64,000 bases of DNA, from assembly GCF_000244975.1 (NCBI RefSeq), contig NZ_CM001440.1:4820325-4884324 (forward strand). The letters are read 5' to 3'. Of this stretch, positions 1 to 64,000 are shown one piece after another. The notes under the pieces are model-generated. The model had not been told where the DNA came from, did not search any database, and worked only from the letters and a program-made list of their open reading frames with translations. Position numbers and translations under genes: made by a program. Numbering within the stretch: the first letter of the stretch is position 1; the number at the start of each line of letters is the position of its first letter. The stretch is from Saccharomonospora cyanea NA-134. Lineage in GTDB: Bacteria; Actinomycetota; Actinomycetes; Mycobacteriales; Pseudonocardiaceae.

Positions 1-880
1 GGGTGCGCAGCACCTCGTTCAACGCCCCGAGCACCCTGGCGGGCGACCGGTCGAAGAACGCCGCCGTCCTGATCGTCTGCCGGGCGAGGCTCGTGAACAC
101 GGCCGCGTCGATGCCCTTCCCGCAGATGTCGCCGATGACCACCGTGAAGTCGTCGGCGTCGCCGTGCACGTCGTAGAAGTCGCCGCCGATCCGCAGCCGC
201 TGCTCCCCCGGCCGGTACCGCGCGGCCATGTAGACGCCCGGGTACTCGGGTAGCTCCGGAGGGCGCAGCACCTGCTCCAACGCGTCCGCCATCTGGCCGC
301 GTTCCTCGTAGAGCCTGGCCGACTCCACGGTCGCGGCGACGCGGCGGGCGAACTCCTCCGCGGCCGCCACGTCACTGGCGTTGTAGTCGTCACCGTCGCG
401 GATCACGACGAACACGCCGTTGGTGGCGCCACCGATGTTCAGCGCGACGGCGAGGACCGCTGTCGGCTCGTGGTGGGCGGCTTCCTCCCGCAGCGGCGTG
501 GACGGGATCAACTCGTCGAGCACGGCTTCGATGTCGTCGCCGGGCGTGGCGTACCGCTCCGCGACGCCCCGTCGCCGGAACCGGCCCAGCCCCTGCAGCG
601 GGTCGAGGCGACCGAGGAGCACAGGTCCGGACACCCTGCCGCTACGGCCGTGGGAGTAGACGGAAACGCTGTCGGAGTCGAAGAACGCGAGCATCGCCCA
701 GTCGCCGAAGTGGGGCACGGCGAAGTCCAGGACGCGGAAAGCGGTGCGCCGGACGTTCAGCGACCCCGCGAGCTGGCGGGACAGCTTCTCGAGGAACCGT
801 ACATGAGCCCAGTCACCGGGACGTGGTGTTCCGGTGAGGCCTTCGGGACTGCGGGATGATCGATCGAAAGCCGCGTTCAC
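1..880 (-). CDS. GAF + SpoIIE-type PP2C protein serine phosphatase (5' part only)
   Basis: The gene runs off the left edge, so only about the first 293 codons are present. Residues around 25-190 read as a GAF-like sensor domain (LEKLSRQLAGSLNVRRTAF near its start, then a linker helix with VAATVESARLYEERGQM). After that comes the SpoIIE/RsbU phosphatase core, with IGGDFYDV and GDICGKGIDAAVF supplying the metal-binding Asp residues. Family knowledge: such proteins dephosphorylate anti-sigma-factor antagonists in partner-switching stress pathways. I chose the GTG at 880 because GAGGGG lies 6 nt upstream. No antisigma or antagonist gene is visible beside it. The catalytic C-terminus lies outside the window, so activity cannot be judged. 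Confidence 0.82.
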   Translation of the reverse strand, partial: MNAAFDRSSRSPEGLTGTPRPGDWAHVRFLEKLSRQLAGSLNVRRTAFRVLDFAVPHFGDWAMLAFFDSDSVSVYSHGRSGRVSGPVLLGRLDPLQGLGRFRRRGVAERYATPGDDIEAVLDELIPSTPLREEAAHHEPTAVLAVALNIGGATNGVFVVIRDGDDYNASDVAAAEEFARRVAATVESARLYEERGQMADALEQVLRPPELPEYPGVYMAARYRPGEQRLRIGGDFYDVHGDADDFTVVIGDICGKGIDAAVFTSLARQTIRTAAFFDRSPARVLGALNEVLRT

Positions 881-1177
881 TGCGGACCCCTCGACGAAGA
901 GGACATCAGGATTCGACTGTACGGGACAAATCGCGCTTCCGACCCCACTGTGGACCGACCGAGTCACGACATTGTCGCTGGGTGAAGGACTGCTCGCGGA
1001 TCGCCACCGATTCCGCGAAGCCCGCCTCGAAATCTCGCGGAATCGGAAGTGCCGACCACGAAGGCCGACGCTGCCCGGTGACTGGCACCGGCGACCTACC
1101 ACGGCGACCGGTCCGGGAAGGCGCGAGGGCGCCCCGGGGCGGCCGTACCCCGGAATCGACCGCTTCGAGCGGTGGGG
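881..1177. other. Intergenic stretch without a supported gene
   Basis: About 300 bp between the GNAT gene and the phosphatase gene, both read leftwards. Short open frames exist here but show no recognisable domain or ribosome binding site. A GC-rich run of GGGCGCCCCGGGG type around 1128-1142 could fold but lacks a T tract. I see nothing else. Confidence 0.4.
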
Positions 1178-1654
1178 CTAGCGCCGCTTCGCCAGGTACA
1201 CCAGCGCGTAGTCGCCCGCCGGGACACGCCCGGTCTCGCGGTAACCCAGCCGGTGATAAAGCCGCAGATTCGCGGTGCTGCGCTCACCGGTGAACAACCG
1301 CACCGTGGTCACGGTGGAGGGAACGTGGTCCTCGGCCCACGACAGCAGTGCGGTGCCCAGCCCGTTGCCCTGCCGATCCGGCGCCACGACCAACCGCCCC
1401 ACCTCTGCCGTCCCGGCGTCCACGCGATGCACCCGCACACCCGCCACCAACCGCCCCGACTCGCGAACACCCCATGCCTGACACGCTGGATCTTCCAGCT
1501 CGGCCAGAAGCTCCTCCAGCGTCTGCCGTAGCGGCGGCAGTCCGACGTCGTCGTGCAGCCGGGCCTCGGTGACGTACGCCGCCCGCTGCAAGGTCAGGAG
1601 TTCGCCCGCGTCCGCGGGGCCAAGTGCCACGGGTTCTGTGAGGGGTTGTGCCAT
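1178..1654 (-). CDS. GNAT-family N-acetyltransferase
   Basis: A 158-residue protein with the acetyl-CoA pyrophosphate-binding signature of the GNAT fold (VGRLVVAPDRQGNGLGTALL, matching R/Q-x-x-G-x-G/A) near residue 95. It is followed by the beta5/alpha4 region (VRLFTGERSTANLRLYHRLG), in which Asn and Tyr are typical. Members transfer an acetyl group from acetyl-CoA to an amine; the substrate cannot be read from sequence. I chose the ATG at 1654. The frame stays open upstream, but a longer version would run into the tRNA-Thr gene. A TACTGT hexamer lies 4 nt before the ATG, so a nearly leaderless transcript is possible. A GTG at 1660 is the alternative start. Confidence 0.8.
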   Translation of the reverse strand: MAQPLTEPVALGPADAGELLTLQRAAYVTEARLHDDVGLPPLRQTLEELLAELEDPACQAWGVRESGRLVAGVRVHRVDAGTAEVGRLVVAPDRQGNGLGTALLSWAEDHVPSTVTTVRLFTGERSTANLRLYHRLGYRETGRVPAGDYALVYLAKRR

Positions 1655-1720
1655 CGCCACAGTATGCGAGCTCACCCAGGGCGCCGGGGGTTCACCGAAG
1701 GCACCTTCGAAGATCGACGG

Positions 1721-1793
1721 AGCCGGCAACAGGACTCGAACCTGCGACCCTCTGTTTACAAGACAGATGCTCTACCAACTGAGCTATGCCGGC
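1721..1793 (-). tRNA. tRNA-Thr (anticodon UGU)
   Basis: The minus strand folds as a complete 73-nt tRNA. The 5' arm GCCGGCA pairs with TGCCGGC at the 3' end, followed by discriminator T. The D arm contains AGCTCAGTTGGTAGAGC, the anticodon stem TCTGT/ACAGA closes the loop CTTGTAA (anticodon TGT), and the T arm contains GGTTCGAGTCC. The 3' CCA is not encoded. It lies on the same strand as, and just upstream of, the GNAT gene. Confidence 0.96.
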
Positions 1794-2031
1794 CTGAAGC
1801 CGCCACCGAGGGTGCGCGGCTCCACCCCAACTATATCCATCGCGACGTGCGCCACAGCGAGCGCCCATACGACCCTTTCCTCGCTGCTTACGGACTTGTC
1901 AGCGACTACCGTGGACCGAGGTCACGGTCACACAACAATGTGGTATACGCCACGGCCCGCAGGGTGCAACGGTCGAGGCCGCACTGCCGATGCTTCTCCC
2001 GGAGACAGCTGGGACTTCCAAGGAGGTGGAG

Positions 2032-3552
2032 ATGAAACTGAAGCCGCGCGCTCGTGCGGCCGCGCCCAAGCGGCGTCACGCGTGGCAGATCCTGGAAGCA
2101 CCAGCTGACGAACAATCCGAGAAGCGCGCGGGGCGACAGCCGGGCCGCCGGATCCGGCAGCGCGCCTGGCACATCCTGGAACCGCCGACGGGCGAGTTGC
2201 CCGCGGTGGAGCCGCTTCAGGAGTCGGCCATCGGCCCCGAACTGCCGGACGAGGCGACCGTCCACCTGGTTCTGGACCTCGTCACGCGCATCGGTGAGGT
2301 CCAGATGGCCAGCGGCGCGGGCGCCTCCGACGTCACGGCGACCATCCTCGCCCTGACGCGGGCACTCGGTCTCCCACACTGTGAGGTGGACGTCATCTTC
2401 ACGTCCATCACCGTGAGCTGTCTGCGAGGCAGCGACCTCCCGCCCGTCACCGCGCTGCGGGTGGTGCGGTCGCGCAGCCTCGACTACACCCGGTTGTCGG
2501 AGACGGAACGCCTTGTGCAGCAACTGATCCGCGGCCGGATCAGCGCCGAGGACGCCTACACGGACCTGTCGCGGATCACGAACGCCGACCACCCCTACCC
2601 GCGGTGGGTCTCGACGCTCGCGTGGGGTGGCATGGCCGGTTTCATCACCCTGCTGCTCGGCGGCGGCGGGTGGCTCCCGCTCATCTCCTTCGTGATCAGT
2701 GCCGTGGTCGACCGCGTGGGCAGGCTGCTCAACAAGGGCGCGTTGCCGTTCTTCTTCCAGCAGGTGGTGGGCGGCTTCATCGCCACGTTGTCGGCCATCG
2801 CCATCGTCAATCTCGACGTCTTCGATCTGGAGAGACCGACACTCGTCGTCGCCGCGGCCCTGACGGTGTTGCTGTCGGGGCTCTCCACCGTGTCCGCCGT
2901 GCAGGACGCCATCACCGGCTACTACGTCACGGCGGCGGGGCGGACCCTCGAAGTGGTGATCATGAGTGCGGGCCTCATCACCGGAGTGGGTGCCGCGATC
3001 AGCATCGCCGCCGAGCTGGGCGCCACCCGGACACCGGTACCGGCGACGCCCGCGTACACACCGCTGACGCTGCCGGTGATGATGGTCGCCGGCACGGGCG
3101 CCGCGGCGTGCTTCGCGCTGGCGTCGTACTCGAAGATCCGTCCGATGGCCGTCGCCGCCGCCGCGGGCGCCGTCGGCGCGGGCGCGTACGGGGCGCTGAG
3201 CCTCGCCGGGTACAACCAGATCCTCGCGGCCTCGATCGCGGCGACGCTGGTCGGGTTCGGCGGCGGCGTGCTCGCCCGGCGGCTGAAGGTCACTCCCCTC
3301 GTCGTCGCGGTGTCCGGTATCACCCCACTGCTTCCGGGGTTCTCGACCTACCGGGGCATGTCGCAGTTGGTCAACGGTGGTGACATCAAGATCCTGATGT
3401 CGGCCGCGGCGATCGGCCTGGCCCTGGCCGCCGGAGTGGTGCTCGGCGAGTTCCTCGCCCAGCCCGTGAAGACGGGTCTCGGCAGGCTGGAACGCAAACT
3501 CTCCGGTCCCCGTATGGCGGGGCCGCTGAACGCTGGCCGCCCCCTCGAATGA
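2032..3552 (+). CDS. thrE: ThrE-type threonine/serine exporter (DUF1212 family)
   Basis: A 506-residue integral membrane protein of the threonine/serine exporter family. The soluble N-terminal half contains the family signature around [17 protein letters not shown] and a helix with [17 protein letters not shown]. It is followed by about ten hydrophobic segments from [15 protein letters not shown] onward. Corynebacterial ThrE exports threonine and serine using the proton motive force; substrate here is inferred. I chose the ATG at 2032 because AAGGAGGTGGAG sits directly before it; a longer frame from 1990 has no such site. The N-terminus carries an imperfect internal repeat (HAWQILEAP at 16-24, RAWHILEPP at 44-52). 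The downstream otsA gene starts 23 nt after the stop. Confidence 0.85.
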
Positions 3553-3563
3553 GTTCAGCGGGT

Positions 3564-3569
3564 TACTGT
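3564..3569 (+). promoter_or_regulatory. Putative -10 box TACTGT for leaderless otsA
   Basis: TACTGT is followed by six bases and then the ATG at 3576. This TANNNT-N6-ATG arrangement is typical of leaderless actinobacterial transcripts and recurs at several genes in this window. No convincing -35 is visible. Confidence 0.5.
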
Positions 3570-3575
3570 TTGAAC

Positions 3576-5054
3576 ATGCCTTCCGTGCCTTTCCCGGAGC
3601 AGTCTTCGGAATCGACGCCGTCCCCGCGGTCCAACGCGAGAGCCGAGTTCGTGGTCGTCGCCAACCGGCTGCCGGTCGACCTCGAACGCACAGCGGACGG
3701 TACCCAGCGCTGGACACAGAGCCCCGGAGGGCTCGTGTCCGCACTGGAGCCGTTCCTGCGCTCCCGCAAGGGTGCGTGGGTGGGCTGGCCGGGTGTACCC
3801 GACGTGGAGGTCGACGAGTTCAGCGACGAGGGACTCGTGCTGCACCCGGTGACGCTGACCTCGGACGAGGTGCGCGACTACTACGAGGGGTTCTCCAACG
3901 CCACGTTGTGGCCGCTGTACCACGACGTGGTGGCCAGGCCGGTGTTCGACCGCGGCTGGTGGGAGAGCTACGTGCGCGTCAACCGGCGGTTCGCCGAGGC
4001 GAGCGCCGCCGTCGCGGGCAAGGGCGCCACCGTGTGGGTTCAGGACTACCAGCTCCAACTGGTACCCACCATGCTGCGGGAGTTGCGCCCCGACCTGCGC
4101 ATCGGCTTCTTCCTGCACATCCCCTTCCCGCCGGTCGAGTTGTTCATGCAACTGCCGTGGCGCGCGGAGATCGTGCGCGGGCTCATCGGTGCCGACCTGG
4201 TGGGCTTCCACCGGCCCGGCGGGGCGCAGAACTTCCTGTGGCTGGCCCGCCAGCTCATCGGCCTGGAACCGAGCCGGGGTTCGGTGGGTGTGCGATCGAG
4301 GCCGGGCATGGTGCAGGTCGGCGACCGCACCGTGCGCGTGGGGGCGTTCCCGATCTCGATCGACGCGGCCGGGCTCGACTCGCTCTCGCGCAGCAAGGCC
4401 GTGCAGGAGCGCGCCGCGCAGGTGCGCCGCGAGCTCGGTGACCCGAAGACGGTCCTGCTCGGTGTCGACCGCCTCGACTACACCAAGGGCATCGACCTGC
4501 GCCTGCAGGCGTTCCACGAACTGCTCCAGGAGGGCAGGGTCAAGTCCGAGGACGTCGCGTTCGTCCAGCTCGCCACGCCCAGCCGGGAACGCGTCGAGCA
4601 CTACCGGCAGATGCGCGGCGAGATCGAGCAGATCGTGGGCCGCATCAACGGCGAGTTCGGCAGGGTCGGCCATCCCGCCGTGCACTACCTGCACCAGTCG
4701 GTGAACCGCTCGGAGCTCGCCGCGTTCTTCTCGGCCGCCGACGTCATGGTGGTGACTCCCCTGCGCGACGGCATGAACCTGGTGTGCAAGGAGTACGTCG
4801 CCTGCAGGCACGACCTCGGTGGGGCGCTCGTACTGTCCGAGTTCGCGGGCGCCGCGGCCGAGCTGAGCAGCGCTTTCCTGGTCAACCCGCACGACCTGGA
4901 CGGGGTGAAGAACGCACTGGAGCAGGCTATTACGCTCGACCCAGCGGAAGGTCGGCGTAGGATGCGCGCCTTACGTCGGCAGGTTCTGACGCACGACGTC
5001 GACAGGTGGGCGCGCTCGTTCCTTGAAGCCCTCGGGACCGAAGCAGCCGCCTGA
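3576..5054 (+). CDS. otsA: Alpha,alpha-trehalose-phosphate synthase (GT20)
   Basis: Makes trehalose-6-phosphate from a nucleotide-activated glucose and glucose-6-phosphate in the cytoplasm. The 492-residue length fits GT20. Diagnostic motifs are [11 protein letters not shown] near the N-terminus, [36 protein letters not shown] around residue 298 (nucleotide-sugar binding), and [15 protein letters not shown] near 394 (donor phosphate and ribose contacts). The ATG at 3576 is preferred because of the leaderless-type TACTGT box. An ATG at 3549, overlapping the thrE stop, would add nine residues. The next gene encodes the phosphatase of the same pathway, so the two give the complete OtsA-OtsB route. 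Confidence 0.93.
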
Positions 5055-5094
5055 CCTTCCCCCAGACCGCTGCTCAACTCCCCAAGGAGGAGTG

Positions 5095-7626
5095 TTGACC
5101 GCCGAGGCCCTGCCTGCTGAGCTGCGGCGTGCGATCGTGCAGATCGCCAGGACGCCGCGCCTGCTGGTCGCCTGCGACTACGACGGGACGCTGGCCCCCA
5201 TCACGACCAACCCGGACGAGGCCAGAGCCCGTCCCGAGTCGGTGGGAGCCCTGCGTTCCCTCGCCACGCTGCACGAGACCACGTGTGCGGTGATCTCCGG
5301 ACGCGCACTTCGCGACCTCGCCATCCTCTCGCGGCTGCCCAGCGAGATCCATCTCGTCGGCAGCCACGGTTCGGAGTTCGACATCGGGTTCGTGCACGCT
5401 CTCGAACCCGAGGCCCGCGAGCTCCACCGCAACCTGGAGGCCGAGCTCGCGCGCATCATCGACGGTGTCGCGGGCGCCTCGCTGGAGGTGAAGCCCGCAA
5501 GCATCGCCGTGCACGTGCGGCGCGCCGACCGCGACGCCGCCCGACAGATCGTCGCCGCCGTCCACGAAGGCCCCTCCACCTGGGAGGGCGTCACCACGAC
5601 GGACGGCAAAGAGGTCGTCGAACTCTCCGTGGTGAAGACCGACAAGGGCAGCGCGCTCGACACGCTGCGCCACCAGGCGGGCGCGACCGCCGCCGTGTTC
5701 GTCGGCGACGACGTCACCGACGAGAAGGCGTTCGCGCGCCTGCATGGCCCCGACCTCGGTGTGAAGGTCGGCGACGGCGACACGCTGGCCCAGTACCGGA
5801 TCGGCGACACCACCGACGTCGCCACCGTGCTCGCGTTCCTGCTGGAGGAGCGCCGCAACTGGCTGTACGGCGAGCAGGCTCCGCCCATCGAGCGCATCTC
5901 GATGCTCGCGAACGAACGCTCGGTGGCACTGCTGACTCCGGATGCCAAGCTGACGTGGCTGTGTCACCCCGGCCCCGACGCGCCCGCCGTGTTCGCCGAC
6001 CTGCTCGGCGGCGAGAGCGCGGGCCACTTCTCCGTCAAGCCGCACCGCAACGGGTTGCCGCTCGGCCAGCGCTACCTGCCCAACACGATGACCGTGGAGA
6101 CGCGCTGGTCGCGCCTGCTCGTCACCGACTACCTGGAGCCGGAGAGCGCACCCCACCGCACCGACCTCGTCCGCGTCATCAGCGGCGAGACCACGGCGTC
6201 GATCGTGTTCGCGCCGCGACCGGAGTTCGGTGGCGTGCCCGTGCGCCTCCTGCGCGAGGAGGACGGTCTGCGCGTGATCGGCACGTCGGAGCCGTTCGTG
6301 CTGCGCTCCCCCGGCGTGCAGTGGGAGATCACCAGCGACGGCCTGCACGACACGGCCAGCGCGCTCGTACCCCTCGAACGCGACAAGCCCGTGGTGCTGG
6401 AGCTGCGCTGCGGCACCACCGATCTCGGCCCGCACGAGCTGACCGAGATCGAACGCAGGGCGCGGGCGGGCCGGTACTGGAGCGAGTGGGCCACCGCCCT
6501 CAAGCTGCCGCAGGTGGAGCCGGAGCTCGTGGCGAGGTCGGCGCTGACCCTGCGGGGCCTCGCCGACGCCGACACCGGCGGGGTGATGGCCGCCGCCACC
6601 ACGTCGCTGCCCGAGGAGATCGGCGGGGTCCGCAACTGGGACTACCGCTACTGCTGGATTCGTGACGGCGCCATGACGGTGCGCGAGCTGGTGACCCTCG
6701 GGTCGCTGGACGAGGCCGAGGGTTTCCTGCGCTGGCTGCACGGTGTGCTGTCCACGCTCGCGGGCCCCGAACGCCTGCACCCGCTGTACACGCTCGCGGG
6801 CACGCAGCTCGGCGCGGAGGCCGTCATCGACTCACTGCCCGGCTACAAGGGCTCCCGGCCGGTGCGTGTGGGCAACCTCGCCAACCACCAGGTGCAGCTC
6901 GACGTGTTCGGCCCCGTGGTCGAGCTCGTCATGACGCTCGCCGAGGCGCGGGGCGAACTCCGCGACGAGGACTGGCAGATGGTGCGGGCCATGGCCGAGG
7001 CCGTCACGCGCCGGTGGTCGGAGCCCGACCACGGCATCTGGGAGGAACGGCACGTCCCACGGCACCGCGTGTACTCGCGCGTCATGTGCTGGGTGACCAT
7101 CGACCGGGCCATCAAGCTCGCGGAGATCTACGGCCGCCCCGTGCCCGCGGGCTGGCCCGAACTGCGCGACCGGATCGCCACCGACGTGCTGGAGAACGGG
7201 TGGAACCCGGAGGTGCAGGCGTTCACCACCGCCTACGACGGCACCGACCTCGACGCCGCGTCGCTGTTCGTGGGGCTCTCGGGACTGCTCGACCCGCAGG
7301 ACGAGCGGTTCCAGTCGACGGTCACGGCCATCGAGGCGGAACTGCGCAGCGGCTCCACCGTCTACCGGTACCGGCGTGACGACGGCCTGCCGGGCGGCGA
7401 GGGCGGCTTCCACCTGTGCGCGGCGTGGATGATCGAGGCGTACCTGCTCACGGGCAGGCGCACCGAGGCCGAGGAACTGTTCGAGCAACTCGTGGACGCC
7501 GCAGGTCCGACGGGTCTGCTTCCCGAGCAGTACGACCCCGTCGCCGAGCGCTCGCTCGGCAACCACCCGCAGGCGTACTCCCACATCGGCCTGATCCGCT
7601 GCGCACGCCTGCTGTCGGAGAGCTGA
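5095..7626 (+). CDS. otsB: Bifunctional trehalose-6-phosphate phosphatase / GH15 hydrolase
   Basis: An 843-residue two-domain protein. Residues about 20-255 are an OtsB-type HAD phosphatase: DYDGT at 28-32 is the nucleophile motif and FVGDDVTDEKAF near 203 is the Mg-binding motif. From about 275 to the end it is a GH15 glucoamylase/trehalase-like domain with the hallmark NWDYRYCWIRDG near 514. The first half should release trehalose from trehalose-6-phosphate; the second may hydrolyse an alpha-glucoside, and trehalose itself is possible but not shown. The start is taken as the TTG at 5095, four bases after AAGGAGG; the GTG at 5092 is too close and an ATG at 5023 overlaps otsA. This fusion is known in actinomycetes. 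Confidence 0.88.
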   Translation: MTAEALPAELRRAIVQIARTPRLLVACDYDGTLAPITTNPDEARARPESVGALRSLATLHETTCAVISGRALRDLAILSRLPSEIHLVGSHGSEFDIGFVHALEPEARELHRNLEAELARIIDGVAGASLEVKPASIAVHVRRADRDAARQIVAAVHEGPSTWEGVTTTDGKEVVELSVVKTDKGSALDTLRHQAGATAAVFVGDDVTDEKAFARLHGPDLGVKVGDGDTLAQYRIGDTTDVATVLAFLLEERRNWLYGEQAPPIERISMLANERSVALLTPDAKLTWLCHPGPDAPAVFADLLGGESAGHFSVKPHRNGLPLGQRYLPNTMTVETRWSRLLVTDYLEPESAPHRTDLVRVISGETTASIVFAPRPEFGGVPVRLLREEDGLRVIGTSEPFVLRSPGVQWEITSDGLHDTASALVPLERDKPVVLELRCGTTDLGPHELTEIERRARAGRYWSEWATALKLPQVEPELVARSALTLRGLADADTGGVMAAATTSLPEEIGGVRNWDYRYCWIRDGAMTVRELVTLGSLDEAEGFLRWLHGVLSTLAGPERLHPLYTLAGTQLGAEAVIDSLPGYKGSRPVRVGNLANHQVQLDVFGPVVELVMTLAEARGELRDEDWQMVRAMAEAVTRRWSEPDHGIWEERHVPRHRVYSRVMCWVTIDRAIKLAEIYGRPVPAGWPELRDRIATDVLENGWNPEVQAFTTAYDGTDLDAASLFVGLSGLLDPQDERFQSTVTAIEAELRSGSTVYRYRRDDGLPGGEGGFHLCAAWMIEAYLLTGRRTEAEELFEQLVDAAGPTGLLPEQYDPVAERSLGNHPQAYSHIGLIRCARLLSES

Positions 7627-7648
7627 CGCACTTCCACACCGGAAACGG

Positions 7649-7702
7649 GTTCGTCCCCGGGACGCGAGAGATCAGTCGATCGATCTCGTCCCGGGGACGA
7701 AC
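7649..7702. terminator. Bidirectional terminator between otsB-GH15 and radA
   Basis: Perfect 15-bp inverted repeat (GTTCGTCCCCGGGAC at 7649-7663 with its complement at 7688-7702). The loop region contains a further GAGATC-type pairing. It lies between convergent genes; the right arm overlaps the last codons of radA. There is no T tract, as is common in actinomycetes. Confidence 0.65.
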
Positions 7703-9051
7703 TCCACGGCGTGCAGCGCGCTGGCGAGGTCGCCGACCTCCAGCGTCTTGATGCCGTCCGGCAGCGGACCCGGGTCCGGCGGCACCAACGCGTGCGTGAA
7801 CCCGAGCCGCGCCGCTTCCGCCAGCCGCCTGCCCACCCCGGTGACCCGGCGGACCTCACCGGCCAGCCCCACCTCACCGATGGCGACGAGACGCGGGGAC
7901 AGCGCCAGGTCACGCATTCCCGACCACACGGCCAGAGCCACGGCGAGGTCCACGGCGGGCTCGGTGACCTTCATGCCGCCCACCGTGGCCGTGTAGACGT
8001 CCTTTCCGCCGACGGGGTTACCGGATCTCTTCTCCAGCACCGCCAGCACCATGCTGACCCTTGAGGCGTCGAGGCCACTCACCGCGCGCCTCGGCTGCGG
8101 CAGCGCCGACTCCGCGACCAGGGCCTGCACCTCGCACAACAGAGGTCGCTTGCCCTCCACCGTCACCGCCACGGCGGTTCCGGGCACCGCCTCGGCGTGG
8201 CGGTTGAGGAACAGACCCGACGGGTCGGGAACGCCCTCGATGCCGTCGTCGTGGAGTTCGAAGCAGCCGATCTCGTCGGCGGCGCCGAACCGGTTCTTCA
8301 CCCCGCGAACCATCCGCAGCGTGGAGTGCTTGTCACCCTCGAAGTGCAGGACGACGTCGACGAGGTGCTCCAGCACCCTCGGGCCCGCGACCGAGCCCTC
8401 CTTGGTGACGTGGCCGACGAGCACCACCGGAAGTCCGCGTTCCTTCGCCAGTGCCACGAGCGCGGCCGTCACGGCGCGAACCTGCGTCACCCCACCCGGC
8501 GCTCCGTCGGCCTGGGGCGACGACATGGTCTGGACCGAGTCCACGATCAACAAGCCGGGTTTGACGTCGTCGACGTGCCCGAACACGGCCGCCAGATCAC
8601 TCTCCGCCGCGAGGAACATACGGTCGTGCACGTTGCCGGTGCGTTCGGCGCGAAGCCGCACCTGCCCTGCCGACTCCTCGCCCGTCACGTACAGCGCGGC
8701 GGCGCCGCTGTGCGCCGCCCACTGGTAGGCGACCTCCAGCAGCAACGTGGACTTGCCGACACCGGGCTCACCGGCGAGCAGGACGACGACCCCGGGGACC
8801 AGTCCGCCCCCGAGGACGCGGTCGAGTTCGGAGACGCCCGTGGGCCTGGCGCGAGAGGTCTCGACGTCGACCTCGGCGATGGGCCTGGCCGGTGCGCTGG
8901 GCGCGCCCGCCGCGACCTTGGCGATCGGAGCACGCGAGTCGGCCCGCTCCTCGATGGTTCCCCACGCCTGGCACTCCGGGCATCGCCCGACCCACTTCGC
9001 GACCTCGAAGCCGCACTCGGCGCAGCGGAAACTCGAACCCTTCCTCACCAC
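7672..9051 (-). CDS. radA: DNA repair protein RadA (Sms)
   Basis: A 459-residue branch-migration helicase used in recombinational repair. It has the three expected parts: an N-terminal four-cysteine zinc finger (CAEC and CPEC around residues 10-30), a RecA-like ATPase with Walker A GEPGVGKSTLL near 95 and the RadA-specific KNRFG motif near 255, and a C-terminal Lon-protease-like domain containing GGKDVYTATVGG. The GTG at 9051 leads directly into the zinc finger. It lies 63 nt downstream of the lpqE-like gene on the same strand. In mycobacteria disA follows radA; here the next gene is the convergent otsB-GH15 and no disA is seen in the window. Confidence 0.95.
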   Translation of the reverse strand: MVRKGSSFRCAECGFEVAKWVGRCPECQAWGTIEERADSRAPIAKVAAGAPSAPARPIAEVDVETSRARPTGVSELDRVLGGGLVPGVVVLLAGEPGVGKSTLLLEVAYQWAAHSGAAALYVTGEESAGQVRLRAERTGNVHDRMFLAAESDLAAVFGHVDDVKPGLLIVDSVQTMSSPQADGAPGGVTQVRAVTAALVALAKERGLPVVLVGHVTKEGSVAGPRVLEHLVDVVLHFEGDKHSTLRMVRGVKNRFGAADEIGCFELHDDGIEGVPDPSGLFLNRHAEAVPGTAVAVTVEGKRPLLCEVQALVAESALPQPRRAVSGLDASRVSMVLAVLEKRSGNPVGGKDVYTATVGGMKVTEPAVDLAVALAVWSGMRDLALSPRLVAIGEVGLAGEVRRVTGVGRRLAEAARLGFTHALVPPDPGPLPDGIKTLEVGDLASALHAVEFVPGTRSID

Positions 9052-9114
9052 GCCCAGACGCTAACGCGCGCCACCGACAGTCGGCGAAGCGGCCGCTCGC
9101 CGGTACCGAGGGAC

Positions 9115-9708
9115 TCAGTGACCGCCGCTGCCGTGGGGTTCACCCGGCTCGGCCGGGTTGGTCCTCGGCTCGTCGGGAACCGTGACGGGCATCTCGAACG
9201 TCACCCGCCCGGCGTCACGGAACGTGAGAGTGATCTCGATCAATTGCCCGGGCCGCAACTGCCGGGTCAGCCCTTCGAGGGTGAGAGTGCCCTTGGTGGG
9301 ATTGCCAGTGACCTCCCCCGCCGCCGGATCCTCCGCGCCCAGCACGAGGGTGCGCTGCGCGGGCACGGCGCGGGAGCCGGTGATCGTGACGTTGGACGCC
9401 GCGTCGGTGCGGGCCGACACCAGTTCGTCGGCGTCGAAGCCCTCGTTCACGAGCCACATCGTGACCCGCGCATCACTGTTGGGCGGGTACACGGCGGCGT
9501 CGGCCCCGCCGCCCACCTGATGGGAAACCTCGGCGTTGCGGATCGCGATCGTGCCGACCTCCGCCGAGGTGCCGTTGATCGCCGCCACCTGGGTGTCCGT
9601 CTGGGTGATCTGGCCAGCACCACAGCCCGCGACGAGCAGTGCGGCACCGAAAGCGGCCACGACCGGACCGACGGAGCGGATCCCCGAACCCACCGTGCGA
9701 CGTTTCAC
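9115..9708 (-). CDS. lpqE: LpqE-like secreted lipoprotein
   Basis: A 197-residue exported lipoprotein. The N-terminus has positive charges (KRR), a hydrophobic stretch and a lipobox LLVAGC with the acylated Cys at about residue 29. The rest is a beta-rich domain without a clear catalytic motif. LpqE-type proteins show distant similarity to PCu(A)C copper chaperones, but no Met/His copper site is evident. Start: GTG at 9708 preceded by AGGAGGGA. The assignment rests mainly on position, next to radA and divergent from carD exactly as in mycobacteria, and on the lipoprotein architecture. Function is unknown. Confidence 0.72.
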   Translation of the reverse strand: MKRRTVGSGIRSVGPVVAAFGAALLVAGCGAGQITQTDTQVAAINGTSAEVGTIAIRNAEVSHQVGGGADAAVYPPNSDARVTMWLVNEGFDADELVSARTDAASNVTITGSRAVPAQRTLVLGAEDPAAGEVTGNPTKGTLTLEGLTRQLRPGQLIEITLTFRDAGRVTFEMPVTVPDEPRTNPAEPGEPHGSGGH

Positions 9709-10038
9709 TCTGGAGTCCCTCCTACTCAGGGCTGCCTGTCGCTGAGACTATCCCGGCCGGGCGCCGAGCACGTCACCCGGTGCCCCGCGGGTGTGGCGCA
9801 GACTTCACCCGGTCTTCACTCCCACGGCTAGATCAACTGCACTAAAGCCGTCCACAATGGATTACCGGAATGCGCGTGAATGCCCCCGCCGTCACCTGCG
9901 TGAGTATGCGAATTACGCATTTGTCAACCCCCTCGCCACTCCAAATCAGGCCACTGACCTGCGACAACGAGTTCGGGTGTCTGGTTCGCGGTCGAAACCG
10001 CATGCTAAGATGAACACAGCGAAAGGGGCAGAGGACAC
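9709..10038. promoter_or_regulatory. Divergent lpqE/carD promoter region
   Basis: 330 bp between divergent genes, more AT-rich than its surroundings. It contains a perfect inverted repeat ATGCG-AATTA-CGCAT at 9906-9920 that could bind a regulator, and a TAAGAT box at 10006-10011. No small gene is supported here. Confidence 0.45.
10006..10011 (+). promoter_or_regulatory. Putative -10 box TAAGAT of carD
   Basis: TAAGAT lies 27 nt before the carD ATG. Seventeen bases upstream is GGTTCG, a poor match to a -35 element. An A/G-rich Shine-Dalgarno (AAAGGGG) precedes the start codon. Confidence 0.4.
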
Positions 10039-10530
10039 ATGGTTTTCAAGGTCGGAGAGACCGTCGTCTACCCGCACCACGGTGCCGCACTCATCGAAGC
10101 GATCGAAACCCGCGTGATCAAGGGCGAGGAGAAGCAGTACCTCGTCCTCAAGGTCGCGCAGGGTGATCTCACGGTTCGCGTTCCCGCTGACAACGCCGAG
10201 ATCGTCGGCGTACGTGACGTCGTGGGACAGGACGGCCTGAACCGGGTCTTCGACGTGTTGCGGGCACCACACACCGACGAGCCGACCAACTGGTCTCGCC
10301 GGTACAAGGCCAACCTGGAGAAGCTCGCCTCCGGCGACGTCAACAAGGTGGCCGAAGTGGTGCGCGACCTGTGGCGACGCGAGAAGGACCGTGGCCTTTC
10401 CGCCGGCGAGAAGCGGATGCTGGCCAAGGCGCGACAGATTCTGGTCAGCGAGCTCGCGCTCGCCGAGGGCACCGACGAGAGCAAGGCCGAGGTCCTGCTC
10501 GACGAGGTGCTGGAAACCGCGGTGGTCTAG
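10039..10530 (+). CDS. carD: CarD, RNA polymerase-binding transcription factor
   Basis: A 163-residue CarD family protein that binds the RNA polymerase beta subunit and stabilises open promoter complexes; it is essential in mycobacteria. The N-terminal Tudor-like domain reads [16 protein letters not shown]. Trp85 (in [13 protein letters not shown]) matches the tryptophan that wedges into the upstream edge of the transcription bubble. The remainder is the helical DNA-binding domain. Length is normal. The stop codon TAG is followed in the same reading frame by the ispD-like gene without a normal start codon, which makes tight coupling or even readthrough worth considering. Confidence 0.96.
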
Positions 10531-10533
10531 TCG

Positions 10534-11178
10534 CTGCCCAACGTCATCGCGCTGGTCCCCCTGGGGGCCGAGGACAGTCAGGGATCGGGCGCACTCGCGC
10601 GAATACGGGACGCGGCACTGCTGACACACGCAGTACGCGGCGTCGTCGGTTCGGGCTGCGTCGATCGTGTCGTCGTCGCAGGCCCACAGCCGAACCACGC
10701 CGAGTACGCGAACGCGCTCGCGGAAGTCGACGACCCCCGGGTCGTCCTCGTCCCCGGTGGTGCCAGCCGCATCGAATCGGCCCGGCAGGCCCTGCGCGCC
10801 GCTGAACCACGAACGCGGGACATCGTGCTCGTGCACGAACCGACACGGCCGTTCACGCCCGCGGAGAGCGTCTGCGCGGTCGTCGAGGCCGTACGCGGTG
10901 GAGCGCCCGCCGCCGTACCAGTGGAGCCGGTGACCGACACCGTGAAGGTCGTGGACACGCGCGGCGATGTCCGGCGTACCACCGATCGCGAGAGGTTGCG
11001 CCGCGCGCAGTCGCCGCGGGGGTTCACTGCCGAGTTCCTGCGGCGTGTGGACCTGGCCGACGCGCTGAACCTCACCGGTGTCTCCGTGCGTGCCGTGCCC
11101 GGTCACCCGAGCGGGGCCCGGGTCGACACCCCGTTCGAACGCACCGTCGCGGAAGCCCTGCTGGAGGGACGGCAATGA
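10534..11178 (+). CDS. ispD: Degenerate IspD-like cytidylyltransferase without a standard start codon
   Basis: About 214 residues in the position of ispD (MEP cytidylyltransferase, isoprenoid pathway), between carD and ispF. The fold is recognisable ([65 protein letters not shown]). However, the glycine-rich nucleotide loop with its R and K (usually AAGxGxRxG then PKA) is replaced by [17 protein letters not shown] has become HEPTRP, and the C-terminal IK(V/I)T lysine is replaced (ARVDT). No ATG, GTG or TTG occurs in frame between the carD stop and 10819. CTG at 10534 is my placeholder start; a GTG at 10825 would remove the nucleotide-binding half. The 3' end overlaps ispF by ATGA. Confidence 0.65.
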
Positions 11179-11651
11179 GGATCGGCCAAGGCGTCGACGT
11201 CCATCCCATCGAAGTCGGCCGGGACTGCTGGCTCGTCGGCCTGCACTGGCCGGACGCCGACGGTTGCTCGGGACACTCGGACGGTGACGTGGGCTCGCAC
11301 GCGCTGTGCGACGCGCTGCTCTCCGCGGCCGGGCTCGGCGATCTCGGCGCGGTCTTCGGCACCGGCGACGACCGGTGGGCGGGAGCGCACGGCGTCGAAC
11401 TGCTCACCGAGGTCCACGCCAGGATCACCGAGGCCGGCTACCGGGTCGGCAACGCGGTCGTTCAGGTCATCGGCAACCGGCCCCGGATCGGGAAGCGCCG
11501 GGACGAGGCGCAACGGGTGCTCGGCGAAGCGATCGGCGGCCCCGTCTCCGTGTCCGCCACCACCTCCGACGGGCTCGGGCTCACCGGACGGGGCGAGGGC
11601 ATCGCGGCCATCGCCACGGCCCTGCTGCTGCCGTCGACGGACCGGAGGTAG
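11175..11651 (+). CDS. ispF: 2-C-methyl-D-erythritol 2,4-cyclodiphosphate synthase
   Basis: Fifth enzyme of the MEP isoprenoid route, which cyclises CDP-ME-2-phosphate and releases CMP. The 158-residue length is normal. Zinc ligands are visible as GQGVDVHPI (Asp8, His10) and the [15 protein letters not shown] helix (His42). The C-terminal signature [15 protein letters not shown] is intact. Start ATG overlaps the stop of the ispD-like gene, so the two should be translationally coupled. Unlike its upstream neighbour it looks fully functional. Confidence 0.95.
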
Positions 11652-11654
11652 GGC

Positions 11655-12341
11655 GTGACGATCAAGGCAGTGCTGTTCGACTTCTCCGGCACCCTGTTCC
11701 GCCTGGAACACGATCCGAGCTGGCTGACCGGCGTCACGGACCACCGTGGTGACCCGCTCGACGTCGAGGCCCAGGCCGAACTGATGCGGCGCATGACCGC
11801 TCCGGTGACGTTGACGGTCGATCTCGACGACGAGCACCTGCACGCCTGGCACCACCGCGACCTCGATCCCACCCTGCACCGCAAGGTGTACCTGGAGGTG
11901 CTGCGGCAGTCCGGCATTCCCCGCGTCGAGCAGGCCAAGGCCCTCTACGGCAAGCTCGTCGATCCCGCGGCGTGGACGCCCTATCCGGACGCGGGCGAGG
12001 TGCTGCGCAGCGTGTCCTCCTCCGGCATCTCCGTGGGCGTGCTCAGCAACATCGCGTTCGACATCCGGCCCGCTTTCGCGGAGCACGGCCTCGACGCCTT
12101 CGTCGACGAGTTCGTGCTCTCCTACGAAGTCGGCGCCATCAAGCCCGACCCCGAGGTGTTCCGGATCGCGCTCGACCGGCTCGGGGTCGCCGCCGAACAC
12201 ACACTCATGGTCGGCGACAGCGAGGAGGCCGACGGCGGCGCCGCACGCCTCGGCTGCGCGTTCGCGCTGGTGGACCCGTTGCCGACGGCGGTGCGCACCG
12301 ACGGGTTGCTCACCGCCCTGCGCGAGCATTCGGTGCTCTGA
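11655..12341 (+). CDS. HAD-superfamily hydrolase with altered motif I
   Basis: A 228-residue HAD protein with GTG start, 3 nt after ispF. Motif I reads [10 protein letters not shown]: the nucleophile Asp is kept, but the second Asp, which acts as acid/base in phosphatases, is Ser. Motif II is the LSNIAF region. Motif III/IV is KPDPEVF followed by [17 protein letters not shown] non-Asp residue at that position is known from haloacid dehalogenase and phosphonatase-type members, so a classical phosphatase role is doubtful. Substrate unknown. It is placed inside the ispF-cysS operon. Confidence 0.8.
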
Positions 12342-12345
12342 GAAG

Positions 12346-12351
12346 TACCAT
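12346..12351 (+). promoter_or_regulatory. Putative -10 box TACCAT for leaderless cysS
   Basis: TACCAT, seven bases, then GTG of cysS at 12359. It fits the leaderless TANNNT pattern and would give cysS its own promoter in the intergenic gap after the HAD gene. Confidence 0.45.
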
Positions 12352-12358
12352 TTGCGAC

Positions 12359-13738
12359 GTGGCCCTTCAACTGTTCGACACCGCGACCAGGCAGGTGCGC
12401 GAGTTCCGACCCGCGCGCAGTGGAACGGCGTCCATCTACGTCTGTGGGGCCACCGTGCAGGGCGTTCCGCACATCGGGCACGTGCGTGGTGCGCTGAACT
12501 ACGACGTGCTGCGCCGGTGGCTCGTCCACTCCGGACTCGACGTGCTCATGGTGCGCAACGTCACCGACATCGACGACAAGATCCTCGTCAAGGCCGCCGA
12601 CGCCGGTCGCCCCTGGTGGGAGTGGGCGGCGACCCACGAACGCGCGTTCGAGGAGGCGTACGCGGCTCTCGGTTGCCTTCCTCCGTCGGCGACCCCCCGC
12701 GCCACCGGTCACATCACGCAGATGATCGAGCTGATCCAACGGCTCGTCGACTCCGGCCACGCCTACGCCGCCGAGGGCGACGTGTACTTTTCCGTGGCGT
12801 CGTTCGACGACTACGGGGCGCTGTCCGGGCAGCGGCTGGACGACGTGCAGCAGGGCGAGACCCAGGCCGAGGGCAAGCGCGACCACCGCGACTTCACGCT
12901 GTGGAAGGGCAGCAAACCCGGCGAACCGTCGTGGCCGACCCCCTGGGGTCCGGGCAGGCCCGGCTGGCACCTGGAGTGCTCGGCCATGGCCACGGCCTAC
13001 CTCGGGTCGGAGTTCGACATCCACGGCGGTGGTGTGGATCTCGTCTTCCCCCACCACGAGAACGAGCGCGCGCAGTCACTCGCGGCGGGCGACGGTTTCG
13101 CACGGTACTGGCTGCACAACGCGTGGGTGACCATGTCGGGTGAGAAGATGTCGAAGTCGCTCGGCAACGTGGTGGCGATCCCGGAGATGCTGCGCCGGTG
13201 GCGTGCCGTGGAACTGCGGGCGTACCTGATCCAGCCGCACTACCGTTCCACCATCGAGTACTCGGACGCCGCGCTGTCGGAGTCAGCGCAGGGTTACCGC
13301 CGCATCGAGCAGTTCCTCCGGCGAGTGCGGACAGTGTCCGGTGAGGTCCGGGTGGGTCGCGTACCGGCCGAGTTCGCCGCCGCCCTCGACGACGACCTCG
13401 GCACTCCGCAGGCGTTCGCCGTGCTGCACAACACAGTGCGCGACGGCAACGCCGCACTCGACGCCTCCGACGACACCAAGGCGTTGGAGGTGGCCGAGTC
13501 CGTGCGCGCGATGGTGGACGTCCTCGGCATCGACCCGCTGTCCGAGCAGTGGGCCGAACGCGCCGGCACCGAGACCGAGGCGCTCACGAAGCTGGTCGAC
13601 ACCATGCTCGAAAGGCGGCAGCAGGCTCGCGCCGAGCGTGACTTCGCCACGGCCGACACCATCCGCGACCAGCTCACAGAAGCCGGAATCGCTGTGGAAG
13701 ACACCCCCAATGGTCCTTCGTGGACAGTGAGAGACTGA
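12359..13738 (+). CDS. cysS: Cysteinyl-tRNA synthetase
   Basis: Charges tRNA-Cys. 459 residues, class I synthetase. Motifs: [19 protein letters not shown] near residue 23 combines the zinc-binding Cys with the HIGH sequence; LECSAM and [19 protein letters not shown] supply the remaining zinc ligands; [10 protein letters not shown] is the KMSKS loop. The GTG at 12359 gives the standard N-terminus [12 protein letters not shown]; a frame open further upstream overlaps the HAD gene and is not used. The HIGH-region residues are slightly unusual (ATVQGVP instead of the common PTVYDYA), but catalytic residues are kept. Confidence 0.94.
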
Positions 13739-13741
13739 CGT

Positions 13742-14710
13742 ATGGCTGGCAATTCGCGTCGCCGCGGAGCGGTGCGCAAGCAGGGCACGAAGAAGGGCTC
13801 CGTCGTCGGTTCCGGCGGAATCCGCCGTAGGGGCCTCGAAGGCAAGGGGCCGACCCCGAAGGCGGAGATGCGGCCGGGGCATCCGGCACAGCGTCGGGCC
13901 GCCGCCGCGGCGGCTCGGGCGGAGCACAAGCGCAACGCGGCCAAGAAGGCCGCGGAGGGCCCGGAGATCATCGCGGGCCGCAACCCCGTCGTGGAGGCGT
14001 TGCGTGCGGGTGTGCCCGCGACGGCGTTGTACGTGGCCCTGAACATCGACGCCGACGATCGCGTCACCGAGGCCGTGCGTGTGGCCGCCGACAAGGGCAT
14101 CTCCATCCTGGAGGTGCCTCGCGACGAGCTCGACCGCAAGACCAACAAGGCCGTGCACCAGGGGCTCGGACTCCAGGTTCCGCCGTTCTCCTACGCGACC
14201 CCGGACCAGCTGCTGAAGGCGGCGCGCGAGTCCGGTGACCCGCCACTGCTGGTGGCCCTCGACGGGGTCACCGACCCGCGCAACCTCGGCGCCGTCATCC
14301 GCTCGGCCGCCGCGTTCGGGGCGCACGGTGTGCTGCTGCCGAGCAGGCGCAGCGCCGGAATGACCGCTGTGGCGTGGCGGACGAGTGCGGGCGCGGCGGC
14401 CCGGCTGCCGGTGGGCATGGCCACGAACCTGACGCGGCAACTCCGCGAGTGGGCGTCCGAGGGGCTGATGATCGCGGGCCTCGACGCGGACGGCTCGGTG
14501 GACATCGACTCGATGAACATCGACGTCGACCCGCTGGTCGTGGTGATCGGCTCGGAGGGCCGCGGCCTGTCGCGGCTGGTGCGGGAGACGTGCGACTACA
14601 CGGTGTCCATCCCCATGGCAGCCGGTGTCGAGTCGCTCAACGCCTCCGTGGCGGGAGCGGTGCTGCTGGCGGAGGTCGCCCGCCGCCGCCGCGTAGCGGG
14701 CCGCGTGTAA
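13742..14710 (+). CDS. rlmB: SpoU/TrmH-family 23S rRNA 2'-O-methyltransferase (RlmB-like)
   Basis: 322 residues. The first 75 are a basic, Ala/Lys/Arg-rich tail, then comes a substrate-binding domain beginning with [16 protein letters not shown]. The SPOUT catalytic domain holds motif 1 [17 protein letters not shown], motif 2 [18 protein letters not shown] and motif 3 [16 protein letters not shown], which form the knot that binds S-adenosylmethionine. It probably methylates a guanosine ribose in 23S rRNA; a tRNA substrate cannot be excluded. It begins 3 nt after cysS, as in mycobacteria. Confidence 0.9.
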
Positions 14711-14713
14711 GCC

Positions 14714-15301
14714 GTGAAGACGATCGGCATCCTGCTGTTCCACGACGTCGAGGAGCTCGACGCGGTGGGGCCGTGGGAGGTGCTGTCGCACTGGGCGAGG
14801 ACGTACCCGGACGACGGCTACCGCGTGGTGACGTTCTCCCGTGACGGCGGTGAGGTGCGCTGCGCGAAAGGGCTGCGCATCGTGGCGGATCACTCGTACG
14901 ACGACGTTCCGCCGCTCGACGTGCTGCTGTACCCGGGCGGGCGTGGCACCCGCCCGCAGCTGCACGACGAGCACCAGCTCGCGTGGGTGCGCAAGCAGCG
15001 CGAGACCGTGCCGCTGCTGACGAGTGTGTGCACGGGCTCGCTCGTCTACGCCGCGGCGGGACTGCTGCGCGGGCGGCGAGCGACGACCCACTGGCAGTCG
15101 CTGGACCTGCTCGCCGAACTCGACCCCACGATCGACGTGCGAAGGGACGAGCGGTTCGTCGACGACGGCGACGTCATCACGTCGGCGGGGGTGTCGGCGG
15201 GCATCGACATGGCACTGCACCTGCTCGCGCGGTTGGTGAACCCGGAACGGGCGCGCGAGGTGCGGAAGCACATCCAGTACGACCCCGAACCTCCGGTGTA
15301 G
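14714..15301 (+). CDS. DJ-1/PfpI-family glutamine amidotransferase-like protein
   Basis: 195 residues, GTG start 3 nt after the methyltransferase gene. The fold is shown by IGILLFHDVEELDAVGPWEV at the N-terminus, the DVLLYPGG strand and the nucleophile elbow TSVCTGSLVYAAAG with Cys106. THWQSLDLLAEL and ITSAGVSAGIDMAL follow, as in the isonitrile hydratase/InhA-like and AraC-associated branch. Members are hydratases, deglycases or proteases; no particular reaction can be claimed. It is the last gene of the carD-type operon and is followed by a long hairpin. Confidence 0.85.
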   Translation: MKTIGILLFHDVEELDAVGPWEVLSHWARTYPDDGYRVVTFSRDGGEVRCAKGLRIVADHSYDDVPPLDVLLYPGGRGTRPQLHDEHQLAWVRKQRETVPLLTSVCTGSLVYAAAGLLRGRRATTHWQSLDLLAELDPTIDVRRDERFVDDGDVITSAGVSAGIDMALHLLARLVNPERAREVRKHIQYDPEPPV

Positions 15302-15342
15302 GCCCGGAGCCGTACGGCGACTGCGACCACGCGTGCACAACC

Positions 15343-15409
15343 TGCGGACACGCCGATGTGGTGACCAACCACCGGCGTGTCCGCACTTCTCGCACGCGTG
15401 TCCGCACTT
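15343..15409 (+). terminator. Long hairpin with an extra direct-repeat half-site
   Basis: TGCGGACACGCCG-AT-GTGGT (15343-15362) pairs with ACCACCGGCGTGTCCGCA (15368-15385) across a 5-nt loop: 18 bp with a 2-nt bulge. The right-arm sequence GCGTGTCCGCACTT occurs again at 15396-15409. The hairpin can terminate the DJ-1 operon; the extra copy suggests a repeat-binding site or a small repeat element. Confidence 0.55.
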
Positions 15410-15510
15410 GCCGTACACAGTGGCTCGGACCACTTGCCTGCCATGTCGCTCCGTCGGGGGATGGTCTCCGTTAAGGTCACGGTGCGCAAACGTGTCCGGG
15501 GGGCCCCTGA

Positions 15511-16947
15511 ATGTCGTTCGTCTCGCCGCTGTTCCTGTGGTACTTCATGCCCGCGATCCTCGTCGCGGTGCTCGTACTGCCCAGGAACTGGCGCAACGGC
15601 ATCGTCGCCGTCGGCAGCCTGGTCTTCTACGCCACGGGCGCGGGTGCCTTCACGCTGCTGTTGCTTGCCTGCATGGTGGTCAACTTCGCCGCGGGCCCGG
15701 CGCTGGAGCCGGACCCGTGGAACACACACCTCCAGGCTCGTCGTCGCTGGTTGCTCATCGGCGTCGTCGCCTTCGACCTGTCGATCCTTCTGGTGTGGAA
15801 GTACGCGGGCTTCGCTACCGAGCAGATCGCCTGGTTCGCACAGCTCTTCGGTGGCGACTTCCCCATCGCGGAGCTGGCACTGCCGATCGGCATCTCGTTC
15901 TTCACGTTCCACCACATCTCCTACGTGGTGGACATCTACCGGGGGGAACGGCCCGCGCTGCGCAACCCGGTGTCGTTCGGCACCTACATCTCGATGTTCC
16001 CGCAGCTCGCGGCAGGGCCCATCGTGCGGTACCACGAGATCGCCGACCAGCTCCCGCAACAGCGTTCGCACCGGCTGGACGACATCGCGGCGGGCTTCCC
16101 CCGCTTCGCGCTGGGGCTGTGCAAGAAAGCCGTGATCGCCGACTCGCTCGCGCCGATGGTGGACGCGTGCTTCTCGACGCCGCCTGAGGACATGACGTTC
16201 GCGATCGCGTGGCTCGGCGCGATCGGCTACACGTTGCAGCTCTACTTCGACTTCTCCGGTTACTCGGACATGGCCATCGGCCTCGGCCGGATGCTGGGCT
16301 TCCGGCTGCCCGAGAACTTCGCGCGCCCGTACTCGTCGGTGACCGTCACGGAGTTCTGGCGCCGCTGGCACATGTCGCTGTCCCGCTGGTTCCGCGACTA
16401 CGTCTACATCCCGCTGGGCGGTAACCGGGGTGGCGCGGCGAAGACGTACCGCAACCTGTGGATCGTGTTCCTGCTGACGGGTTTCTGGCACGGCGCGGCG
16501 TGGACGTACGTGGTGTGGGGCCTATACCACGGTGTGCTGCTGGTGGCGGAGCGCGCGACGGGTTGGGACGCCTCGCCACGCACCACCGGGGCCCGGGTAG
16601 GACGGCGCGTGCTCACGCTCGTTCTGGTGGTCTTCGGGTGGGTGTTCTTCCGCGCACCCGATCTCGGCTACGCGTTCACGATGATCGGCGACATGCTCGT
16701 GCCCGACTTCACGGGGCTGAGCGACGTGGTGGAGGCGGCACTCACCAACCAGCGGCTCGTGCTGCTGCTCGCCGCGCTGGCGGTGTTCTTCCTGCCCGCG
16801 TACCCGGTGACGGGCCCACTTCTGGAGTCGGCGCGCACCAAGCCCGCCGCGACACTGCGGGTGGCGGTGATGACGGTGGGCGTGTTCTACGCCGCGGTCC
16901 TCGTCGCCACGGGCACGTTCAGCCCGTTCCTGTACTACCAGTTCTGA
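15511..16947 (+). CDS. MBOAT-family membrane O-acyltransferase (AlgI-like)
   Basis: A 478-residue polytopic membrane protein of the AlgI/DltB type. Signatures: LPIGISFFTFHHISYVVD, FPQLAAGPIVRYHEI, LYFDFSGYSDMAIGLGRMLGF, FWRRWHMSLSRWFRDYVYIP, and the catalytic histidine in TGFWHGAAWTYVVWGLYHG around residue 330. Such proteins transfer acyl groups, often acetyl, to extracellular polysaccharides or other secreted molecules, usually with an AlgJ/AlgX-type SGNH partner. No partner gene is adjacent here, so the acceptor is unknown. The C-terminus ends with a hydrophobic segment (VFYAAVLVATGTFSPFLYY). It is flanked by terminator-like hairpins on both sides and is probably monocistronic. Confidence 0.9.
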   Translation: MSFVSPLFLWYFMPAILVAVLVLPRNWRNGIVAVGSLVFYATGAGAFTLLLLACMVVNFAAGPALEPDPWNTHLQARRRWLLIGVVAFDLSILLVWKYAGFATEQIAWFAQLFGGDFPIAELALPIGISFFTFHHISYVVDIYRGERPALRNPVSFGTYISMFPQLAAGPIVRYHEIADQLPQQRSHRLDDIAAGFPRFALGLCKKAVIADSLAPMVDACFSTPPEDMTFAIAWLGAIGYTLQLYFDFSGYSDMAIGLGRMLGFRLPENFARPYSSVTVTEFWRRWHMSLSRWFRDYVYIPLGGNRGGAAKTYRNLWIVFLLTGFWHGAAWTYVVWGLYHGVLLVAERATGWDASPRTTGARVGRRVLTLVLVVFGWVFFRAPDLGYAFTMIGDMLVPDFTGLSDVVEAALTNQRLVLLLAALAVFFLPAYPVTGPLLESARTKPAATLRVAVMTVGVFYAAVLVATGTFSPFLYYQF

Positions 16948-16954
16948 GTTACCG

Positions 16955-17004
16955 CGGTCGGCGCGGGGAGCAGGGGCCTCGGGGTGCTCGATCGGCGCCG
17001 ACCG
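16955..17004. terminator. Terminator between convergent MBOAT gene and small gene
   Basis: CGGTCGGCGC (16955-16964) pairs with GCGCCGACCG (16995-17004). Inside, GAGCA and TGCTC extend the stem. It lies between genes ending at 16947 and 17010 on opposite strands, so it can serve both. Confidence 0.55.
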
Positions 17005-17009
17005 GAGGT

Positions 17010-17216
17010 CTACAGCAGACGTCGGAGCCCGTCGAGTACGGCGTGGAGCACGCTCAGCGCCGGCGGGGTCGTCTCGCGCAGCGCGGCGCGTGCCTCGGCG
17101 GCACGGAGGTCGTCGGCGGTCGGCCAGGCCGGTGGGAGGGGGTCGAGGCGCCAGAGCCGCATGGTCGGGCGGTCATCCACCACGGAGTCGAACACGGGCG
17201 TGGCGAGGTCATGCAC
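17010..17216 (-). CDS. Small hypothetical protein (68 aa)
   Basis: An acidic/hydrophobic 68-residue protein (starts VHDLATPVFDSVV, contains MRLWRLDPLPPAWPTADDL). Its GTG start overlaps the stop of the upstream 138-residue gene in the sequence GTGCATGA, a strong sign of translational coupling. No signal peptide or membrane segment. No family recognised. The pairing with the cysteine-rich protein and divergence from an XRE regulator suggest a regulatory or morphogenetic accessory unit of the type common in actinomycetes; that is inference only. Confidence 0.5.
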   Translation of the reverse strand: MHDLATPVFDSVVDDRPTMRLWRLDPLPPAWPTADDLRAAEARAALRETTPPALSVLHAVLDGLRRLL

Positions 17217-17625
17217 GCGACACCTCCGTGACGAGCGAGGTGGATTGCTCGGCGTTGCCGACGGTGTCGACCGCGCACCAGTGCCGGTGGGTGGTGTCGT
17301 CGAGGCACCGGGCGATACAGCCGCCGCAGAAGCGTCCGTCGACGCTGGTGTGCGGCTGGTCGGGTCGCGCGACCGGCTCATTCGCGCACAGGGCGCACAA
17401 CACGGTTTCCTGCGCCGCCGGAGTGACGAGGATGTGGCCGCCCAGCTCGGCGGCGCGGGCGAGCATGTCGTCGGCGAGCACGCGCAACGCCGCCCCGACC
17501 TCACGCAACCCGTCGGCCGGGAGTTCACCACCGTCCTGCGCGGCCATGAGCGCGAGCACGACCTCACCAAGACGCGCGTTCACCTGCCCGAGCTGCACCA
17601 GCAGTTCCCGGTCACGGGCGATCAC
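17209..17625 (-). CDS. Hypothetical protein with zinc-binding-like cysteines
   Basis: 138 residues. The N-terminal 60 are helical (RELLVQLGQVNARLGEVVLAL). The C-terminal half carries the Cys set CALCANEP, FCGGCIARC and HRHWC, arranged like a small treble-clef or zinc-ribbon site. No enzyme motif is seen. It is the first gene of a two-gene minus-strand unit, divergent from the XRE regulator 200 bp away. Function unknown. Confidence 0.62.
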   Translation of the reverse strand: MIARDRELLVQLGQVNARLGEVVLALMAAQDGGELPADGLREVGAALRVLADDMLARAAELGGHILVTPAAQETVLCALCANEPVARPDQPHTSVDGRFCGGCIARCLDDTTHRHWCAVDTVGNAEQSTSLVTEVSRA

Positions 17626-17790
17626 CGTTCACCACCCCCGGCGCTCGGCGGCTTCGCGGCCGTGCTTTCCTGATCGTCCTCAGCCGTGGTCCTGGCCGGT
17701 TCCTGCCCCGTCCACATCGCACGGCCCCCGCCACGGCACGATCCGCTGTTCCAGCTCATGTGCGGACCGTATTCACTTCATCACAGCAGA

Positions 17791-17809
17791 GGTTTCCAAA
17801 CAGGAAACC
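17791..17809. promoter_or_regulatory. Candidate operator GGTTTCC-N5-GGAAACC
   Basis: Perfect 7-bp inverted repeat with a 5-nt spacer (AAACA). It overlaps the position expected for the -35 element of the XRE gene, whose -10 (TACCGT at 17817-17822) lies just downstream. This fits autorepression by the encoded XRE protein, perhaps also affecting the divergent pair. Confidence 0.55.
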
Positions 17810-17816
17810 CAGCAGG

Positions 17817-17822
17817 TACCGT
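17817..17822 (+). promoter_or_regulatory. Putative -10 box TACCGT of XRE gene
   Basis: TACCGT, seven bases, then the ATG at 17830: another leaderless-type arrangement. Confidence 0.45.
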
Positions 17823-17829
17823 CGTCGAC

Positions 17830-18978
17830 ATGGACACGATCGGGGCAACGATCCGCCGCCTGCGACGTTGGCGCGGCCTGACACTGGAACAGGCGGCCGG
17901 GCTCGCCGGGATCAGCAAGGGCTACCTGTCGAAGATCGAGAACAGCCGGGTGGCCGTCGACCGGCGCAGCACACTCGTCGCGATCGCGGACGCGTTGCGG
18001 GTCAGCCTGGCCGACATCACCGGCGACGGACTGGAGATTCGCGACCCGGACGCCGACAGTACGGTGCCCGCGATCCGTACCGCCCTGCTCGACAGCGACC
18101 TCGACGACAGCCCGCCGCAGGGTGAGCTGTCGGCACTGCTCGCTGAGACACAGTTGGTCGCCGCGATGCGCCAGGCCAACCAGATGGCCGAGGTGGGCCG
18201 CCGCCTCCCACCACTGATCACCGCTCTGCACACGCATGCCCGGCAACCCGAGGGGCTCCGCGCGCTCGTCAGCGTGGCCCACACCACCTCACTGCTGCTG
18301 AAGGGGCTCGGAGCGCCTGATCTGGCGTGGATCGCGGCCGACCGCGGACACGAGGCCGCCGAGCGGCTCGGTGACCCGCACTGGATCGCACTCGCGGCGT
18401 TCGCGCGCACCCAGGCTCATTCCGGCCTCGGCGCGCACCGCCGAGCGGGCACCCTCGCCCGTGACGCGCTGGAGATCGTGCCCGGCGACGCGATCGACGT
18501 CCGTGGCGCACTCACCTTGACCACCGGTTTCATCGACTCCGTGGTGGGTGACGACCCGTCCGCCGCTCTCGACGAGGCCGAGGGGCTCGCCCGCCATGTC
18601 CAGGACGGCAACCGCCATCACCTGCTTTTCACCCCGGCCAACGTCGTTCTGTGGCGCATGGCGTCGGCGCTTGAGCAGGGCGACTACGCGGCGGCTGCCA
18701 CGCTCGCGAAGTCGGTCCACCCGACCGACCTCGAAATCAACTCGCGCCGCACCACGTACTTCATCGATTACGCCCGCGCACTATGGGGGCTGCGGCGACC
18801 CGACGAAGAGGTCATTGCGCTGCTGGCCCAGGCCGAGAAGATCGGCCCGGTGAGGACCAGGAGCAACGCCTTCGTTCGAGAGATCGTGTCCACGATGGTG
18901 GAACGGGCACGGCGGCAGGCCGTCGCACGTGAGGCTCGGGGCTTGGCATCCCGCATGGGCTTGTTGAAGACAGCCTGA
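17830..18978 (+). CDS. XRE-family transcriptional regulator with helical-repeat C-terminus
   Basis: 382 residues. The N-terminal helix-turn-helix (about 1-60) reads IGATIRRLRRWRGLTLEQAA then GISKGYLSKIENSR, the classic Cro/C1 recognition helix. From about 95 the chain is all-helical, with repeated Ala/Leu-rich hairpins typical of TPR-like sensory domains in actinobacterial XRE proteins. It probably controls its own promoter through the palindrome at 17791-17809 and possibly the divergent small genes. A longer frame from 17686 has no start signal. The ligand is unknown. Confidence 0.85.
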   Translation: MDTIGATIRRLRRWRGLTLEQAAGLAGISKGYLSKIENSRVAVDRRSTLVAIADALRVSLADITGDGLEIRDPDADSTVPAIRTALLDSDLDDSPPQGELSALLAETQLVAAMRQANQMAEVGRRLPPLITALHTHARQPEGLRALVSVAHTTSLLLKGLGAPDLAWIAADRGHEAAERLGDPHWIALAAFARTQAHSGLGAHRRAGTLARDALEIVPGDAIDVRGALTLTTGFIDSVVGDDPSAALDEAEGLARHVQDGNRHHLLFTPANVVLWRMASALEQGDYAAAATLAKSVHPTDLEINSRRTTYFIDYARALWGLRRPDEEVIALLAQAEKIGPVRTRSNAFVREIVSTMVERARRQAVAREARGLASRMGLLKTA

Positions 18979-19128
18979 CAGCACAGCAAGCGGCCCCGGA
19001 CACCACACGGTGCCGGGGCTGGCGACGAGGACACCACGGCAACTGCGATCACGAGCGGGCAGTCCCTCCCTCGCCGGCGTCGTGCTCTCGCTCGTGCCCG
19101 CTTTCGGCACCGGCCCGCGAGGCTGGAT

Positions 19129-19134
19129 TACCGT
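19129..19134 (+). promoter_or_regulatory. Putative -10 box TACCGT of LysR gene
   Basis: TACCGT followed by six bases and the ATG at 19141, matching the leaderless pattern seen elsewhere in the window. Confidence 0.45.
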
Positions 19135-19140
19135 CTGGGT

Positions 19141-20070
19141 ATGTCGCGCATCGACCCTGTGCCGGCCTACACCCTCCGGCAGCTCGCGGCGTTCGTCGCG
19201 GTGGCGGAGACCGGCACGATCAGCGCCGCGGCGGAGCGCGCTCACCTCTCGCCGTCGGCGCTCGCCGGGGCGGTGACCGATCTGGAGAAGGCACTGAAGG
19301 TGCAACTCACGGTGCGCCGCCGGGCTCGCGGCGTGCAACTCACGCCGACGGGCGAAGCCGTGCTCGCTCGCGCCAAGCTGTTGCTGGAGCAGGCGTCCGG
19401 ACTCCAGACCGACGCCGCGGGCGTGGGTGGCGTGGTCACCGGGCCGATCGCGCTGGGCTGCTACCCGTCGCTCAGCCCGACGGTCCTGCCGTCGCTGCTG
19501 CACGCCTTCACCCAGCGGTACCCGAAGGTGACGGTGGAGCTTCACGAAGACACCCAGAACCGCCTCGGGACCCGCCTCGAAGAAGGCGAACTCGACCTCG
19601 CCATCGTCTACGACCTCGACCTGCCGCCGGAATGGCAGACAGCACGCCTGGCCACCCGCTCACCGGCGGTGTTGCTGCCGACCGATCACCCACTCGCCTC
19701 ACTCGACGGGCCACTGCGGCTCGCCGACCTCGCCGACGAACCCATGGTGTTGCTCGACGCGCCTCCGAGTTCCCACCACGCGACGGAGGTGTGCAGGCTC
19801 GCCGGGTTCGCGCCGAGGGTGGCGTACCGGACACAGAACTTCGAGACGGCCAGGTCGTTCGTCGGTCGGGGACTCGGCTGGACCCTGCTGGTACAGCGTC
19901 CCGAGCACGACGTCACCTACGAGGGACTTGGTGTGGTGGTGCGCACCGACCTCACACCCCGGCCCGGCCCCGTCGACGTCGTTCTGGCGTGGCAACGGGG
20001 GGCCATGCTCAGCAAGGCGTCGCGCACCTTCGTCGAGTTCGCCTTCAGCTCCGCGAGCCGGGCGGAGTAG
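19141..20070 (+). CDS. LysR-family transcriptional regulator
   Basis: 309 residues. The winged HTH occupies the first 65: YTLRQLAAFVAVAETGTISA, then AAERAHLSPSALAGAVTDLE. A periplasmic-binding-protein-like effector domain follows (IALGCYPSLSPTVLPSLLHAF, DLAIVYDLDLP). LysR proteins usually regulate a neighbouring gene set in response to a pathway metabolite. Here the next two genes in the same direction, an MHS transporter and a flavin monooxygenase, are the natural targets. The effector is probably an aromatic acid, but the sequence does not say which. Confidence 0.9.
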   Translation: MSRIDPVPAYTLRQLAAFVAVAETGTISAAAERAHLSPSALAGAVTDLEKALKVQLTVRRRARGVQLTPTGEAVLARAKLLLEQASGLQTDAAGVGGVVTGPIALGCYPSLSPTVLPSLLHAFTQRYPKVTVELHEDTQNRLGTRLEEGELDLAIVYDLDLPPEWQTARLATRSPAVLLPTDHPLASLDGPLRLADLADEPMVLLDAPPSSHHATEVCRLAGFAPRVAYRTQNFETARSFVGRGLGWTLLVQRPEHDVTYEGLGVVVRTDLTPRPGPVDVVLAWQRGAMLSKASRTFVEFAFSSASRAE

Positions 20071-20227
20071 CAGCGGCTTCCCAGCGGCTACCTGCGCTTT
20101 CCCGCACTTCCACGGAAATTCCGACCAGACTGGCCGGAATATCCCGCTTTTCCCGTGCCCCTGCCTGCGGTGATGCTCCTCAACACCGAGCTGCACCCGT
20201 GTCACGGATCGGAAAGGCAACGTCGCC

Positions 20228-21544
20228 ATGACGACAACCGACCTCGCCGCGAAGCCACCCACGATGTCGGCACGACAGGCTCGCCGCGCTGTCACGTCGA
20301 GTTTCGTCGGGACCGCCATCGAGTGGTACGACTTCTTCATCTACGGGACCGCCGCGGCGCTGGTGATCGGACCGCAGTTCTTCCCCGCCTCCTCCTCGCT
20401 GGCCTCCACGCTCGCGGCTTTCGCCACGTTCGCGGTCGGCTTCGTCGCACGACCGATCGGTGGCGTGGTGATGGGGCACTTCGGCGACCGCATCGGCCGC
20501 AAGTCGATGCTGGTGCTGTCGCTGACGATGATGGGCCTCGCCACCGTGGGCATCGGTCTGCTGCCGAACTACGACGCGATCGGTGTGCTCGCGCCGATCC
20601 TGCTGGTCGTGTTCCGGTTCGCGCAGGGCATCGGCGTCGGCGGCGAGTGGGGTGGCGCGGTGCTGATGGCGACGGAGAACGCTCCCCCTGGCAAGCGCGG
20701 CCTCTACGGTGCCGCGCCGCAGATCGGGGTGCCCGCGGGCGTGCTCGCCGCGAACCTGGTGTTCCTCCTCATCACCCAGGTCCTGGACGACGAGTCGTTC
20801 CAGTCGTGGGGCTGGCGTGTCCCGTTCCTGCTCAGCGCCGTTCTCGTGGGCATCGCCATGTGGATTCGCCTCGGCGTGCTGGAAAGCCCCGAGTTCAGGC
20901 AGGTCAAGCAGGAGGAGCGCGTCGCGAAGCTCCCGATCGTCGAGGTGCTCACCAAGAACCTGCGGTACGTGCTGCTGGCCGCCGGCACGTTCATCGCCAC
21001 CAACGGCATCGCCTACGCGTTCATGGTCTACGTGCTGACCTACGGCACCGAGGAACTCGGCTTCGAACGGTCCACGATGCTGTGGTTGCTGATCGTGTCG
21101 TGTCCGGTGTGGATGGCGGGCATGGCGTTGGCCGCCGCGAAGTCCGACGTGCTCGGTCGCCGCCGGGTCTACACCTGGAGTTCGCTGGCGCTCCTCGTCG
21201 TCGCCGCGCTGTTCTTCCCGCTGATCGACACGGCGTCGCTGCCCGTCATGCTCGTCGCGATGGTGGTGATGGCGGCCGTGCTCGGCACCACCGCCGGTCC
21301 GCAGTCGGCGCTGTTCGCGGAGCTGTTCCCCGCCCACATCCGCTACAGCGGCGCCTCGCTGGGCTACCAGATCGGGGCCATTCTCGGCGGCGGGCTCGCG
21401 CCCTTCATCTCCACGTCACTGTTCGCGGCGTTCGGTACGTCGTGGGCGATCACCGGCTACTTCGTCGTCATCGCCGCAATCAGCCTCGGCTCGGTCCTGG
21501 CTCTGCCCGAGACCCGCCGCGTGTCCACGGAGGGGGAGCACTGA
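20228..21544 (+). CDS. MHS-family (MFS) metabolite:proton symporter
   Basis: 438 residues with twelve predicted hydrophobic segments. The MHS signature SSFVGTAIEWYDFFIYGTAA starts the first helix; the MFS loop motif GHFGDRIGRKSML lies between helices 2 and 3; QGIGVGGEWGGAVLMATENA is typical of the shikimate/proline-betaine/aromatic-acid branch. It imports an organic acid with protons. Its position between a LysR regulator and an aromatic-ring-type flavin monooxygenase suggests an aromatic acid as substrate. Two bases separate its stop from the next ATG, so the two are one operon. Confidence 0.88.
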   Translation: MTTTDLAAKPPTMSARQARRAVTSSFVGTAIEWYDFFIYGTAAALVIGPQFFPASSSLASTLAAFATFAVGFVARPIGGVVMGHFGDRIGRKSMLVLSLTMMGLATVGIGLLPNYDAIGVLAPILLVVFRFAQGIGVGGEWGGAVLMATENAPPGKRGLYGAAPQIGVPAGVLAANLVFLLITQVLDDESFQSWGWRVPFLLSAVLVGIAMWIRLGVLESPEFRQVKQEERVAKLPIVEVLTKNLRYVLLAAGTFIATNGIAYAFMVYVLTYGTEELGFERSTMLWLLIVSCPVWMAGMALAAAKSDVLGRRRVYTWSSLALLVVAALFFPLIDTASLPVMLVAMVVMAAVLGTTAGPQSALFAELFPAHIRYSGASLGYQIGAILGGGLAPFISTSLFAAFGTSWAITGYFVVIAAISLGSVLALPETRRVSTEGEH

Positions 21545-21546
21545 CG

Positions 21547-23463
21547 ATGTCCGCCTACTACCAACCTCGGAGGTATCCGGCTTCGGACTTCCCCTCCACG
21601 CCGGACGACGACACGGCGCTGCCGGTCGTCGTCGTGGGCGCGGGCCCGGTGGGCATGGCCGTGGCCCTCGGGCTGGCGAACCGCGGGGTGCCGGTGACGA
21701 TCCTCGAAGCCGCCGACCGGGTCTCCTTCGGCAGCAGGGCCATCTGCGTCTCCCGGCACAGCCTCGAAGTGGCCGAGCGACTCGGGTTCGGCGCGGAGGT
21801 GGAGAGAATCGCGCTGCCGTGGCTCGGCGGGCGCAGCTTCTACCGCGACCGTGAGGTGCTGCGGTTCGAGATGCCACACAGCACCTCGGACGTGCGTGGG
21901 CCGATGGTCAACGTCTCGCAGTCGGAACTCGAACAGGTCATGGTCGACGCGCTGACCTCCAACCCACTGGTCACGTTGCACTGGGCGGCCGAGGTGTCCG
22001 GCGTCGAACAGGACGCCGAGCAGGTGCGGTTGACCGTCGACACCGCGTTCGGCTCCCGGCGACTGCGGGCACGGTGGGTCGTGGCGGCCGACGGCGCGCG
22101 CAGCAGGCTGCGCAAGCTGAGCGGGTTGCGCATGGAGGGCGACACGTACGAGGGACAGTACGTCATCGCCGACATCCACTGGCGGTCCGGCCTGCCGGCG
22201 GAGCGGCTGGTGTGGTTCGACGCGCCGAGCAACCCCGGCTCGACCATCATCATGCACCAGCAGCCGAACGACATCTGGCGCATCGACTACCAACTCGACG
22301 CCTCCGACGACCCCGAACTGGAGACCAGCGAGGAACGCATCCGCGACCGCATCAGCAGGCACCTGACGTGGTTGCGCAACGACGTTCCCTGGACGTTGGA
22401 GTGGCACGGCTACTACCGGGCCCGCGCGCTGGCGTTGCGGGACTTCCGGCACGGCCGGGTCCTCTTCGCGGGCGACGCCGCGCACCTGGTGCCGATCTTC
22501 GGCGTGCGGGGCCTCAACTCCGGCATGGAGGACGCCGAGACGCTCGCCTGGCAGCTCGCGGCGGTCGTGGGCGGCCACGGTGACGAGTCGCTGCTGCGCG
22601 CCTACTCCGCCGAGCGGCACGCGGCGTGGCGGCAGAACGTGGACAACGCGAGTAAGTCCACTTTGGTCATGTCGCCCGGTGGGCACGGCTTCCGCACCAC
22701 GCGCGACGCGGTGCTCGCGTTGGCCACCGAACGTTCCGAGTTCTCACACCTGGTGAACCCGCGCCAGTCGAGCGCCACGCACGCACACGCGTCACCGCTG
22801 ACATGGCCGGTGGAGCCGGACGTCACGGGTGCTCTGCCGGGCGACCCGCTGGAGGACCGCAAGGTACTGGTGAGGGCCGTCGGCGGGGTCGAGGAGTCGT
22901 CGTTGAACGCGGTCCGGGGAACCGGGTTCGCGTTCCTCGGGTTCGAGCTCGCGCCCTCCGACGCCGACGTCGTCGCGGCGAGTGCCGAGCAGCTCGCCGA
23001 GTCGCTACCCGCCGAGCAGGTCCGCGCCGTCGTGACGGCCGCACCCGGTTCGGCCGTCGAGCCGGGTGACGACCTCACCGTCGTCGAGGACCCGGACGCC
23101 GCACTCGCCCAGGCCCTGGGCGCCCGCGCCGGCGAGGTGTTCGTGGTGCGTCCGGACGGACTGATCCTGTGCCGCGTCACCGACCTGAGCGCGTTGTCCG
23201 ACGTGGCCCGCCACCTCGTGTCCGGGACCGCGCCCACCGGCGGCATCGCACCGTCGCGTGTGGAGGGCGGGCTGCCGTCACCGGAGTCGAGGCGGGAACG
23301 CGTGTGGCTCGCCCTGTCACGCGCTCTGGACTCCGCCGCGGAGTCCGACCGGGAAGGCATGCTGACCCGGTTGGCGATGCTGCTGGGCGACAAGGTCGGC
23401 CACGAGGCGTTCGAGGAGCTGCTGGAGGCCGCCCAGCGCACGGCGAAGACCGCGCGGGAGTAA
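21547..23463 (+). CDS. FAD-dependent aromatic monooxygenase (MhpA-like) with DUF2783-like tail
   Basis: 638 residues. The FAD-binding Rossmann motif VVVVGAGPVGMAVALGLANR is near residue 30, the second FAD/NAD motif is VVAADGARSRLRKLSGL, and the GD motif is RVLFAGDAAHLVPIFGVRGLN: a class A aromatic hydroxylase of the PheA/MhpA group. A thioredoxin-like C-terminal region follows. The last 50 or so residues (VWLALSRALDSA ... LTRLAMLLGDKVG) resemble DUF2783, normally a separate small protein encoded next to such enzymes. GGAGGGGG precedes the ATG at 21547. The likely reaction is NAD(P)H-dependent hydroxylation of a phenolic acid taken up by the preceding transporter. No ring-cleavage gene is present. 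Confidence 0.87.
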   Translation: MSAYYQPRRYPASDFPSTPDDDTALPVVVVGAGPVGMAVALGLANRGVPVTILEAADRVSFGSRAICVSRHSLEVAERLGFGAEVERIALPWLGGRSFYRDREVLRFEMPHSTSDVRGPMVNVSQSELEQVMVDALTSNPLVTLHWAAEVSGVEQDAEQVRLTVDTAFGSRRLRARWVVAADGARSRLRKLSGLRMEGDTYEGQYVIADIHWRSGLPAERLVWFDAPSNPGSTIIMHQQPNDIWRIDYQLDASDDPELETSEERIRDRISRHLTWLRNDVPWTLEWHGYYRARALALRDFRHGRVLFAGDAAHLVPIFGVRGLNSGMEDAETLAWQLAAVVGGHGDESLLRAYSAERHAAWRQNVDNASKSTLVMSPGGHGFRTTRDAVLALATERSEFSHLVNPRQSSATHAHASPLTWPVEPDVTGALPGDPLEDRKVLVRAVGGVEESSLNAVRGTGFAFLGFELAPSDADVVAASAEQLAESLPAEQVRAVVTAAPGSAVEPGDDLTVVEDPDAALAQALGARAGEVFVVRPDGLILCRVTDLSALSDVARHLVSGTAPTGGIAPSRVEGGLPSPESRRERVWLALSRALDSAAESDREGMLTRLAMLLGDKVGHEAFEELLEAAQRTAKTARE

Positions 23464-23464
23464 G

Positions 23465-24292
23465 GGCCGGACTCGGCCTGCCGGGAGTGCACCTCAACGG
23501 CAGCGTGGCAGGAGCATGCCACGGCCCTGCCGCGCTCGTGGTGGAAGTGCGAGCCTGAACCGTCCAGCGAGCATGGGCGGGGAGGCGGTGGACGTGGAAG
23601 CGACTACCCGGCGGACCGTCGTGGAGGTCTCGCCACGGTGGCGATCCTCGGTGTGACCGCCACCGTGGTCTGTCTCTACCCGTTAATCCACATGGAGATC
23701 CGATACCGGGTCCGGTTCGGTGACGCGGGCGACAGGTAACGGGAGCAGTTCGCCTCCGTACTTGGACATCACTGACCGCACACCGTTGGCCTGTGACGTG
23801 TACGACCCGAACCACGGCGGAGGCTTCCACGAGGGCAACGAGAAATTGGGCTTCCCCGGCTTCATCTCAGGACAGGACGCCGAGTTCCGGTCGCTGGCGA
23901 AGCAGCTCGGAGCCGACGGTTGGGTGAGGTGGAACAGCAACGACTTCGCTACCAAGTGGCCGACGTGAGAGCCGCCCTGCCCGAAGTCCGCCGAATCGAT
24001 CACTTCGCCTGGTACGAAGGGGGCCCGGGTGTGGGTGGGTGCCGGGACGCTGCTCGGTTGTGCCCTGGCAGTGCGGTTCCTCAATGCGGAGAGTCCTGAC
24101 CCTGACCCTGTGGCGGCATCCTGTTCACCCGTCGGCGTGAGTCGACCGCCACCACAAGCATCCTCCGCACGGCGAGGCCGGCCGAACGAGGCAGCAGGTC
24201 AATGCGTGGCCTCACCGATGTAGCGATCGACGCCCCGGCAGCGACAGGAAGTCAAGAAGCCAACCGCGCAAAATCCGCTCGAAGGGATTGGT
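23465..24292. other. 828-bp stretch of weak coding content
   Basis: This gap marks the change from the catabolic cluster to the defence region. It contains an 11-bp perfect inverted repeat (CCACGGTGGCG at 23633-23643, complement at 23658-23668, 14-nt loop), which may end the monooxygenase transcript. It also contains one possible short gene at 23720-23968. Other open frames look like noise. Mixed, partly disrupted reading frames suggest decay. Confidence 0.4.
23720..23968 (+). CDS. Possible small hypothetical protein or gene remnant
   Basis: An 82-residue frame from a GTG, containing LACDVYDPNHGGGFHEGNEK and NEKLGFPGFISGQDAEF, with aromatic residues near the end (WVRWNSNDFATKW). The composition looks protein-like, not random, but there is no ribosome binding site, no partner and no family I recognise. 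It could be the 3' remnant of a longer gene, since a hydrophobic stretch is readable upstream in another frame (ILGVTATVVCLYPLI). Low confidence. Confidence 0.3.
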   Translation: MTRATGNGSSSPPYLDITDRTPLACDVYDPNHGGGFHEGNEKLGFPGFISGQDAEFRSLAKQLGADGWVRWNSNDFATKWPT

Positions 24293-24808
24293 ATGGACAC
24301 ATCGGAGGCGTGGCTCCTTGCGAGAGGTTCGACCTGCGACTGCGTGACTTGCTACTACTGCGACCGCCACGTTGACGGCCATCACCACCAGCACGACCAT
24401 TTCCCGATTCCCAAAATGGCGGGTGGGACTGCCGTGGTACCGGCGTGCCTTGAGTGCCACGACCTCAAGGACCGGTACACCCTCGCCCGTCGCTGGCCTG
24501 TCAGCGGGTACTTCGAAGCTCTGCGGGGTCTGATGGGAGAAGCTCTCATCTCTCTGGAGAAGCAGGATTCCGAAACGGCTGCCTTCGACTGGTTGGCAAG
24601 CCATCCATCGTTGAGCGACGAAGCTGTTCTCGCGCGTTGGAGCGATCTACCGCCACTGAGCAGAGTTCTCTACGGGAAACTACGCCGACTGCACGAGGAG
24701 GAGTTGTTCCGGCAGCGCAAGAACGGACTCGAACCATCCCACACCTCTGCACTGGTCGCGGCATTGCGCAGTACGTCGGCTGACCGTATCCGCCACAACG
24801 CTTCATGA
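24293..24808 (+). CDS. HNH-type nuclease-like protein
   Basis: 171 residues. The first 60 form an HNH-like metal finger: CVTCYYCDRHVDGHHHQHDH followed by CLECHDLKDRY, i.e. CxxC, a His-rich strand with HDHF and a second CxxC before the helix. The remainder is helical with charged residues and no second domain. HNH proteins nick or cut DNA; the substrate is not indicated. It lies at the left edge of the defence locus, convergent with the UvrD-type helicase gene and on the opposite strand, so it is a separate unit. Base composition is less GC-rich than the housekeeping genes, suggesting transfer. Confidence 0.68.
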   Translation: MDTSEAWLLARGSTCDCVTCYYCDRHVDGHHHQHDHFPIPKMAGGTAVVPACLECHDLKDRYTLARRWPVSGYFEALRGLMGEALISLEKQDSETAAFDWLASHPSLSDEAVLARWSDLPPLSRVLYGKLRRLHEEELFRQRKNGLEPSHTSALVAALRSTSADRIRHNAS

Positions 24809-25022
24809 ATCACTTCAGCAGTTCCACCGGTGCTCCCTCCTGGGAGGTCTACCGATGGTCAAAGCACGAACGAAGAATCCCCCGGGGCCGCGCTGCGGGG
24901 ATTGCGGCCCCTGTGTCGCCCTCCTACTCGCCTGCAGCGACACGCACCGATTCCGGGCCACTATGCCACCGCTTCTGTTGGTGAACGAGAGCGTTCCAGG
25001 CCAGGACGGGGCGTGTTGGGAC

Positions 25023-27197
25023 TCACCCGTCAGCCTCGGCCAGCAACTCGGAGGGCACTCCGGTCCATGAGACATACAGGTACTCACGAGCGCGAGAACC
25101 AGCCACGTAGAGCAGTCCCCGTTCCCGCGCCCATGCGGCGTCACGATCCGGCTCCTCGAGATCCCGAACAAATCGCGGGGGAAGTTCGCGCCGAGAGGCG
25201 CCCACGATCGCGACCGCACGGTATTCGAGTCCTTTGGCGCGATGCATGGTCATCACCCGCACGACATCACCAAGAGCGTTCTCGTCCGTTCCTGCGCCTA
25301 CCTCAGCGACGGGCACCCCGGCCATCGACAGGGTGTGTACCAGGTCAGCAACACCTCGATTCGCCCGCGAGACGACTGCCATCTGCGGCCAGGTCACTCC
25401 GACTTGGCGCCATGACCGGAGTTTGTCGGCCAACGCCGCCTGTTCCGCCGCCGAGCTGTTGAAGCCGCGTGCCTCCGGAGCGGGGCCCCCGAACTCCGAA
25501 CGCGCGCCCGCCAGAGATTCGGCTTCGCCCTCAAGGTCATCCACGTCGTGTCCGTAGGCAACCTTCAGCGACCAACCAAGGATCTCCCGCGAGGTCCGGT
25601 AGTTCACGGTGAGCCGCCGGGAACGGCCCCTCGTTTCGATGCCGTACCGCGACAGGACGATCGGCTTGCCGTAGATCCGCTGGTGTGCGTCACCCACGAT
25701 GAACAGGTCGTCCCTGTCATGAGGCACCAACGCCCGGATGAGTCTCCAGTGGGCCGGATGCAGGTCCTGCGCTTCGTCCACGACGGCGTGGCGGTATCGA
25801 GGAAGGGCGCTGCGCCGAACACCACTGTCGAGCCCAGGGTCGTCGTGCGGATTCAGTTGTGCGGCGATGGTCGCGGCCCGGGCTGCGACCTGCGTGAAGG
25901 TGATCAAGTTCTGGGCGTTGAGGAGTTGGGTGAACCGTTCGAACACCGTCCACAGATCCACCCGTTGAAGCCGGGAGATGCGCCTGCCTCTTCCGCTGCG
26001 GGACGCGGTGAGGTATTCGGCTCGTTCCTCGATTCCTTGGGCGAGTACCACTTCGTTCCACTCGCTCTGCAGGAAGGAGATGTCCCACTTGTCGGAAGCC
26101 GCCGCCCGGGCGGTCTCCCATGCCTGCAGCACGCTCGGGTCATCGTCCCTCCGCGGTGTCGGCCTGGTTCCGTCCCCGGTGCGGAGGATGCGCTGGGCAA
26201 GGGAGTCGATGTTGACGACGTCGACCCGGCGCAGCAGCTCCGGTCCCGCCAGTTCGGTGAGCTGGGCTTCGATGTTCTGCGCCAGGTTGCGGGTGAAGGT
26301 CGTGAACAACACCTTCGCGTCACTGCCCTCCCTGTCGAGGCGTTGTGCGAGGTGCCGAGCCCGGTGGATGGCGGTCACGGTCTTGCCCGTGCCTGCTCCC
26401 CCGGTCACGCGGTAGGGCCCCTTCCAGCCGTCACGGTAGGCGAGCCTGCGCTGCAACGGGTGCAGCCAGATCCGCCAGGCCTTGAGGTCCGCGTCGAGCG
26501 CCGCACGCAGTTCCTCCGGGCTGCCGTCCGTGAGGACGAGCCTGGACTGGGGCCGGTCGAGCGCCCCCAGCAGGTCGCCGGTGTCGATGTCCGGTTCGAC
26601 CTCGGCGATGAGGTCGACCCACACTTCCTCCACACCGCGACCGGCGGCGAGGTCCAGGACCGCGTTCCCCTGCACTCCCGGCAGTTCCTCGGCGACCGTG
26701 AGGAGCTGGTCCTCGTCGGTGATGGCCACCAGGCGTTCGGCGATGTCGTTGTCGATACCGAAGCGCCGGAGGTCACGTGCCCGGACACCGTTGAGGACAG
26801 GACTACGTCGAGGTTGCGTGCTCGACACCGAGCTGGCCCGGGTGATCGCCTCGCCGAGGGCCGCGGCGTCCACCACGTCGAGGGCGCCGGTCACCTCGTT
26901 CACCCCGAAACGCAGCTTGGCCGCGTAGGTGTAGGCATCGTCGTGCGGCTTCACCGCCACGAGCACGTATCCCCCGGCCCGGGGAAGTTCGATGAGAACC
27001 GCGCGCCAGAAATCGGTCACCCGCGCTGTCTTGATTCGCGGATCGGTGACGCCTTCGGGGGTTTTGAGATCGAGCCCGGTCAGGTCGGGTCTCTCCTGCA
27101 GTTTGACCACGAAGTCGAGGACTCGGTTCTTCACCGACCCGTCCAGTGCGGAGTAGCTCTTGCCGAACAGGTCCGACACCACCACGCGAGTACTCAT
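25023..27197 (-). CDS. UvrD/Rep-type SF1 helicase with RelE-like N-terminal domain
   Basis: 724 residues. The helicase core has Walker A VTGGAGTGKTVTAIHRARHL near 265, FTTFTRNLA (motif Ia), VVDEAQDLHPAHWR (motif II, DEAQ), GDAHQRIYG (III), TVNYRTS (IV) and MTMHRAKGLEYRAV (V), ending with a VAGSRAREYLYVSWTG helicase VI region. Residues 1-95 (SDLFGKSYSALDGSVKNRV, later FWRAVLIE and VKPHDDAYTYAAK) have the spacing of a RelE/ParE-like fold. SF1 enzymes translocate 3'-5' on single-stranded DNA; the role of the RelE-like part is unknown. The start ATG overlaps the stop of the giant helicase gene by one base (TGATG), so the two are co-translated. Confidence 0.85.
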   Translation of the reverse strand: MSTRVVVSDLFGKSYSALDGSVKNRVLDFVVKLQERPDLTGLDLKTPEGVTDPRIKTARVTDFWRAVLIELPRAGGYVLVAVKPHDDAYTYAAKLRFGVNEVTGALDVVDAAALGEAITRASSVSSTQPRRSPVLNGVRARDLRRFGIDNDIAERLVAITDEDQLLTVAEELPGVQGNAVLDLAAGRGVEEVWVDLIAEVEPDIDTGDLLGALDRPQSRLVLTDGSPEELRAALDADLKAWRIWLHPLQRRLAYRDGWKGPYRVTGGAGTGKTVTAIHRARHLAQRLDREGSDAKVLFTTFTRNLAQNIEAQLTELAGPELLRRVDVVNIDSLAQRILRTGDGTRPTPRRDDDPSVLQAWETARAAASDKWDISFLQSEWNEVVLAQGIEERAEYLTASRSGRGRRISRLQRVDLWTVFERFTQLLNAQNLITFTQVAARAATIAAQLNPHDDPGLDSGVRRSALPRYRHAVVDEAQDLHPAHWRLIRALVPHDRDDLFIVGDAHQRIYGKPIVLSRYGIETRGRSRRLTVNYRTSREILGWSLKVAYGHDVDDLEGEAESLAGARSEFGGPAPEARGFNSSAAEQAALADKLRSWRQVGVTWPQMAVVSRANRGVADLVHTLSMAGVPVAEVGAGTDENALGDVVRVMTMHRAKGLEYRAVAIVGASRRELPPRFVRDLEEPDRDAAWARERGLLYVAGSRAREYLYVSWTGVPSELLAEADG

Positions 27198-30100
27198 CAG
27201 ACCTGCTTCCCGAACGCCGCCGCGATCTTGCGCACCAGATCCTCCTCGTCGTCGCCTTCATCGAGCAGCCAGGACTGCCAGCCATGACGGCGTAGCCATT
27301 CGTCTCTCTCGTCACAGACGTCGATGACAGTCGCGAACTTCCGCTCGGGCCAGCAGTATTCCACCGGCCACAGGTGGGCCCGAGGATCACCGACCTCACC
27401 ACCGGGCTCGGGATCCGGGATGTCCAGCTCGGCCAGCCGCCTTCCGACCCGAGCGAGCCGGTCGTGGGTGAATTCGATGACGAGTTCCCAGCGGGGAGAC
27501 ACGACATCCACGGTCGCTTTCTCCGTGGCCGGTGGCTGAGCCAGGGGCAGTGACCGGCCGGCGAAGACGTCGAGTGAGCGCCAGGTCCAGCACTCCGCCA
27601 TCCGCATCGGCATGGCATGTGCGTGTCTGGGAAGGGGAAGGAACTGGAGCACGTTCGACCACCTGAGCCAGTCCCGCCACTGCTGTTCGTGGGACCGGCC
27701 GCCCACCTCGCTGGGCCGGTCGTCCAGCACGGTCACCGCCCCGACGGTGTCGGTTCCGGCTCCTTGCGAGCTGCCGACGACCGCGATGGGAAGCCCCGAG
27801 GTACCAGCACAGGAGGCGAGCACGATCGGACCACCACGTCCGTCGGGTCTCCCGTCCCGGGCCCAGTCCAGCAATGTCCGAGGCAGGCTCTCCGGGGCCA
27901 CCTGCGTCGGCGGATGCCTGCGGTGGTTCTCCGAAGCCATGAGAGCGATACAGGTCTGTACCGCCGTCTGTTCCCATACCGGCTCGGCAGGGTCGCGAAG
28001 GTACTCCAGCAGAGCCCGCATCGGGTTTCCCCAGAGCAACGAGGCACGTCTGTCGCCGACTGCGGCTCGGGCGACGTTGACGACCTTGCTGTCGACCAGG
28101 GTCGGTAGGTCGCTGTCGTAGCCGTCGAGCATCCGTGCGAAGTCGTCGACGTCCTGGAAGGTCAGGGACCACACGCGGTACCCCTCGTCGCGCAGGGCGG
28201 CCCGCTTGGCGGCGTCGTCCGAGGTGCGGTCGTTCTCGACCGAGGCGTGGTAAGCCCGCCCGTCGAGGTAGACCGCGACGGGTGAGTCCTGGGCATCCTG
28301 CCGCGTGAACAGGAAGTCGGGTTCCGTCGTAACCCCGCCTGCCGTGACCCGGACCAGGGGACGCACGGTCCAACGGCGCGGCTCCTGGTCCGGGTTGAGC
28401 AGGCGGATGTCGAGTTCTTCGCCTCTCTGGCCTGTCGAACCCGTCCAGGACTGCCCCTCGCCCCGGCTCACCGCGCCTTTGAGCACCTCACGGAACCGGA
28501 GTTCCAGCTCGGAAAGCTGGAGGGAGGAGATGTCGATGTCGGCGACGGTCGGGATGTCCTCCACGGACCAGTTGCCGAGGAGATCGGCGAGCAGCTCCAG
28601 GGCCACGCGCCGATTGGCGTGCTCCACCTCGCCCGGCTCGGCCACACCGAGCAGGCAGCGGTGACAGGCGGCGCGACCTTCGAACTGGCATTGGCAGGCG
28701 CTGAGCACGTCGTGGGCCTGCCGCAGGATGCGGTGCATCCGCTCGGGATCCCCGAAGCGGTCGAGGTAGCCGGTGCCGCCGGGGACCGTGTCGTGCAGTA
28801 CCAGGAACTGCCTGACCCGCCGGTGTTCGTCGGGCATGCGGGCGGTGACGATGTCGAGGTGCTGGGGCGCACCACCGAAGTCCCGGTGCAGCCCGAGAAG
28901 GAGAGCAGTCTTCAACGAGGTGAGCCGAAGGTTGACGTGGAAGGTGGACACGGGAAGCAGCAGCCGCACGGCCTGGGTGGTGATCTCGTGCGAGAGCAGG
29001 AGATCCACCCAGCGTGGTGGGGTTCCCCGCCGTGTCGAACACCATCCGCGATGCCGCACCTTGTCCTCGGCTCCCTGCCGGACGACCCCGCAGTACGCGC
29101 AACTCGGGAACCGCGGTGCCGACGTGTGAGTCCCGGCGACGGAGGTGTCGGGTCCGGGGCGGTCGGCACGGCCGAGGTTGACCGTGCGAACGGTCGCCCT
29201 GCGGACGTACTCGGCGCCGAAGGCGTGGCCCCTGAGCCGCCACGCGCGCTGGATCTGCTCGGAATCCACGTCCACACCGGTGACCGTGGTGAACCGGGTC
29301 CGGGTCCGGTCCTCGCTCTCGTCCTCGATCAACGCCTCGTCACGGCGGTGGACAGCGGAGACCTTCCGTAGTTCGAGTACCTTGTGCACGGCACCGGCGT
29401 CGGCGACCCCGGTCCCCCGGCAGCGGGGACACGAGCCGGGTGCTGGCTCGACGGTCTCGGTTCCCCAGCCACAGTCCGGGCACAACCGCATGTGCCGCCA
29501 ATGCGGCCTGCCGGACGGACCGAGCTCCAGAGCATCGATCTCCACCCGGTATCCCTGGGCGTAGAACACCGCGCCCGGCGCGAACTCCGTGAGGGCGGTA
29601 CGGCTGCCACGCCCGTAGCTGTGTTCGCTGGTGTGGAGCTTCCTGTCGCCCTCGTCGTCGGTGGTCCACCACAACGAGACGTCGAGTTCGGTGTGGTCGT
29701 CGCGCAGGTTGTAGCTCGGGAGCAGGGACAGCTCACCGAGTCCTGTCAGAGCGTTGCGGTTCCACGTGTCACGCAGCATCTGGTTGAGTGCTCTGGACTC
29801 GCCGGACCAGCGGCGGCGGTCCTCGGCCTGGGTGTCGTCCAGGTGCCCCTGCGCGTCGAGGTCGGCGATCGCCTGAGCCAGCTCGCCCAGCCGGTGTTTC
29901 AGTTCGCTGCGCTGCTCGGCCCACCGGGAGACCGCGCGGGCGAGCCTGTCGCGCAGACCCTTCGCGGCGAAGGCGCGCACCGCCTTGTGGACGTCCTCGT
30001 CCACGGCGTCGCCGTAGAGTGCGAGGAACTGCCCTGCCAGGGAGTCGGCTTCCGGGATCACCGTGTCGACGAACTGCCGCAGCCAGCTTCCCTCCGCCAG

Positions 30101-33100
30101 TCCGTTGTCGAGCAGCGCGCCGAGCAGGCGGGGCATCTCGCGGTCGAGCCGGATGTCCCCCGACGCGACCCTGTCGAGGCAGTAAGCCAGGTACTGCCTG
30201 CACAGCAACTCGGTGGCCGACAGGTACGCGGCGGGCGGCACGACCTCGCCGTCGATGAGGTGTTTCGGCTCCGACAGGTAATACAGCTCCCGAGGATTGC
30301 TCGGCACTGTCGCGAGCACCAGCGCGTTGCCGGTGGACCGGCCTGCCCGCCCGACGCGTTGGAGATAGTTCGCGGGGGTGGGCGGCAGGGAGGCGAGCCC
30401 GACGGTCGACAGGTCACCGATGTCGATACCCAGCTCCAACGTCGGCGTGCACGTGAGCACGTTCGGGTCGGTCGGTGAGGAACCGCTGGAGAACCGGCGT
30501 TCGACCGCGAGGCGGGTGTCGTCGTCCAGCAGCGCCGTGTGCTCGTGGCTGACGAGGTGCCGCAGGCGCCCGGAACGGTAGAGCCTGCGGTAGAAGTTGT
30601 CGTCCCGCACGCGGTGGGGTTCCAGCCGTCCGGTGCAACGCATCCGGGGACACGGCGCGGACGTCCAGTGGTCGGCCCGCCCTGGCGCGACAGGCTGGAT
30701 GTGGTGGCATTTCGGGCACCTCAAGTGCGCACGTTCCAGCTCGTGGTCGCCCAGCGGGAGCAGGACGATCCGGGCGGGGTCGAGCCCGAACACCGCGGCG
30801 TCCGACTGGGACGTGCGGCGCAGCAACGGCGGGGCCTCCCCCTCGGCCAGCAGCCGGACAACCGGTTCGACGAGGGCGCGGGCCTCGGCCCTGCCGACGC
30901 CGAGGCACCGTTCCGTCCAGTCGACCAGCCACGACTCGCCGCGCGGGCGGAGGCTGTCGAACTCTCCCCTGCCCGACGTGCTGTAGAAGACGGGGGCGGG
31001 CCGCCCACGGGGGAACTTCTGCATCCCCGCGGGGCTCCCGCCCCAGATCGGCCACCGGTTGCCGTCGCGCTGCACATACGTGTCGAGCCACCGGTGCGCG
31101 ATGCCGCCGCGCCTGCGCAGCCGGTCGAGCAGGCCCAGCAGCAAGACCTCGTACGCCGCCCGGTCGGGCAGGGTCATGCCGCGTTCGGGCAGGTTCTCGT
31201 GGACGTCGCGGGCGAGTGCCGCGTACCGGTCGAGGTCCACGTCGTAGTCGACCCCGAGCGCGCCAGTGAGTTCCAGCGTCCGGCCGAGCCGCGAGCGTAG
31301 TCCGACTTCGAGGTGCGCCTGGAAGGCCAACCGGGTTCCGAGTAGTCGCCGCCTGCGCCCGCCACTGTCGTGATCGAGCCATTCGCCTTCGAAGCCGAGC
31401 CTGCGCGCGAAGTCCGGCGGGGCGATGGCGTAGAGATCCGGGATGGGACTCGCAGCTAGGGAGGCGGTCACGTCCTGCAGGCTGCGCGGCTCTCCGCCGA
31501 CGGCGCGCAGCAGCGCTGAGCGCAGGTTGAACTGGAACGCCCTGCCCTCGATGAAGGCCGCACGGTGCGCGGCGTCCTGGACCGAGTCGGTGAAGACGAG
31601 GGTCTTCTTCTCCCCGTCGCTGACGAGGTTGGAGCCGAACAACTGGGTGAGCGCCACGCTGACCAGGGTCGCCACCGACGAACCGAGGAACCGGATGGCA
31701 TCGTCGGAGTCACAGGACGGGCACCGTTGCGCGGCTGCGGCGTCCCCGTCGGGGGTCACGAGCACGGGCAGCCCCGGCTCGCCGTCGCGGCAGTACCCGA
31801 GTGTCTCGAGATCGATGCGCCGGGCACCGGGCTCGTCGTCGCGGGCGAGCAGGAGCGTGCGCAGCTTCCGACGTTCGGTCACGCTCGTGCGCCACACCTT
31901 CTCAGGGGAGCCTTCCAGCTCCTCCCCGAGTTCGGTGGCCACCGTCTGCCATCCCGACCGGCCGCACACGCGGCAGTAGGCGGCGGGCAGGTAGCGCACG
32001 TCGTGGTCGGTGGGCCCGTCGTGCCACCAGCCGAACTGCGGTTCTGGCTTGACGGCGCGCAGCATCCGCGTGAGTTCGCGGATCCAGAGCTGAACTTCGA
32101 GATTGACCAGCGGCCGGGTGCGGCCTCGGCCCCCGTCGAGCCGGGCCGCGGACAGCAGCGCCAGGAAACGCAGGAGTGCGTTCTCGACTCCTTCCGGGTC
32201 CTGCTGTCTGGCGACGCCCCACTGCAGGACGCCCGAGTTGGTGACCGCGTCCACGGCTTCGGGCAGTGTCAGCGGCTCGCCCGCGAGCGCCTGCACCACG
32301 GCCCGGGTGAGGAAGCTGCGGCTGAGCCGTCTCCCGAGCGCGAGCCGGTCGGGGATGGCTCCCCCGAGGAACACATGGGCAAGGGCCTGCCAGGAGTCGG
32401 GGCGGGTCGCGTCGGGTTGGGGAAGCAGGTTGACCGACATCACGTCGGGGATGGGCAGGCTGAAGTCGACGTCCGGCACCACGTCGGCGGCGTCCAGGCG
32501 GTTCTCGGTGATGACGGCGTCCGGCTCGAACGGCGTGCCGAAGACGGTCTCGGCGAAGTTCCGCAATTCGTCCGAGCGGGTGGCGCCACCGAGAGTGGCG
32601 GAGGTGGCGACGGGGGTGATCCGGCCGAGCGGGCGGCCGGGTTCGGCGACCCTGAGTGTCGCGCCGAGGCGACGCAGCAGCATGGCGACGTCGGTGCCCT
32701 GCGCGCCGTCGTAGGTGTGGAACTCGTCGAGAACCAGGTAGCGCAGGCTCGTGGCCGACTGCTCCCACAGTGGCGCGTCCGCCGGTCGCAGCAGCAACAG
32801 GTCGAGCATCTTGTAGTTGGTCAGCAGGATGTCCGGAGGGTCCTCCCGCAGCGCCCTCCGGCTGTCCACGAGGTGCTCACGGGACGGCTGTGTGTGCTTG
32901 CCCTCCCCGCCGATGTACACGCCCGCGGTGACGTCCTTGAGCCGGGGATCGTCGTGCAGCAGCTCCGCGATGCGGCGGGCCTGGTCGCTGACGAGCGCGT
33001 TCATCGGGTACAGCAGGAGCGCCTTGATCCCCTTCTCACCGCGGGCCCGTGCGCGCACGGCGTGGTCGAGCACCGGGTAGAGGAACGATTCGGTCTTGCC

Positions 33101-33421
33101 CGAGCCCGTGCCCGTGGTAACGATGGTCGGTTCGGCGGCGCCCTCGCGCGTGGAAAGGCGCTCGAACGCCTTCGCCTGGTGCTGGTAGGGCGTGAACCCC
33201 TCCGGCAACCAGTCCAGCGGGGAGCGCCATCTGCGGCTCACCGGATGAAAGGGGGTCCGCACCCGCAGGTACGGGCCGCGGAAGATACCGGTGTCCGGGG
33301 CCATGAGGAACGATTCCAACGCCGCGCGGGCGTCGTCGTCGGCCAGGGCGAAGGTGGTGGACAGGTACTCCGTGACCGCGTGTTTGGTCTCCTCCTCCAG
33401 CAACGACGGGTACATCGGCAC
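27197..33421 (-). CDS. Giant DEAD/DEAH helicase with DUF1998-like zinc region and nuclease-like domain
   Basis: 2074 residues. N-terminal SF2 helicase: [14 protein letters not shown] (motif I, 101-114), [14 protein letters not shown] (II, DEFH at 232-235), VATSATLGG (III) and [13 protein letters not shown] (VI, near 1027). Motif VI is unusually far away because a roughly 600-residue insertion, with CRVCGRSG and CPSC zinc-type pairs, separates the two RecA lobes. A cysteine cluster near 1587 (CQCQF, CHRCLLG) resembles the DUF1998/MrfA C-terminal zinc module. Around 1690-1765, [22 protein letters not shown] and [12 protein letters not shown] look like a Vsr/DUF559-type PD-(D/E)xK nuclease fold. 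GGAAGGAAG precedes the ATG. The 5' gap of about 195 bp allows an own promoter. Probable defence effector or translocase; no exact family is claimed. Confidence 0.83.
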
Positions 33422-33616
33422 TTCCTTCCGGGCCTGGCCGTGTGATCACTCTGCGTGGTACGTCGCTCCCGAGCCGGGTTCCGTTAATGGACGTTACCGA
33501 TTCGCCGCTGTGCCGTGGCCCGGGTGGTGGGCAACCGGGAGGCGGCCAAGGTCACCGAAGGCAGGACCCCGGCCGGCACGTAGCCGTGGCGGGCGGGCTT
33601 CGCTCAGGCAAGCAAC

Positions 33617-34132
33617 TCAGTGACGTTTGCCCAGCCCGGGCAACCCGCCTGTGATCGTGTGGACGCTCGAACTCTCCTCGCTGGTCCTCCGGTCCAGTTC
33701 CGCGGCTTCCCGAGCTCGTGCAGCCGGGGTATCGGGCTGGGGCTCCCGGCGTGCGTTCGTAGATCGGCGCATTACCTTCCGGACACGGTTGAGGCACGCC
33801 GTCGCGTGAGCACGCATGTTGTGGCATTTGGTGACGGCGGGATCGTCCGGATCTTCGAGGTACCGAAGATGCGCTTCGATGTCGGCCACCAGCGCACGGA
33901 GCGTCTCCTGGAGGGCTTCTCCGCGCTCACGGAGAAGCCCTCCAGGAGGCTGTCGGCGCTGTTCGACCATGAACGTCTCGACTTCGGCCGTGACCGCCTT
34001 CGAGCGGCGACGAAGATGAACGACCATGGGATCGGCGATGTCGCGTGCTCGGCGTCTGACCTCGGCTCGCTTGGGGTGTTCGGATGCCATAACCGGTCGT
34101 CGGTTCGCCAGGTATTCATGTTTCAGTCGCAT
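33617..34132 (-). CDS. Small charged helical protein with GGLPGLGKR tail
   Basis: About 171 residues, rich in Arg, Glu and Ala and predicted all-helical, with no recognised domain. The final residues SSVHTITGGLPGLGKRH are almost identical in pattern to the end of an otherwise different protein encoded at 52232-52942 ([17 protein letters not shown]). The tail follows an acidic/basic linker in both, which suggests a conserved C-terminal peptide. The start is uncertain: ATG at 34132 has GGTGAG upstream, while GTG 34144 and ATG 34090 are alternatives. It sits between the ParB-like gene and the giant helicase gene on the same strand. Confidence 0.6.
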   Translation of the reverse strand: MRLKHEYLANRRPVMASEHPKRAEVRRRARDIADPMVVHLRRRSKAVTAEVETFMVEQRRQPPGGLLRERGEALQETLRALVADIEAHLRYLEDPDDPAVTKCHNMRAHATACLNRVRKVMRRSTNARREPQPDTPAARAREAAELDRRTSEESSSVHTITGGLPGLGKRH

Positions 34133-34226
34133 CGACGGACTCACCGGTCAGCACGGCATCCGACCGGGTCTGGCCCCGTATCGGCTGGTGAAATGTGCGG
34201 GCGCGGTGGGGTCTGGAAAGTGGGGC

Positions 34227-35072
34227 TTACAGGTGCAGCGCGTTGGGCTCGTTTCCGCCCTTCTTACTTACTTTGGGCATGGCCTCCTTGGGGGACCGCC
34301 GCAACAGTTTCATCTGACGACCTTCCACCCACGCGTTCCACGCCTTGAGATAGTAGAGAAGGTGCTCCCGTGAGTCGTCACTTTTGCGGTGCCGCTTTCC
34401 CGCCGCGAGATCCAGCATTGTGTTACGCAACGTCAGACGCGGATCGCCGACCTGCAACCCCGCGCCGGTGATCAAGCCTTCGCGCCACGGTGTCTGGTCG
34501 ACCTCGGGCCTCTCCCTCCGCGTGACGTACCAGCCGATGGAGGCAGCGGTCACTGTGATCTTGATGGCACGGCTGATCTGGAGCCCTTGGGTGATGGCGG
34601 TGCGCATTCCAGGGTGCTCTTCGAGCAAACTCAGCAGTTGCAGGTGTGTCACCTGGCTCGTGCCGCCTGACCAGCCGCTGTCGGGTTGGGTGAGGTACAG
34701 GTGGAGACCACGCAACGCAGCGGCCAGGTGGGTTCCGTTGGACTCCCCGGCCAAGGAGAGAGCATCCCGTCCGGTCCGCTTTCGTCCCGTGTCCATCACC
34801 GCGAACGCCGACCGGGGAACCCCGTGTGTCACAGAGATCCGAACAGGTACTCCCGCCTTCTTGATCGCGGCCAGCCGGTGCTGACCGTCGACCAGTAAGC
34901 CGTCCTCGTCGAAGGCGATCCCCTGGTGGGTCAACTGCCACTCGCCACGCTCGATGGCACGCGCGAGGGACGTCACCGTCTGGCTGCTCAAAGGGCGGTT
35001 GTTCGTGTTCTTCTCCGCCAGCCATTTCTCGGCCATCTCAGGTGTTACCGTGCAGATCTCTGTATGCATCAT
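34227..35072 (-). CDS. ParB/DGQHR-domain protein
   Basis: 281 residues. The N-terminal third has the ParB/sulfiredoxin-like signature: an NNRPLSSQTVTSLARAI helix, HQGIAFDEDGLLVDGQHRLA with the DGQHR core near residue 62, and ISVTHGVPRSAFAVMDTGRK. The rest is helical, without a recognisable HTH. Similar proteins are frequent in actinophages and genomic islands; some ParB-fold proteins hydrolyse nucleotides or cut DNA. It follows the DUF262 gene by 76 bp on the same strand, and that protein carries a related DGQQR motif. Its lower GC hints at a phage origin. Role in the locus unknown. Confidence 0.72.
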   Translation of the reverse strand: MMHTEICTVTPEMAEKWLAEKNTNNRPLSSQTVTSLARAIERGEWQLTHQGIAFDEDGLLVDGQHRLAAIKKAGVPVRISVTHGVPRSAFAVMDTGRKRTGRDALSLAGESNGTHLAAALRGLHLYLTQPDSGWSGGTSQVTHLQLLSLLEEHPGMRTAITQGLQISRAIKITVTAASIGWYVTRRERPEVDQTPWREGLITGAGLQVGDPRLTLRNTMLDLAAGKRHRKSDDSREHLLYYLKAWNAWVEGRQMKLLRRSPKEAMPKVSKKGGNEPNALHL

Positions 35073-35148
35073 CGAAGTCTTTTCAAGTCGCGGTGGACAG
35101 CGAGTGGGCGTAGCGCTAGATCATCGGGAACAGGCGTATTGTCCGCCT

Positions 35149-36957
35149 CTACTTCCACTCCGGTGCATCCGGCCCGGGCCAGATGTCGATCAGTCGCTGT
35201 GCCAGCCATTCGCCGCGCTCGTCGATGGCTTCCTCGTTCCACTCCTCCCGCCTGGAGAGACGGGAGTTGAGCAAGAGCACGCTGTGCTGGTTCAGGGCGG
35301 CGCGTTTGGTTTTCCAGTCGGAATTCGACATCGCCGCGTTGAGCGGGTGAGTCACGATGGTGAGATTGCCGAGCCTGTGCAGCCGTGCCGCGCGTGCGTC
35401 CTCTCCGGAGGGGCTGGCGGAATCAGGAAGCGGCCAGTGGGTTTTCCAGTCCTGTGGCAGCAGGTGTTCCAGTGTCAGCTTGCGGTCGCTGGGCAGGTGT
35501 TCGGACTTCTCCGCGCGTAAGCTTTCCTCCACCGCTGCTAGCGCCATGACGATGCGAGGCTGGGACACGGTTCCGTAAACGTCCCTCGTCATCAGGAAGT
35601 CTCGGAGCTCCTCGTCGTCCGGCCAGCGACTCACCATCGCCGCCGAGCCCGCGAGGCCGGCATGGAGTGCGTCATCGGCGTGTTCGAGATTCTCCTTGAG
35701 CTTCCCGACGAGCGTGGGAATGAGCCGGTTGTAGTTCTTCGCCGTCATCCGCATCAGCGCGCGTCGAGCCAGCCATGATTCGAGCATGTGCAGAGCTCGC
35801 CGACGACGGTGCGTGCTGACTTCGGGGGAACGGAACAGCAGCAGGACGATGGGCAGGACCGTACCCGCGTCCAACAGCGTCAACCGCGCGAAGAAGCGGC
35901 CTTCCGGCGACTCGGCGGGAAACTCGTCGAAGGAGCGCATCACTGCAGCATCGGAACACAGCTCGTTGATCAACGCCTTCGCGTCGACGCCGCCCGTCAG
36001 CACACGTTTGTTGAACGTCGCGAACAGTTCCGTCGCCGGGATGACATTGCCCAGTCGCATGGTGAGCCAGTGCATCAGGAAAAGCTCGCCGGTCGGCCGG
36101 TTGAGCCTGCCCTGACGGCGCTTCTGCCGCCAGTAGTCGTCGTCGAGCTGGGGTCGCCACACGTGCTCGTACAACGCGTCCGTGTCGTGACTCTGGTTGG
36201 TCGCGAGGCGGAACACCGCGTTCTTCACCAGGTCGAGAGACAGCAGCGGCGTACCTCGTGCGTTGAGGGTCTCGAAGATCACCTGGGCGTTGTCGCCGGG
36301 TTCCAGCGTGATCGACACGACCTTGAGCAGGTCGCACAGCGTGATCCGGAGCTGTTCGGCACGTTCGGAAACCGGTCGGTCGTCGGGGTCCTCGTCGTCC
36401 CCGCCACGCAGATAGTTGCCGATCTGCGTTGTGAAGTAGTCGAACGCCTCGTCGATGAGGTTGCTCGGGTCGTCCCGACGGCCAGGTGGTGGACCGTCGG
36501 CGGACATGACTGCGACGAATGCCTCTCGGTTGGCGTTCGTGGGCCATACCTTCAGCAGGTCGGTTCCCTTGGCCTTGCGTGGGTTGTTGCTGATCAGTTC
36601 GCGCAGGATCTCCGCGTCGTTGTCAGCGCCGACCTCGGTCATGGCCTTGGCGGCCGCGGCCACGAGCAGTTGCAACGTGGTGAGGCGCTGCTGACCGTCG
36701 ATGACCGTGAACCGGGGAATCCGGCCCGGAGCTGTCTGCTCCTGGTCGAGCACGATGGCACCGAGGAAGTGGGACCATTGGGCGTAGTTTCCCAGGCCTC
36801 CCGTGTCTTCCTGATGGTGCAGCAGAGCGGTGATGTCCTGCCACAGCGGTCCCCACTGTTCCTCCTCGTTCCAGACGTACGGGCGCTGATAGAGAGGGAC
36901 GATGTAACGGACGTCGCGCTCGAACAGTTCCTGGACGGTGTGGGTGGCGGGCTTCAT
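35149..36957 (-). CDS. DUF262-DUF1524 protein (GmrSD-like type IV restriction nuclease)
   Basis: 602 residues. The N-terminal DUF262 domain has FERDVRYIVPLYQRPYVWNE, FLGAIVLDQ and FTVIDGQQRLTTLQLLVAAA (the DGQQR nucleotide-binding loop). The C-terminal DUF1524 domain carries the HNH-like set KLTLEHLLPQDW and RLHRLGNLTIVTHPLNA with a downstream N and K. The single-chain layout matches GmrSD/BrxU-type enzymes, which cut DNA with modified cytosines using NTP. Start ATG 36957 overlaps the methyltransferase stop as ATGA, with GGAGGAGAG upstream, so expression is coupled to the methyltransferase. A frame open further upstream is not used. Substrate modification is inference. Confidence 0.85.
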   Translation of the reverse strand: MKPATHTVQELFERDVRYIVPLYQRPYVWNEEEQWGPLWQDITALLHHQEDTGGLGNYAQWSHFLGAIVLDQEQTAPGRIPRFTVIDGQQRLTTLQLLVAAAAKAMTEVGADNDAEILRELISNNPRKAKGTDLLKVWPTNANREAFVAVMSADGPPPGRRDDPSNLIDEAFDYFTTQIGNYLRGGDDEDPDDRPVSERAEQLRITLCDLLKVVSITLEPGDNAQVIFETLNARGTPLLSLDLVKNAVFRLATNQSHDTDALYEHVWRPQLDDDYWRQKRRQGRLNRPTGELFLMHWLTMRLGNVIPATELFATFNKRVLTGGVDAKALINELCSDAAVMRSFDEFPAESPEGRFFARLTLLDAGTVLPIVLLLFRSPEVSTHRRRRALHMLESWLARRALMRMTAKNYNRLIPTLVGKLKENLEHADDALHAGLAGSAAMVSRWPDDEELRDFLMTRDVYGTVSQPRIVMALAAVEESLRAEKSEHLPSDRKLTLEHLLPQDWKTHWPLPDSASPSGEDARAARLHRLGNLTIVTHPLNAAMSNSDWKTKRAALNQHSVLLLNSRLSRREEWNEEAIDERGEWLAQRLIDIWPGPDAPEWK

Positions 36958-39900
36958 CGGCTCTCCTCCCTGGCGAGGCGGCGGGTGAAGTCGGCGTAGG
37001 CGGCACGCATTTCCTGCTCGCGGTCCACGGGCGTGATCGGGGCTTCGTAGCGGTCGAGCAGGTCGCCGCAGTCCTCCCCATTGAGGTAGGCCTGGAGCAG
37101 CTTGAAGTCCTCGGGCCGCTGCTTGACGCCGTGCGCGTGGTGATCCTTGGCGATCTTGCGGCCGAGGTTGTCGAAGTACATGTTGTACTCGTACTTGCGC
37201 AGCACGGCGAACTGCCCGCGATACATGAGGCAAAGCTGGTCGGCGGTGAGCCCGAGCATGATGGCCACCAGCGCGTCGATCTCCACCAGCGCCGCCCGGC
37301 GTTCGAACTCGGACCGCAGCGGGGTCTCCATCGTCCACTCGCGCTTGGTGACGCCGAGCTTCGGCCAATCGGCGAACGGCCCGGTCCACGAGTCGTCGGC
37401 GAAGCCAGGTTCGTACAACTCCTCCCACAGCGGCGCGTAGTCGCGGGTAAGGCAGTTCAGGCGCAGCGTGCGGAGGAGGAGGTACGGAGCGGCGCGGTGG
37501 TCGAGGGGCGCGGGGAAGCGACGTATGAACTCGTTGTAGATGTTAGCTTTTCCGCTGACTTTTACAAGATAGTCATAAACTATAGACGAAAGCAGGCCTA
37601 CTGCCAAACTGGTTTCCCTCATGGAATTAGCTGCAAGGCTATGCACACCCCCTGTGTGAGCGGGCCCTGGCGGAATAATTGCGGCGTGCAATGAACGCTC
37701 AAGCCCTTCCTGTGTCATCTTCCGCCAGGCGAGGCGGTAGTAGTCCGTGTACGGGCGGCCGTTCCATTGGGTGAGGCCCGCTTCGTAGCGGTCGCGTTCG
37801 CAAGCGCGCTGGTAGTTGGTACGCGGGATCACCCGCTCCGGCAACTCCTCAAGATCCCAGTCGGAATAGTCGAGGTTGCTCTTGCAGTTCTCGTTCGGTT
37901 CCTTGGCGAACGGTGTCGCGACGGAGAACTGCGGCCCTTGCAGGATCACCTCGCCCCATTCGGACGCGTACTCGGTGCGCCACTCGATGTACCCGTCCTC
38001 CTTCGCGCCTTTCTCGTGCCATCCGCTCGTCCACTCGTAGTCCAGAGCAGTCATTCGGGCTCGTTGATCGGAGACAGCGGCCAACGCTTCAAGTTGCTCA
38101 CTCGTGCCCGGTCGCAGCAGGCGAGCTTGCGCGGCGGGTGTTCCCGGTGCGTCGAAGAGCGCGGCCCATTGGGCCAGAGTCTGTTCGGTGATCTCCACTA
38201 CCCGGGAGGCGTGGGGTCGCAGGTCCCAGCCGCCGGCCGGGTACTGGATACCCGGTGCATCACCGGAGCCGTCGTGCTCCAAGGAACCTTCGAGCGTTGA
38301 GGGTGTCAGCAGGTTCGCGACCTGCAAGAACCGAATGGCGCTCGCAGCACCGTAGATATGAACACCGTAGATCGTGTGATGGTCAACGTCGGCGAAGAGC
38401 TGTGCTTCGTTGATGAACTGCCAGTGACGCCTGAGTCGCTTGTATGTCTCAGCCCGTAGCTTGCCGGCCTTCGGGTCGGTGAAGTGACTCTCCGGGTGTA
38501 ACAATCCAACGATGCCCGTCGCTCGCATCGAGCGCCAGGAACGTTCCATGAAGCTCGTGTAGAGATTGGTCTGGACTCCCGACAGGATCGGATGCTCGAC
38601 AGGTGAGCCGAGGTGCTCGTTCAACCCCGACCAGGACGCGAGTTCCCCGAGGTACTGCCGTTCGGCTCCCGGCTTGGCCAGTACCTCCGCACGGCGCTTC
38701 CGGAAGGTCGCGTCGGGGATCTTGTCCTGCAACACGAAGAACGGTTCGAACTCCGCGAGTGTCTCGTCGTCCTTCCACGTCGGCCGCACCCACGGCGGGT
38801 TACCGAGTTGCAGGTCGAACCCGCCTCGGCTGAACACCTGCGCGAAGTCCAGTTCCCAGTGGAAGAACGCCTCCTGCCGCACGATCTCCCGCACCACGCC
38901 GAGCCACCGATGCTCGGTGTGCAACGTGGTGACGTCGCGCATGAGGTAGTACGTCTTCTCCAGATCGTCCACATCGGCAAGTTCGTGAAAACCGTCGACG
39001 GTCTCGATGAACTCCACCTGGTTGCCCGGTGCCGCCTTGCCCGCCACGCCGAGCAGGCCCTCCAGCGTGGTGAGCCACTGACCGAGGTCGGGCGGTTCGA
39101 CGTCCGTGGTCACCGGCCAGAAGAACAGCGCACACCAGGCGTCCATCGCCAGCCGCAGCCGCTGGTACGGACCTTCCGGATCACGCAGTCTGTTCTCGAC
39201 CTCTTCCCGGCTCACCGCCGCGCTCTCCTGCGGCAGGTCCGCGCCCCACACGTCGATGCTGCGCGCCACCTCGCGTTCGCTGATCTCCAGCCTGCGCCGG
39301 GTCAGCTCCCACAGCCGTTCCACCCGCCGCGCGAGGCCCCGCAGGCGTTCGATCTCCTGCTTGCTCGGCTTGCGGGTGACGGCCTTGTACCACTCCTTGA
39401 GCCGCGCCACCTTCTCCGGCGCGAGCTCCTTGGCCTGCTTGGCGTCCTTCACCGCACCCCACCCGGAGGCGGGCAACAGGAAGTGATGGATCTCGCCGTC
39501 GGCGATCGGCCCCTCGGCCAGAGGGCGGTCGGTCGGCACGGTCTTGAGCCAGCTCTGCTTCGCCCGCCCCAGCGACGTGAGGTCGTAGGTGGCGCGGCGC
39601 GCGCCGATCAGCGAGTTGCCGCGCTTGAGATGCAGACCGAACCACGGGGCGCGCAGGCCCTTGTGCATCACGTTCAACCACAGCGACACCTCCGCCAGCT
39701 CGCGGGCGGTGTCGTTCAAGTCCACGCCGTAACAGCGGTGCAGCGCCAGGTAGGCCTTCACCTTCTGCAGCTCGTCACGGTACGACTCCGGGTCGATCGT
39801 GGTGTCCAGCTCGCGTTGCCGCCGCTTCAGGTACTCGTCGGCGAGCTGGTTGATCGCCTCGTTGAGGAACGCGCCACTGCCCATGGCGGGCTCACACACC

Positions 39901-41615
39901 CGGTAGTCGAGGAGGTCGCGCGCGGGCGTGTCGTCGTCGATCAGCTCGGCCAGCGAGTGCTTCACCACCGTGCGGGTCAGCACCTCCGGCGTGTAGTACG
40001 AGGCGCTGCGCTGCCGGTCGCGGCCCGAAAGGCGGTAGACGAACGTGCCCGCCGGGTGCACGACGAAACTCTTCTCACCGGTCAGCGGGTCCTCCCGCCG
40101 CACCACATGCTTCTCGTCGTACTCGCCCAGCTTCTCGCGCTCCACCAGCCACGTGCCCTTGGCCGGATCACCGTCCTTGGCGAGCTCCACCAGCTCCCGC
40201 TCGGCGATGAAACCGCTGTAGGCCATCAGCCCCTCGTACACCGCGCCGAGCTGGTTGATGCCCAACTGCGCGTACGACACGTAACCCGCCTGGCCGCCCT
40301 TGCGCTTCGACGGCTTCGACAACAGCAGCAGCGCCAGCACCCGCTGCAACACCGCGTTGCTCAAATCCACGTTGTCGATGTGGTAGGCGTGCCGCCGATC
40401 GAACAGGTCGGCCCGCAGCGGCTCGAACACCAGGCCGTCGCTGTCGGCCTCGCCCGCGTGATGACCGGTGTTGACCAGGTTGAACAGCAGCCGCAGCGAG
40501 TCGTGCAGGTGGTGGCCGTCGCGCGAGGGACCGGTGAGCGGGCGCAGGATCAGCTCCCGCAGCCGGTCGAGGCCGTAGCCGACGTCGTAGTCCGGGTCCC
40601 CGGCCGGGAGGATGCCCAGCTCCGGCCGCGCCTCCGCATACAGCAGGAACAGGATGCGGTAGAGGAACCGCAGCGACTGCGTGGTGAGCTCGCGCGGCAA
40701 CTCGGGGATGCCCTCCACCGGCTCACCCTTGGCGCGCCGCTGCCGGATCACCTCGTTGGCGATCAGCTCCACCGACACCCGCAGGCCCTCCCGCAGGTCC
40801 TCGCTCACGCCCACCGCGTGCTTGACGGAGTCGTCGGAGAACTCGCCGAGCAGGCTGTGCCCGTCCTCCGAGGGCAGGAGCACGTCCGCCGACACCAGAC
40901 CGGCGATCCACGCGAGTTCACCGGCGGCCTTGTCGTCGCCACGCGACAACGCGGTGTCGAGGTCGAACGCCAGGTACCTGCCCTCAGCCCAACGCTCTAC
41001 ATCGGACAACACCAGCCAGCCACCCGCCAGCACCAGCACGAAGCGGGGAGCGTGCTCGGTGAGAAAGAGCTGCTGCACCGCCTTGCCGACCGACTCAACC
41101 TCATCCACTTTGGATGCTTCGGTGCTTCCGCTGCGGACCCGGACGGGAGCGAGCAAGGCACCCTGCCGATCGGTGATCCTTCCAGGATGCTCGGGGTCCT
41201 CCTCGGCGACGGCTCCGAACAGGTCGTCGACGTCATCCACCGGAACCGCCTGGAGCACGTGCAGGGCCTCACCCGACGGCGACTGCGCGCGGGCCAGCAA
41301 CGGCACCCACACCGGGGTTTCCGACCGCCGCGTCTCCAACTCGGTGGGCGCGGCTTCGAAACCCAGTGCCTTGAGCACGAGCGTGTGCAGCTCGGTGACG
41401 GCCTCGGCGTAACCGTCCTGGTGTGGTCGCGGGAGCGCGGCCTTGGCCGAGAGGAACCGCCCGGCCACCCCGGACAACGCCTTCAGCGGGCTGTGCTTGC
41501 CCCTGGTGGTGCGCTCCCGCCAGTCCTTCGTCAACTGCCGGAGCTTGCCGGGGAACGCTTCGGAGAGCCAGTGCGGCGACAGGAAGTCACCGACGTTGCG
41601 GATCGAGTCGTACAT
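36954..41615 (-). CDS. Eco57I/PglX-like adenine-specific DNA methyltransferase
   Basis: 1553 residues. N6-adenine methyltransferase motifs: YRVCEPAMGSGAFLNEAI (motif I, SAM binding, near 572) and LQLGNPPWVRPTW (motif IV, NPPW, near 938). About 360 residues separate them, more than usual. The N-terminal 500 residues are helical and resemble the N-terminal region of BREX PglX and DISARM DrmMI proteins. The C-terminal third should hold target recognition. No PD-(D/E)xK motif is obvious. It presumably marks host DNA so that the locus spares self. A block of roughly 100 bp at 37541-37640 falls to about 43% GC, unlike the rest of the gene. It begins 28 nt after the SNF2 gene. Confidence 0.87.
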   Translation of the reverse strand: MYDSIRNVGDFLSPHWLSEAFPGKLRQLTKDWRERTTRGKHSPLKALSGVAGRFLSAKAALPRPHQDGYAEAVTELHTLVLKALGFEAAPTELETRRSETPVWVPLLARAQSPSGEALHVLQAVPVDDVDDLFGAVAEEDPEHPGRITDRQGALLAPVRVRSGSTEASKVDEVESVGKAVQQLFLTEHAPRFVLVLAGGWLVLSDVERWAEGRYLAFDLDTALSRGDDKAAGELAWIAGLVSADVLLPSEDGHSLLGEFSDDSVKHAVGVSEDLREGLRVSVELIANEVIRQRRAKGEPVEGIPELPRELTTQSLRFLYRILFLLYAEARPELGILPAGDPDYDVGYGLDRLRELILRPLTGPSRDGHHLHDSLRLLFNLVNTGHHAGEADSDGLVFEPLRADLFDRRHAYHIDNVDLSNAVLQRVLALLLLSKPSKRKGGQAGYVSYAQLGINQLGAVYEGLMAYSGFIAERELVELAKDGDPAKGTWLVEREKLGEYDEKHVVRREDPLTGEKSFVVHPAGTFVYRLSGRDRQRSASYYTPEVLTRTVVKHSLAELIDDDTPARDLLDYRVCEPAMGSGAFLNEAINQLADEYLKRRQRELDTTIDPESYRDELQKVKAYLALHRCYGVDLNDTARELAEVSLWLNVMHKGLRAPWFGLHLKRGNSLIGARRATYDLTSLGRAKQSWLKTVPTDRPLAEGPIADGEIHHFLLPASGWGAVKDAKQAKELAPEKVARLKEWYKAVTRKPSKQEIERLRGLARRVERLWELTRRRLEISEREVARSIDVWGADLPQESAAVSREEVENRLRDPEGPYQRLRLAMDAWCALFFWPVTTDVEPPDLGQWLTTLEGLLGVAGKAAPGNQVEFIETVDGFHELADVDDLEKTYYLMRDVTTLHTEHRWLGVVREIVRQEAFFHWELDFAQVFSRGGFDLQLGNPPWVRPTWKDDETLAEFEPFFVLQDKIPDATFRKRRAEVLAKPGAERQYLGELASWSGLNEHLGSPVEHPILSGVQTNLYTSFMERSWRSMRATGIVGLLHPESHFTDPKAGKLRAETYKRLRRHWQFINEAQLFADVDHHTIYGVHIYGAASAIRFLQVANLLTPSTLEGSLEHDGSGDAPGIQYPAGGWDLRPHASRVVEITEQTLAQWAALFDAPGTPAAQARLLRPGTSEQLEALAAVSDQRARMTALDYEWTSGWHEKGAKEDGYIEWRTEYASEWGEVILQGPQFSVATPFAKEPNENCKSNLDYSDWDLEELPERVIPRTNYQRACERDRYEAGLTQWNGRPYTDYYRLAWRKMTQEGLERSLHAAIIPPGPAHTGGVHSLAANSMRETSLAVGLLSSIVYDYLVKVSGKANIYNEFIRRFPAPLDHRAAPYLLLRTLRLNCLTRDYAPLWEELYEPGFADDSWTGPFADWPKLGVTKREWTMETPLRSEFERRAALVEIDALVAIMLGLTADQLCLMYRGQFAVLRKYEYNMYFDNLGRKIAKDHHAHGVKQRPEDFKLLQAYLNGEDCGDLLDRYEAPITPVDREQEMRAAYADFTRRLAREESR

Positions 41616-41643
41616 GCCTTGCCGTGCCTTTCGTGGGTCCGCG

Positions 41644-44523
41644 TCACGCCGTCCGGTGGTCGGGGACGATCAACCCCACCACGCGCACGAACGGCTCGCC
41701 TGCGGCGGCGAGTGAGTCGATGAGCCCGGAAACCTCGTCGCGGGTGCTGGTGACGTCGTCCTTGCGCTTGGAGCCACCCGCCTGCTCCACCACGAACAGC
41801 GCCTGCTGCTCCCAGCGCGACAACCGCCTGCGGTGCTCGTCGAGGCGCTCCAACAGGGTGCTCTCGGCCTCGTGCCGGTGTCGGCGCAGGTCCTGTGTCG
41901 CGGCCGCCACCGCGTCGGGCACGAGAGGTTGCAACCTCTCGATCCAGTCGGCCACTCCACCCGGGTTGCGGGCGTGCTCCTTCAGCCCGGCGCGCTCCAG
42001 CGCTTCCCGCAGGTCACCGACCTCGGGGGCGTGCGGCAGGCCGGTGATCGCGCCCCAGCGGGTCAGCACCGGCTGCCCGAGGGAGTTCGCCCACGTCGCC
42101 TGGGTCAGGAACACCGGTTCCGGCACCGGCGCGGCCATCACGGGGGCCTGGTTGCGCCCGAACCGGGCGAGTGCCCTGCTCGTCGCCCACTCCAGTACCG
42201 GATGACTCGGAGCCAGGTAACCGACGTCCGGCCACAGGGTCTTGCCCTCCGCGCGTGCCCGGGCCAGCCGCTGCTCGGCGAACCGGCGCTGGGCCGACAC
42301 CCGGATGCGCCGGGACACCTCCCTGTCGCGCAGGTAGCTGTCCGGCAGGTCCCGCAGCCGTTCGGCCAGGTCCGCGGGCGTGTCGAACGCGAGCAGATCC
42401 GTGTCCTCGTCCCGGTGGATGTCCAGCCGCCCTGGGCTGTCCGTGATCTCGTGCAACGCCTCGGCGAGGAAGTTGTCGTCGTCGTCGAACAGGGTGCTGC
42501 GAGGCGCGGTCGGCACCGGCGGATCGTCGGCGTGCTCGCCACCCGTGGCGAGCAAGGCGGCGAACGGGTTCACCTCCTCCGGCTCCTTGATCGCGGTGTC
42601 GAGGTCCTTGTCCTGCTGGAGGAACTCCATGATCCTGTCCTCCTCGATGTCCGCGTCGCGGACGTCGAGCAGTGCCCCGGCGTCGCCCAGTGCCTGGTTG
42701 GCGGCGTGCTCCTTCTCCAGCAGCTTGGTCACCACCCGCAGATCGCTCACCGTGTCGGCGTTGTGCGAGGTCAGCGCGAGCGCCGCGATACGCGGCTCGT
42801 GCTCCTGCAGGTAGCGGTCGATACGGCCGTTGCGCTGCTGGATCCGGATGAAGCTCCACGGCAGGTCGTAGTGCACCAACTGGTGACACTGGCGGTGCAG
42901 GTTCAACCCCTCGGAGGCCATGTCGCTGGCCAGCAGGATGCGCAGCGGGCTGGTCTCCAGCGCGAAGTCCTCCACCACCTGCTGCACGTCCCTGTCGTTG
43001 AGCTGCGCGTGGAGCAGCTCAACGGCCCTCTCTGGCAGCCGGAGCCTGCGGCGCAGCTCGTCACGCAACCACTCCAGGGTCTGGATGCGTTCGGAGAACA
43101 CCACGACCCTCGTGTCGCTCCCCTTGCCAACACCGATGTCGGCGAGGTGTTCCAGCAGCGCGTCGAGCTTCGCCGCGCCCCGCCGCTCCGCCGCCTCGGC
43201 GAGCTCGTCGAGCCGTCGCAGCGCCGCCACCTCGGCCGCGCCGTCAGCCCTCGCACCCAACGTCTTCACCCTGCGGCGAATGCTCTCCCGCAGCGCCCGG
43301 GGCGAAGACAGGAAAGCCTTGAACAGGGTCCACGGGAACAGGGTCTTGCCCCGGCCCGTCACCGGTGCCTGCCCGGCAGGCGGGCGGAGCCAGGTGTGCG
43401 TGAGCTCCTCCAACACGGCCTGCTCCTCGGCCGTCGGGTCCACCGGGACTATTTCCGGGTCACGCCGGGGCGCCCACCGGTGCCCGACCTCCAGCTTCAC
43501 GTCGGGCGAGTTGCGGTGCCTGCGGACGTAGAGGTGCTCGATGTCGGAGGCCTTGTAGTCCTTCGGGTCGGCGATGGCCGCCGGGTCCAGCAGCCCGATC
43601 AGCTCGGCGAACGACTCTCGCTTGCCGTTGTGCGGAGTGGCGCTGGCCAGGATGAGAGCGTCGGTCTGGCGGGCCAGCAGGCGGGCCAGGTCGTTGTTCT
43701 GGGTGCCCTTGTTGATGAGGTTGTGGCACTCGTCGATCACCACGACGTCCCAGCGGTGGCCCGACAGGTGATGCTGGTAGCGCGCCGGGTTCTTCAACGT
43801 GTCGATCGAGACGATCACACGCTTGTAGTAGCTGAAGGGGTTGCGCGTAGCGGGCAGCGTCTGCCGCACCTTCTGGATACCGTCCGAGTCGAGCCGCACC
43901 AGCGGGATCGAGTAGCGCGTCCACATCTCGCGCTGGAACTGCTCCAGCACCGCGCGAGGGGTCACCACGAGGATACGGTCACCACGACCGCGTTCGATGA
44001 GCTCGGTGAGCAGGATGCCGATCTCCAGCGTCTTGCCCAGCCCCACCGCGTCCCCGATCAGGATGCGCGGGCGCAGGTTCGACAGTGCCTGGTGCGCGGG
44101 CCGGAGCTGGTACTCCATCGGGTCGGCCAGGCCACGGTGCCCGGCCACGATGCGAGTGTCGGTGGCCGGGGTCGGGCTCTGCCGCAACAGCGACTCCAGC
44201 CACAACCGTGAGCTGCGGAAACCCGGGCTCTCGTCGGGGACCAGCTCGGTGCGGCGGGGGTCCAGCACTTCGATGGTGTCCAGAGAGCTGTAGAAGACGG
44301 CGTCCTGGTCGCGCACCAGCTCCGATGCTCCCGTTGCCTCCACACGCAGGTCGCCGCGCGCGGTGCGGCGCACCGAGCGCACCAGCCACTCCTCGTCGCG
44401 GACGACGATCTGGGAGCCGGCCGCGATGTCGGCCTCGTTCTTCTCCGGACCCTGCACAAGCTCTGTCACGCACGTGAGGCTAGTGGCGGAGGCCAGACGG
44501 GAAATGTCGTGCTGTTGGCTCAC
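41644..44523 (-). CDS. SNF2/RapA-type SF2 helicase (DrmD-like)
   Basis: Up to 959 residues. Walker A GDAVGLGKTLEIGILL at 157-172, DECH box VVIDECHNL at 262-270, SAT motif LILASATPHNGK at 290-301, and the C-terminal lobe VVVFSERIQTLEWL, LLASDMASEGLNLHRQ and IQQRNGRIDRY. The layout resembles RapA and DISARM DrmD, which are dsDNA translocases. It is the first gene of the minus-strand defence unit. The GTG at 44523 has no ribosome binding site; a GTG at 44469 with TAGCCT seven bases upstream would be a leaderless start and is at least as likely. The adjoining methyltransferase gene is the usual DrmD neighbour in class 1 DISARM. Confidence 0.87.
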   Translation of the reverse strand: MSQQHDISRLASATSLTCVTELVQGPEKNEADIAAGSQIVVRDEEWLVRSVRRTARGDLRVEATGASELVRDQDAVFYSSLDTIEVLDPRRTELVPDESPGFRSSRLWLESLLRQSPTPATDTRIVAGHRGLADPMEYQLRPAHQALSNLRPRILIGDAVGLGKTLEIGILLTELIERGRGDRILVVTPRAVLEQFQREMWTRYSIPLVRLDSDGIQKVRQTLPATRNPFSYYKRVIVSIDTLKNPARYQHHLSGHRWDVVVIDECHNLINKGTQNNDLARLLARQTDALILASATPHNGKRESFAELIGLLDPAAIADPKDYKASDIEHLYVRRHRNSPDVKLEVGHRWAPRRDPEIVPVDPTAEEQAVLEELTHTWLRPPAGQAPVTGRGKTLFPWTLFKAFLSSPRALRESIRRRVKTLGARADGAAEVAALRRLDELAEAAERRGAAKLDALLEHLADIGVGKGSDTRVVVFSERIQTLEWLRDELRRRLRLPERAVELLHAQLNDRDVQQVVEDFALETSPLRILLASDMASEGLNLHRQCHQLVHYDLPWSFIRIQQRNGRIDRYLQEHEPRIAALALTSHNADTVSDLRVVTKLLEKEHAANQALGDAGALLDVRDADIEEDRIMEFLQQDKDLDTAIKEPEEVNPFAALLATGGEHADDPPVPTAPRSTLFDDDDNFLAEALHEITDSPGRLDIHRDEDTDLLAFDTPADLAERLRDLPDSYLRDREVSRRIRVSAQRRFAEQRLARARAEGKTLWPDVGYLAPSHPVLEWATSRALARFGRNQAPVMAAPVPEPVFLTQATWANSLGQPVLTRWGAITGLPHAPEVGDLREALERAGLKEHARNPGGVADWIERLQPLVPDAVAAATQDLRRHRHEAESTLLERLDEHRRRLSRWEQQALFVVEQAGGSKRKDDVTSTRDEVSGLIDSLAAAGEPFVRVVGLIVPDHRTA

Positions 44524-44580
44524 GCTGGTGTGTCGTCCCGGAAGCCGAAAGTGCTACAGCTCCCACATCCGGCCGCGTTC

Positions 44581-44586
44581 TATCGT
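44581..44586 (+). promoter_or_regulatory. Putative -10 box TATCGT of EVE-domain gene
   Basis: TATCGT, six bases, then GTG at 44593. It lies in the short divergent gap facing the SNF2 helicase gene. Confidence 0.45.
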
Positions 44587-44592
44587 TCGCAG

Positions 44593-45114
44593 GTGGCCGA
44601 TTATCTGCTCGTCATCGGAGACCGCGAGGCCCTCGGATGGCTGCTCACCGAACAGCGCATGGCGTTTCCCGACCTGCGACGGTCGGAAGTACGCGCACTC
44701 TCGCCGGGCGACACGCTCTTCCTCTACACGACCAGAGGGTGCTTCAAGAACCCCACGCGGGACCGGGGCCGTGTCATCGCCGCCGGGACCGCGACAAGCG
44801 CGGTGACACCTTTGGAGGAGCCGGTACGGGTTGGTGGTCGAACCTTTCCGGTCGGCTGCGACGTCACGTTCTCCACAGCGGCTCCCTGGGGACACGGGGT
44901 CGAGCTGGGGACGCTCGTCGACGGACTCGACGCCTTCGCCGGGACGGGCCAGGCGTGGAGTATCCGGCTGCGACGCCCACTCGTCGCGCTCAGCGGTGGC
45001 GACGCCACGCTACTCCGGCGCCGTCTCGACGCCGTTCCGCCACAACCGCTCGCGGACGTCCTGGCACCATACGCGCGGTGGTGGAACACACCGAGACGTG
45101 AAGGAGACAGGTGA
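44593..45114 (+). CDS. EVE/PUA-like domain protein
   Basis: About 173 residues. The opening (VADYLLVIGDREALGWLLTE, then SPGDTLFLYTTRGCF and GRVIAAGTATS) has the pattern of the EVE/PUA-like fold: a W/Y-lined pocket formed by strands after a GD(x)L turn. EVE domains read modified bases in DNA or RNA and often accompany restriction and methyltransferase genes. The GTG at 44593 is supported by a leaderless-type -10; an ATG-type start at 44509 would add 28 residues. The stop overlaps the kinase gene start (GTGA), so the two proteins are coupled. It is divergent from the defence operon with a gap under 125 bp. Confidence 0.68.
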   Translation: MADYLLVIGDREALGWLLTEQRMAFPDLRRSEVRALSPGDTLFLYTTRGCFKNPTRDRGRVIAAGTATSAVTPLEEPVRVGGRTFPVGCDVTFSTAAPWGHGVELGTLVDGLDAFAGTGQAWSIRLRRPLVALSGGDATLLRRRLDAVPPQPLADVLAPYARWWNTPRREGDR

Positions 45115-46706
45115 GGCAGCGCACGATCGGGCACGGCCGCTACGAACTCCAGCCGCTCGCCCGGGGCGGGATGGGTGACGTCTGGGTAGGCCACGACACG
45201 AGACTCGACCGCGAGGTCGCCGTGAAGTTCGTGCGGTTCACCGACGGTGTGCCCGAGAACGAGATCGTGCGCCGGTTCGTGCGGGAATCCCGCATCACCG
45301 CGCGCATCCGCCACCCGGGCGTTCCGGCGATCTTCGACGTGGGCACCGACGACGGTAAGCCCTACCTGGTGATGGAGCGCGTGCACGGGATCAGCGTCAG
45401 TGATCTCCTCGCGCAGGAGGGCCGACTGTCCGTCGCCTGGGCGGCCACCATCGCAGCGCAGACCTGCGCGGTGCTCACCGTGGCGCATCGCGAGTCACTC
45501 GTCCACCGTGATCTGAAGCCGAGCAACCTCATGCTCGAGCCCGACGGCACCGTCAAGGTGCTCGACTTCGGACTCGCCGTCGCACTCGACCTCGCCGGCA
45601 TGTCACGGATCACCCGAACGGGCCAAAATGTCGGCACCCCCGCCTACATGGCGCCCGAACAGGTTCTCGCAGCCATGAGTGAACCTCGCACGGACCTCTA
45701 CGCCCTCGGCTGCACTGTCTACGAGATGCTCACCGGACAACCGGTGTTCACCGGACAGACGTCCTACACAGTCATGAACAAGCAGGTGGGTGAGCGTCCG
45801 GAACCTGTGAGGTCGTTGCGCCCGGAAGTTCCCCCCGAGCTGGACGCGCTGGTCGGTGAGCTGCTGGAGAAGAAGCCGGAGGACCGACCCGGGTCGGCGC
45901 AGGAGGTGTACGAGCGGCTGTTGCCGTTCGCTGTCGAGGTCGGCCCGATCCCGGGCGTACTCACACCGCCGACCGTGTGGAGTCCGGTGCGGATGTACGC
46001 CGCTGTGGTCGGTCACGCCTTCGCCGGGTCGGCCGGTGTATCTGAGAGGTCCACCGGGAACGCGGCGGACAGTCGACGCACCGAGCAGGACGAAAGGCCT
46101 GGTCCCGGTGAATCCGGTCCGACGCCATCTCGCGGACGTAGGCCGATCACTCGGGACGAGCTCGAAGAAGCCCGAGCGGACGCCGGTGAACTCGCCACGC
46201 AGACCCGCTACCGGGAGGCTGCCGAAGTACTCGCGGCCGTGACCGAACGCGCAGCCGAGGCCTTCGGCGAAGCCGACGACGAAGTGCTGACGGTGCGACT
46301 CGAACTCGCGAATGTGTTGTTCGAGGGTGGTGACTATCATGCCGCCGCCCCGGCGTACGAGAAGTTGGTCGCGTACCTCGTCGAACGGGACGGCCACGAC
46401 AGTGAGCTGGCGTTCCGGTGCCGCGCCCAGTACGCGGAATGCCAGGCCAGACTGGGCAAGACCGAGGATGCGGTGACTGTGGCCATCGACCTGCTCGAAG
46501 ACCTCGACCGTGTGTACGGTGGCGCCGATCCCCGTACTCTCGATCTACGTCGACAGATCGGCCTGTGGCAGTTGGCCGCTGGACGTCATGGCGAAGCCGG
46601 CTCGACACTACGGCGGCTGCTGGACGACCTTGTGCTCCACCACGGCGAACGGCATCCCACCGTGCCGTACGTGCGTGATCTCCTCGCCGGTCTCCGGGAA
46701 AACTGA
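45111..46706 (+). CDS. Hanks-type Ser/Thr protein kinase with TPR-like C-terminus
   Basis: 531 residues. The kinase domain is about 8-268: glycine loop LARGGMGDVWVG, VAVKF lysine, LVHRDLKPSNLML catalytic loop, VLDFGLAV (DFG) and GTPAYMAPEQV. After a Pro/Gly linker (about 290-345) a helical tail contains repeated A/L-rich hairpins (DELEEARADAGELATQTRY, then VRLELANVLFEGGDYHAAA) of TPR character. No membrane segment, so it is cytoplasmic. Phosphorylation targets are unknown; the coupled EVE-domain protein is a plausible partner. STPKs with TPR tails occur in signalling and in some phage-defence contexts, but a defence role here is inference from position. Confidence 0.88.
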   Translation: MRQRTIGHGRYELQPLARGGMGDVWVGHDTRLDREVAVKFVRFTDGVPENEIVRRFVRESRITARIRHPGVPAIFDVGTDDGKPYLVMERVHGISVSDLLAQEGRLSVAWAATIAAQTCAVLTVAHRESLVHRDLKPSNLMLEPDGTVKVLDFGLAVALDLAGMSRITRTGQNVGTPAYMAPEQVLAAMSEPRTDLYALGCTVYEMLTGQPVFTGQTSYTVMNKQVGERPEPVRSLRPEVPPELDALVGELLEKKPEDRPGSAQEVYERLLPFAVEVGPIPGVLTPPTVWSPVRMYAAVVGHAFAGSAGVSERSTGNAADSRRTEQDERPGPGESGPTPSRGRRPITRDELEEARADAGELATQTRYREAAEVLAAVTERAAEAFGEADDEVLTVRLELANVLFEGGDYHAAAPAYEKLVAYLVERDGHDSELAFRCRAQYAECQARLGKTEDAVTVAIDLLEDLDRVYGGADPRTLDLRRQIGLWQLAAGRHGEAGSTLRRLLDDLVLHHGERHPTVPYVRDLLAGLREN

Positions 46707-46803
46707 AAAGTCCGTCACAACTACGCAACAACCACGACGTGGCCGCAACGGACGAGGGAACGGACCCGACGAACACGCGCACGCTCGTTCGAAGGGAAAC
46801 CCC

Positions 46804-47355
46804 ATGTCCAATGCCTTCACACCACTACCCACCCCGGGCCCTGCCTCGGCTCCGGCCCGCTCGAAGCCGAGGCGCTGGCCGTGGCTCACCGGGTACGCCG
46901 CCGCGTTCCTGCTCGGCCTCGCCGTCGGCGCCGTCGGTGACAGCAAGGCGACCAAGGTCGTCACCGAGCAGGTCGAAGTTCCCGGAGAGATCCCCGGGGA
47001 GCAGCGGGAGGCCCTCCAACAGCGGGAGGCCGAACTCGACGAGCGCAACATCGAACTCGACGAGCGCAGCGCCGAACTCGACGCCCGGGAGGCGGCCCTT
47101 CAAGAGGAGGAGCAGGAAGTCGCTGCCAACACCATCGGCGAAGGGGTCTGGACCGTCGGGGTGGACATCGAGCCCGGCACCTACCGCGCCACAGACGTGA
47201 GCTCGATGTGCTACTGGGAGATCCGCCAGACCGGTGTCACCGGGTTCGAGGGAGTGATCAACAACGGCCTCCCGGGTGGCGGCAACCCCTCGGTGACCTT
47301 GTCGGAAGGCCAGGACTTCCAGACGAACCGCTGCGGTGAGTGGACGAAGCAGTGA
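46804..47355 (+). CDS. Membrane-anchored coiled-coil protein
   Basis: 183 residues. The Pro-rich cytoplasmic N-terminus is followed by one membrane helix (LTGYAAAFLLGLAVGAVG, about 29-46). A Glu-rich coiled coil follows with an 11-12-residue repeat (REAELDERNIELDERSAELD), then a C-terminal globular domain starting GEGVWTVGVDIEPGTYRA with two cysteines likely forming a disulfide. This extracytoplasmic module is common in actinobacterial surface and secreted proteins of unknown role. A GAAGGGAAA Shine-Dalgarno lies before the ATG. It follows the kinase gene by about 100 bp and might be its substrate; no evidence beyond proximity. Confidence 0.75.
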   Translation: MSNAFTPLPTPGPASAPARSKPRRWPWLTGYAAAFLLGLAVGAVGDSKATKVVTEQVEVPGEIPGEQREALQQREAELDERNIELDERSAELDAREAALQEEEQEVAANTIGEGVWTVGVDIEPGTYRATDVSSMCYWEIRQTGVTGFEGVINNGLPGGGNPSVTLSEGQDFQTNRCGEWTKQ

Positions 47356-47358
47356 CCC

Positions 47359-48705
47359 TCACCAGGCCACCGACGACTGCACTCCCGGGATCTCGCCGCC
47401 ACGGAAGGCGTTGACGAACAGCCGGTGGTCCTCCCGGGTCTGCACGGCGTAGCGCATGCCGAAATCGGTCAGCGACCGCACGAACTCGGTGTCGTCTCGT
47501 CCCACCGCCTTGGCGATGGCCTGCTCCACCTGGAACGTCACGAGCGTCTGCTCCGAGTCGGCGTCGGCCACGCAGTGCATCTTCGCTGTCGCGCGGCCGA
47601 GGTAGTCGAGCACGGAAGCCATGTCGGAGGGCTCGGTGAGGTCCGACCAGTCGAGGTCCTGGACATAGGGCGACAGCTCCGACACCACGAACCCGGTACC
47701 GCCGATCTCCGTGTGGCCGAGCCACGGATCGGCGTGCGCCTGCAACGCGCGTTGTGACACGGCGGTGCGGTGCCCGTGGTGCCGGAAGTACCGGTGGATG
47801 CGCTCGTCGGGCACGATGCGGCTGGGCGCGGCCACGTTGCCCTGTTTCATCGACAGCACGACGTCGTTCTCCAACGCCTGGGTACGGCCCTCCACCAGAA
47901 CGTTGTACGCGGGCAGCCCGGCCGAGCCGATGCCGAAACCCTGTCGTCCGACGATGTCCTTCACCTCGTACGTCAGGCTTCCGAAGCGCTTGTTCTCGGG
48001 GATCGTGCGCAGGTACTGGCCGAAGGCGTGTGTGGCGGCGGCGTGTTCGGCCTCGCCCAGCTCTCGCACCCCGGCTCCGCGCCGAAAGCGCCGGTCGTGA
48101 CCGTCCACCACCGTGAGGTGCTCCAGCAGCTCCACGCGCGTCTTCATGCGGGCGTCCAGGAGTACCTCGTGCACGATTCCGTCGGTGGTGTCGAGCTGCA
48201 GCCGGTACTTCTGGTCACCCGGGTGCTCGGCGAAGTGCCGCACCTGGGAGAGATAGGCACGCAGGTACGTCTCGGCGAGCCGCCGGATACCGTCGTCGGA
48301 GACGGCCTTGTTCCACGCCAGCAGTGCCACGCTCGCCACGAGCCTGCGCAGGTCCCAGGTGAAACTGCCGAGGTACGCCTCGTCGAAGTCGTTGACGTCG
48401 AACACGAGCACGCCCGAGGAGTCCATGTACGTGCCGAAGTTCTCGGCGTGCAGGTCACCCTGGATCCACACCCGGCCGGTGCGCTCGTCCGCCCACGGGT
48501 CGTCGACGGCGACCATGTCGTGGTAGAAGACGCAGGCCGCGCCCCGGTAGAAGCTGTAAGGGTCGGCCGCCATCTTGCGGAACTTCTTGCGGAACGCCGC
48601 CGGGTCGGCTCGCATCAGCTCGTCGAAGGCGTTCACCAGCACGTCGACGATCTCCGCGCGCCGCTGTTCGCTGTGTTGCCGCACCTGTGCCACCGGGTCA
48701 CTCAT
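47359..48705 (-). CDS. DUF2252 family protein
   Basis: 448 residues. Typical DUF2252 features: DPYSFYRGAACVFYHDM, VWIQGDLHAENFGTYMDSSG (a kinase-like HGDxHxxN-type loop), VFDVNDFDEAYLGSFTWDLRRLVAS (DFD) and the later YVQDLDWSDL. The fold is distantly related to aminoglycoside-phosphotransferase-type kinases, so ATP use is possible, but no activity is established. Start ATG at 48705 follows GAGGTG; an upstream start at 48753 would add a tail without a domain. It ends 3 bp from the convergent coiled-coil gene with no visible terminator. Confidence 0.85.
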   Translation of the reverse strand: MSDPVAQVRQHSEQRRAEIVDVLVNAFDELMRADPAAFRKKFRKMAADPYSFYRGAACVFYHDMVAVDDPWADERTGRVWIQGDLHAENFGTYMDSSGVLVFDVNDFDEAYLGSFTWDLRRLVASVALLAWNKAVSDDGIRRLAETYLRAYLSQVRHFAEHPGDQKYRLQLDTTDGIVHEVLLDARMKTRVELLEHLTVVDGHDRRFRRGAGVRELGEAEHAAATHAFGQYLRTIPENKRFGSLTYEVKDIVGRQGFGIGSAGLPAYNVLVEGRTQALENDVVLSMKQGNVAAPSRIVPDERIHRYFRHHGHRTAVSQRALQAHADPWLGHTEIGGTGFVVSELSPYVQDLDWSDLTEPSDMASVLDYLGRATAKMHCVADADSEQTLVTFQVEQAIAKAVGRDDTEFVRSLTDFGMRYAVQTREDHRLFVNAFRGGEIPGVQSSVAW

Positions 48706-48950
48706 GAGGCACCTCGCGCTCGTCGGAGGGGCCGTTGCCTTCTCAAGCCTCACACGCGCGGGATCCGCCCGCAGTGTCGACCGCGGTGGCGGGAACCCGG
48801 ATGTGCGGCCCTCGGCGGCCTGTGAAGGCCACCTCGTTCACCCCTCGGTGTGGTTTGGACGCCACCCCGGTTGGGCGCCCCCACAGGTGTTACCGCCCAG
48901 GTCGCGGGCGTTTCCCGTGTCCGCGACCCCAACCGGAAGGCTGAGAGCTC

Positions 48951-49373
48951 ATGCTGATTCGCAACGCCGCTCTGGCGTTCGTCTTCGCTGCCGGGACCGC
49001 GCTGCCCGCCACCGGAGTCGCGAACGCCCAACCGGACCTCGACTGTGCGAACTTCTCCAGCCAGGCGGAGGCGCAGGCCGAGTTCGACCGGGACACCAAT
49101 GACCCCCATCGGCTCGATGCCGACGATGACGGCATCGCCTGCGAAGCCCTGAACGGCACCACGAACGGCACGACGACCCCCACCGAGCCCGCACCCTCCA
49201 CCGAGACGGCGCCCGGTGGGCAGGTGGCCGAGACACCCGCCGGAGGTGTCGCCACCGGTGACGGTTCGCTCGCCGACTCCGGCCCGGCTGCCGCGCCGAT
49301 CCTGTTCGGGCTGGCGGGACTCGGAACGGCGGCCACGGCCGTCGTGGTCGTCGTCCGCCGCCGCAGCGCCTGA
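48951..49373 (+). CDS. Secreted Excalibur-domain protein with C-terminal anchor
   Basis: 140 residues. A signal peptide with likely cleavage after GVANA (about residue 26) is followed by an Excalibur calcium-binding module (LDCANF, then LDADDDGIACEAL with the DxDxDG loop). A Thr/Pro/Ala-rich linker, a hydrophobic segment and a terminal RRR complete it. LADSG just before the hydrophobic helix resembles an LAxTG sortase signal with Ser in place of Thr, so cell-wall attachment is possible. A Shine-Dalgarno (GGAAGG) lies upstream. Function is unknown; the domain is usually attached to surface nucleases or adhesins. Confidence 0.78.
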   Translation: MLIRNAALAFVFAAGTALPATGVANAQPDLDCANFSSQAEAQAEFDRDTNDPHRLDADDDGIACEALNGTTNGTTTPTEPAPSTETAPGGQVAETPAGGVATGDGSLADSGPAAAPILFGLAGLGTAATAVVVVVRRRSA

Positions 49374-49379
49374 CCGGTC

Positions 49380-49416
49380 CCCGCGCCGCCACCGCCCGAT
49401 CCGGTGGCGGCGCGGG
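49380..49416. terminator. Strong bidirectional terminator hairpin
   Basis: CCCGCGCCGCCACCG (49380-49394) is perfectly complementary to 49402-49416, with a 7-nt loop. It lies between the convergent Excalibur and metE genes. No T tract. Confidence 0.75.
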
Positions 49417-49425
49417 AGCCGTCTG

Positions 49426-51714
49426 CTATCCCAGCGTGCGCCGCACCTCGGTGGCTGCGGCGACCAGGTTGCGCAACGCGGGCTCCACTTCGGCGTAGCC
49501 TCGGGTCTTCAGCCCGCAGTCCGGGTTCACCCACAGCCGTGAGGGCGGCACCGACGCCAGCGCGGCCCGCAGGAGTTCGACGGTCTCGGCCACCTCCGGC
49601 ACCCGCGGGGAGTGGATGTCGTACACGCCGGGCCCGACTCCGCGCGCGAATCCGGCGGCCCCCAAATCGCCCAGCACCTCCATCCGCGACCGCGCGGCCT
49701 CGATGCTGGTGACGTCGGCGTCGAGCGCGGCGATGGCGTCGATGACGTCGCCGAACTCCGAGTAGCACAGGTGCGTGTGCACCTGGGTGCTCGCCCGTGC
49801 ACCCGACGTGGCCAACCGGAACGCCTCCACGGCCCAGTCCAGGTACTCCTTGTGCCGGTGGGCGCGCAGCGGCAACAGCTCCCGCAGCGCTGGTTCGTCC
49901 ACCTGGATCACGCCGAGTCCCGCGGCCTCCAGGTCGGCGATCTCGTCGCGGATGGCCAGGGCCACCTGCTTCGCCGTGTCCGCGAGCGGCTGGTCGTCAC
50001 GCACGAAGGACCACGCCAGGATCGTCACCGGTCCGGTCAGCATGCCCTTCACCGGCCGGTCCGTGAGGCTCGCCGCGTACGCGGCCCACTCGACGGTGAT
50101 GGGTTCAGGCCGGGACACGTCGCCGAACAGGATCGGCGGGCGCACGCAGCGTGACCCGTACGACTGGACCCAACCGTGCTCGGTGTCCGCGAAACCGGCG
50201 AGGTGCTCGGCGAAGTACTGCACCATGTCGTTGCGTTCGGGCTCGCCGTGCACGAGGACGTCGAGCCCCAGCTCCTCCTGCAGTCGCACCACCCGCTCGA
50301 TCTCCGCGCGCATCCGGCTGATGTAGGTGTCGTGGTCGATACCGCCGCGACGCAGGGCGGCCCTGGTCCTGCGCACGTCGGCGGTCTGCGGGAACGACCC
50401 GATGGTGGTCGTCGGCAACGGTGGCAGCCGCAGCGCCTCCTGCTGCGCCTCCCGGCGGACGTCGTAGTCGGCCCGGCGGGTGTCCCGAGGCCGCAGCCCC
50501 GCCAGGCGACGCCTGACCTGCTCGTCTCGCACCCGCTCGGCGTTCACCCGGTCGGTGACCACTCTCCGAGCCGCGGCGAGCTCCTCGGCCACCGCGTCGC
50601 GCCCCTCGCGCAGTGCCCTGCCGAGGACGACAACCTCGTGCACCTTCTGCCGCGCGAACGCCAGCCACGAGGCCACCTGCGGGTCGAGGCTCGACTCCGC
50701 TTCGACGTCGTAGGGCACGTGCAGCAGCGAACACGACGAGCTGACGGCGACCTCGCCCGCCAGACCGAGCAGTGTGGCCGCCGTGGTGAGGGCGCGGTCG
50801 AGGTCGGTGCGCCAGACGTTACGGCCGTCGACCAGTCCGGCCACCAGCGTCTTGTCCCGCAGGCCCGGTAACGCTGCCAGCGAGTCCAGACCCGGGTCAC
50901 CGGCCACGAAGTCGACTCCCACGGCCTCGACGGGGGCGGCCGACAGGATCTCCAGTGCCTCCCCGAGGTCACCGAAGTAGCCGGCGACGAAGAGCTTCGG
51001 ACGCTCGGCCAGCGAGCCGAGCGAGCGGTACGCCTCGCGGAGGGCCGCGAGTTCGGCTTCGGTGCGGTCGGCCGCGAACGCGGGCTCGTCGAGCTGCACC
51101 CATTCCACGCCGGCACGCGCGAGTTCGCGCAACAGTTCGGCGTACGCGTCGACCAGTTCGTCCACTGTGTCCAGCGGACGGAACCCCGGAGCCGCTTCGG
51201 AATCCGGTTTGGACAGAAGGAGGAACGTCACCGGCCCCACCAACACGGGCCGGACGGGAATGCCGAGCTCGTCGGCCTCCCGAACCTGCTCCAGCACACC
51301 GTGGTCGGCGAGGAAAAACCGAGTGTCCGGCCCGATCTCAGGCACGAGGTAGTGGTAGTTGGTGTCGAACCACTTCGTCAGTTCCAACGGCGGCGTCGAC
51401 TCCACGCCCCTCGCCATGGCGAAGTAGGTGTCGAGTGGGCTCAGTCCCAGGTCCGCGTACCGGCGGGGCACGGCTCCGAAGGTCACCGCCGTGTCGAGTA
51501 CGTGGTCGTAGAAGGAGAACGTGTTGCCGGGTACCGAGTCGAGTCCGGCCTGACGCAACGAACGCCAGGTGTCGATACGCAGGTCGCGAGCGATGTTCCG
51601 CAACTCGGCCTCGCTGATGCGCGACGCCCAGTAGTTCTCCAGCGCTCGTTTGAGTTCCCGGTTCGGTCCGATCCTGGGATAACCGAGTACGGTCGATCCG
51701 ATTGTGCTGGTCAA
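49426..51714 (-). CDS. metE: Cobalamin-independent methionine synthase
   Basis: 762 residues. Transfers a methyl group from 5-methyltetrahydropteroyl-triglutamate to homocysteine without B12. The N-terminal barrel begins [20 protein letters not shown], and the C-terminal barrel starts [12 protein letters not shown]. Zinc ligands are visible in [11 protein letters not shown] (His and Cys), [12 protein letters not shown] (Glu) and [12 protein letters not shown] (second Cys). The TTG at 51714 is chosen because GAGGAGAG precedes it and it gives the family N-terminus; the frame remains open upstream through the leader but without family similarity. A cobalamin riboswitch upstream should shut the gene off when B12 is available and MetH can act. 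Confidence 0.95.
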
Positions 51715-51841
51715 GGCTCTCTCCTCGCGAGCTCGACGGCGGCACCGGACGCGCGACGGCGGCCTCGCAGGCGAGCGGGTGGCGACGCGACGTCGCCGAA
51801 CCACTCGTCCGCCAGGGTCACCCTCGAACGCCCGGAGGTCA

Positions 51842-51860
51842 CGCACACCGGCGGTGTGCG
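51842..51860 (-). promoter_or_regulatory. Hairpin at the 3' edge of the riboswitch
   Basis: CGCACACC-GGC-GGTGTGCG: an 8-bp perfect stem with a 3-nt loop, whose upstream arm on the minus strand overlaps the closing stem of the riboswitch by about four bases. Mutually exclusive pairing would give an expression platform. There is no U tract, so it may act on translation or with Rho. Confidence 0.45.
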
Positions 51861-52078
51861 CACCGGTGGCAGGTCTTCGGACTCGCGGGCACGGCCCGGC
51901 TCCCACCGGGGCTCCTACTGACCGTCGCTTCCCAGACCGTGTGGCCCAGTGCGTTGGAACCGGTCGAGCGACCGGCCACGGCGTTCGTTCCCACTCACCG
52001 CTGCGGGGCAGTCCCGGATTCCCACCGGGTTCCCTCTTGCCTCGCCCACCGCCTCGGCGGAAGGCGAACCACCAGCGC
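51857..52078 (-). promoter_or_regulatory. Cobalamin riboswitch upstream of metE
   Basis: The minus strand carries the conserved cobalamin aptamer blocks in order: GGTGG closing arm, GGGAACCCGGTGGGAATCC, ACTGCCCCGCAGCGGTGAG, GGAAGCGACGGTCAGTAGGA and the B12-box-like AGTCCGAAGACCTGCC, closed by CCACC. The ends pair (GCGCTGGTGG with CCACCGGTGCGC). It lies about 140 nt before the metE start on the same strand. Adenosylcobalamin or related corrinoids should bind and lower metE expression. Confidence 0.92.
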
Positions 52079-52231
52079 GTCTCACTGTAGTGACGCCGGG
52101 GTGCTTGACAAGGGAGCCCGACCGAGCGGTTCGCCTGCCTGCCGTCGCCCGTAACACCGTGCGCCTCCGTTCCGACAAAGTGGCGGACATCACCTCGGCG
52201 GTCGCCCCGCGGCTCGGAAACGGAGGAACGG

Positions 52232-52942
52232 ATGGGTCGTCGCAAGCGCAGGCAATCCCGAGCCGGCTCGGATCCCCTCATCCGCCACCGCGACAGGATC
52301 GCGTCGCTGGAACATCGGGTGGCCGGGCTTGCCGCTTCCGAGAAGCAGCGGCAGCAGGCCAACGCCGTTCGCACGGAGATTCACACGGTTCTCCTGGATC
52401 TGAAGCACGTTCCGCGCTCGCCGTCCCGGGACCGGCTGGCCCTGCGGGCGAGGACCCTGTTGGGGAAGTTGGCGGCGCTCACGACCTCCCCGGACCGGAA
52501 ACGCGAACTCGGGGGGCGTGATCGGCAGCGCGGATCCGGCGTCTCCGTCCGGGACCTCGAACGGGAGATCCGCGAACTCGTCAAGATACGCAACCCGATG
52601 CTGCGTCACGGCAAGGAAGTGCCACCGGAGTTGGCGGAGCGGGAGGCGAAACTGACGGAGCGACTGCGTGTCACCGCGAAGGCGATCCGGGAGTCCCGGC
52701 TCGACCGTGGTCACAAGGCCGCGCACCTGACACGGATACAACGCGCCCGAGCAAGCCTGCACAACAAACCCGAAGCAGAGACCCCGCCTCGAAGGACGGC
52801 GTCCTCGACGCGGGACCCCGAAAGCATCCGTCGCGCCCGCGTTCGTGAGGAACTGGAACGGGAGGAACGGGAGCGCAGAAACCAGTCGACCTCGGTCTAC
52901 ACCGTCAGTGGTGGCCTGCCGGGGCTGGGTAGACGTCGCTGA
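52232..52942 (+). CDS. Charged coiled-coil protein with GGLPGLGRR tail
   Basis: 236 residues, very rich in Arg, Glu and Lys; helices such as [20 protein letters not shown] suggest a coiled coil. No domain recognised. The last residues [17 protein letters not shown] match the end of the small protein at 33617-34132 in the defence locus, although the bodies show no obvious similarity beyond charge and helicity. GGAGGAACGG precedes the ATG. It is divergent from the metE leader. Its nature is unknown: a structural, nucleic-acid-binding or tagged substrate protein are all possible. Confidence 0.62.
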
Positions 52943-52961
52943 ACATGCCCCGAGGCCGCTC

Positions 52962-53666
52962 TCACGCCTCCGTCTCGTCCGGGACGAACGCCAACTGGTC
53001 GGGGTGGAAGCCGTCGCGGCGGGGCGGCGGCAGCCACGCCTGCGGCCTGGTGCTCTTCTGCCTGCCGAGTTCGGTGAAGTTCAGCGGCGCGGAGAGGTCG
53101 ATGTGGTAGGTGGCACCGTCCTCGACTGGCTCGAATGCCAGGTCGGCGGGCTCCAGCCCGACACCGACGGCCACGAGGTAGGCGTCGTCGAGCGCGGTGG
53201 AGAACGCGGCCCAGCCACCGGCGAAGTGCCACACGCGGGCCCTGACCTGTGCGCCCTCGATGCGCCACCAGACGATGGGCCACTCGGCGTAGTGGCGGGC
53301 CTGGCGTTCGGCGTGTTCCACAAGCGCGGGGATCAACCCGTCCGGCCTGGCCACGGAGCTGTCGGGCAACGTCACGTTGACCACGCCGAACGCCCCGCTG
53401 AACGCGACCTCCACCAGTGGGTCCTTGCCGTTCGGGCACATGACGGCCTCGTACCGCTGTCTCGGCAGGGTGCCCACCCGGACACCGTTGCCGGAGTCGG
53501 GTACCCGGTGTCCCAGCCACAGGGCCCACGGTGGCTTGCCGGGCAAGCCTTCGAAGAAGTCCACCCAGCGCATGCCTTGGAACGTCTCGTCGAGGCCGTA
53601 CACCTGGAAGTCGACGACCGACGATGTGTGTGGGGCAGCGTTGGAGTCCACTCGACGATAGTGCAA
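52962..53666 (-). CDS. Hypothetical protein (234 aa)
   Basis: A soluble protein with many aromatic residues (QGMRWVDFFEGLPGKPPWAL, EWPIVWWRIEGAQVRARVWH, GGWAAFSTALDD), probably a beta-rich fold. No catalytic motif, signal or membrane segment. No family recognised. It is convergent with the charged protein gene and lies 52 bp downstream of the SDR gene on the same strand, so the two may be co-transcribed. Confidence 0.6.
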   Translation of the reverse strand: MHYRRVDSNAAPHTSSVVDFQVYGLDETFQGMRWVDFFEGLPGKPPWALWLGHRVPDSGNGVRVGTLPRQRYEAVMCPNGKDPLVEVAFSGAFGVVNVTLPDSSVARPDGLIPALVEHAERQARHYAEWPIVWWRIEGAQVRARVWHFAGGWAAFSTALDDAYLVAVGVGLEPADLAFEPVEDGATYHIDLSAPLNFTELGRQKSTRPQAWLPPPRRDGFHPDQLAFVPDETEA

Positions 53667-53718
53667 CGTCCGCGCTCTTTCGGCAGCGCGGACGTCACCC
53701 TCCGCGACGAGGATGCCG

Positions 53719-54495
53719 TCACGGTTGCCAGCGCCGGAACCCGCCTTCGGCGTCGACCACGTTGGCCGTGATCGTGGCGGCGTCCTCGCTGAGCAACAGC
53801 GACACGACCGCCGCGGCCTCCGACGGCGTGTTCCAGCGTCCCCGCGGCAAGCGGTCGGCGACCGAGGAGGTCAGGTCCTCGTCCGCCCATCCGGTGTCCG
53901 TCGGGCCGGGGTTCACCGTGTTCACGGTGATCCCGTCGTCGGCCAGCGCGTCCGAGAGGGTCCACGTGAGCTGGTGCAACGCGCCTTTCGTTGTGGCGTA
54001 GGGGATTTCCGACGCCATGGGGGCCAGGTGCTGTCCCGACGTGAAGAGCACCACGCGCCCCGGAAGCGGCCGTGGGTCCGCTTCGCGGTACTGCCGGGCG
54101 AACGCGCGCACCAGCAGCAGTGTGGCTCGCACGTTGACCGCCCACGTCAGGTCGAGCTCGGCGGCCGTCACCTCGTCGAGCGTGGCCACCGAGCTGCGCG
54201 CGTGATTGGCGATCAGTGTGTCGAGGGGACCGAACCGGTCCACCGCCGCCCGGACCACCCGTTCGGGTGCGTCCGGGTCCGCGAAGTCCGCCTCCAGGTG
54301 TGCCAGTGCCTCGCCGCCGGAGAGCTCGGCGAGGACACCGTCGATTCCGCGCGGGTCCGCACCCCACGGCTCCGTCGCGTCGTAGGGCGACCAGGAGTGC
54401 GCGAACACCCGGTGCCCGTCGTGCAGCAACCTGCGCGCGATGGCGAACCCGATACCGTCGGTCCTGCTGACCCCTGTGACAAGCGCGGTACGCAT
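53719..54495 (-). CDS. Short-chain dehydrogenase/reductase
   Basis: 258 residues. Classical SDR: cofactor motif ALVTGVSRTDGIGFAIAR near the N-terminus (a T-G-x3-x-G-x-G variant), NHARSS in place of the usual NNAG, catalytic Ser in VVLFTSGQHLAP and YATTK (Tyr and Lys), then NTVNPGPTDTGW. It probably reduces or oxidises a carbonyl/alcohol with NAD(P); FabG-like, substrate unknown. The glycine motif is slightly altered. ATG start at 54495 gives the family N-terminus. Confidence 0.87.
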   Translation of the reverse strand: MRTALVTGVSRTDGIGFAIARRLLHDGHRVFAHSWSPYDATEPWGADPRGIDGVLAELSGGEALAHLEADFADPDAPERVVRAAVDRFGPLDTLIANHARSSVATLDEVTAAELDLTWAVNVRATLLLVRAFARQYREADPRPLPGRVVLFTSGQHLAPMASEIPYATTKGALHQLTWTLSDALADDGITVNTVNPGPTDTGWADEDLTSSVADRLPRGRWNTPSEAAAVVSLLLSEDAATITANVVDAEGGFRRWQP

Positions 54496-54556
54496 GGTCG
54501 GTCACTGTTGCCAGGCGGCAGGCGCGAGGCAACCGAATTTCCGGCGACAGTCCCGC

Positions 54557-55345
54557 TCACGCGGACTGCTTCGCCTTCTTCCCGGCGTTGTCGTCACCGT
54601 CCTGAGCCTCGATCTCCGCCGGACTCGGGTCGGCCCCGAGCCGTTCGACGGCCTGCTGCAGCGCCGAGCGGCTGGAGGTGAGCCGGTCGAGCACCGCGGC
54701 CCGCAGTTCGTAGGCCTCCTTGCGCAGCGCCCGAGCCTCGGCCAGCCTGGTCTCCGCCTCAGTGATCATCGCGTCGGCCCGCTGTTCCGTGGTCCGCTTC
54801 AGTTCGGCGGCCTCGTGCTCGACCTTCTTCCGTTGCGCGGCGAGCTCGGCCTCGGTGGTCTTCCGCTGCTGCTCACGCCGCTCCTCCGCCTCCTTGTCCA
54901 GACGCTCACGCTCCGCCGCGGCTTCGGCGGCGAGCTTCTCCGCCTCGGCCTGCGCCTTCTTCCGCGTCTTCTCGGCGTAGGCGTCGGCGGCATCCCGCAC
55001 GTTCGCGGCGTCGGCGTCCGCCTTCGCCCTCAGCTCCGCGATCTCCTCCTCCGCGAGCCGCATCATGGTCTTGACCCGTTCGGTCATGGCGGCGGGCCCC
55101 GCCGGGTCCTCGACCATGCGGGCGAGCGCGTTCTTGGTGTCGCTGAGCTCCTTCTGCGCGTAGCTCAGCGCCTTCGTCAGTTCCGCGACCGACGCTCCTG
55201 CCTCGTCCCGGTGACGTGCCGCGTTGGCGAGCTCGGCGTTCAGTTTCTTGATGTGTTCGTCCACTTGGGCCTGGTCGTAACCGCGAAAGGCGGTTGCGAA
55301 CGCCGCATTTGTCGCCTGTGTGGGGGATGCCTGCGCTTCAACCAT
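54557..55345 (-). CDS. DivIVA-domain coiled-coil protein
   Basis: 262 residues. The N-terminal DivIVA signature is FATAFRGYDQAQVDEHIKKL, in which RGYDxxQVD is diagnostic. The rest is a long coiled coil with many A/E/K/R heptads (RLAEEEIAELRAKADADAAN), ending in an acidic/Lys tail. DivIVA/Wag31 relatives bind curved membrane and organise polar growth; this shorter version resembles the cellulose-binding-protein-like/SepIVA group. A TATGGT box (55352-55357) six bases before the ATG suggests a leaderless mRNA. Frames extending further upstream are not used. It is divergent from the DUF445 gene. Confidence 0.85.
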   Translation of the reverse strand: MVEAQASPTQATNAAFATAFRGYDQAQVDEHIKKLNAELANAARHRDEAGASVAELTKALSYAQKELSDTKNALARMVEDPAGPAAMTERVKTMMRLAEEEIAELRAKADADAANVRDAADAYAEKTRKKAQAEAEKLAAEAAAERERLDKEAEERREQQRKTTEAELAAQRKKVEHEAAELKRTTEQRADAMITEAETRLAEARALRKEAYELRAAVLDRLTSSRSALQQAVERLGADPSPAEIEAQDGDDNAGKKAKQSA

Positions 55346-55351
55346 CCGGCC

Positions 55352-55357
55352 ACCATA
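55352..55357 (-). promoter_or_regulatory. Putative -10 box TATGGT of DivIVA-domain gene
   Basis: On the minus strand TATGGT is followed by six bases and the ATG at 55345, matching the leaderless pattern. Confidence 0.45.
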
Positions 55358-55472
55358 ATGAGTTCGGGTTGCCTTCCCAACCTTTCGCGCGCCGTTTCCG
55401 GTGGACCGGCCGTAGTGCGCGCCGAATGGCAGGCAGGAAATGCGGCGGGCGAAAGCCGGCGAGGAGGTCGTG

Positions 55473-56702
55473 GTGGAAGCAGTTCTCGATGATCTCGCCG
55501 GGAACTGGCCCCTGTACACGGCGATCCCCGTCGTCGCCGCGCTGATCGGGTACGTCACCAAGCGCGTGGCCATCGAGATGATGTTCCGTCCACTCGACTT
55601 CGTGGGGGTGAAGGGCACCTTCCTCGGCTGGCAGGGCGTGGTGCCCCGGCACGGGGGCAGGATGGCCGCGACGGCCACCGACCTGCTCACCAAGAACGTT
55701 CTCGACGTCGCGGAGGTCTTCGCCAGGATCGACGCCGACCGGCTCGTCACGGAGATCGAACAACCACTGCTGAAGGCCGTCGACGACATCACCCGGGAGG
55801 TGCTCGCCGAACACCATCCCCGGTTGTGGGAGCGGCTGCCGCCCATGGCGCGGGATCTCGTGGTCAAGCACATCCAGGCGGGCACGCCGCGTCTCGTGCG
55901 CCAGGTGCTGGACGAACTCCGCGACAACGTCGACGACATCCTCGACATCAAGCGGTTGAGCGTGCAGCGGCTGACCCAGGACAAGGCCCTGCTCGTGAAA
56001 TTGATCAGGGAGACGTCGCGGCCCGAAATGGCGTTCATCGCCCGTTCGGGTATCTATTTCGGGTTCTTTCTCGGCATCGTGCAGTCGGTCGTGTGGGCGT
56101 TGACGAAGAACCCGCTCGTGATGCCGATCTTCGGGGCCTCCATCGGGTTGTTCACCGACTGGCTGGCGATCAAATTGATCTTCGTTCCCCGCGATCCCGT
56201 GCGGTTGCCGGGCGGACTTCTGCTGCATGGGATGTTCCAGCGCAGGCGCGCGGAGGTCGCGCGTCAGTACGGCGAGATGATCGCGAACGAGCTGCTCACC
56301 GTCGACAACGTGCTTGACGCACTCCTGAACGGACCGAGGTCGGACCGGCTCAGGGCCATGATCCGCAGGCTCGTCGCCGAGGCGGTCGACGAACAGGCCG
56401 AGGCCGCCCGCCCACTGGTCAACGCGGCCATCGGACCGCAACGCCTCGACGAGATGAAACGGGCCGCGGCGGCGAAGTCGATCGAACGGCTCCCCGTCAC
56501 ACTGCTCCCCGCGAGGAGCTACCTCTCCAGGGCGATGGACGTGGCCAACCTCGTGGAGCAGCGCATGACACGCATGACCTCCACCGAGTACGAGGGTCTG
56601 CTGCGGCCCGCGTTCCGTCAGGACGAGTGGAAGCTCGTCGCTGTGGGAGGGCTCATCGGGTTCCTGGTCGGGGAACTGCAGGTCCTGGTGATGCTGCACT
56701 GA
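55473..56702 (+). CDS. DUF445 membrane protein
   Basis: 409 residues. N-terminal membrane segment (LYTAIPVVAALIGYVTKRVA), then a soluble helical region (LLKAVDDITREVLAEHHPRL). Two central hydrophobic stretches (GIYFGFFLGIVQSVVWAL and the following IFGASIGLFTDWLAIKLIF) and a C-terminal one (VAVGGLIGFLVGELQVLVML) follow. The GY(V/I)TKRVAIEMMF and TDWLAIKLIF repeats are the DUF445 signature. Start GTG at 55473 is five bases after GAGGAGG; an ATG-type start at 55440 is less supported. Its last 50 bp overlap the end of the convergent permease gene. Function unknown in the family. Confidence 0.83.
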   Translation: MEAVLDDLAGNWPLYTAIPVVAALIGYVTKRVAIEMMFRPLDFVGVKGTFLGWQGVVPRHGGRMAATATDLLTKNVLDVAEVFARIDADRLVTEIEQPLLKAVDDITREVLAEHHPRLWERLPPMARDLVVKHIQAGTPRLVRQVLDELRDNVDDILDIKRLSVQRLTQDKALLVKLIRETSRPEMAFIARSGIYFGFFLGIVQSVVWALTKNPLVMPIFGASIGLFTDWLAIKLIFVPRDPVRLPGGLLLHGMFQRRRAEVARQYGEMIANELLTVDNVLDALLNGPRSDRLRAMIRRLVAEAVDEQAEAARPLVNAAIGPQRLDEMKRAAAAKSIERLPVTLLPARSYLSRAMDVANLVEQRMTRMTSTEYEGLLRPAFRQDEWKLVAVGGLIGFLVGELQVLVMLH

Positions 56703-57576
56703 CCGGTTCGTCGCGCGCCTCGCCCGCGCCGTTGCCGACACCGGACGCCCTGCCGCGGACGTACTCCACGACCCGGCACACCAGATAGATCGTGAACGAG
56801 ATGGCCGTGACGAAGAAGCTGACCGGCGCGCCCGGTGCCAGAGACAGCACGATCCCGCCGAGTGCGGCCAGTTCGGCGAACACCACGGCCAGGACGGTGG
56901 CCCGCAGCGGACTGGCCGTCACCCTCGCCGCCGCCGCGGCGGGGGTGACCATCAACGCCACCACCAGCAACGCACCGACGATCTGCACCCCCAGCGCGGT
57001 GGCAACGCCGATGAGCACCGCGAACAGCGGAGCGAGCAACCCTCCGGGTACGCCCCGCGCGGTGGCGACGGCGGGGTCGACGCTGGAGAACAGCAGCGGC
57101 CGGTACACGAGGGCGAGCACCACGAGCACGACGACGGCCGCGATCAGCAACGCCGTCAGGTCGGTCGGCTCGATGGCCACGATCTGGCCGACGAGGATGC
57201 CGAACTTGTTCGACGTGCGCCCCGGGTAGTACCAGAGCAGGAGCACGCCGAGTCCGAGCCCGAAGGCGAGGATGACGCCGATCACCGAGTCACGGTCCGA
57301 CTCCCGGCCTCCCAGCAGGCCCAGCAGGAGAGCGGCCACCACCGCACCGGCGAGCGCCCCGTACCCGACACCGACGCCGAGCAGCAGCGCCGCCGCGGCC
57401 CCGGTGAAGGCCAGCTCGGCGGTGCCGTGCACGGCGAACGACATGCGGCGCATGACGATGAGCGGCCCCAACGTTCCCGCCACGAGCCCGAGCACGGCCG
57501 CCGCGAGCAGTGCCGTCTGCACGAAGTCGAAGCCGAGCAGCTCCATCGTCAGGTCGATGTCGAACAACTGGTCCAT
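56653..57576 (-). CDS. znuB: ABC metal-ion transporter permease (ZnuB-like)
   Basis: 307 residues with about eight or nine hydrophobic segments of the ABC-3 permease family (MRRMSFAVHGTAELAFTGAA is the typical loop). Together with the ATPase and binding protein encoded upstream it forms an importer for zinc or manganese; zinc is favoured by the His-rich binding protein and the candidate Zur box. The C-terminal tail is Gly/Ala/Pro-rich and overlaps the DUF445 gene tail-to-tail by 50 bp. Start ATG at 57576, 15 bp after the ATPase gene. Confidence 0.9.
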   Translation of the reverse strand: MDQLFDIDLTMELLGFDFVQTALLAAAVLGLVAGTLGPLIVMRRMSFAVHGTAELAFTGAAAALLLGVGVGYGALAGAVVAALLLGLLGGRESDRDSVIGVILAFGLGLGVLLLWYYPGRTSNKFGILVGQIVAIEPTDLTALLIAAVVVLVVLALVYRPLLFSSVDPAVATARGVPGGLLAPLFAVLIGVATALGVQIVGALLVVALMVTPAAAAARVTASPLRATVLAVVFAELAALGGIVLSLAPGAPVSFFVTAISFTIYLVCRVVEYVRGRASGVGNGAGEARDEPVSAASPGPAVPRPGTR

Positions 57577-57591
57577 GCGAAAGCCTTCGGG

Positions 57592-58404
57592 TCAGGGGTG
57601 GTGCGTTTCGTCCTCGCAGAGCGCGCTCTGCGCACCCGCGACGTGGATCTGGCCGCCGACCCTGACGACCTCCACGCGCGAGCGGTAGAGCTCGGACAGC
57701 GTCGACGACGTCATCACCTCGTCGGGCGTGCCGATGCGGAACTGGCCGTCGACGAGGTACAGCACCCGGTCGACGTACGGCAGGATCGGGTTGATCTCGT
57801 GGGTGACGAACAGCACGGCCGTGTCCGCCTCCCGCCTGCGCTCGTCGATGAGGCTCGCCACGATCCGCTGGTGGGTGAGGTCCAGTGACGCCAGTGGCTC
57901 GTCACACAGCAACACGTCCGGTTCGCCGATGAGCGCCTGCGCGACCCGCAGCCGCTGTTGCTCACCGCCGGAGAGCCTGCCCACCGGCGAGTCGGCGTAG
58001 CGCTGGGCACCCACGGCCTCGATCGCGTGCTCGATGCGCTCGCGGCGTCGCCGCAGCCCACGCAGACCGAGGCCCCAGCGGTGACCGTCGAGACCGAGCC
58101 CGACGAGGTCGCGGCCCCGCAGCGTCAGCCCGTCGTCCATGGCGCGTTGCTGGGGTACGTAGCCGACACGCTCGTTGCCCCTGCCGGGTTTCCTGCCCGC
58201 CACCGTCACCGTGCCCGCGCTGAGCTCCTGAAGTCCCAGGAGCACGCGCAGCAGGCTCGTCTTTCCCGACCCGTTGGGGCCGAGCACCGCCAGGAACTCG
58301 CCCGGCGCGACGTCGAGTCCGAGGCCCGACCACAGCGTCCGTTCGCCGAACCGCAGCGCCGCGTCCCTGACCTCGACGGCGGCCCGCGTCGTCGTCACGT
58401 CCAC
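57592..58404 (-). CDS. znuC: ABC transporter ATP-binding protein (ZnuC-like)
   Basis: 270 residues. Walker A LGPNGSGKTSLLRVLLGL, signature VGRLSGGEQQRLRVAQAL, Walker B DVLLCDEPLASLD and switch His in FVTHEINPI. It energises the ZnuB-type permease. The C-terminal tail contains His and Cys residues (the end reads CEDETHHP), which might bind metal. GTG start 12 bp after the binding-protein gene. Confidence 0.93.
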   Translation of the reverse strand: MDVTTTRAAVEVRDAALRFGERTLWSGLGLDVAPGEFLAVLGPNGSGKTSLLRVLLGLQELSAGTVTVAGRKPGRGNERVGYVPQQRAMDDGLTLRGRDLVGLGLDGHRWGLGLRGLRRRRERIEHAIEAVGAQRYADSPVGRLSGGEQQRLRVAQALIGEPDVLLCDEPLASLDLTHQRIVASLIDERRREADTAVLFVTHEINPILPYVDRVLYLVDGQFRIGTPDEVMTSSTLSELYRSRVEVVRVGGQIHVAGAQSALCEDETHHP

Positions 58405-58416
58405 TCGGTCATCCGC

Positions 58417-59388
58417 TCACTCGTCCAGTGCCTTCGCCAGCGCGTCGACCTGCGCGCCCATCCAAGAAATGTAGTCGCTCCGCCCCTCGGGAAGCGTCTC
58501 GGTGACGTCGACGACCGGTGTCCCGGCCTCCCGTGCGGCCTCGACGATCTTCTCGGTGGCGGGCGTGGCCGTCTGGGTGTTGCGCACCACCGCGTCGGCC
58601 TCGCCGGAGACCAGCTCCAGCATCCGTTGCTGCGCGGCGACGGGCACGTCGGTCTCGTTCTCCACGGCCGAGGCGAACTCGTGTGGGGTGATGTCCTCGA
58701 GCTCGGCGGCGCTCAACAGGTACTGCGCGAGAGGCTCGGTGGCCGCCACCTTCGCACCCGCATGGCGCTCGGCGACCCCTTCGACCTCGTGCACCAGCTC
58801 GTCGATGCTCTCGGTGAAGTCGGCGGCGTTGTCCTCGAACACCTTCTTCTGCTGAGGCAGGAGTTCACCCAGTTCGGCGGCCAGCCGGTCGGCGACGCCC
58901 GCCACGACCGGAAGGTCGTACCAGACGTGCTCGTTGCCGTGCTCGTGCCCATGCTCGTGGGAGTGGCCGTGCCCCTCCGGCTCGGCGTGTTCGTGGGCTT
59001 CGGCGCCTTCCTCGGGCCGGCCCTGCGCCTGGTCGACGGCCACGACCGTCGGGGCGTCGCTGTTCTCGGCGAGTTGCGGGAAGAAGTCGTCGTAACCGCC
59101 GCCGTTCCAGACGAGCAGTTCGGCGGAGGCCACCTCGGCCGCGTCGGCGGCCCCGGCTTGGTACGAGTGCGGGTCGGCGGAGGGATCCTCGATGATCGAG
59201 GTCACCTCCACGTGCTCGCCGCCGACAGCGGCGACGACACTCGCCCACACGTTCGTGGAGGCGACCACCTGTATCCGGCCGTCCTCACTCTGCGCCGCGC
59301 CGTCCTGCCCACCGCAGGCGGCCACCAGCACGGCGAGTACAGCTGACAGTGAGACACCGGCAACCGATCGCCGACGCGTGTCGTGCAT
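58417..59388 (-). CDS. znuA: Zinc-binding lipoprotein of ABC importer (ZnuA-like)
   Basis: 323 residues. Signal sequence with lipobox VLVAACGG (Cys about 25), then the cluster 9 solute-binding fold: IQVVASTNVWASVVAAVGG, DPHSYQAG with the first His ligand, VWNGGGYDDFF, and a His/Glu-rich loop of about 25 residues (HEHAEPEGHGHSHEHGHEHG) before VWYDLP. Such a His-rich loop is typical of zinc-specific ZnuA and not of manganese binders. TETLPEG lies near the end. ATG at 59388 is chosen for the signal peptide; the frame is open further upstream but crosses the promoter region. Confidence 0.93.
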   Translation of the reverse strand: MHDTRRRSVAGVSLSAVLAVLVAACGGQDGAAQSEDGRIQVVASTNVWASVVAAVGGEHVEVTSIIEDPSADPHSYQAGAADAAEVASAELLVWNGGGYDDFFPQLAENSDAPTVVAVDQAQGRPEEGAEAHEHAEPEGHGHSHEHGHEHGNEHVWYDLPVVAGVADRLAAELGELLPQQKKVFEDNAADFTESIDELVHEVEGVAERHAGAKVAATEPLAQYLLSAAELEDITPHEFASAVENETDVPVAAQQRMLELVSGEADAVVRNTQTATPATEKIVEAAREAGTPVVDVTETLPEGRSDYISWMGAQVDALAKALDE

Positions 59389-59418
59389 CGAGGCCCCCAC
59401 TCCGTCCAAAGCCAGTCT

Positions 59419-59439
59419 TGGAAATGATTGTCGATACCA
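59419..59439. promoter_or_regulatory. Candidate Zur box
   Basis: TGGAAATGATTGTCGATACCA, 31 bp upstream of the znuA start: an imperfect palindrome (TGG ... CCA) with the AATGATT core seen in actinobacterial Zur sites. It should repress the importer when zinc is plentiful. Confidence 0.6.
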
Positions 59440-59544
59440 CCTTACCGGATCGATTGACGGTTCATCCATCGGTCGGGTGATTAGTGCGGCTACTGAAAGC
59501 AACCATGTGACGCACGTTGTGCGCTCCTTCTGCTGTGGCTTCTG

Positions 59545-59562
59545 AACCGTTACGGTTTGTTC
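59545..59562 (+). promoter_or_regulatory. Operator AACCGT-T-ACGGTT overlapping the LacI-gene promoter
   Basis: Perfect 13-bp palindrome at 59545-59557. Its right half contains TACGGT (59551-59556), a -10 box six bases before the ATG at 59563. A CG-centred palindrome of this kind is typical for LacI/PurR-family proteins, so the gene is probably autoregulated. Confidence 0.6.
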
Positions 59563-60663
59563 ATGAACCGGCCGATGCGAACCAGGCGAGGCGCGACGCT
59601 CGCGTCGCTCGCCGCTGAGCTGGGCGTGTCCAGGACCACTGTGTCCAATGCGTACAACCGGCCGGACCAACTGTCCCCGGAGTTGCGCCGACGGGTGCTG
59701 GAGACGGCCCGCCGCCTCGGCTACCCCGGTCCCGACCCCGTGGCCAGGTCACTGCGCACGCGCAAGGCGGGCGCGGTGGGGCTGCTACTCACCGAGAACC
59801 TCTCCTACGCGTTCCGCGACCCAGCGGCCGTGGGCGTGCTCGAAGGTCTCGCGCTCGCCTGCGAGGACGCGGGCGTCGGCCTTCACCTCGTCCCGGCCAG
59901 CCCCGGCAAGGAAGAGGTCGCCGCGGTGCACCGCGCGGGGGTCGACGGGTTCGTCGTGTACTCCGTTCCGGACGACGACCCCCACCTGGCCGCCGCGCTG
60001 TCCCGCCCGGTGCCCACCGTCATCGTCGACCAACCCCAACTCGACGGAATCGACCGCGTGTCCCCCGACGACGAAACCGCCATCGTGCAGGTGGCCGACC
60101 ACGTCGTCGGCCTCGGCCACCGGCAGATCGGCGTGCTGTGCATGCGCCTCGGCCGCGACCGCAACGACGGCTTCGCCTCCCGCGACCGGCAGCGACAGGC
60201 CCACTACCACGTCCAGCGCACTCGCCTGGCCGCGCTGGCCAGGACGTTCGAGGCCGCGGGCGTCGACTGGAACACCGTGCCGGTCGTCGAGCGGTTCGAC
60301 CACACCGTCGACGACGGAGCCACCGCCGCCAGGCAACTGCTCGACGCGCACCCTCGCGTCACCGCGCTCATCTGCACCTCCGACATCCTCGCCCTGGGTG
60401 CGCTCGCCGAGGCGGGCAGGCGGGGGCTCCGCGTCCCCGCCGATCTCACGATCACCGGTTTCGACGGCATCGCCGAGGCGTCCCGGGCCGGACTCACCAC
60501 GGTTCACCAGCCCGTGCTCGAGAAGGGGCGCGCGGCGGGGAAGCTCCTGCTGGGAGCGAGTGACCGCGTGAGCCCCAAGCTGATCACCCTGCCCACCGAA
60601 CTGCGGGTGGGCACCACGTCAGCGCCTCCGCGCACGGCCGAAGAACAATGGTTCGGGCCGTGA
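59563..60663 (+). CDS. LacI-family transcriptional regulator
   Basis: 366 residues. HTH and hinge: ATLASLAAELGVSRTTVSNA, then RRRVLETARRLGYPGPDPVARSL. The periplasmic-binding-protein-like core follows (GAVGLLLTENLSYAFRDPAA, ALICTSDILALGALAEAGRR, ITGFDGIAEA). It senses a small molecule, often a sugar or nucleoside; the ligand is unknown and no sugar operon adjoins it. The insertion around GRDRNDGFASRDRQRQAHYH is longer than usual. ATG at 59563 fits the leaderless promoter; TTG 59557 would add two residues. Confidence 0.9.
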   Translation: MNRPMRTRRGATLASLAAELGVSRTTVSNAYNRPDQLSPELRRRVLETARRLGYPGPDPVARSLRTRKAGAVGLLLTENLSYAFRDPAAVGVLEGLALACEDAGVGLHLVPASPGKEEVAAVHRAGVDGFVVYSVPDDDPHLAAALSRPVPTVIVDQPQLDGIDRVSPDDETAIVQVADHVVGLGHRQIGVLCMRLGRDRNDGFASRDRQRQAHYHVQRTRLAALARTFEAAGVDWNTVPVVERFDHTVDDGATAARQLLDAHPRVTALICTSDILALGALAEAGRRGLRVPADLTITGFDGIAEASRAGLTTVHQPVLEKGRAAGKLLLGASDRVSPKLITLPTELRVGTTSAPPRTAEEQWFGP

Positions 60664-60713
60664 ATACTTCGGCCCGGTGTCCGATGTCTGAAGCGACGGG
60701 AAAGCGAGAGGTC

Positions 60714-61205
60714 ATGACCGCGATCGACAAGCTCCTGGACCGCAACCGAGAGATCGGCAACATCGTGCCCGGCGACCGGTCGTCGCCGCGCCCTTCTCTC
60801 AATGTTGCGATCCTGACCTGCATGGACGCGCGAATCCGCGTCTTCGAGATCTTCGGGCTGCTGCAGGGCGAGGCACACGTGCTGCGCAACGCGGGCGGTG
60901 TCGTCACCGACGACATGATCCGGTCGCTCTCGCTCAGTCAGCGCAAGCTGGGCACTCGTGAGGTGCTGGTCGTGCAGCACACCGACTGTGGTCTGAACAC
61001 GGTCACCGAGGACAGTTTCAAAGACGAGCTGGAGGCCGCCAGCGGCATGCGACCGCCGTGGGCGGTGGAGGCGTTCCGCGACGTCGACGCCAACGTTCGG
61101 CAGTCCGTGCAGCGGGTCAGGCGCAACCCGTACCTGCTGCACACCGACCTGGTACGCGGGTTCGTCTACGACGTGAAGACCGGGGAGCTCCGCGAGGTCG
61201 ACTGA
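60714..61205 (+). CDS. Beta-class carbonic anhydrase
   Basis: 163 residues. Zinc ligands Cys and Asp/Arg dyad in ILTCMDARIRV, then His and Cys in VVQHTDCGLNTVT: a complete beta-CA site that interconverts CO2 and bicarbonate. HVLRNAGGVVTDDMIRSLSL is conserved. ATG at 60714 follows GAGAGG; starts at 60684 or 60648 are possible. In mycobacteria canB is followed by mutY, the same pair as here. The short C-terminus puts it with the small actinobacterial beta-CA group. Confidence 0.9.
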   Translation: MTAIDKLLDRNREIGNIVPGDRSSPRPSLNVAILTCMDARIRVFEIFGLLQGEAHVLRNAGGVVTDDMIRSLSLSQRKLGTREVLVVQHTDCGLNTVTEDSFKDELEAASGMRPPWAVEAFRDVDANVRQSVQRVRRNPYLLHTDLVRGFVYDVKTGELREVD

Positions 61206-61229
61206 GCCGGCGGCTAACCTTGTCGGACG

Positions 61230-62111
61230 ATGTCCATCGACGCCGAGACGCTCATCGACTGGTTCGGCACGAGCGCACGCGACCTGCCGTGGCGACACGC
61301 CGACTGCACCCCGTGGGGCGTGCTGGTCAGCGAGGTGATGTTGCAACAGACCCCGGTGGCCAGGGTGCTGCCGGTGTGGCAACAGTGGCTGGAGCGCTGG
61401 CCGAAACCGTCGGCTCTCGCCTCCGCCACGCAGGGTGAGGTGGTGCGCGCCTGGGGTAAGCTCGGCTACCCCCGGCGCGCCCTGCGGCTGCATACCGCCG
61501 CCACCGCGATCGCCGACGAACACGGCGACGAGGTGCCCTCCGACGTCGACACGTTGCTGGGGCTGCCCGGCATCGGCGCGTACACGGCGCGGGCGGTGGC
61601 CGCCTTCGCCTACGGCAGGCGTGCACCGGTGGTGGACACCAACGTTCGTAGGGTGGTTGCGAGAGCCGTCCATGGCGCGGGCGAAGCCGGTCCGCCGTCG
61701 ACGAACCGGGACCTCCGGGACGTCGAGGCGCTGCTGCCCGACGGCCCGGACGAGTCCTGTGCCGCGCGGTTCTCCGCGGCCCTGATGGAGCTCGGCGCGC
61801 TGGTCTGCACGGCCCGCAACCCCCGTTGCGCCGACTGCCCGATCTTCGACACCTGCGCCTGGCAGAAGGCCGGTCGACCTGCGTATACGGGTCCGGCGAG
61901 ACCGACGCAGCGCTACGGCGGCACCGACCGCCACGTCCGTGGTCTGTTGCTCGACGTGCTGCGCGGAACCACCGAGCCGGTGGAGAAGGCGAGGCTCGAT
62001 CTGGCGTGGCCGAAGGCCGGGCAGCGGGACGCGTGTCTCGACTCCCTACTGGCCGACGGACTGGTGGAACAGACCGCCGACGGGCGGTTCGCCCTGCCTG
62101 GCGAGCATTGA
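61230..62111 (+). CDS. mutY: A/G-specific adenine glycosylase
   Basis: Removes adenine mispaired with 8-oxoguanine. 293 residues. The WGVLVSEVMLQQTPVARVLP helix carries the catalytic Glu; LLGLPGIGAYTARAVAAFAY is the helix-hairpin-helix, followed by VVDTNVRRVVAR with the catalytic Asp. The iron-sulfur cluster loop CTARNPRCADCPIFDTC has the C-x6-C-x2-C-x5-C spacing. The C-terminal 8-oxoG recognition domain of longer MutY proteins is missing or much shortened, as is usual for actinobacterial forms. It follows the carbonic anhydrase gene by 24 bp. Confidence 0.94.
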   Translation: MSIDAETLIDWFGTSARDLPWRHADCTPWGVLVSEVMLQQTPVARVLPVWQQWLERWPKPSALASATQGEVVRAWGKLGYPRRALRLHTAATAIADEHGDEVPSDVDTLLGLPGIGAYTARAVAAFAYGRRAPVVDTNVRRVVARAVHGAGEAGPPSTNRDLRDVEALLPDGPDESCAARFSAALMELGALVCTARNPRCADCPIFDTCAWQKAGRPAYTGPARPTQRYGGTDRHVRGLLLDVLRGTTEPVEKARLDLAWPKAGQRDACLDSLLADGLVEQTADGRFALPGEH

Positions 62112-62171
62112 CAAGGTAACCGGGGCAGTTGGCAAGATCCTCACCTCACGCGCCTGCGAGGGAGAGATCAC

Positions 62172-63101
62172 ATGGCCGAGAAGCCCGTCATCGATCGTCG
62201 CACGTTGTTGGTGGGCGGCGGACTCGCCGTCACCGCGCTGGGTACCGCCCTGACCGTTCCCGCCCAGGCCTCCCCACGCCCACGTCCGGTGGAGGCCCCG
62301 AACATGTACGGCACCGCCGTCTGGGGCGCCCGCCCACCCCGGGAACCCATCACCCTGCTGAACCACAAGCCGACCTACATCGTCGTCCACCACACCGTGG
62401 AGCCGGGCAACACCGACGACTACTCGCTCGACCGCGCGTTCGCGATCTCGCGGAGCATCCAGAACTTCCACATGGACTCGCGAGGTTGGATCGACACCGG
62501 TCAGCAGTTCACGATCAGCCGCGGCGGCTTCATCACGGAGGGCAGGCACCGCAGCATCGAGGCGCTGCGAGGCGGAACACAGCACGTGCTGGGCGCCAAC
62601 GTCGCCAACCACAACAGCGAGATCGTCGGTATCGAGAACGAGGGCCTCTACATGGAGGTCGACGTGCCGGAGACACTGTGGCTCTCGCTCGTCGCGCTGG
62701 TGTCGTACATGGCCTCGCAGTACGGCGTGAGCCCGGAGCTCATCCGGGGGCATCGCGACTTCAACGCCACCGCCTGCCCGGGCGACGTCCTGTACGCCCG
62801 GCTGCCGGAGTTGCGGCAGGCCGTGGCCGACCGTCTCGGCGTGACGTTCCGCCAACCCGAACCGACGCCACTGCTGCGACCCGGCGACACAGGTGACGAC
62901 GTGCGCCTCGCACAGCAACGGCTGCGGGCACGCGGCTACGACGTGGCCGTCGACGGCGTGTTCGGCGACGAGACCCGCGACGCGGTGGCGGCGTTCGCCG
63001 CGAGCAACGGCCTGAGCGAACCGACCTGCCAGGCGTGCGCCCGGGCCGACGAGCGCGGCTACCTCGGCGCCGACGTGTGGGAGCGCCTGGCACCCCGGTG
63101 A
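62172..63101 (+). CDS. Tat-exported N-acetylmuramoyl-L-alanine amidase with peptidoglycan-binding domain
   Basis: 309 residues. The N-terminus DRRTLLVGGGLAVTALGTAL is a twin-arginine signal with cleavage probably after AQA (about residue 33). Amidase_2/PGRP domain: YIVVHHTVEPGN (zinc His), VGIENEGLYM and GHRDFNATACPGD (His and zinc-binding Cys). The last 75 residues are a PG_binding_1 repeat (LRPGDTGDDVRLAQQRLRAR and VDGVFGDETRDAV). It cuts the amide between muramic acid and the stem peptide in the cell wall. GGGAGAG precedes the ATG. Confidence 0.92.
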   Translation: MAEKPVIDRRTLLVGGGLAVTALGTALTVPAQASPRPRPVEAPNMYGTAVWGARPPREPITLLNHKPTYIVVHHTVEPGNTDDYSLDRAFAISRSIQNFHMDSRGWIDTGQQFTISRGGFITEGRHRSIEALRGGTQHVLGANVANHNSEIVGIENEGLYMEVDVPETLWLSLVALVSYMASQYGVSPELIRGHRDFNATACPGDVLYARLPELRQAVADRLGVTFRQPEPTPLLRPGDTGDDVRLAQQRLRARGYDVAVDGVFGDETRDAVAAFAASNGLSEPTCQACARADERGYLGADVWERLAPR

Positions 63102-63224
63102 CGACGCGCGTGGCCGGGTTGCCGGACGGCGGCCCGGCCACGCGCCGGCGCGAGAAGCTCCCCGGTTTCCTCGCACCCGAGCAGGTACGTGACACCAGAT
63201 CGGAATATTGCTATCCTGCGCCCA

Positions 63225-63239
63225 GTTAATACCATTAAC
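63225..63239. promoter_or_regulatory. AT-rich inverted repeat GTTAAT-ACC-ATTAAC
   Basis: Perfect 6-bp palindrome in an AT-rich island upstream of the last gene, about 60 bp before its ATG. Candidate regulator-binding site. Confidence 0.4.
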
Positions 63240-63301
63240 TAAGTAGCTGCCATTTATGGTGAACCGCTGTTCAGGCGGATCGGCCATCTGGGGAGGGCAG
63301 A

Positions 63302-64000
63302 ATGGACCCGTTGACACTCGCCGGTCAGGCAGTCTCCTTCCTGTGCGGATACCTGACCCAGGTGGCTTCCGGGGTGGTGCAGCGGACGCAGGACTCCGCC
63401 GCCGAAGCGCTGTACGGCATGATCGCGACCCGGCTGCGGCAGACAGCCTTCGGAGACCGAGCACTGCGGCGACTCGAGACCGCCCCCGGGGACAACCAGG
63501 CCGCGAGCGAAGCACAACGAACGCTCGCTCAGGAGGTGCAGTCCGATCCGGCCTTCGCGGCAGATCTGGGCCGAGCCGTGCAGAACGTGTGGTCCGCGCA
63601 GGGCGGCGTTTCACAGTCGACCTTCGAACAGGGCAACACCACCGTGTCAGGCGCGACCATGAGGAAATCCGTCATCGCCGGTGGCAACGTCGACCAGTCA
63701 CGACGGCAGACGAGGATTTCCTTCGGCGGTTGGACCGCCATTGCCGCCATCCTCCTGCTGGGCGGAACGGGCTCGGTCGTCGCCATCAGCACCGGTTCCG
63801 GAGGGGTCGACACCAGCTCGATCGGCGACGCACCCGGCGAGGAAGGTGCCAGAGAGACCGCCATGGCGTTCGTCGAATCCATGAGATCTTCCGACGCGGA
63901 ACTGTTCTGTGATCTCCTGCACTCCGAGATAGTAGGCAACCTCGAAGTCCACTTCGGACGTCCATGTCCGGAAACCGTTCCCGTCATCCTGGACCGGATA
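63302..64000 (+). CDS. Membrane protein with helical N-terminal domain (3' end outside window)
   Basis: The first 233 codons are present. Residues 1-100 are helical (DPLTLAGQAVSFLCGYLTQV, later QEVQSDPAFAADLGRAV). The pattern is also seen at the N-terminus of many actinobacterial conflict-type and NACHT-adjacent proteins. A short polar region with N/S/G repeats (FEQGNTTVSGATMRKSVIAG) leads to a single membrane helix (WTAIAAILLLGGTGSVVAIS, about 142-161) and an extracytoplasmic domain with ARETAMAFVESMRSSDAE, resembling an NTF2-like start. GGGGAGGG precedes the ATG. Family not identified. Confidence 0.62.
   Translation, partial: MDPLTLAGQAVSFLCGYLTQVASGVVQRTQDSAAEALYGMIATRLRQTAFGDRALRRLETAPGDNQAASEAQRTLAQEVQSDPAFAADLGRAVQNVWSAQGGVSQSTFEQGNTTVSGATMRKSVIAGGNVDQSRRQTRISFGGWTAIAAILLLGGTGSVVAISTGSGGVDTSSIGDAPGEEGARETAMAFVESMRSSDAELFCDLLHSEIVGNLEVHFGRPCPETVPVILDRI

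Follow-up and report, generated by a model that had tools for sequence, protein, structure and literature searches.

The stretch of DNA analysed here (the window; 64,000 nucleotides of Saccharomonospora cyanea NA-134) carries seven open reading frames (ORFs) between positions 25023 and 44523, all on the minus strand (Table 1). A previous sequence-only reading had proposed a seven-gene composite operon at this place, and each ORF was found in the order and on the strand it had given. The gaps were as small as proposed, with 28, -4, 76, 82, and 201 bp in transcription order, followed by the armC/armD overlap; the 201 bp, measured to the likelier armC start (ATG at 33415, the ORF opening at GTG 33421), fit its limit of about 200 bp. 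Both overlaps taken as translational coupling were present (ATGA at 36954-36957 and TGATG at 27197). Pfam assigned SNF2 and Helicase_C domains, an Eco57I-type N6-methylase, GmrSD_N and GmrSD_C, DEAD with Helicase_C and MZB, and UvrD. A single operon is putative across the ~800-bp stretch that holds a doubtful ORF and a hairpin.

Table 1. Features of the locus, with positions in the window
Feature	Positions	Strand	Evidence
armA: SNF2/RapA (BrxHII/DrmD-like) translocase, 959 aa	41644..44523	-	Pfam SNF2-rel_dom, Helicase_C
armB: PglX/YeeA-like N6-adenine methyltransferase, 1553 aa	36954..41615	-	Eco57I
GmrSD-family (DUF262 + DUF1524/HNH) predicted type IV restriction nuclease, 602 aa	35149..36957	-	GmrSD_N, GmrSD_C
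Phage/plasmid-type ParB-fold protein (phrog_5931), 281 aa	34227..35072	-	PHROG match, fold match
175-aa ORF ("tailed small protein"), doubtful gene	33617..34144	-	Weak codon periodicity
Perfect 19-bp inverted repeat, 6-nt loop	33905..33948	.	Longest perfect hairpin in window
~90-bp conserved stretch upstream of armC, right slot edge, possible armC promoter/leader	33416..33507	-	blastn vs. L054
armC: YprA/DruE-like giant SF2 helicase, MZB (DUF1998), C-terminal Vsr-like region, 2072 aa	27197..33415	-	DEAD, Helicase_C, MZB
armD: RelE-fold N-terminus fused to UvrD/GajB-like SF1 helicase, 724 aa	25023..27197	-	UvrD

Judging by their sequences, four of the seven genes are an ARMADA type II system: the SNF2 protein is ArmA, the PglX-like methylase ArmB, the DUF1998 helicase ArmC, and the RelE-UvrD protein ArmD. 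All four matched the ARMADA II proteins of E. coli ATCC 8739 near full-length and in identical gene order: ArmA with 518 bits (35% identity, 963 columns), ArmB with 805 bits (36%, 1570 columns), ArmC with 738 bits (30%, 2195 columns; 126 bits against E. coli DruE), and ArmD with 344 bits (34%, 737 columns). The locus, which had seemed not assignable to any named system, can now be named; the 2023 defence library matched pieces of several systems in it (DrmD-like, type IIG, Orf5/HEC-06, DruE, and NERD+UvrD/GajB).

ARMADA type II was described in a 2025 preprint by Bell et al. and tested in E. coli; according to its text, the window shares with it the gene order, the catalytic residues, and the RelE-UvrD ArmD (PMC12458937). 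The eight residues reported there as mutated are all conserved in the window proteins: Walker K164 and D264 in ArmA, G579 and N939 (of NPPW) in ArmB, which also has the SAM motif, K109 and D232 in ArmC, and K272 and D474 in ArmD. Two of these eight positions (ArmD D454 and ArmB G605 in E. coli numbering) are reported to have had a partial effect only (PMC12458937). Homology to a system tested by experiment lends good support to the antiphage function that had been proposed. The order A-B-C-D was retained in the window, with three ORFs between armB and armC, whereas none lies there in E. coli ATCC 8739. The sequence-only reading would have been contradicted if only the SNF2-methylase pair or only the two 3' helicases travelled together; instead, the four core genes were together and in order in all ten near relatives fetched.

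ArmC was placed in the ARMADA II clade by pairwise scores, and its Vsr-like C-terminal region was identified by sequence alignment, with D1702, D1720, H1725, and others invariant among nine aligned sequences. The RelE-UvrD label of ArmD was borne out by Pfam UvrD and by the predicted model of residues 1-125 (pLDDT 86), whose best matches were RelE/YoeB toxins (1wmi, 6.2e-5; 2khe, 1.6e-4). For this RelE part, no Pfam model matched at E 0.01, and RelE entries came up only weakly when solved structures were searched by profile (1wmi, E 0.08; 2khe, 0.21).

Several known systems resemble the locus in part. With class 1 DISARM it shares the SNF2 protein (DrmD-like, 310 bits) and the PglX-like methylase, a kinship pointed out before and the same that Bell et al. 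describe for ARMADA (PMC12458937). However, the DrmD score stays below the curated cut-off of 610 bits, no separate DrmB or DrmC was among the listed matches of the seven proteins, and ArmC, matched weakly by DrmA models (at most 69 bits), is a full YprA protein, unlike in class 1 DISARM. BREX had been excluded before, and neither PglZ nor BrxC was among the best 25 PADLOC matches listed for each of the seven proteins. With Druantia, ArmC shares the giant YprA helicase family of DruE (PADLOC DruE3, 319 bits), but its matches to E. coli DruE are at the domain level only, and the partner genes differ, with none among the matches listed. On these grounds, DISARM, BREX, and Druantia were rejected as names for the locus. 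As for Hma, the 169-bit HmaA match of ArmA was outscored by several DrmD and BrxH models, and no HmaB or HmaC was among the best 25 matches per protein.

The armB-armC junction is the preferred cargo slot of related ARMADA loci. Inserts of at least 1 kb were found there in 30 of the 63 measurable loci, in none of 39 at the armA-armB junction, and in one of 77 at the armC-armD junction. Many of the inserted genes in related loci are defence genes, among them GmrSD, Menshen-like proteins (Menshen being the NsnABC system), HEC-01, AbiE, and, in one case, DISARM drmAB; four different contents were seen in the window and its three close relatives. Of the cargo identified elsewhere, most is not a two-domain GmrSD, some is on the opposite strand, and some is probably not defence. 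None of the 110 loci used for comparison had the ParB-like gene or the small ORF of the window. The Menshen-like DUF262 proteins, which occupy the slot in Streptomyces, resemble those of NsnABC and of ptuXYZ (PMC11980606), two systems that would be identical judging by their domains; these proteins lack the HNH domain and are absent from the window.

The embedding of GmrSD enzymes in defence operons is already known. BrxU is a DUF262 + DUF1524 enzyme of this family inside the PglX-methylase operon of the pEFER BREX island (PMC8565348); it is described between brxC and pglX, whereas the GmrSD of the window follows the ARMADA methylase and overlaps the armB stop. PMC11411939 cites HEC-05 and HEC-06 as genes embedded in Hma, and the HEC-06 and other Hma-embedded candidates come from a 2024 bioRxiv preprint by Payne et al. 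(cited in PMC12988326 and PMC11411939). The window GmrSD matches the HEC-06 model near full length, but its host system is ARMADA, not Hma. For the ARMADA slot, our literature search found no report; the ARMADA paper describes a strict gene order, no description of a slot was found in it, and its main text does not mention DUF262, GmrSD, or ParB (PMC12458937). Such a slot could be a source of new defence genes by position ("guilt by embedding"), and it makes testable whether embedded enzymes use the methylase and translocase of their host system or its transcript alone.

The embedded nuclease was recognised by Pfam (GmrSD_N, 2.7e-33; GmrSD_C, 2.3e-26) and by PADLOC (Orf5, 4.9e-92; mREase_IV, 2e-60; HEC-06, 4.4e-60); among solved structures, its profile picked out three DUF262 proteins. 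It was classed as type IV for carrying DUF262 (DGQQR) and a DUF1524 HNH domain in one protein. Among the ten near relatives, one (L055) has a slot GmrSD; this homologue is 64% identical, retains DGQQR, EHLLPQ, and RLGNLT, and starts with the identical ATGA overlap on the armB stop. Since DNA homology to the window by blastn runs continuously from armB through GmrSD, we dropped the idea of independent acquisitions; on this comparison, the nuclease shows itself to be inherited in place together with armB. Across the family tree, the slot enzymes come from separate places (the tree excludes the GmrSD relative L150, which is 67% identical where it matched but has an interrupted reading frame). A relative with an 88%-identical ArmC has no GmrSD, which is therefore dispensable for keeping ARMADA. 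No remnant of GmrSD was found in the cargo-free relative L054.

The next protein had been called ParB-like, and the label holds, although more weakly: DGQ.R is invariant in 15 aligned sequences, and the best fold match is a ParB N-domain (5k5d; probability 0.99, E 1.2e-3, global TM 0.30), with none at E <= 0.001. Profile searches of solved structures with the protein or its alignment gave nothing useful. It matches phrog_5931 at 5.4e-62 and, by tblastn, 90 phage records and 20 plasmids. We propose that it is a later arrival derived from a phage or plasmid, possibly with a regulatory role.

The "tailed small protein" exists as an ORF of 175 aa, but its status as a gene is doubtful. Its codon periodicity is weak (GC1/2/3 of 0.73/0.52/0.68, vs. 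GC3 of 0.78-0.92 in the other six), and it has no clear ribosome site. No match was found in Pfam, PADLOC, NCBIfam, the phage collection, or 295 other genomes (of 296, its own genome only), and the PHROG match is weak (0.0019). From these features, it is probably not a gene. It contains a perfect 19-bp inverted repeat, the longest perfect hairpin of the window for spacers of 3-20, with an RNA fold z of -7.1 and a single site in its own genome, which makes it a possible terminator or protein-binding site. In blastn against L054, homology breaks off at the armB stop and begins again at ~33507; the conserved ~90 bp before armC is the right edge of the slot and a candidate armC promoter or leader. 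A scan of the slot limited to sigma-70 sites and T-tract terminators gave nothing beyond shuffles. The outer edges share just three 9-mers and therefore display no sign of site-specific integration.

Altogether, we suggest with a probability of about 0.8 that the locus is an ARMADA II antiphage system with an embedded GmrSD nuclease. ArmB would mark host DNA by N6-adenine methylation, and unmarked invading DNA would be recognised and processed by ArmA, by ArmC, which joins a helicase to a Vsr-type nuclease, and by ArmD (RelE-fold plus SF1 helicase), presumably without killing the host cell. GmrSD would cut DNA with modified bases. There is an even chance that both act in a complementary way, GmrSD catching phages that escape ArmAB-dependent recognition through DNA modification, as described for BrxU and BREX. 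The comparisons establish homology, gene order, motif conservation, and the inheritance of GmrSD in place with armB; the activities in S. cyanea NA-134, their complementarity, and their regulation are inferred.

The odds are as balanced for a second view, which concerns function only and is compatible with the ARMADA II identity: the junction would be a tolerated insertion spot, and its cargo, GmrSD and the ParB-fold gene included, would consist of independent genes that are expressed by way of the armAB transcript but are functionally unconnected to ARMADA. The strongest precedents, BrxU and HEC-06, are reported to act alone (PMC8565348, PMC11411939), so GmrSD may be no more than a passenger; the wide variation of the cargo, its occasional opposite strand, and the absence of GmrSD in L054 point the same way. 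On the other hand, large inserts are almost wholly confined to one of three junctions, and the window and L055 have the armB/GmrSD overlap in common. This view needs a reason for the sparing of A-B and C-D; tight coupling of those pairs would be one.

It is less likely that ArmA-ArmB form a shared recognition and marking head that serves alternative effectors held in the slot, with ArmC-ArmD as the tail. In favour of this view, the slot falls precisely between the SNF2-methylase pair, described as common to ARMADA and DISARM, and the armC-armD pair (PMC12458937). In Streptomyces sp. BK208 (L089), DISARM drmA and drmB are in the slot, and in Mycolicibacterium peregrinum (L097), drmA-drmB lie directly upstream of armA; neither genome has a DrmD over the cut-off, and the best DrmD match of L089 is at the ArmA position. 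Against this view, the cut-off is strict (reached in one of 14 control genomes) and could leave a divergent DrmD below it, DrmMI was outside the screen of these genomes, and no drmC was recognised beside the drmAB of L089, the next gene encoding an SF1-helicase-like protein. Menshen-like and AbiE cargo, moreover, is regarded as working alone. The full version, a machine with armB-armC as the socket for swapped effectors (GmrSD, Menshen-like DUF262, DrmAB) and GmrSD plugged in here, is more doubtful still; if true, one methyl mark would serve several effector systems.

It is very improbable that ArmB works on its own as a type IIG restriction-modification enzyme, in what would otherwise be an ordinary defence island. 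The PADLOC type IIG model PDLC03611 (REase_MTase_IIG) does match ArmB over its whole length with 1071 bits, but PADLOC-DB of 2023 predates ARMADA and its type IIG class may include ArmB, and both the score to E. coli ArmB and the recurring A-B-C-D neighbourhood stand against it. The unrelated new seven-gene system of the sequence-only reading is hardly credible despite its co-oriented genes and gaps of at most 201 bp, as the middle three ORFs are variable, all seven were together in none of the 110 loci, and the four-gene core recurs without insert.

To look for a mobile element at the locus, ten ORFs on its flanks (17686-52374) were searched against Pfam. No integrase was found (0/10); four matched nothing and six matched HTH, LysR, FAD oxygenase, protein kinase, DUF2252, and MetE. 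An Rfam scan of the window found only a cobalamin riboswitch and its sole tRNA, at position 1719.

At the locus level, the seven open reading frames (ORFs), with the order, strand, overlaps, and gaps given by the sequence-only reading, were all recovered when we re-derived the ORFs in the window (68.7% GC; genome of 5.4 Mb in a single contig). That reading considered the set not assignable to a named system, but the four core genes are those of ARMADA type II, a known anti-phage system. In Pfam, PADLOC, and NCBIfam searches, the proteins matched parts of different systems: DrmD-like, type IIG methylase, DruE-like, and UvrD/GajB-like. In the ARMADA preprint (Bell et al. 2025, PMC12458937), type II is described in strict gene order: ArmA, a BrxHII-like SNF2 protein; ArmB, a PglX-like methylase; ArmC, a YprA helicase that carries a Vsr-type nuclease; and ArmD, a RelE-UvrD helicase that is nearly always present. 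The window proteins matched those of E. coli ATCC 8739 over nearly their full length, with 518 bits for ArmA, 805 for ArmB, 738 for ArmC –which reached only 126 against E. coli DruE– and 344 for ArmD, whose N-terminus is predicted to fold as RelE/YoeB. All eight residues mutated by Bell et al. are kept (in the numbering of the window proteins, K164, D264, G579, N939, K109, D232, K272, and D474); the preprint's own residue numbers refer to E. coli NCTC 12900, named there together with phage HK022, and were mapped via ATCC 8739, where the expected letters match. According to the preprint (PMC12458937), two of these mutations impaired the system only in part. For armC, we favour the alternative ATG over the first start, due to a better-placed purine-rich stretch and the N-termini of relatives. 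Judged by sequence, the locus is a well-conserved ARMADA type II with an embedded predicted type IV nuclease (GmrSD, DUF262 plus DUF1524). The core is already a known system, and the part worth following is the preference for one junction.

Coordinates of the features discussed (window positions, or positions within the compared loci, L###)
Sequence	Feature	Position	Strand
Window	Locus armA, armB, GmrSD, ParB-like, 175-aa ORF, armC, armD	25023-44523	-
Window	armC ORF, first start (GTG)	33421	-
Window	armC ORF, alternative start (ATG)	33415	-
Window	Perfect inverted repeat in 175-aa ORF	33905-33948	
Window	Cobalamin riboswitch	51851-52088	-
Window	metE ORF	49426-52374	
L089, Streptomyces sp. 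BK208	DrmA and DrmB in slot	3843-8851	same strand
L097, Mycolicibacterium peregrinum	DrmA/DrmB	69-2431	
L096, L099, L116, Arthrobacter and Pseudarthrobacter	DrmA/DrmB relatives	~20.1-25 kb	opposite
L137, Prescottella subtropica	GmrSD-like match	10467-12110	

To locate insertions, we searched genome contigs with the ArmC alignment and took the best 80 loci (more exist), measuring junctions where both genes were seen, in flanks of up to 10 kb. A gap of 1 kb or longer separated armB from armC in 20 of 53 loci, armC from armD in 1/77, and armA from armB in none of 39 (p = 7e-11 in a Fisher test of B-C versus A-B and C-D combined, ignoring relatedness). In 63 loci the available sequence reached 9 kb or farther upstream of armC, and ArmB was not seen in 13 of these. 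For those and three more, whole-genome ArmB and ArmC searches placed both genes on one contig in 10/16 genomes, 9.7-31 kb apart (9,745; 10,740; 11,087; 12,371; 14,358; 14,390; 14,408; 17,412; 20,416; and 31,215 bp), and on separate contigs, which is uninformative, in six. Overall, 30 of 63 measurable loci among the best 80 had at least 1 kb between armB and armC, a count extended by whole-genome search, whereas A-B and C-D come from flanks only. Independent insertion events are fewer than loci, since the sample is actinobacterial and Streptomyces-rich. Two of the 16 genomes (G486 and G489) carried a second ARMADA II copy, left out of the census, with armB and armC 21 bp apart in G486 and also close together in G489.

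In 21 of 100 related genomes, ArmC had a match at 1e-30: in 11 (own genome included) it spans most of the protein, and in the other 10 it covers helicase parts only. All ten relatives with a long match keep A-B-C-D in order. In the window and three close relatives, the armB-armC slot turns over while core proteins stay 71-90% identical. The window holds GmrSD, the ParB-like gene, and the 175-aa ORF. Locus L055 (genome G045) holds GmrSD alone, 63-64% identical and with the same ATGA overlap, and its DNA homology to the window is continuous from armB through GmrSD. Locus L054 (G005) has 439 bp and no GmrSD trace, with ArmC 88% identical to the window; compared with it, the window insert runs from the armB stop to ~92 bp before armC. 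In G007 (L056-L058), ~25 kb, part of it masked, separate armB –with an in-frame stop– from armC, including Z1-domain and GHKL-ATPase proteins and no GmrSD match. The remaining seven relatives have 9-81 bp there (tblastn). The simplest history would place GmrSD in the common ancestor of the window and L055, with later loss in L054, and the ParB-like stretch as a later gain in the window lineage.

The ParB-like protein matches phrog_5931 and, with tblastn at 1e-5, found 90 of 50,697 phage records, 20 of 72,556 plasmids, and 3 of 100 related genomes, own included. Its nearest relative (66%, L066 in G057) lies in a stretch where no core ARMADA gene was found. What had been described as a "tailed small protein", the 175-aa ORF, is probably a non-coding stretch with a strong hairpin: codon periodicity is weak, and no relative was found in phage records or compared genomes. 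The inverted repeat (19-bp arms, 6-nt loop) is the window's longest perfect hairpin and single copy in the genome; as a guess, it could terminate transcription or bind the ParB-fold protein.

For the cargo, ORFs upstream of ArmC were listed by codon bias wherever 500 bp or more lie there, loci with ArmB out of view included. This gave 179 proteins in 109 clusters; 32 of the proteins were scanned, and the remaining loci were assigned through cluster membership. GmrSD occurs in L055, L073, L132, L133, and, on the opposite strand, L112; in L146 it directly precedes armC, with ArmB beyond the contig end. Nsn proteins (Menshen) were scanned in L102, with relatives in L085, L088 (one of three Nsn genes missing), L089, L106, L117, L126, and L142. 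DUF262 proteins of either kind occupy 12/30 filled slots (these Nsn loci plus L073, L112, L132, and L133). Other cargo includes HEC-01 (L114, scanned), AbiE (L115), a ShosA-like DprA with a weak PsyrT match (L076), a PtuA/AriA-like ATPase (L109), a caspase-helicase (L145), and HATPase and HTH regulators. Part of the scanned cargo had no match (e.g., L079), and some, such as a WXG100 protein (L148), is unlikely to be defence. The L124 glycosyl hydrolase may lie outside the slot, as armB and armC do not share a contig in that genome. A divergent regulator pair, HATPase_c_2 (cluster of 14) and HTH_31 plus DUF5753 (cluster of 12), is found repeatedly upstream of armC, in many cases next to cargo (L088, L094, L106, L114, L126, L142, and others).

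In a GmrSD tree of 28 rows, slot enzymes fall at four separate places (window and L055; L132 and L133, whose branch is very long; L073; and L146 with the L137 C-D insert), with free-standing or merely neighbouring enzymes in between. Repeated entry into the slot would be the simplest reading. L137 is the sole census locus with a long C-D distance (3163 bp).

GmrSD enzymes embedded in defence loci are already known. BrxU, one such enzyme, sits between brxC and pglX of a BREX island (PMC8565348), Hma hosts HEC-05/HEC-06 (a finding cited by PMC11411939 and PMC12988326), and BREX loci carry auxiliary nucleases inside (PMC12839542). We found no description of the armB-armC slot in the literature, the Bell et al. 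supplements and most subscription journals being outside our scope.

One reading of the slot is that ArmA-ArmB would serve as a shared head through which slot effectors work. Its main support, which is thin, comes from DISARM genes at two loci, possible DISARM-ARMADA hybrids. The L089 slot encodes DrmA (683 bits) and DrmB (257 bits), and in L097 DrmA/DrmB immediately precede armA. Neither genome has DrmD above cut-off, and the best DrmD match lies at the ArmA position in both (165 bits in L089, directly upstream of ArmB). However, the cut-off is strict, as just one of 14 controls reaches it; the L096 genome, with drmAB downstream of armD, encodes a separate DrmD-like protein below it (365 bits); and no drmC was recognised beside L089 drmAB. 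The DrmA/DrmB relatives of L096, L099, and L116 lie ~1.5 kb downstream of armD.

Elsewhere in the window, a cobalamin riboswitch (Rfam RF00174, 81 bits) is found upstream of metE, a pairing of known kind.
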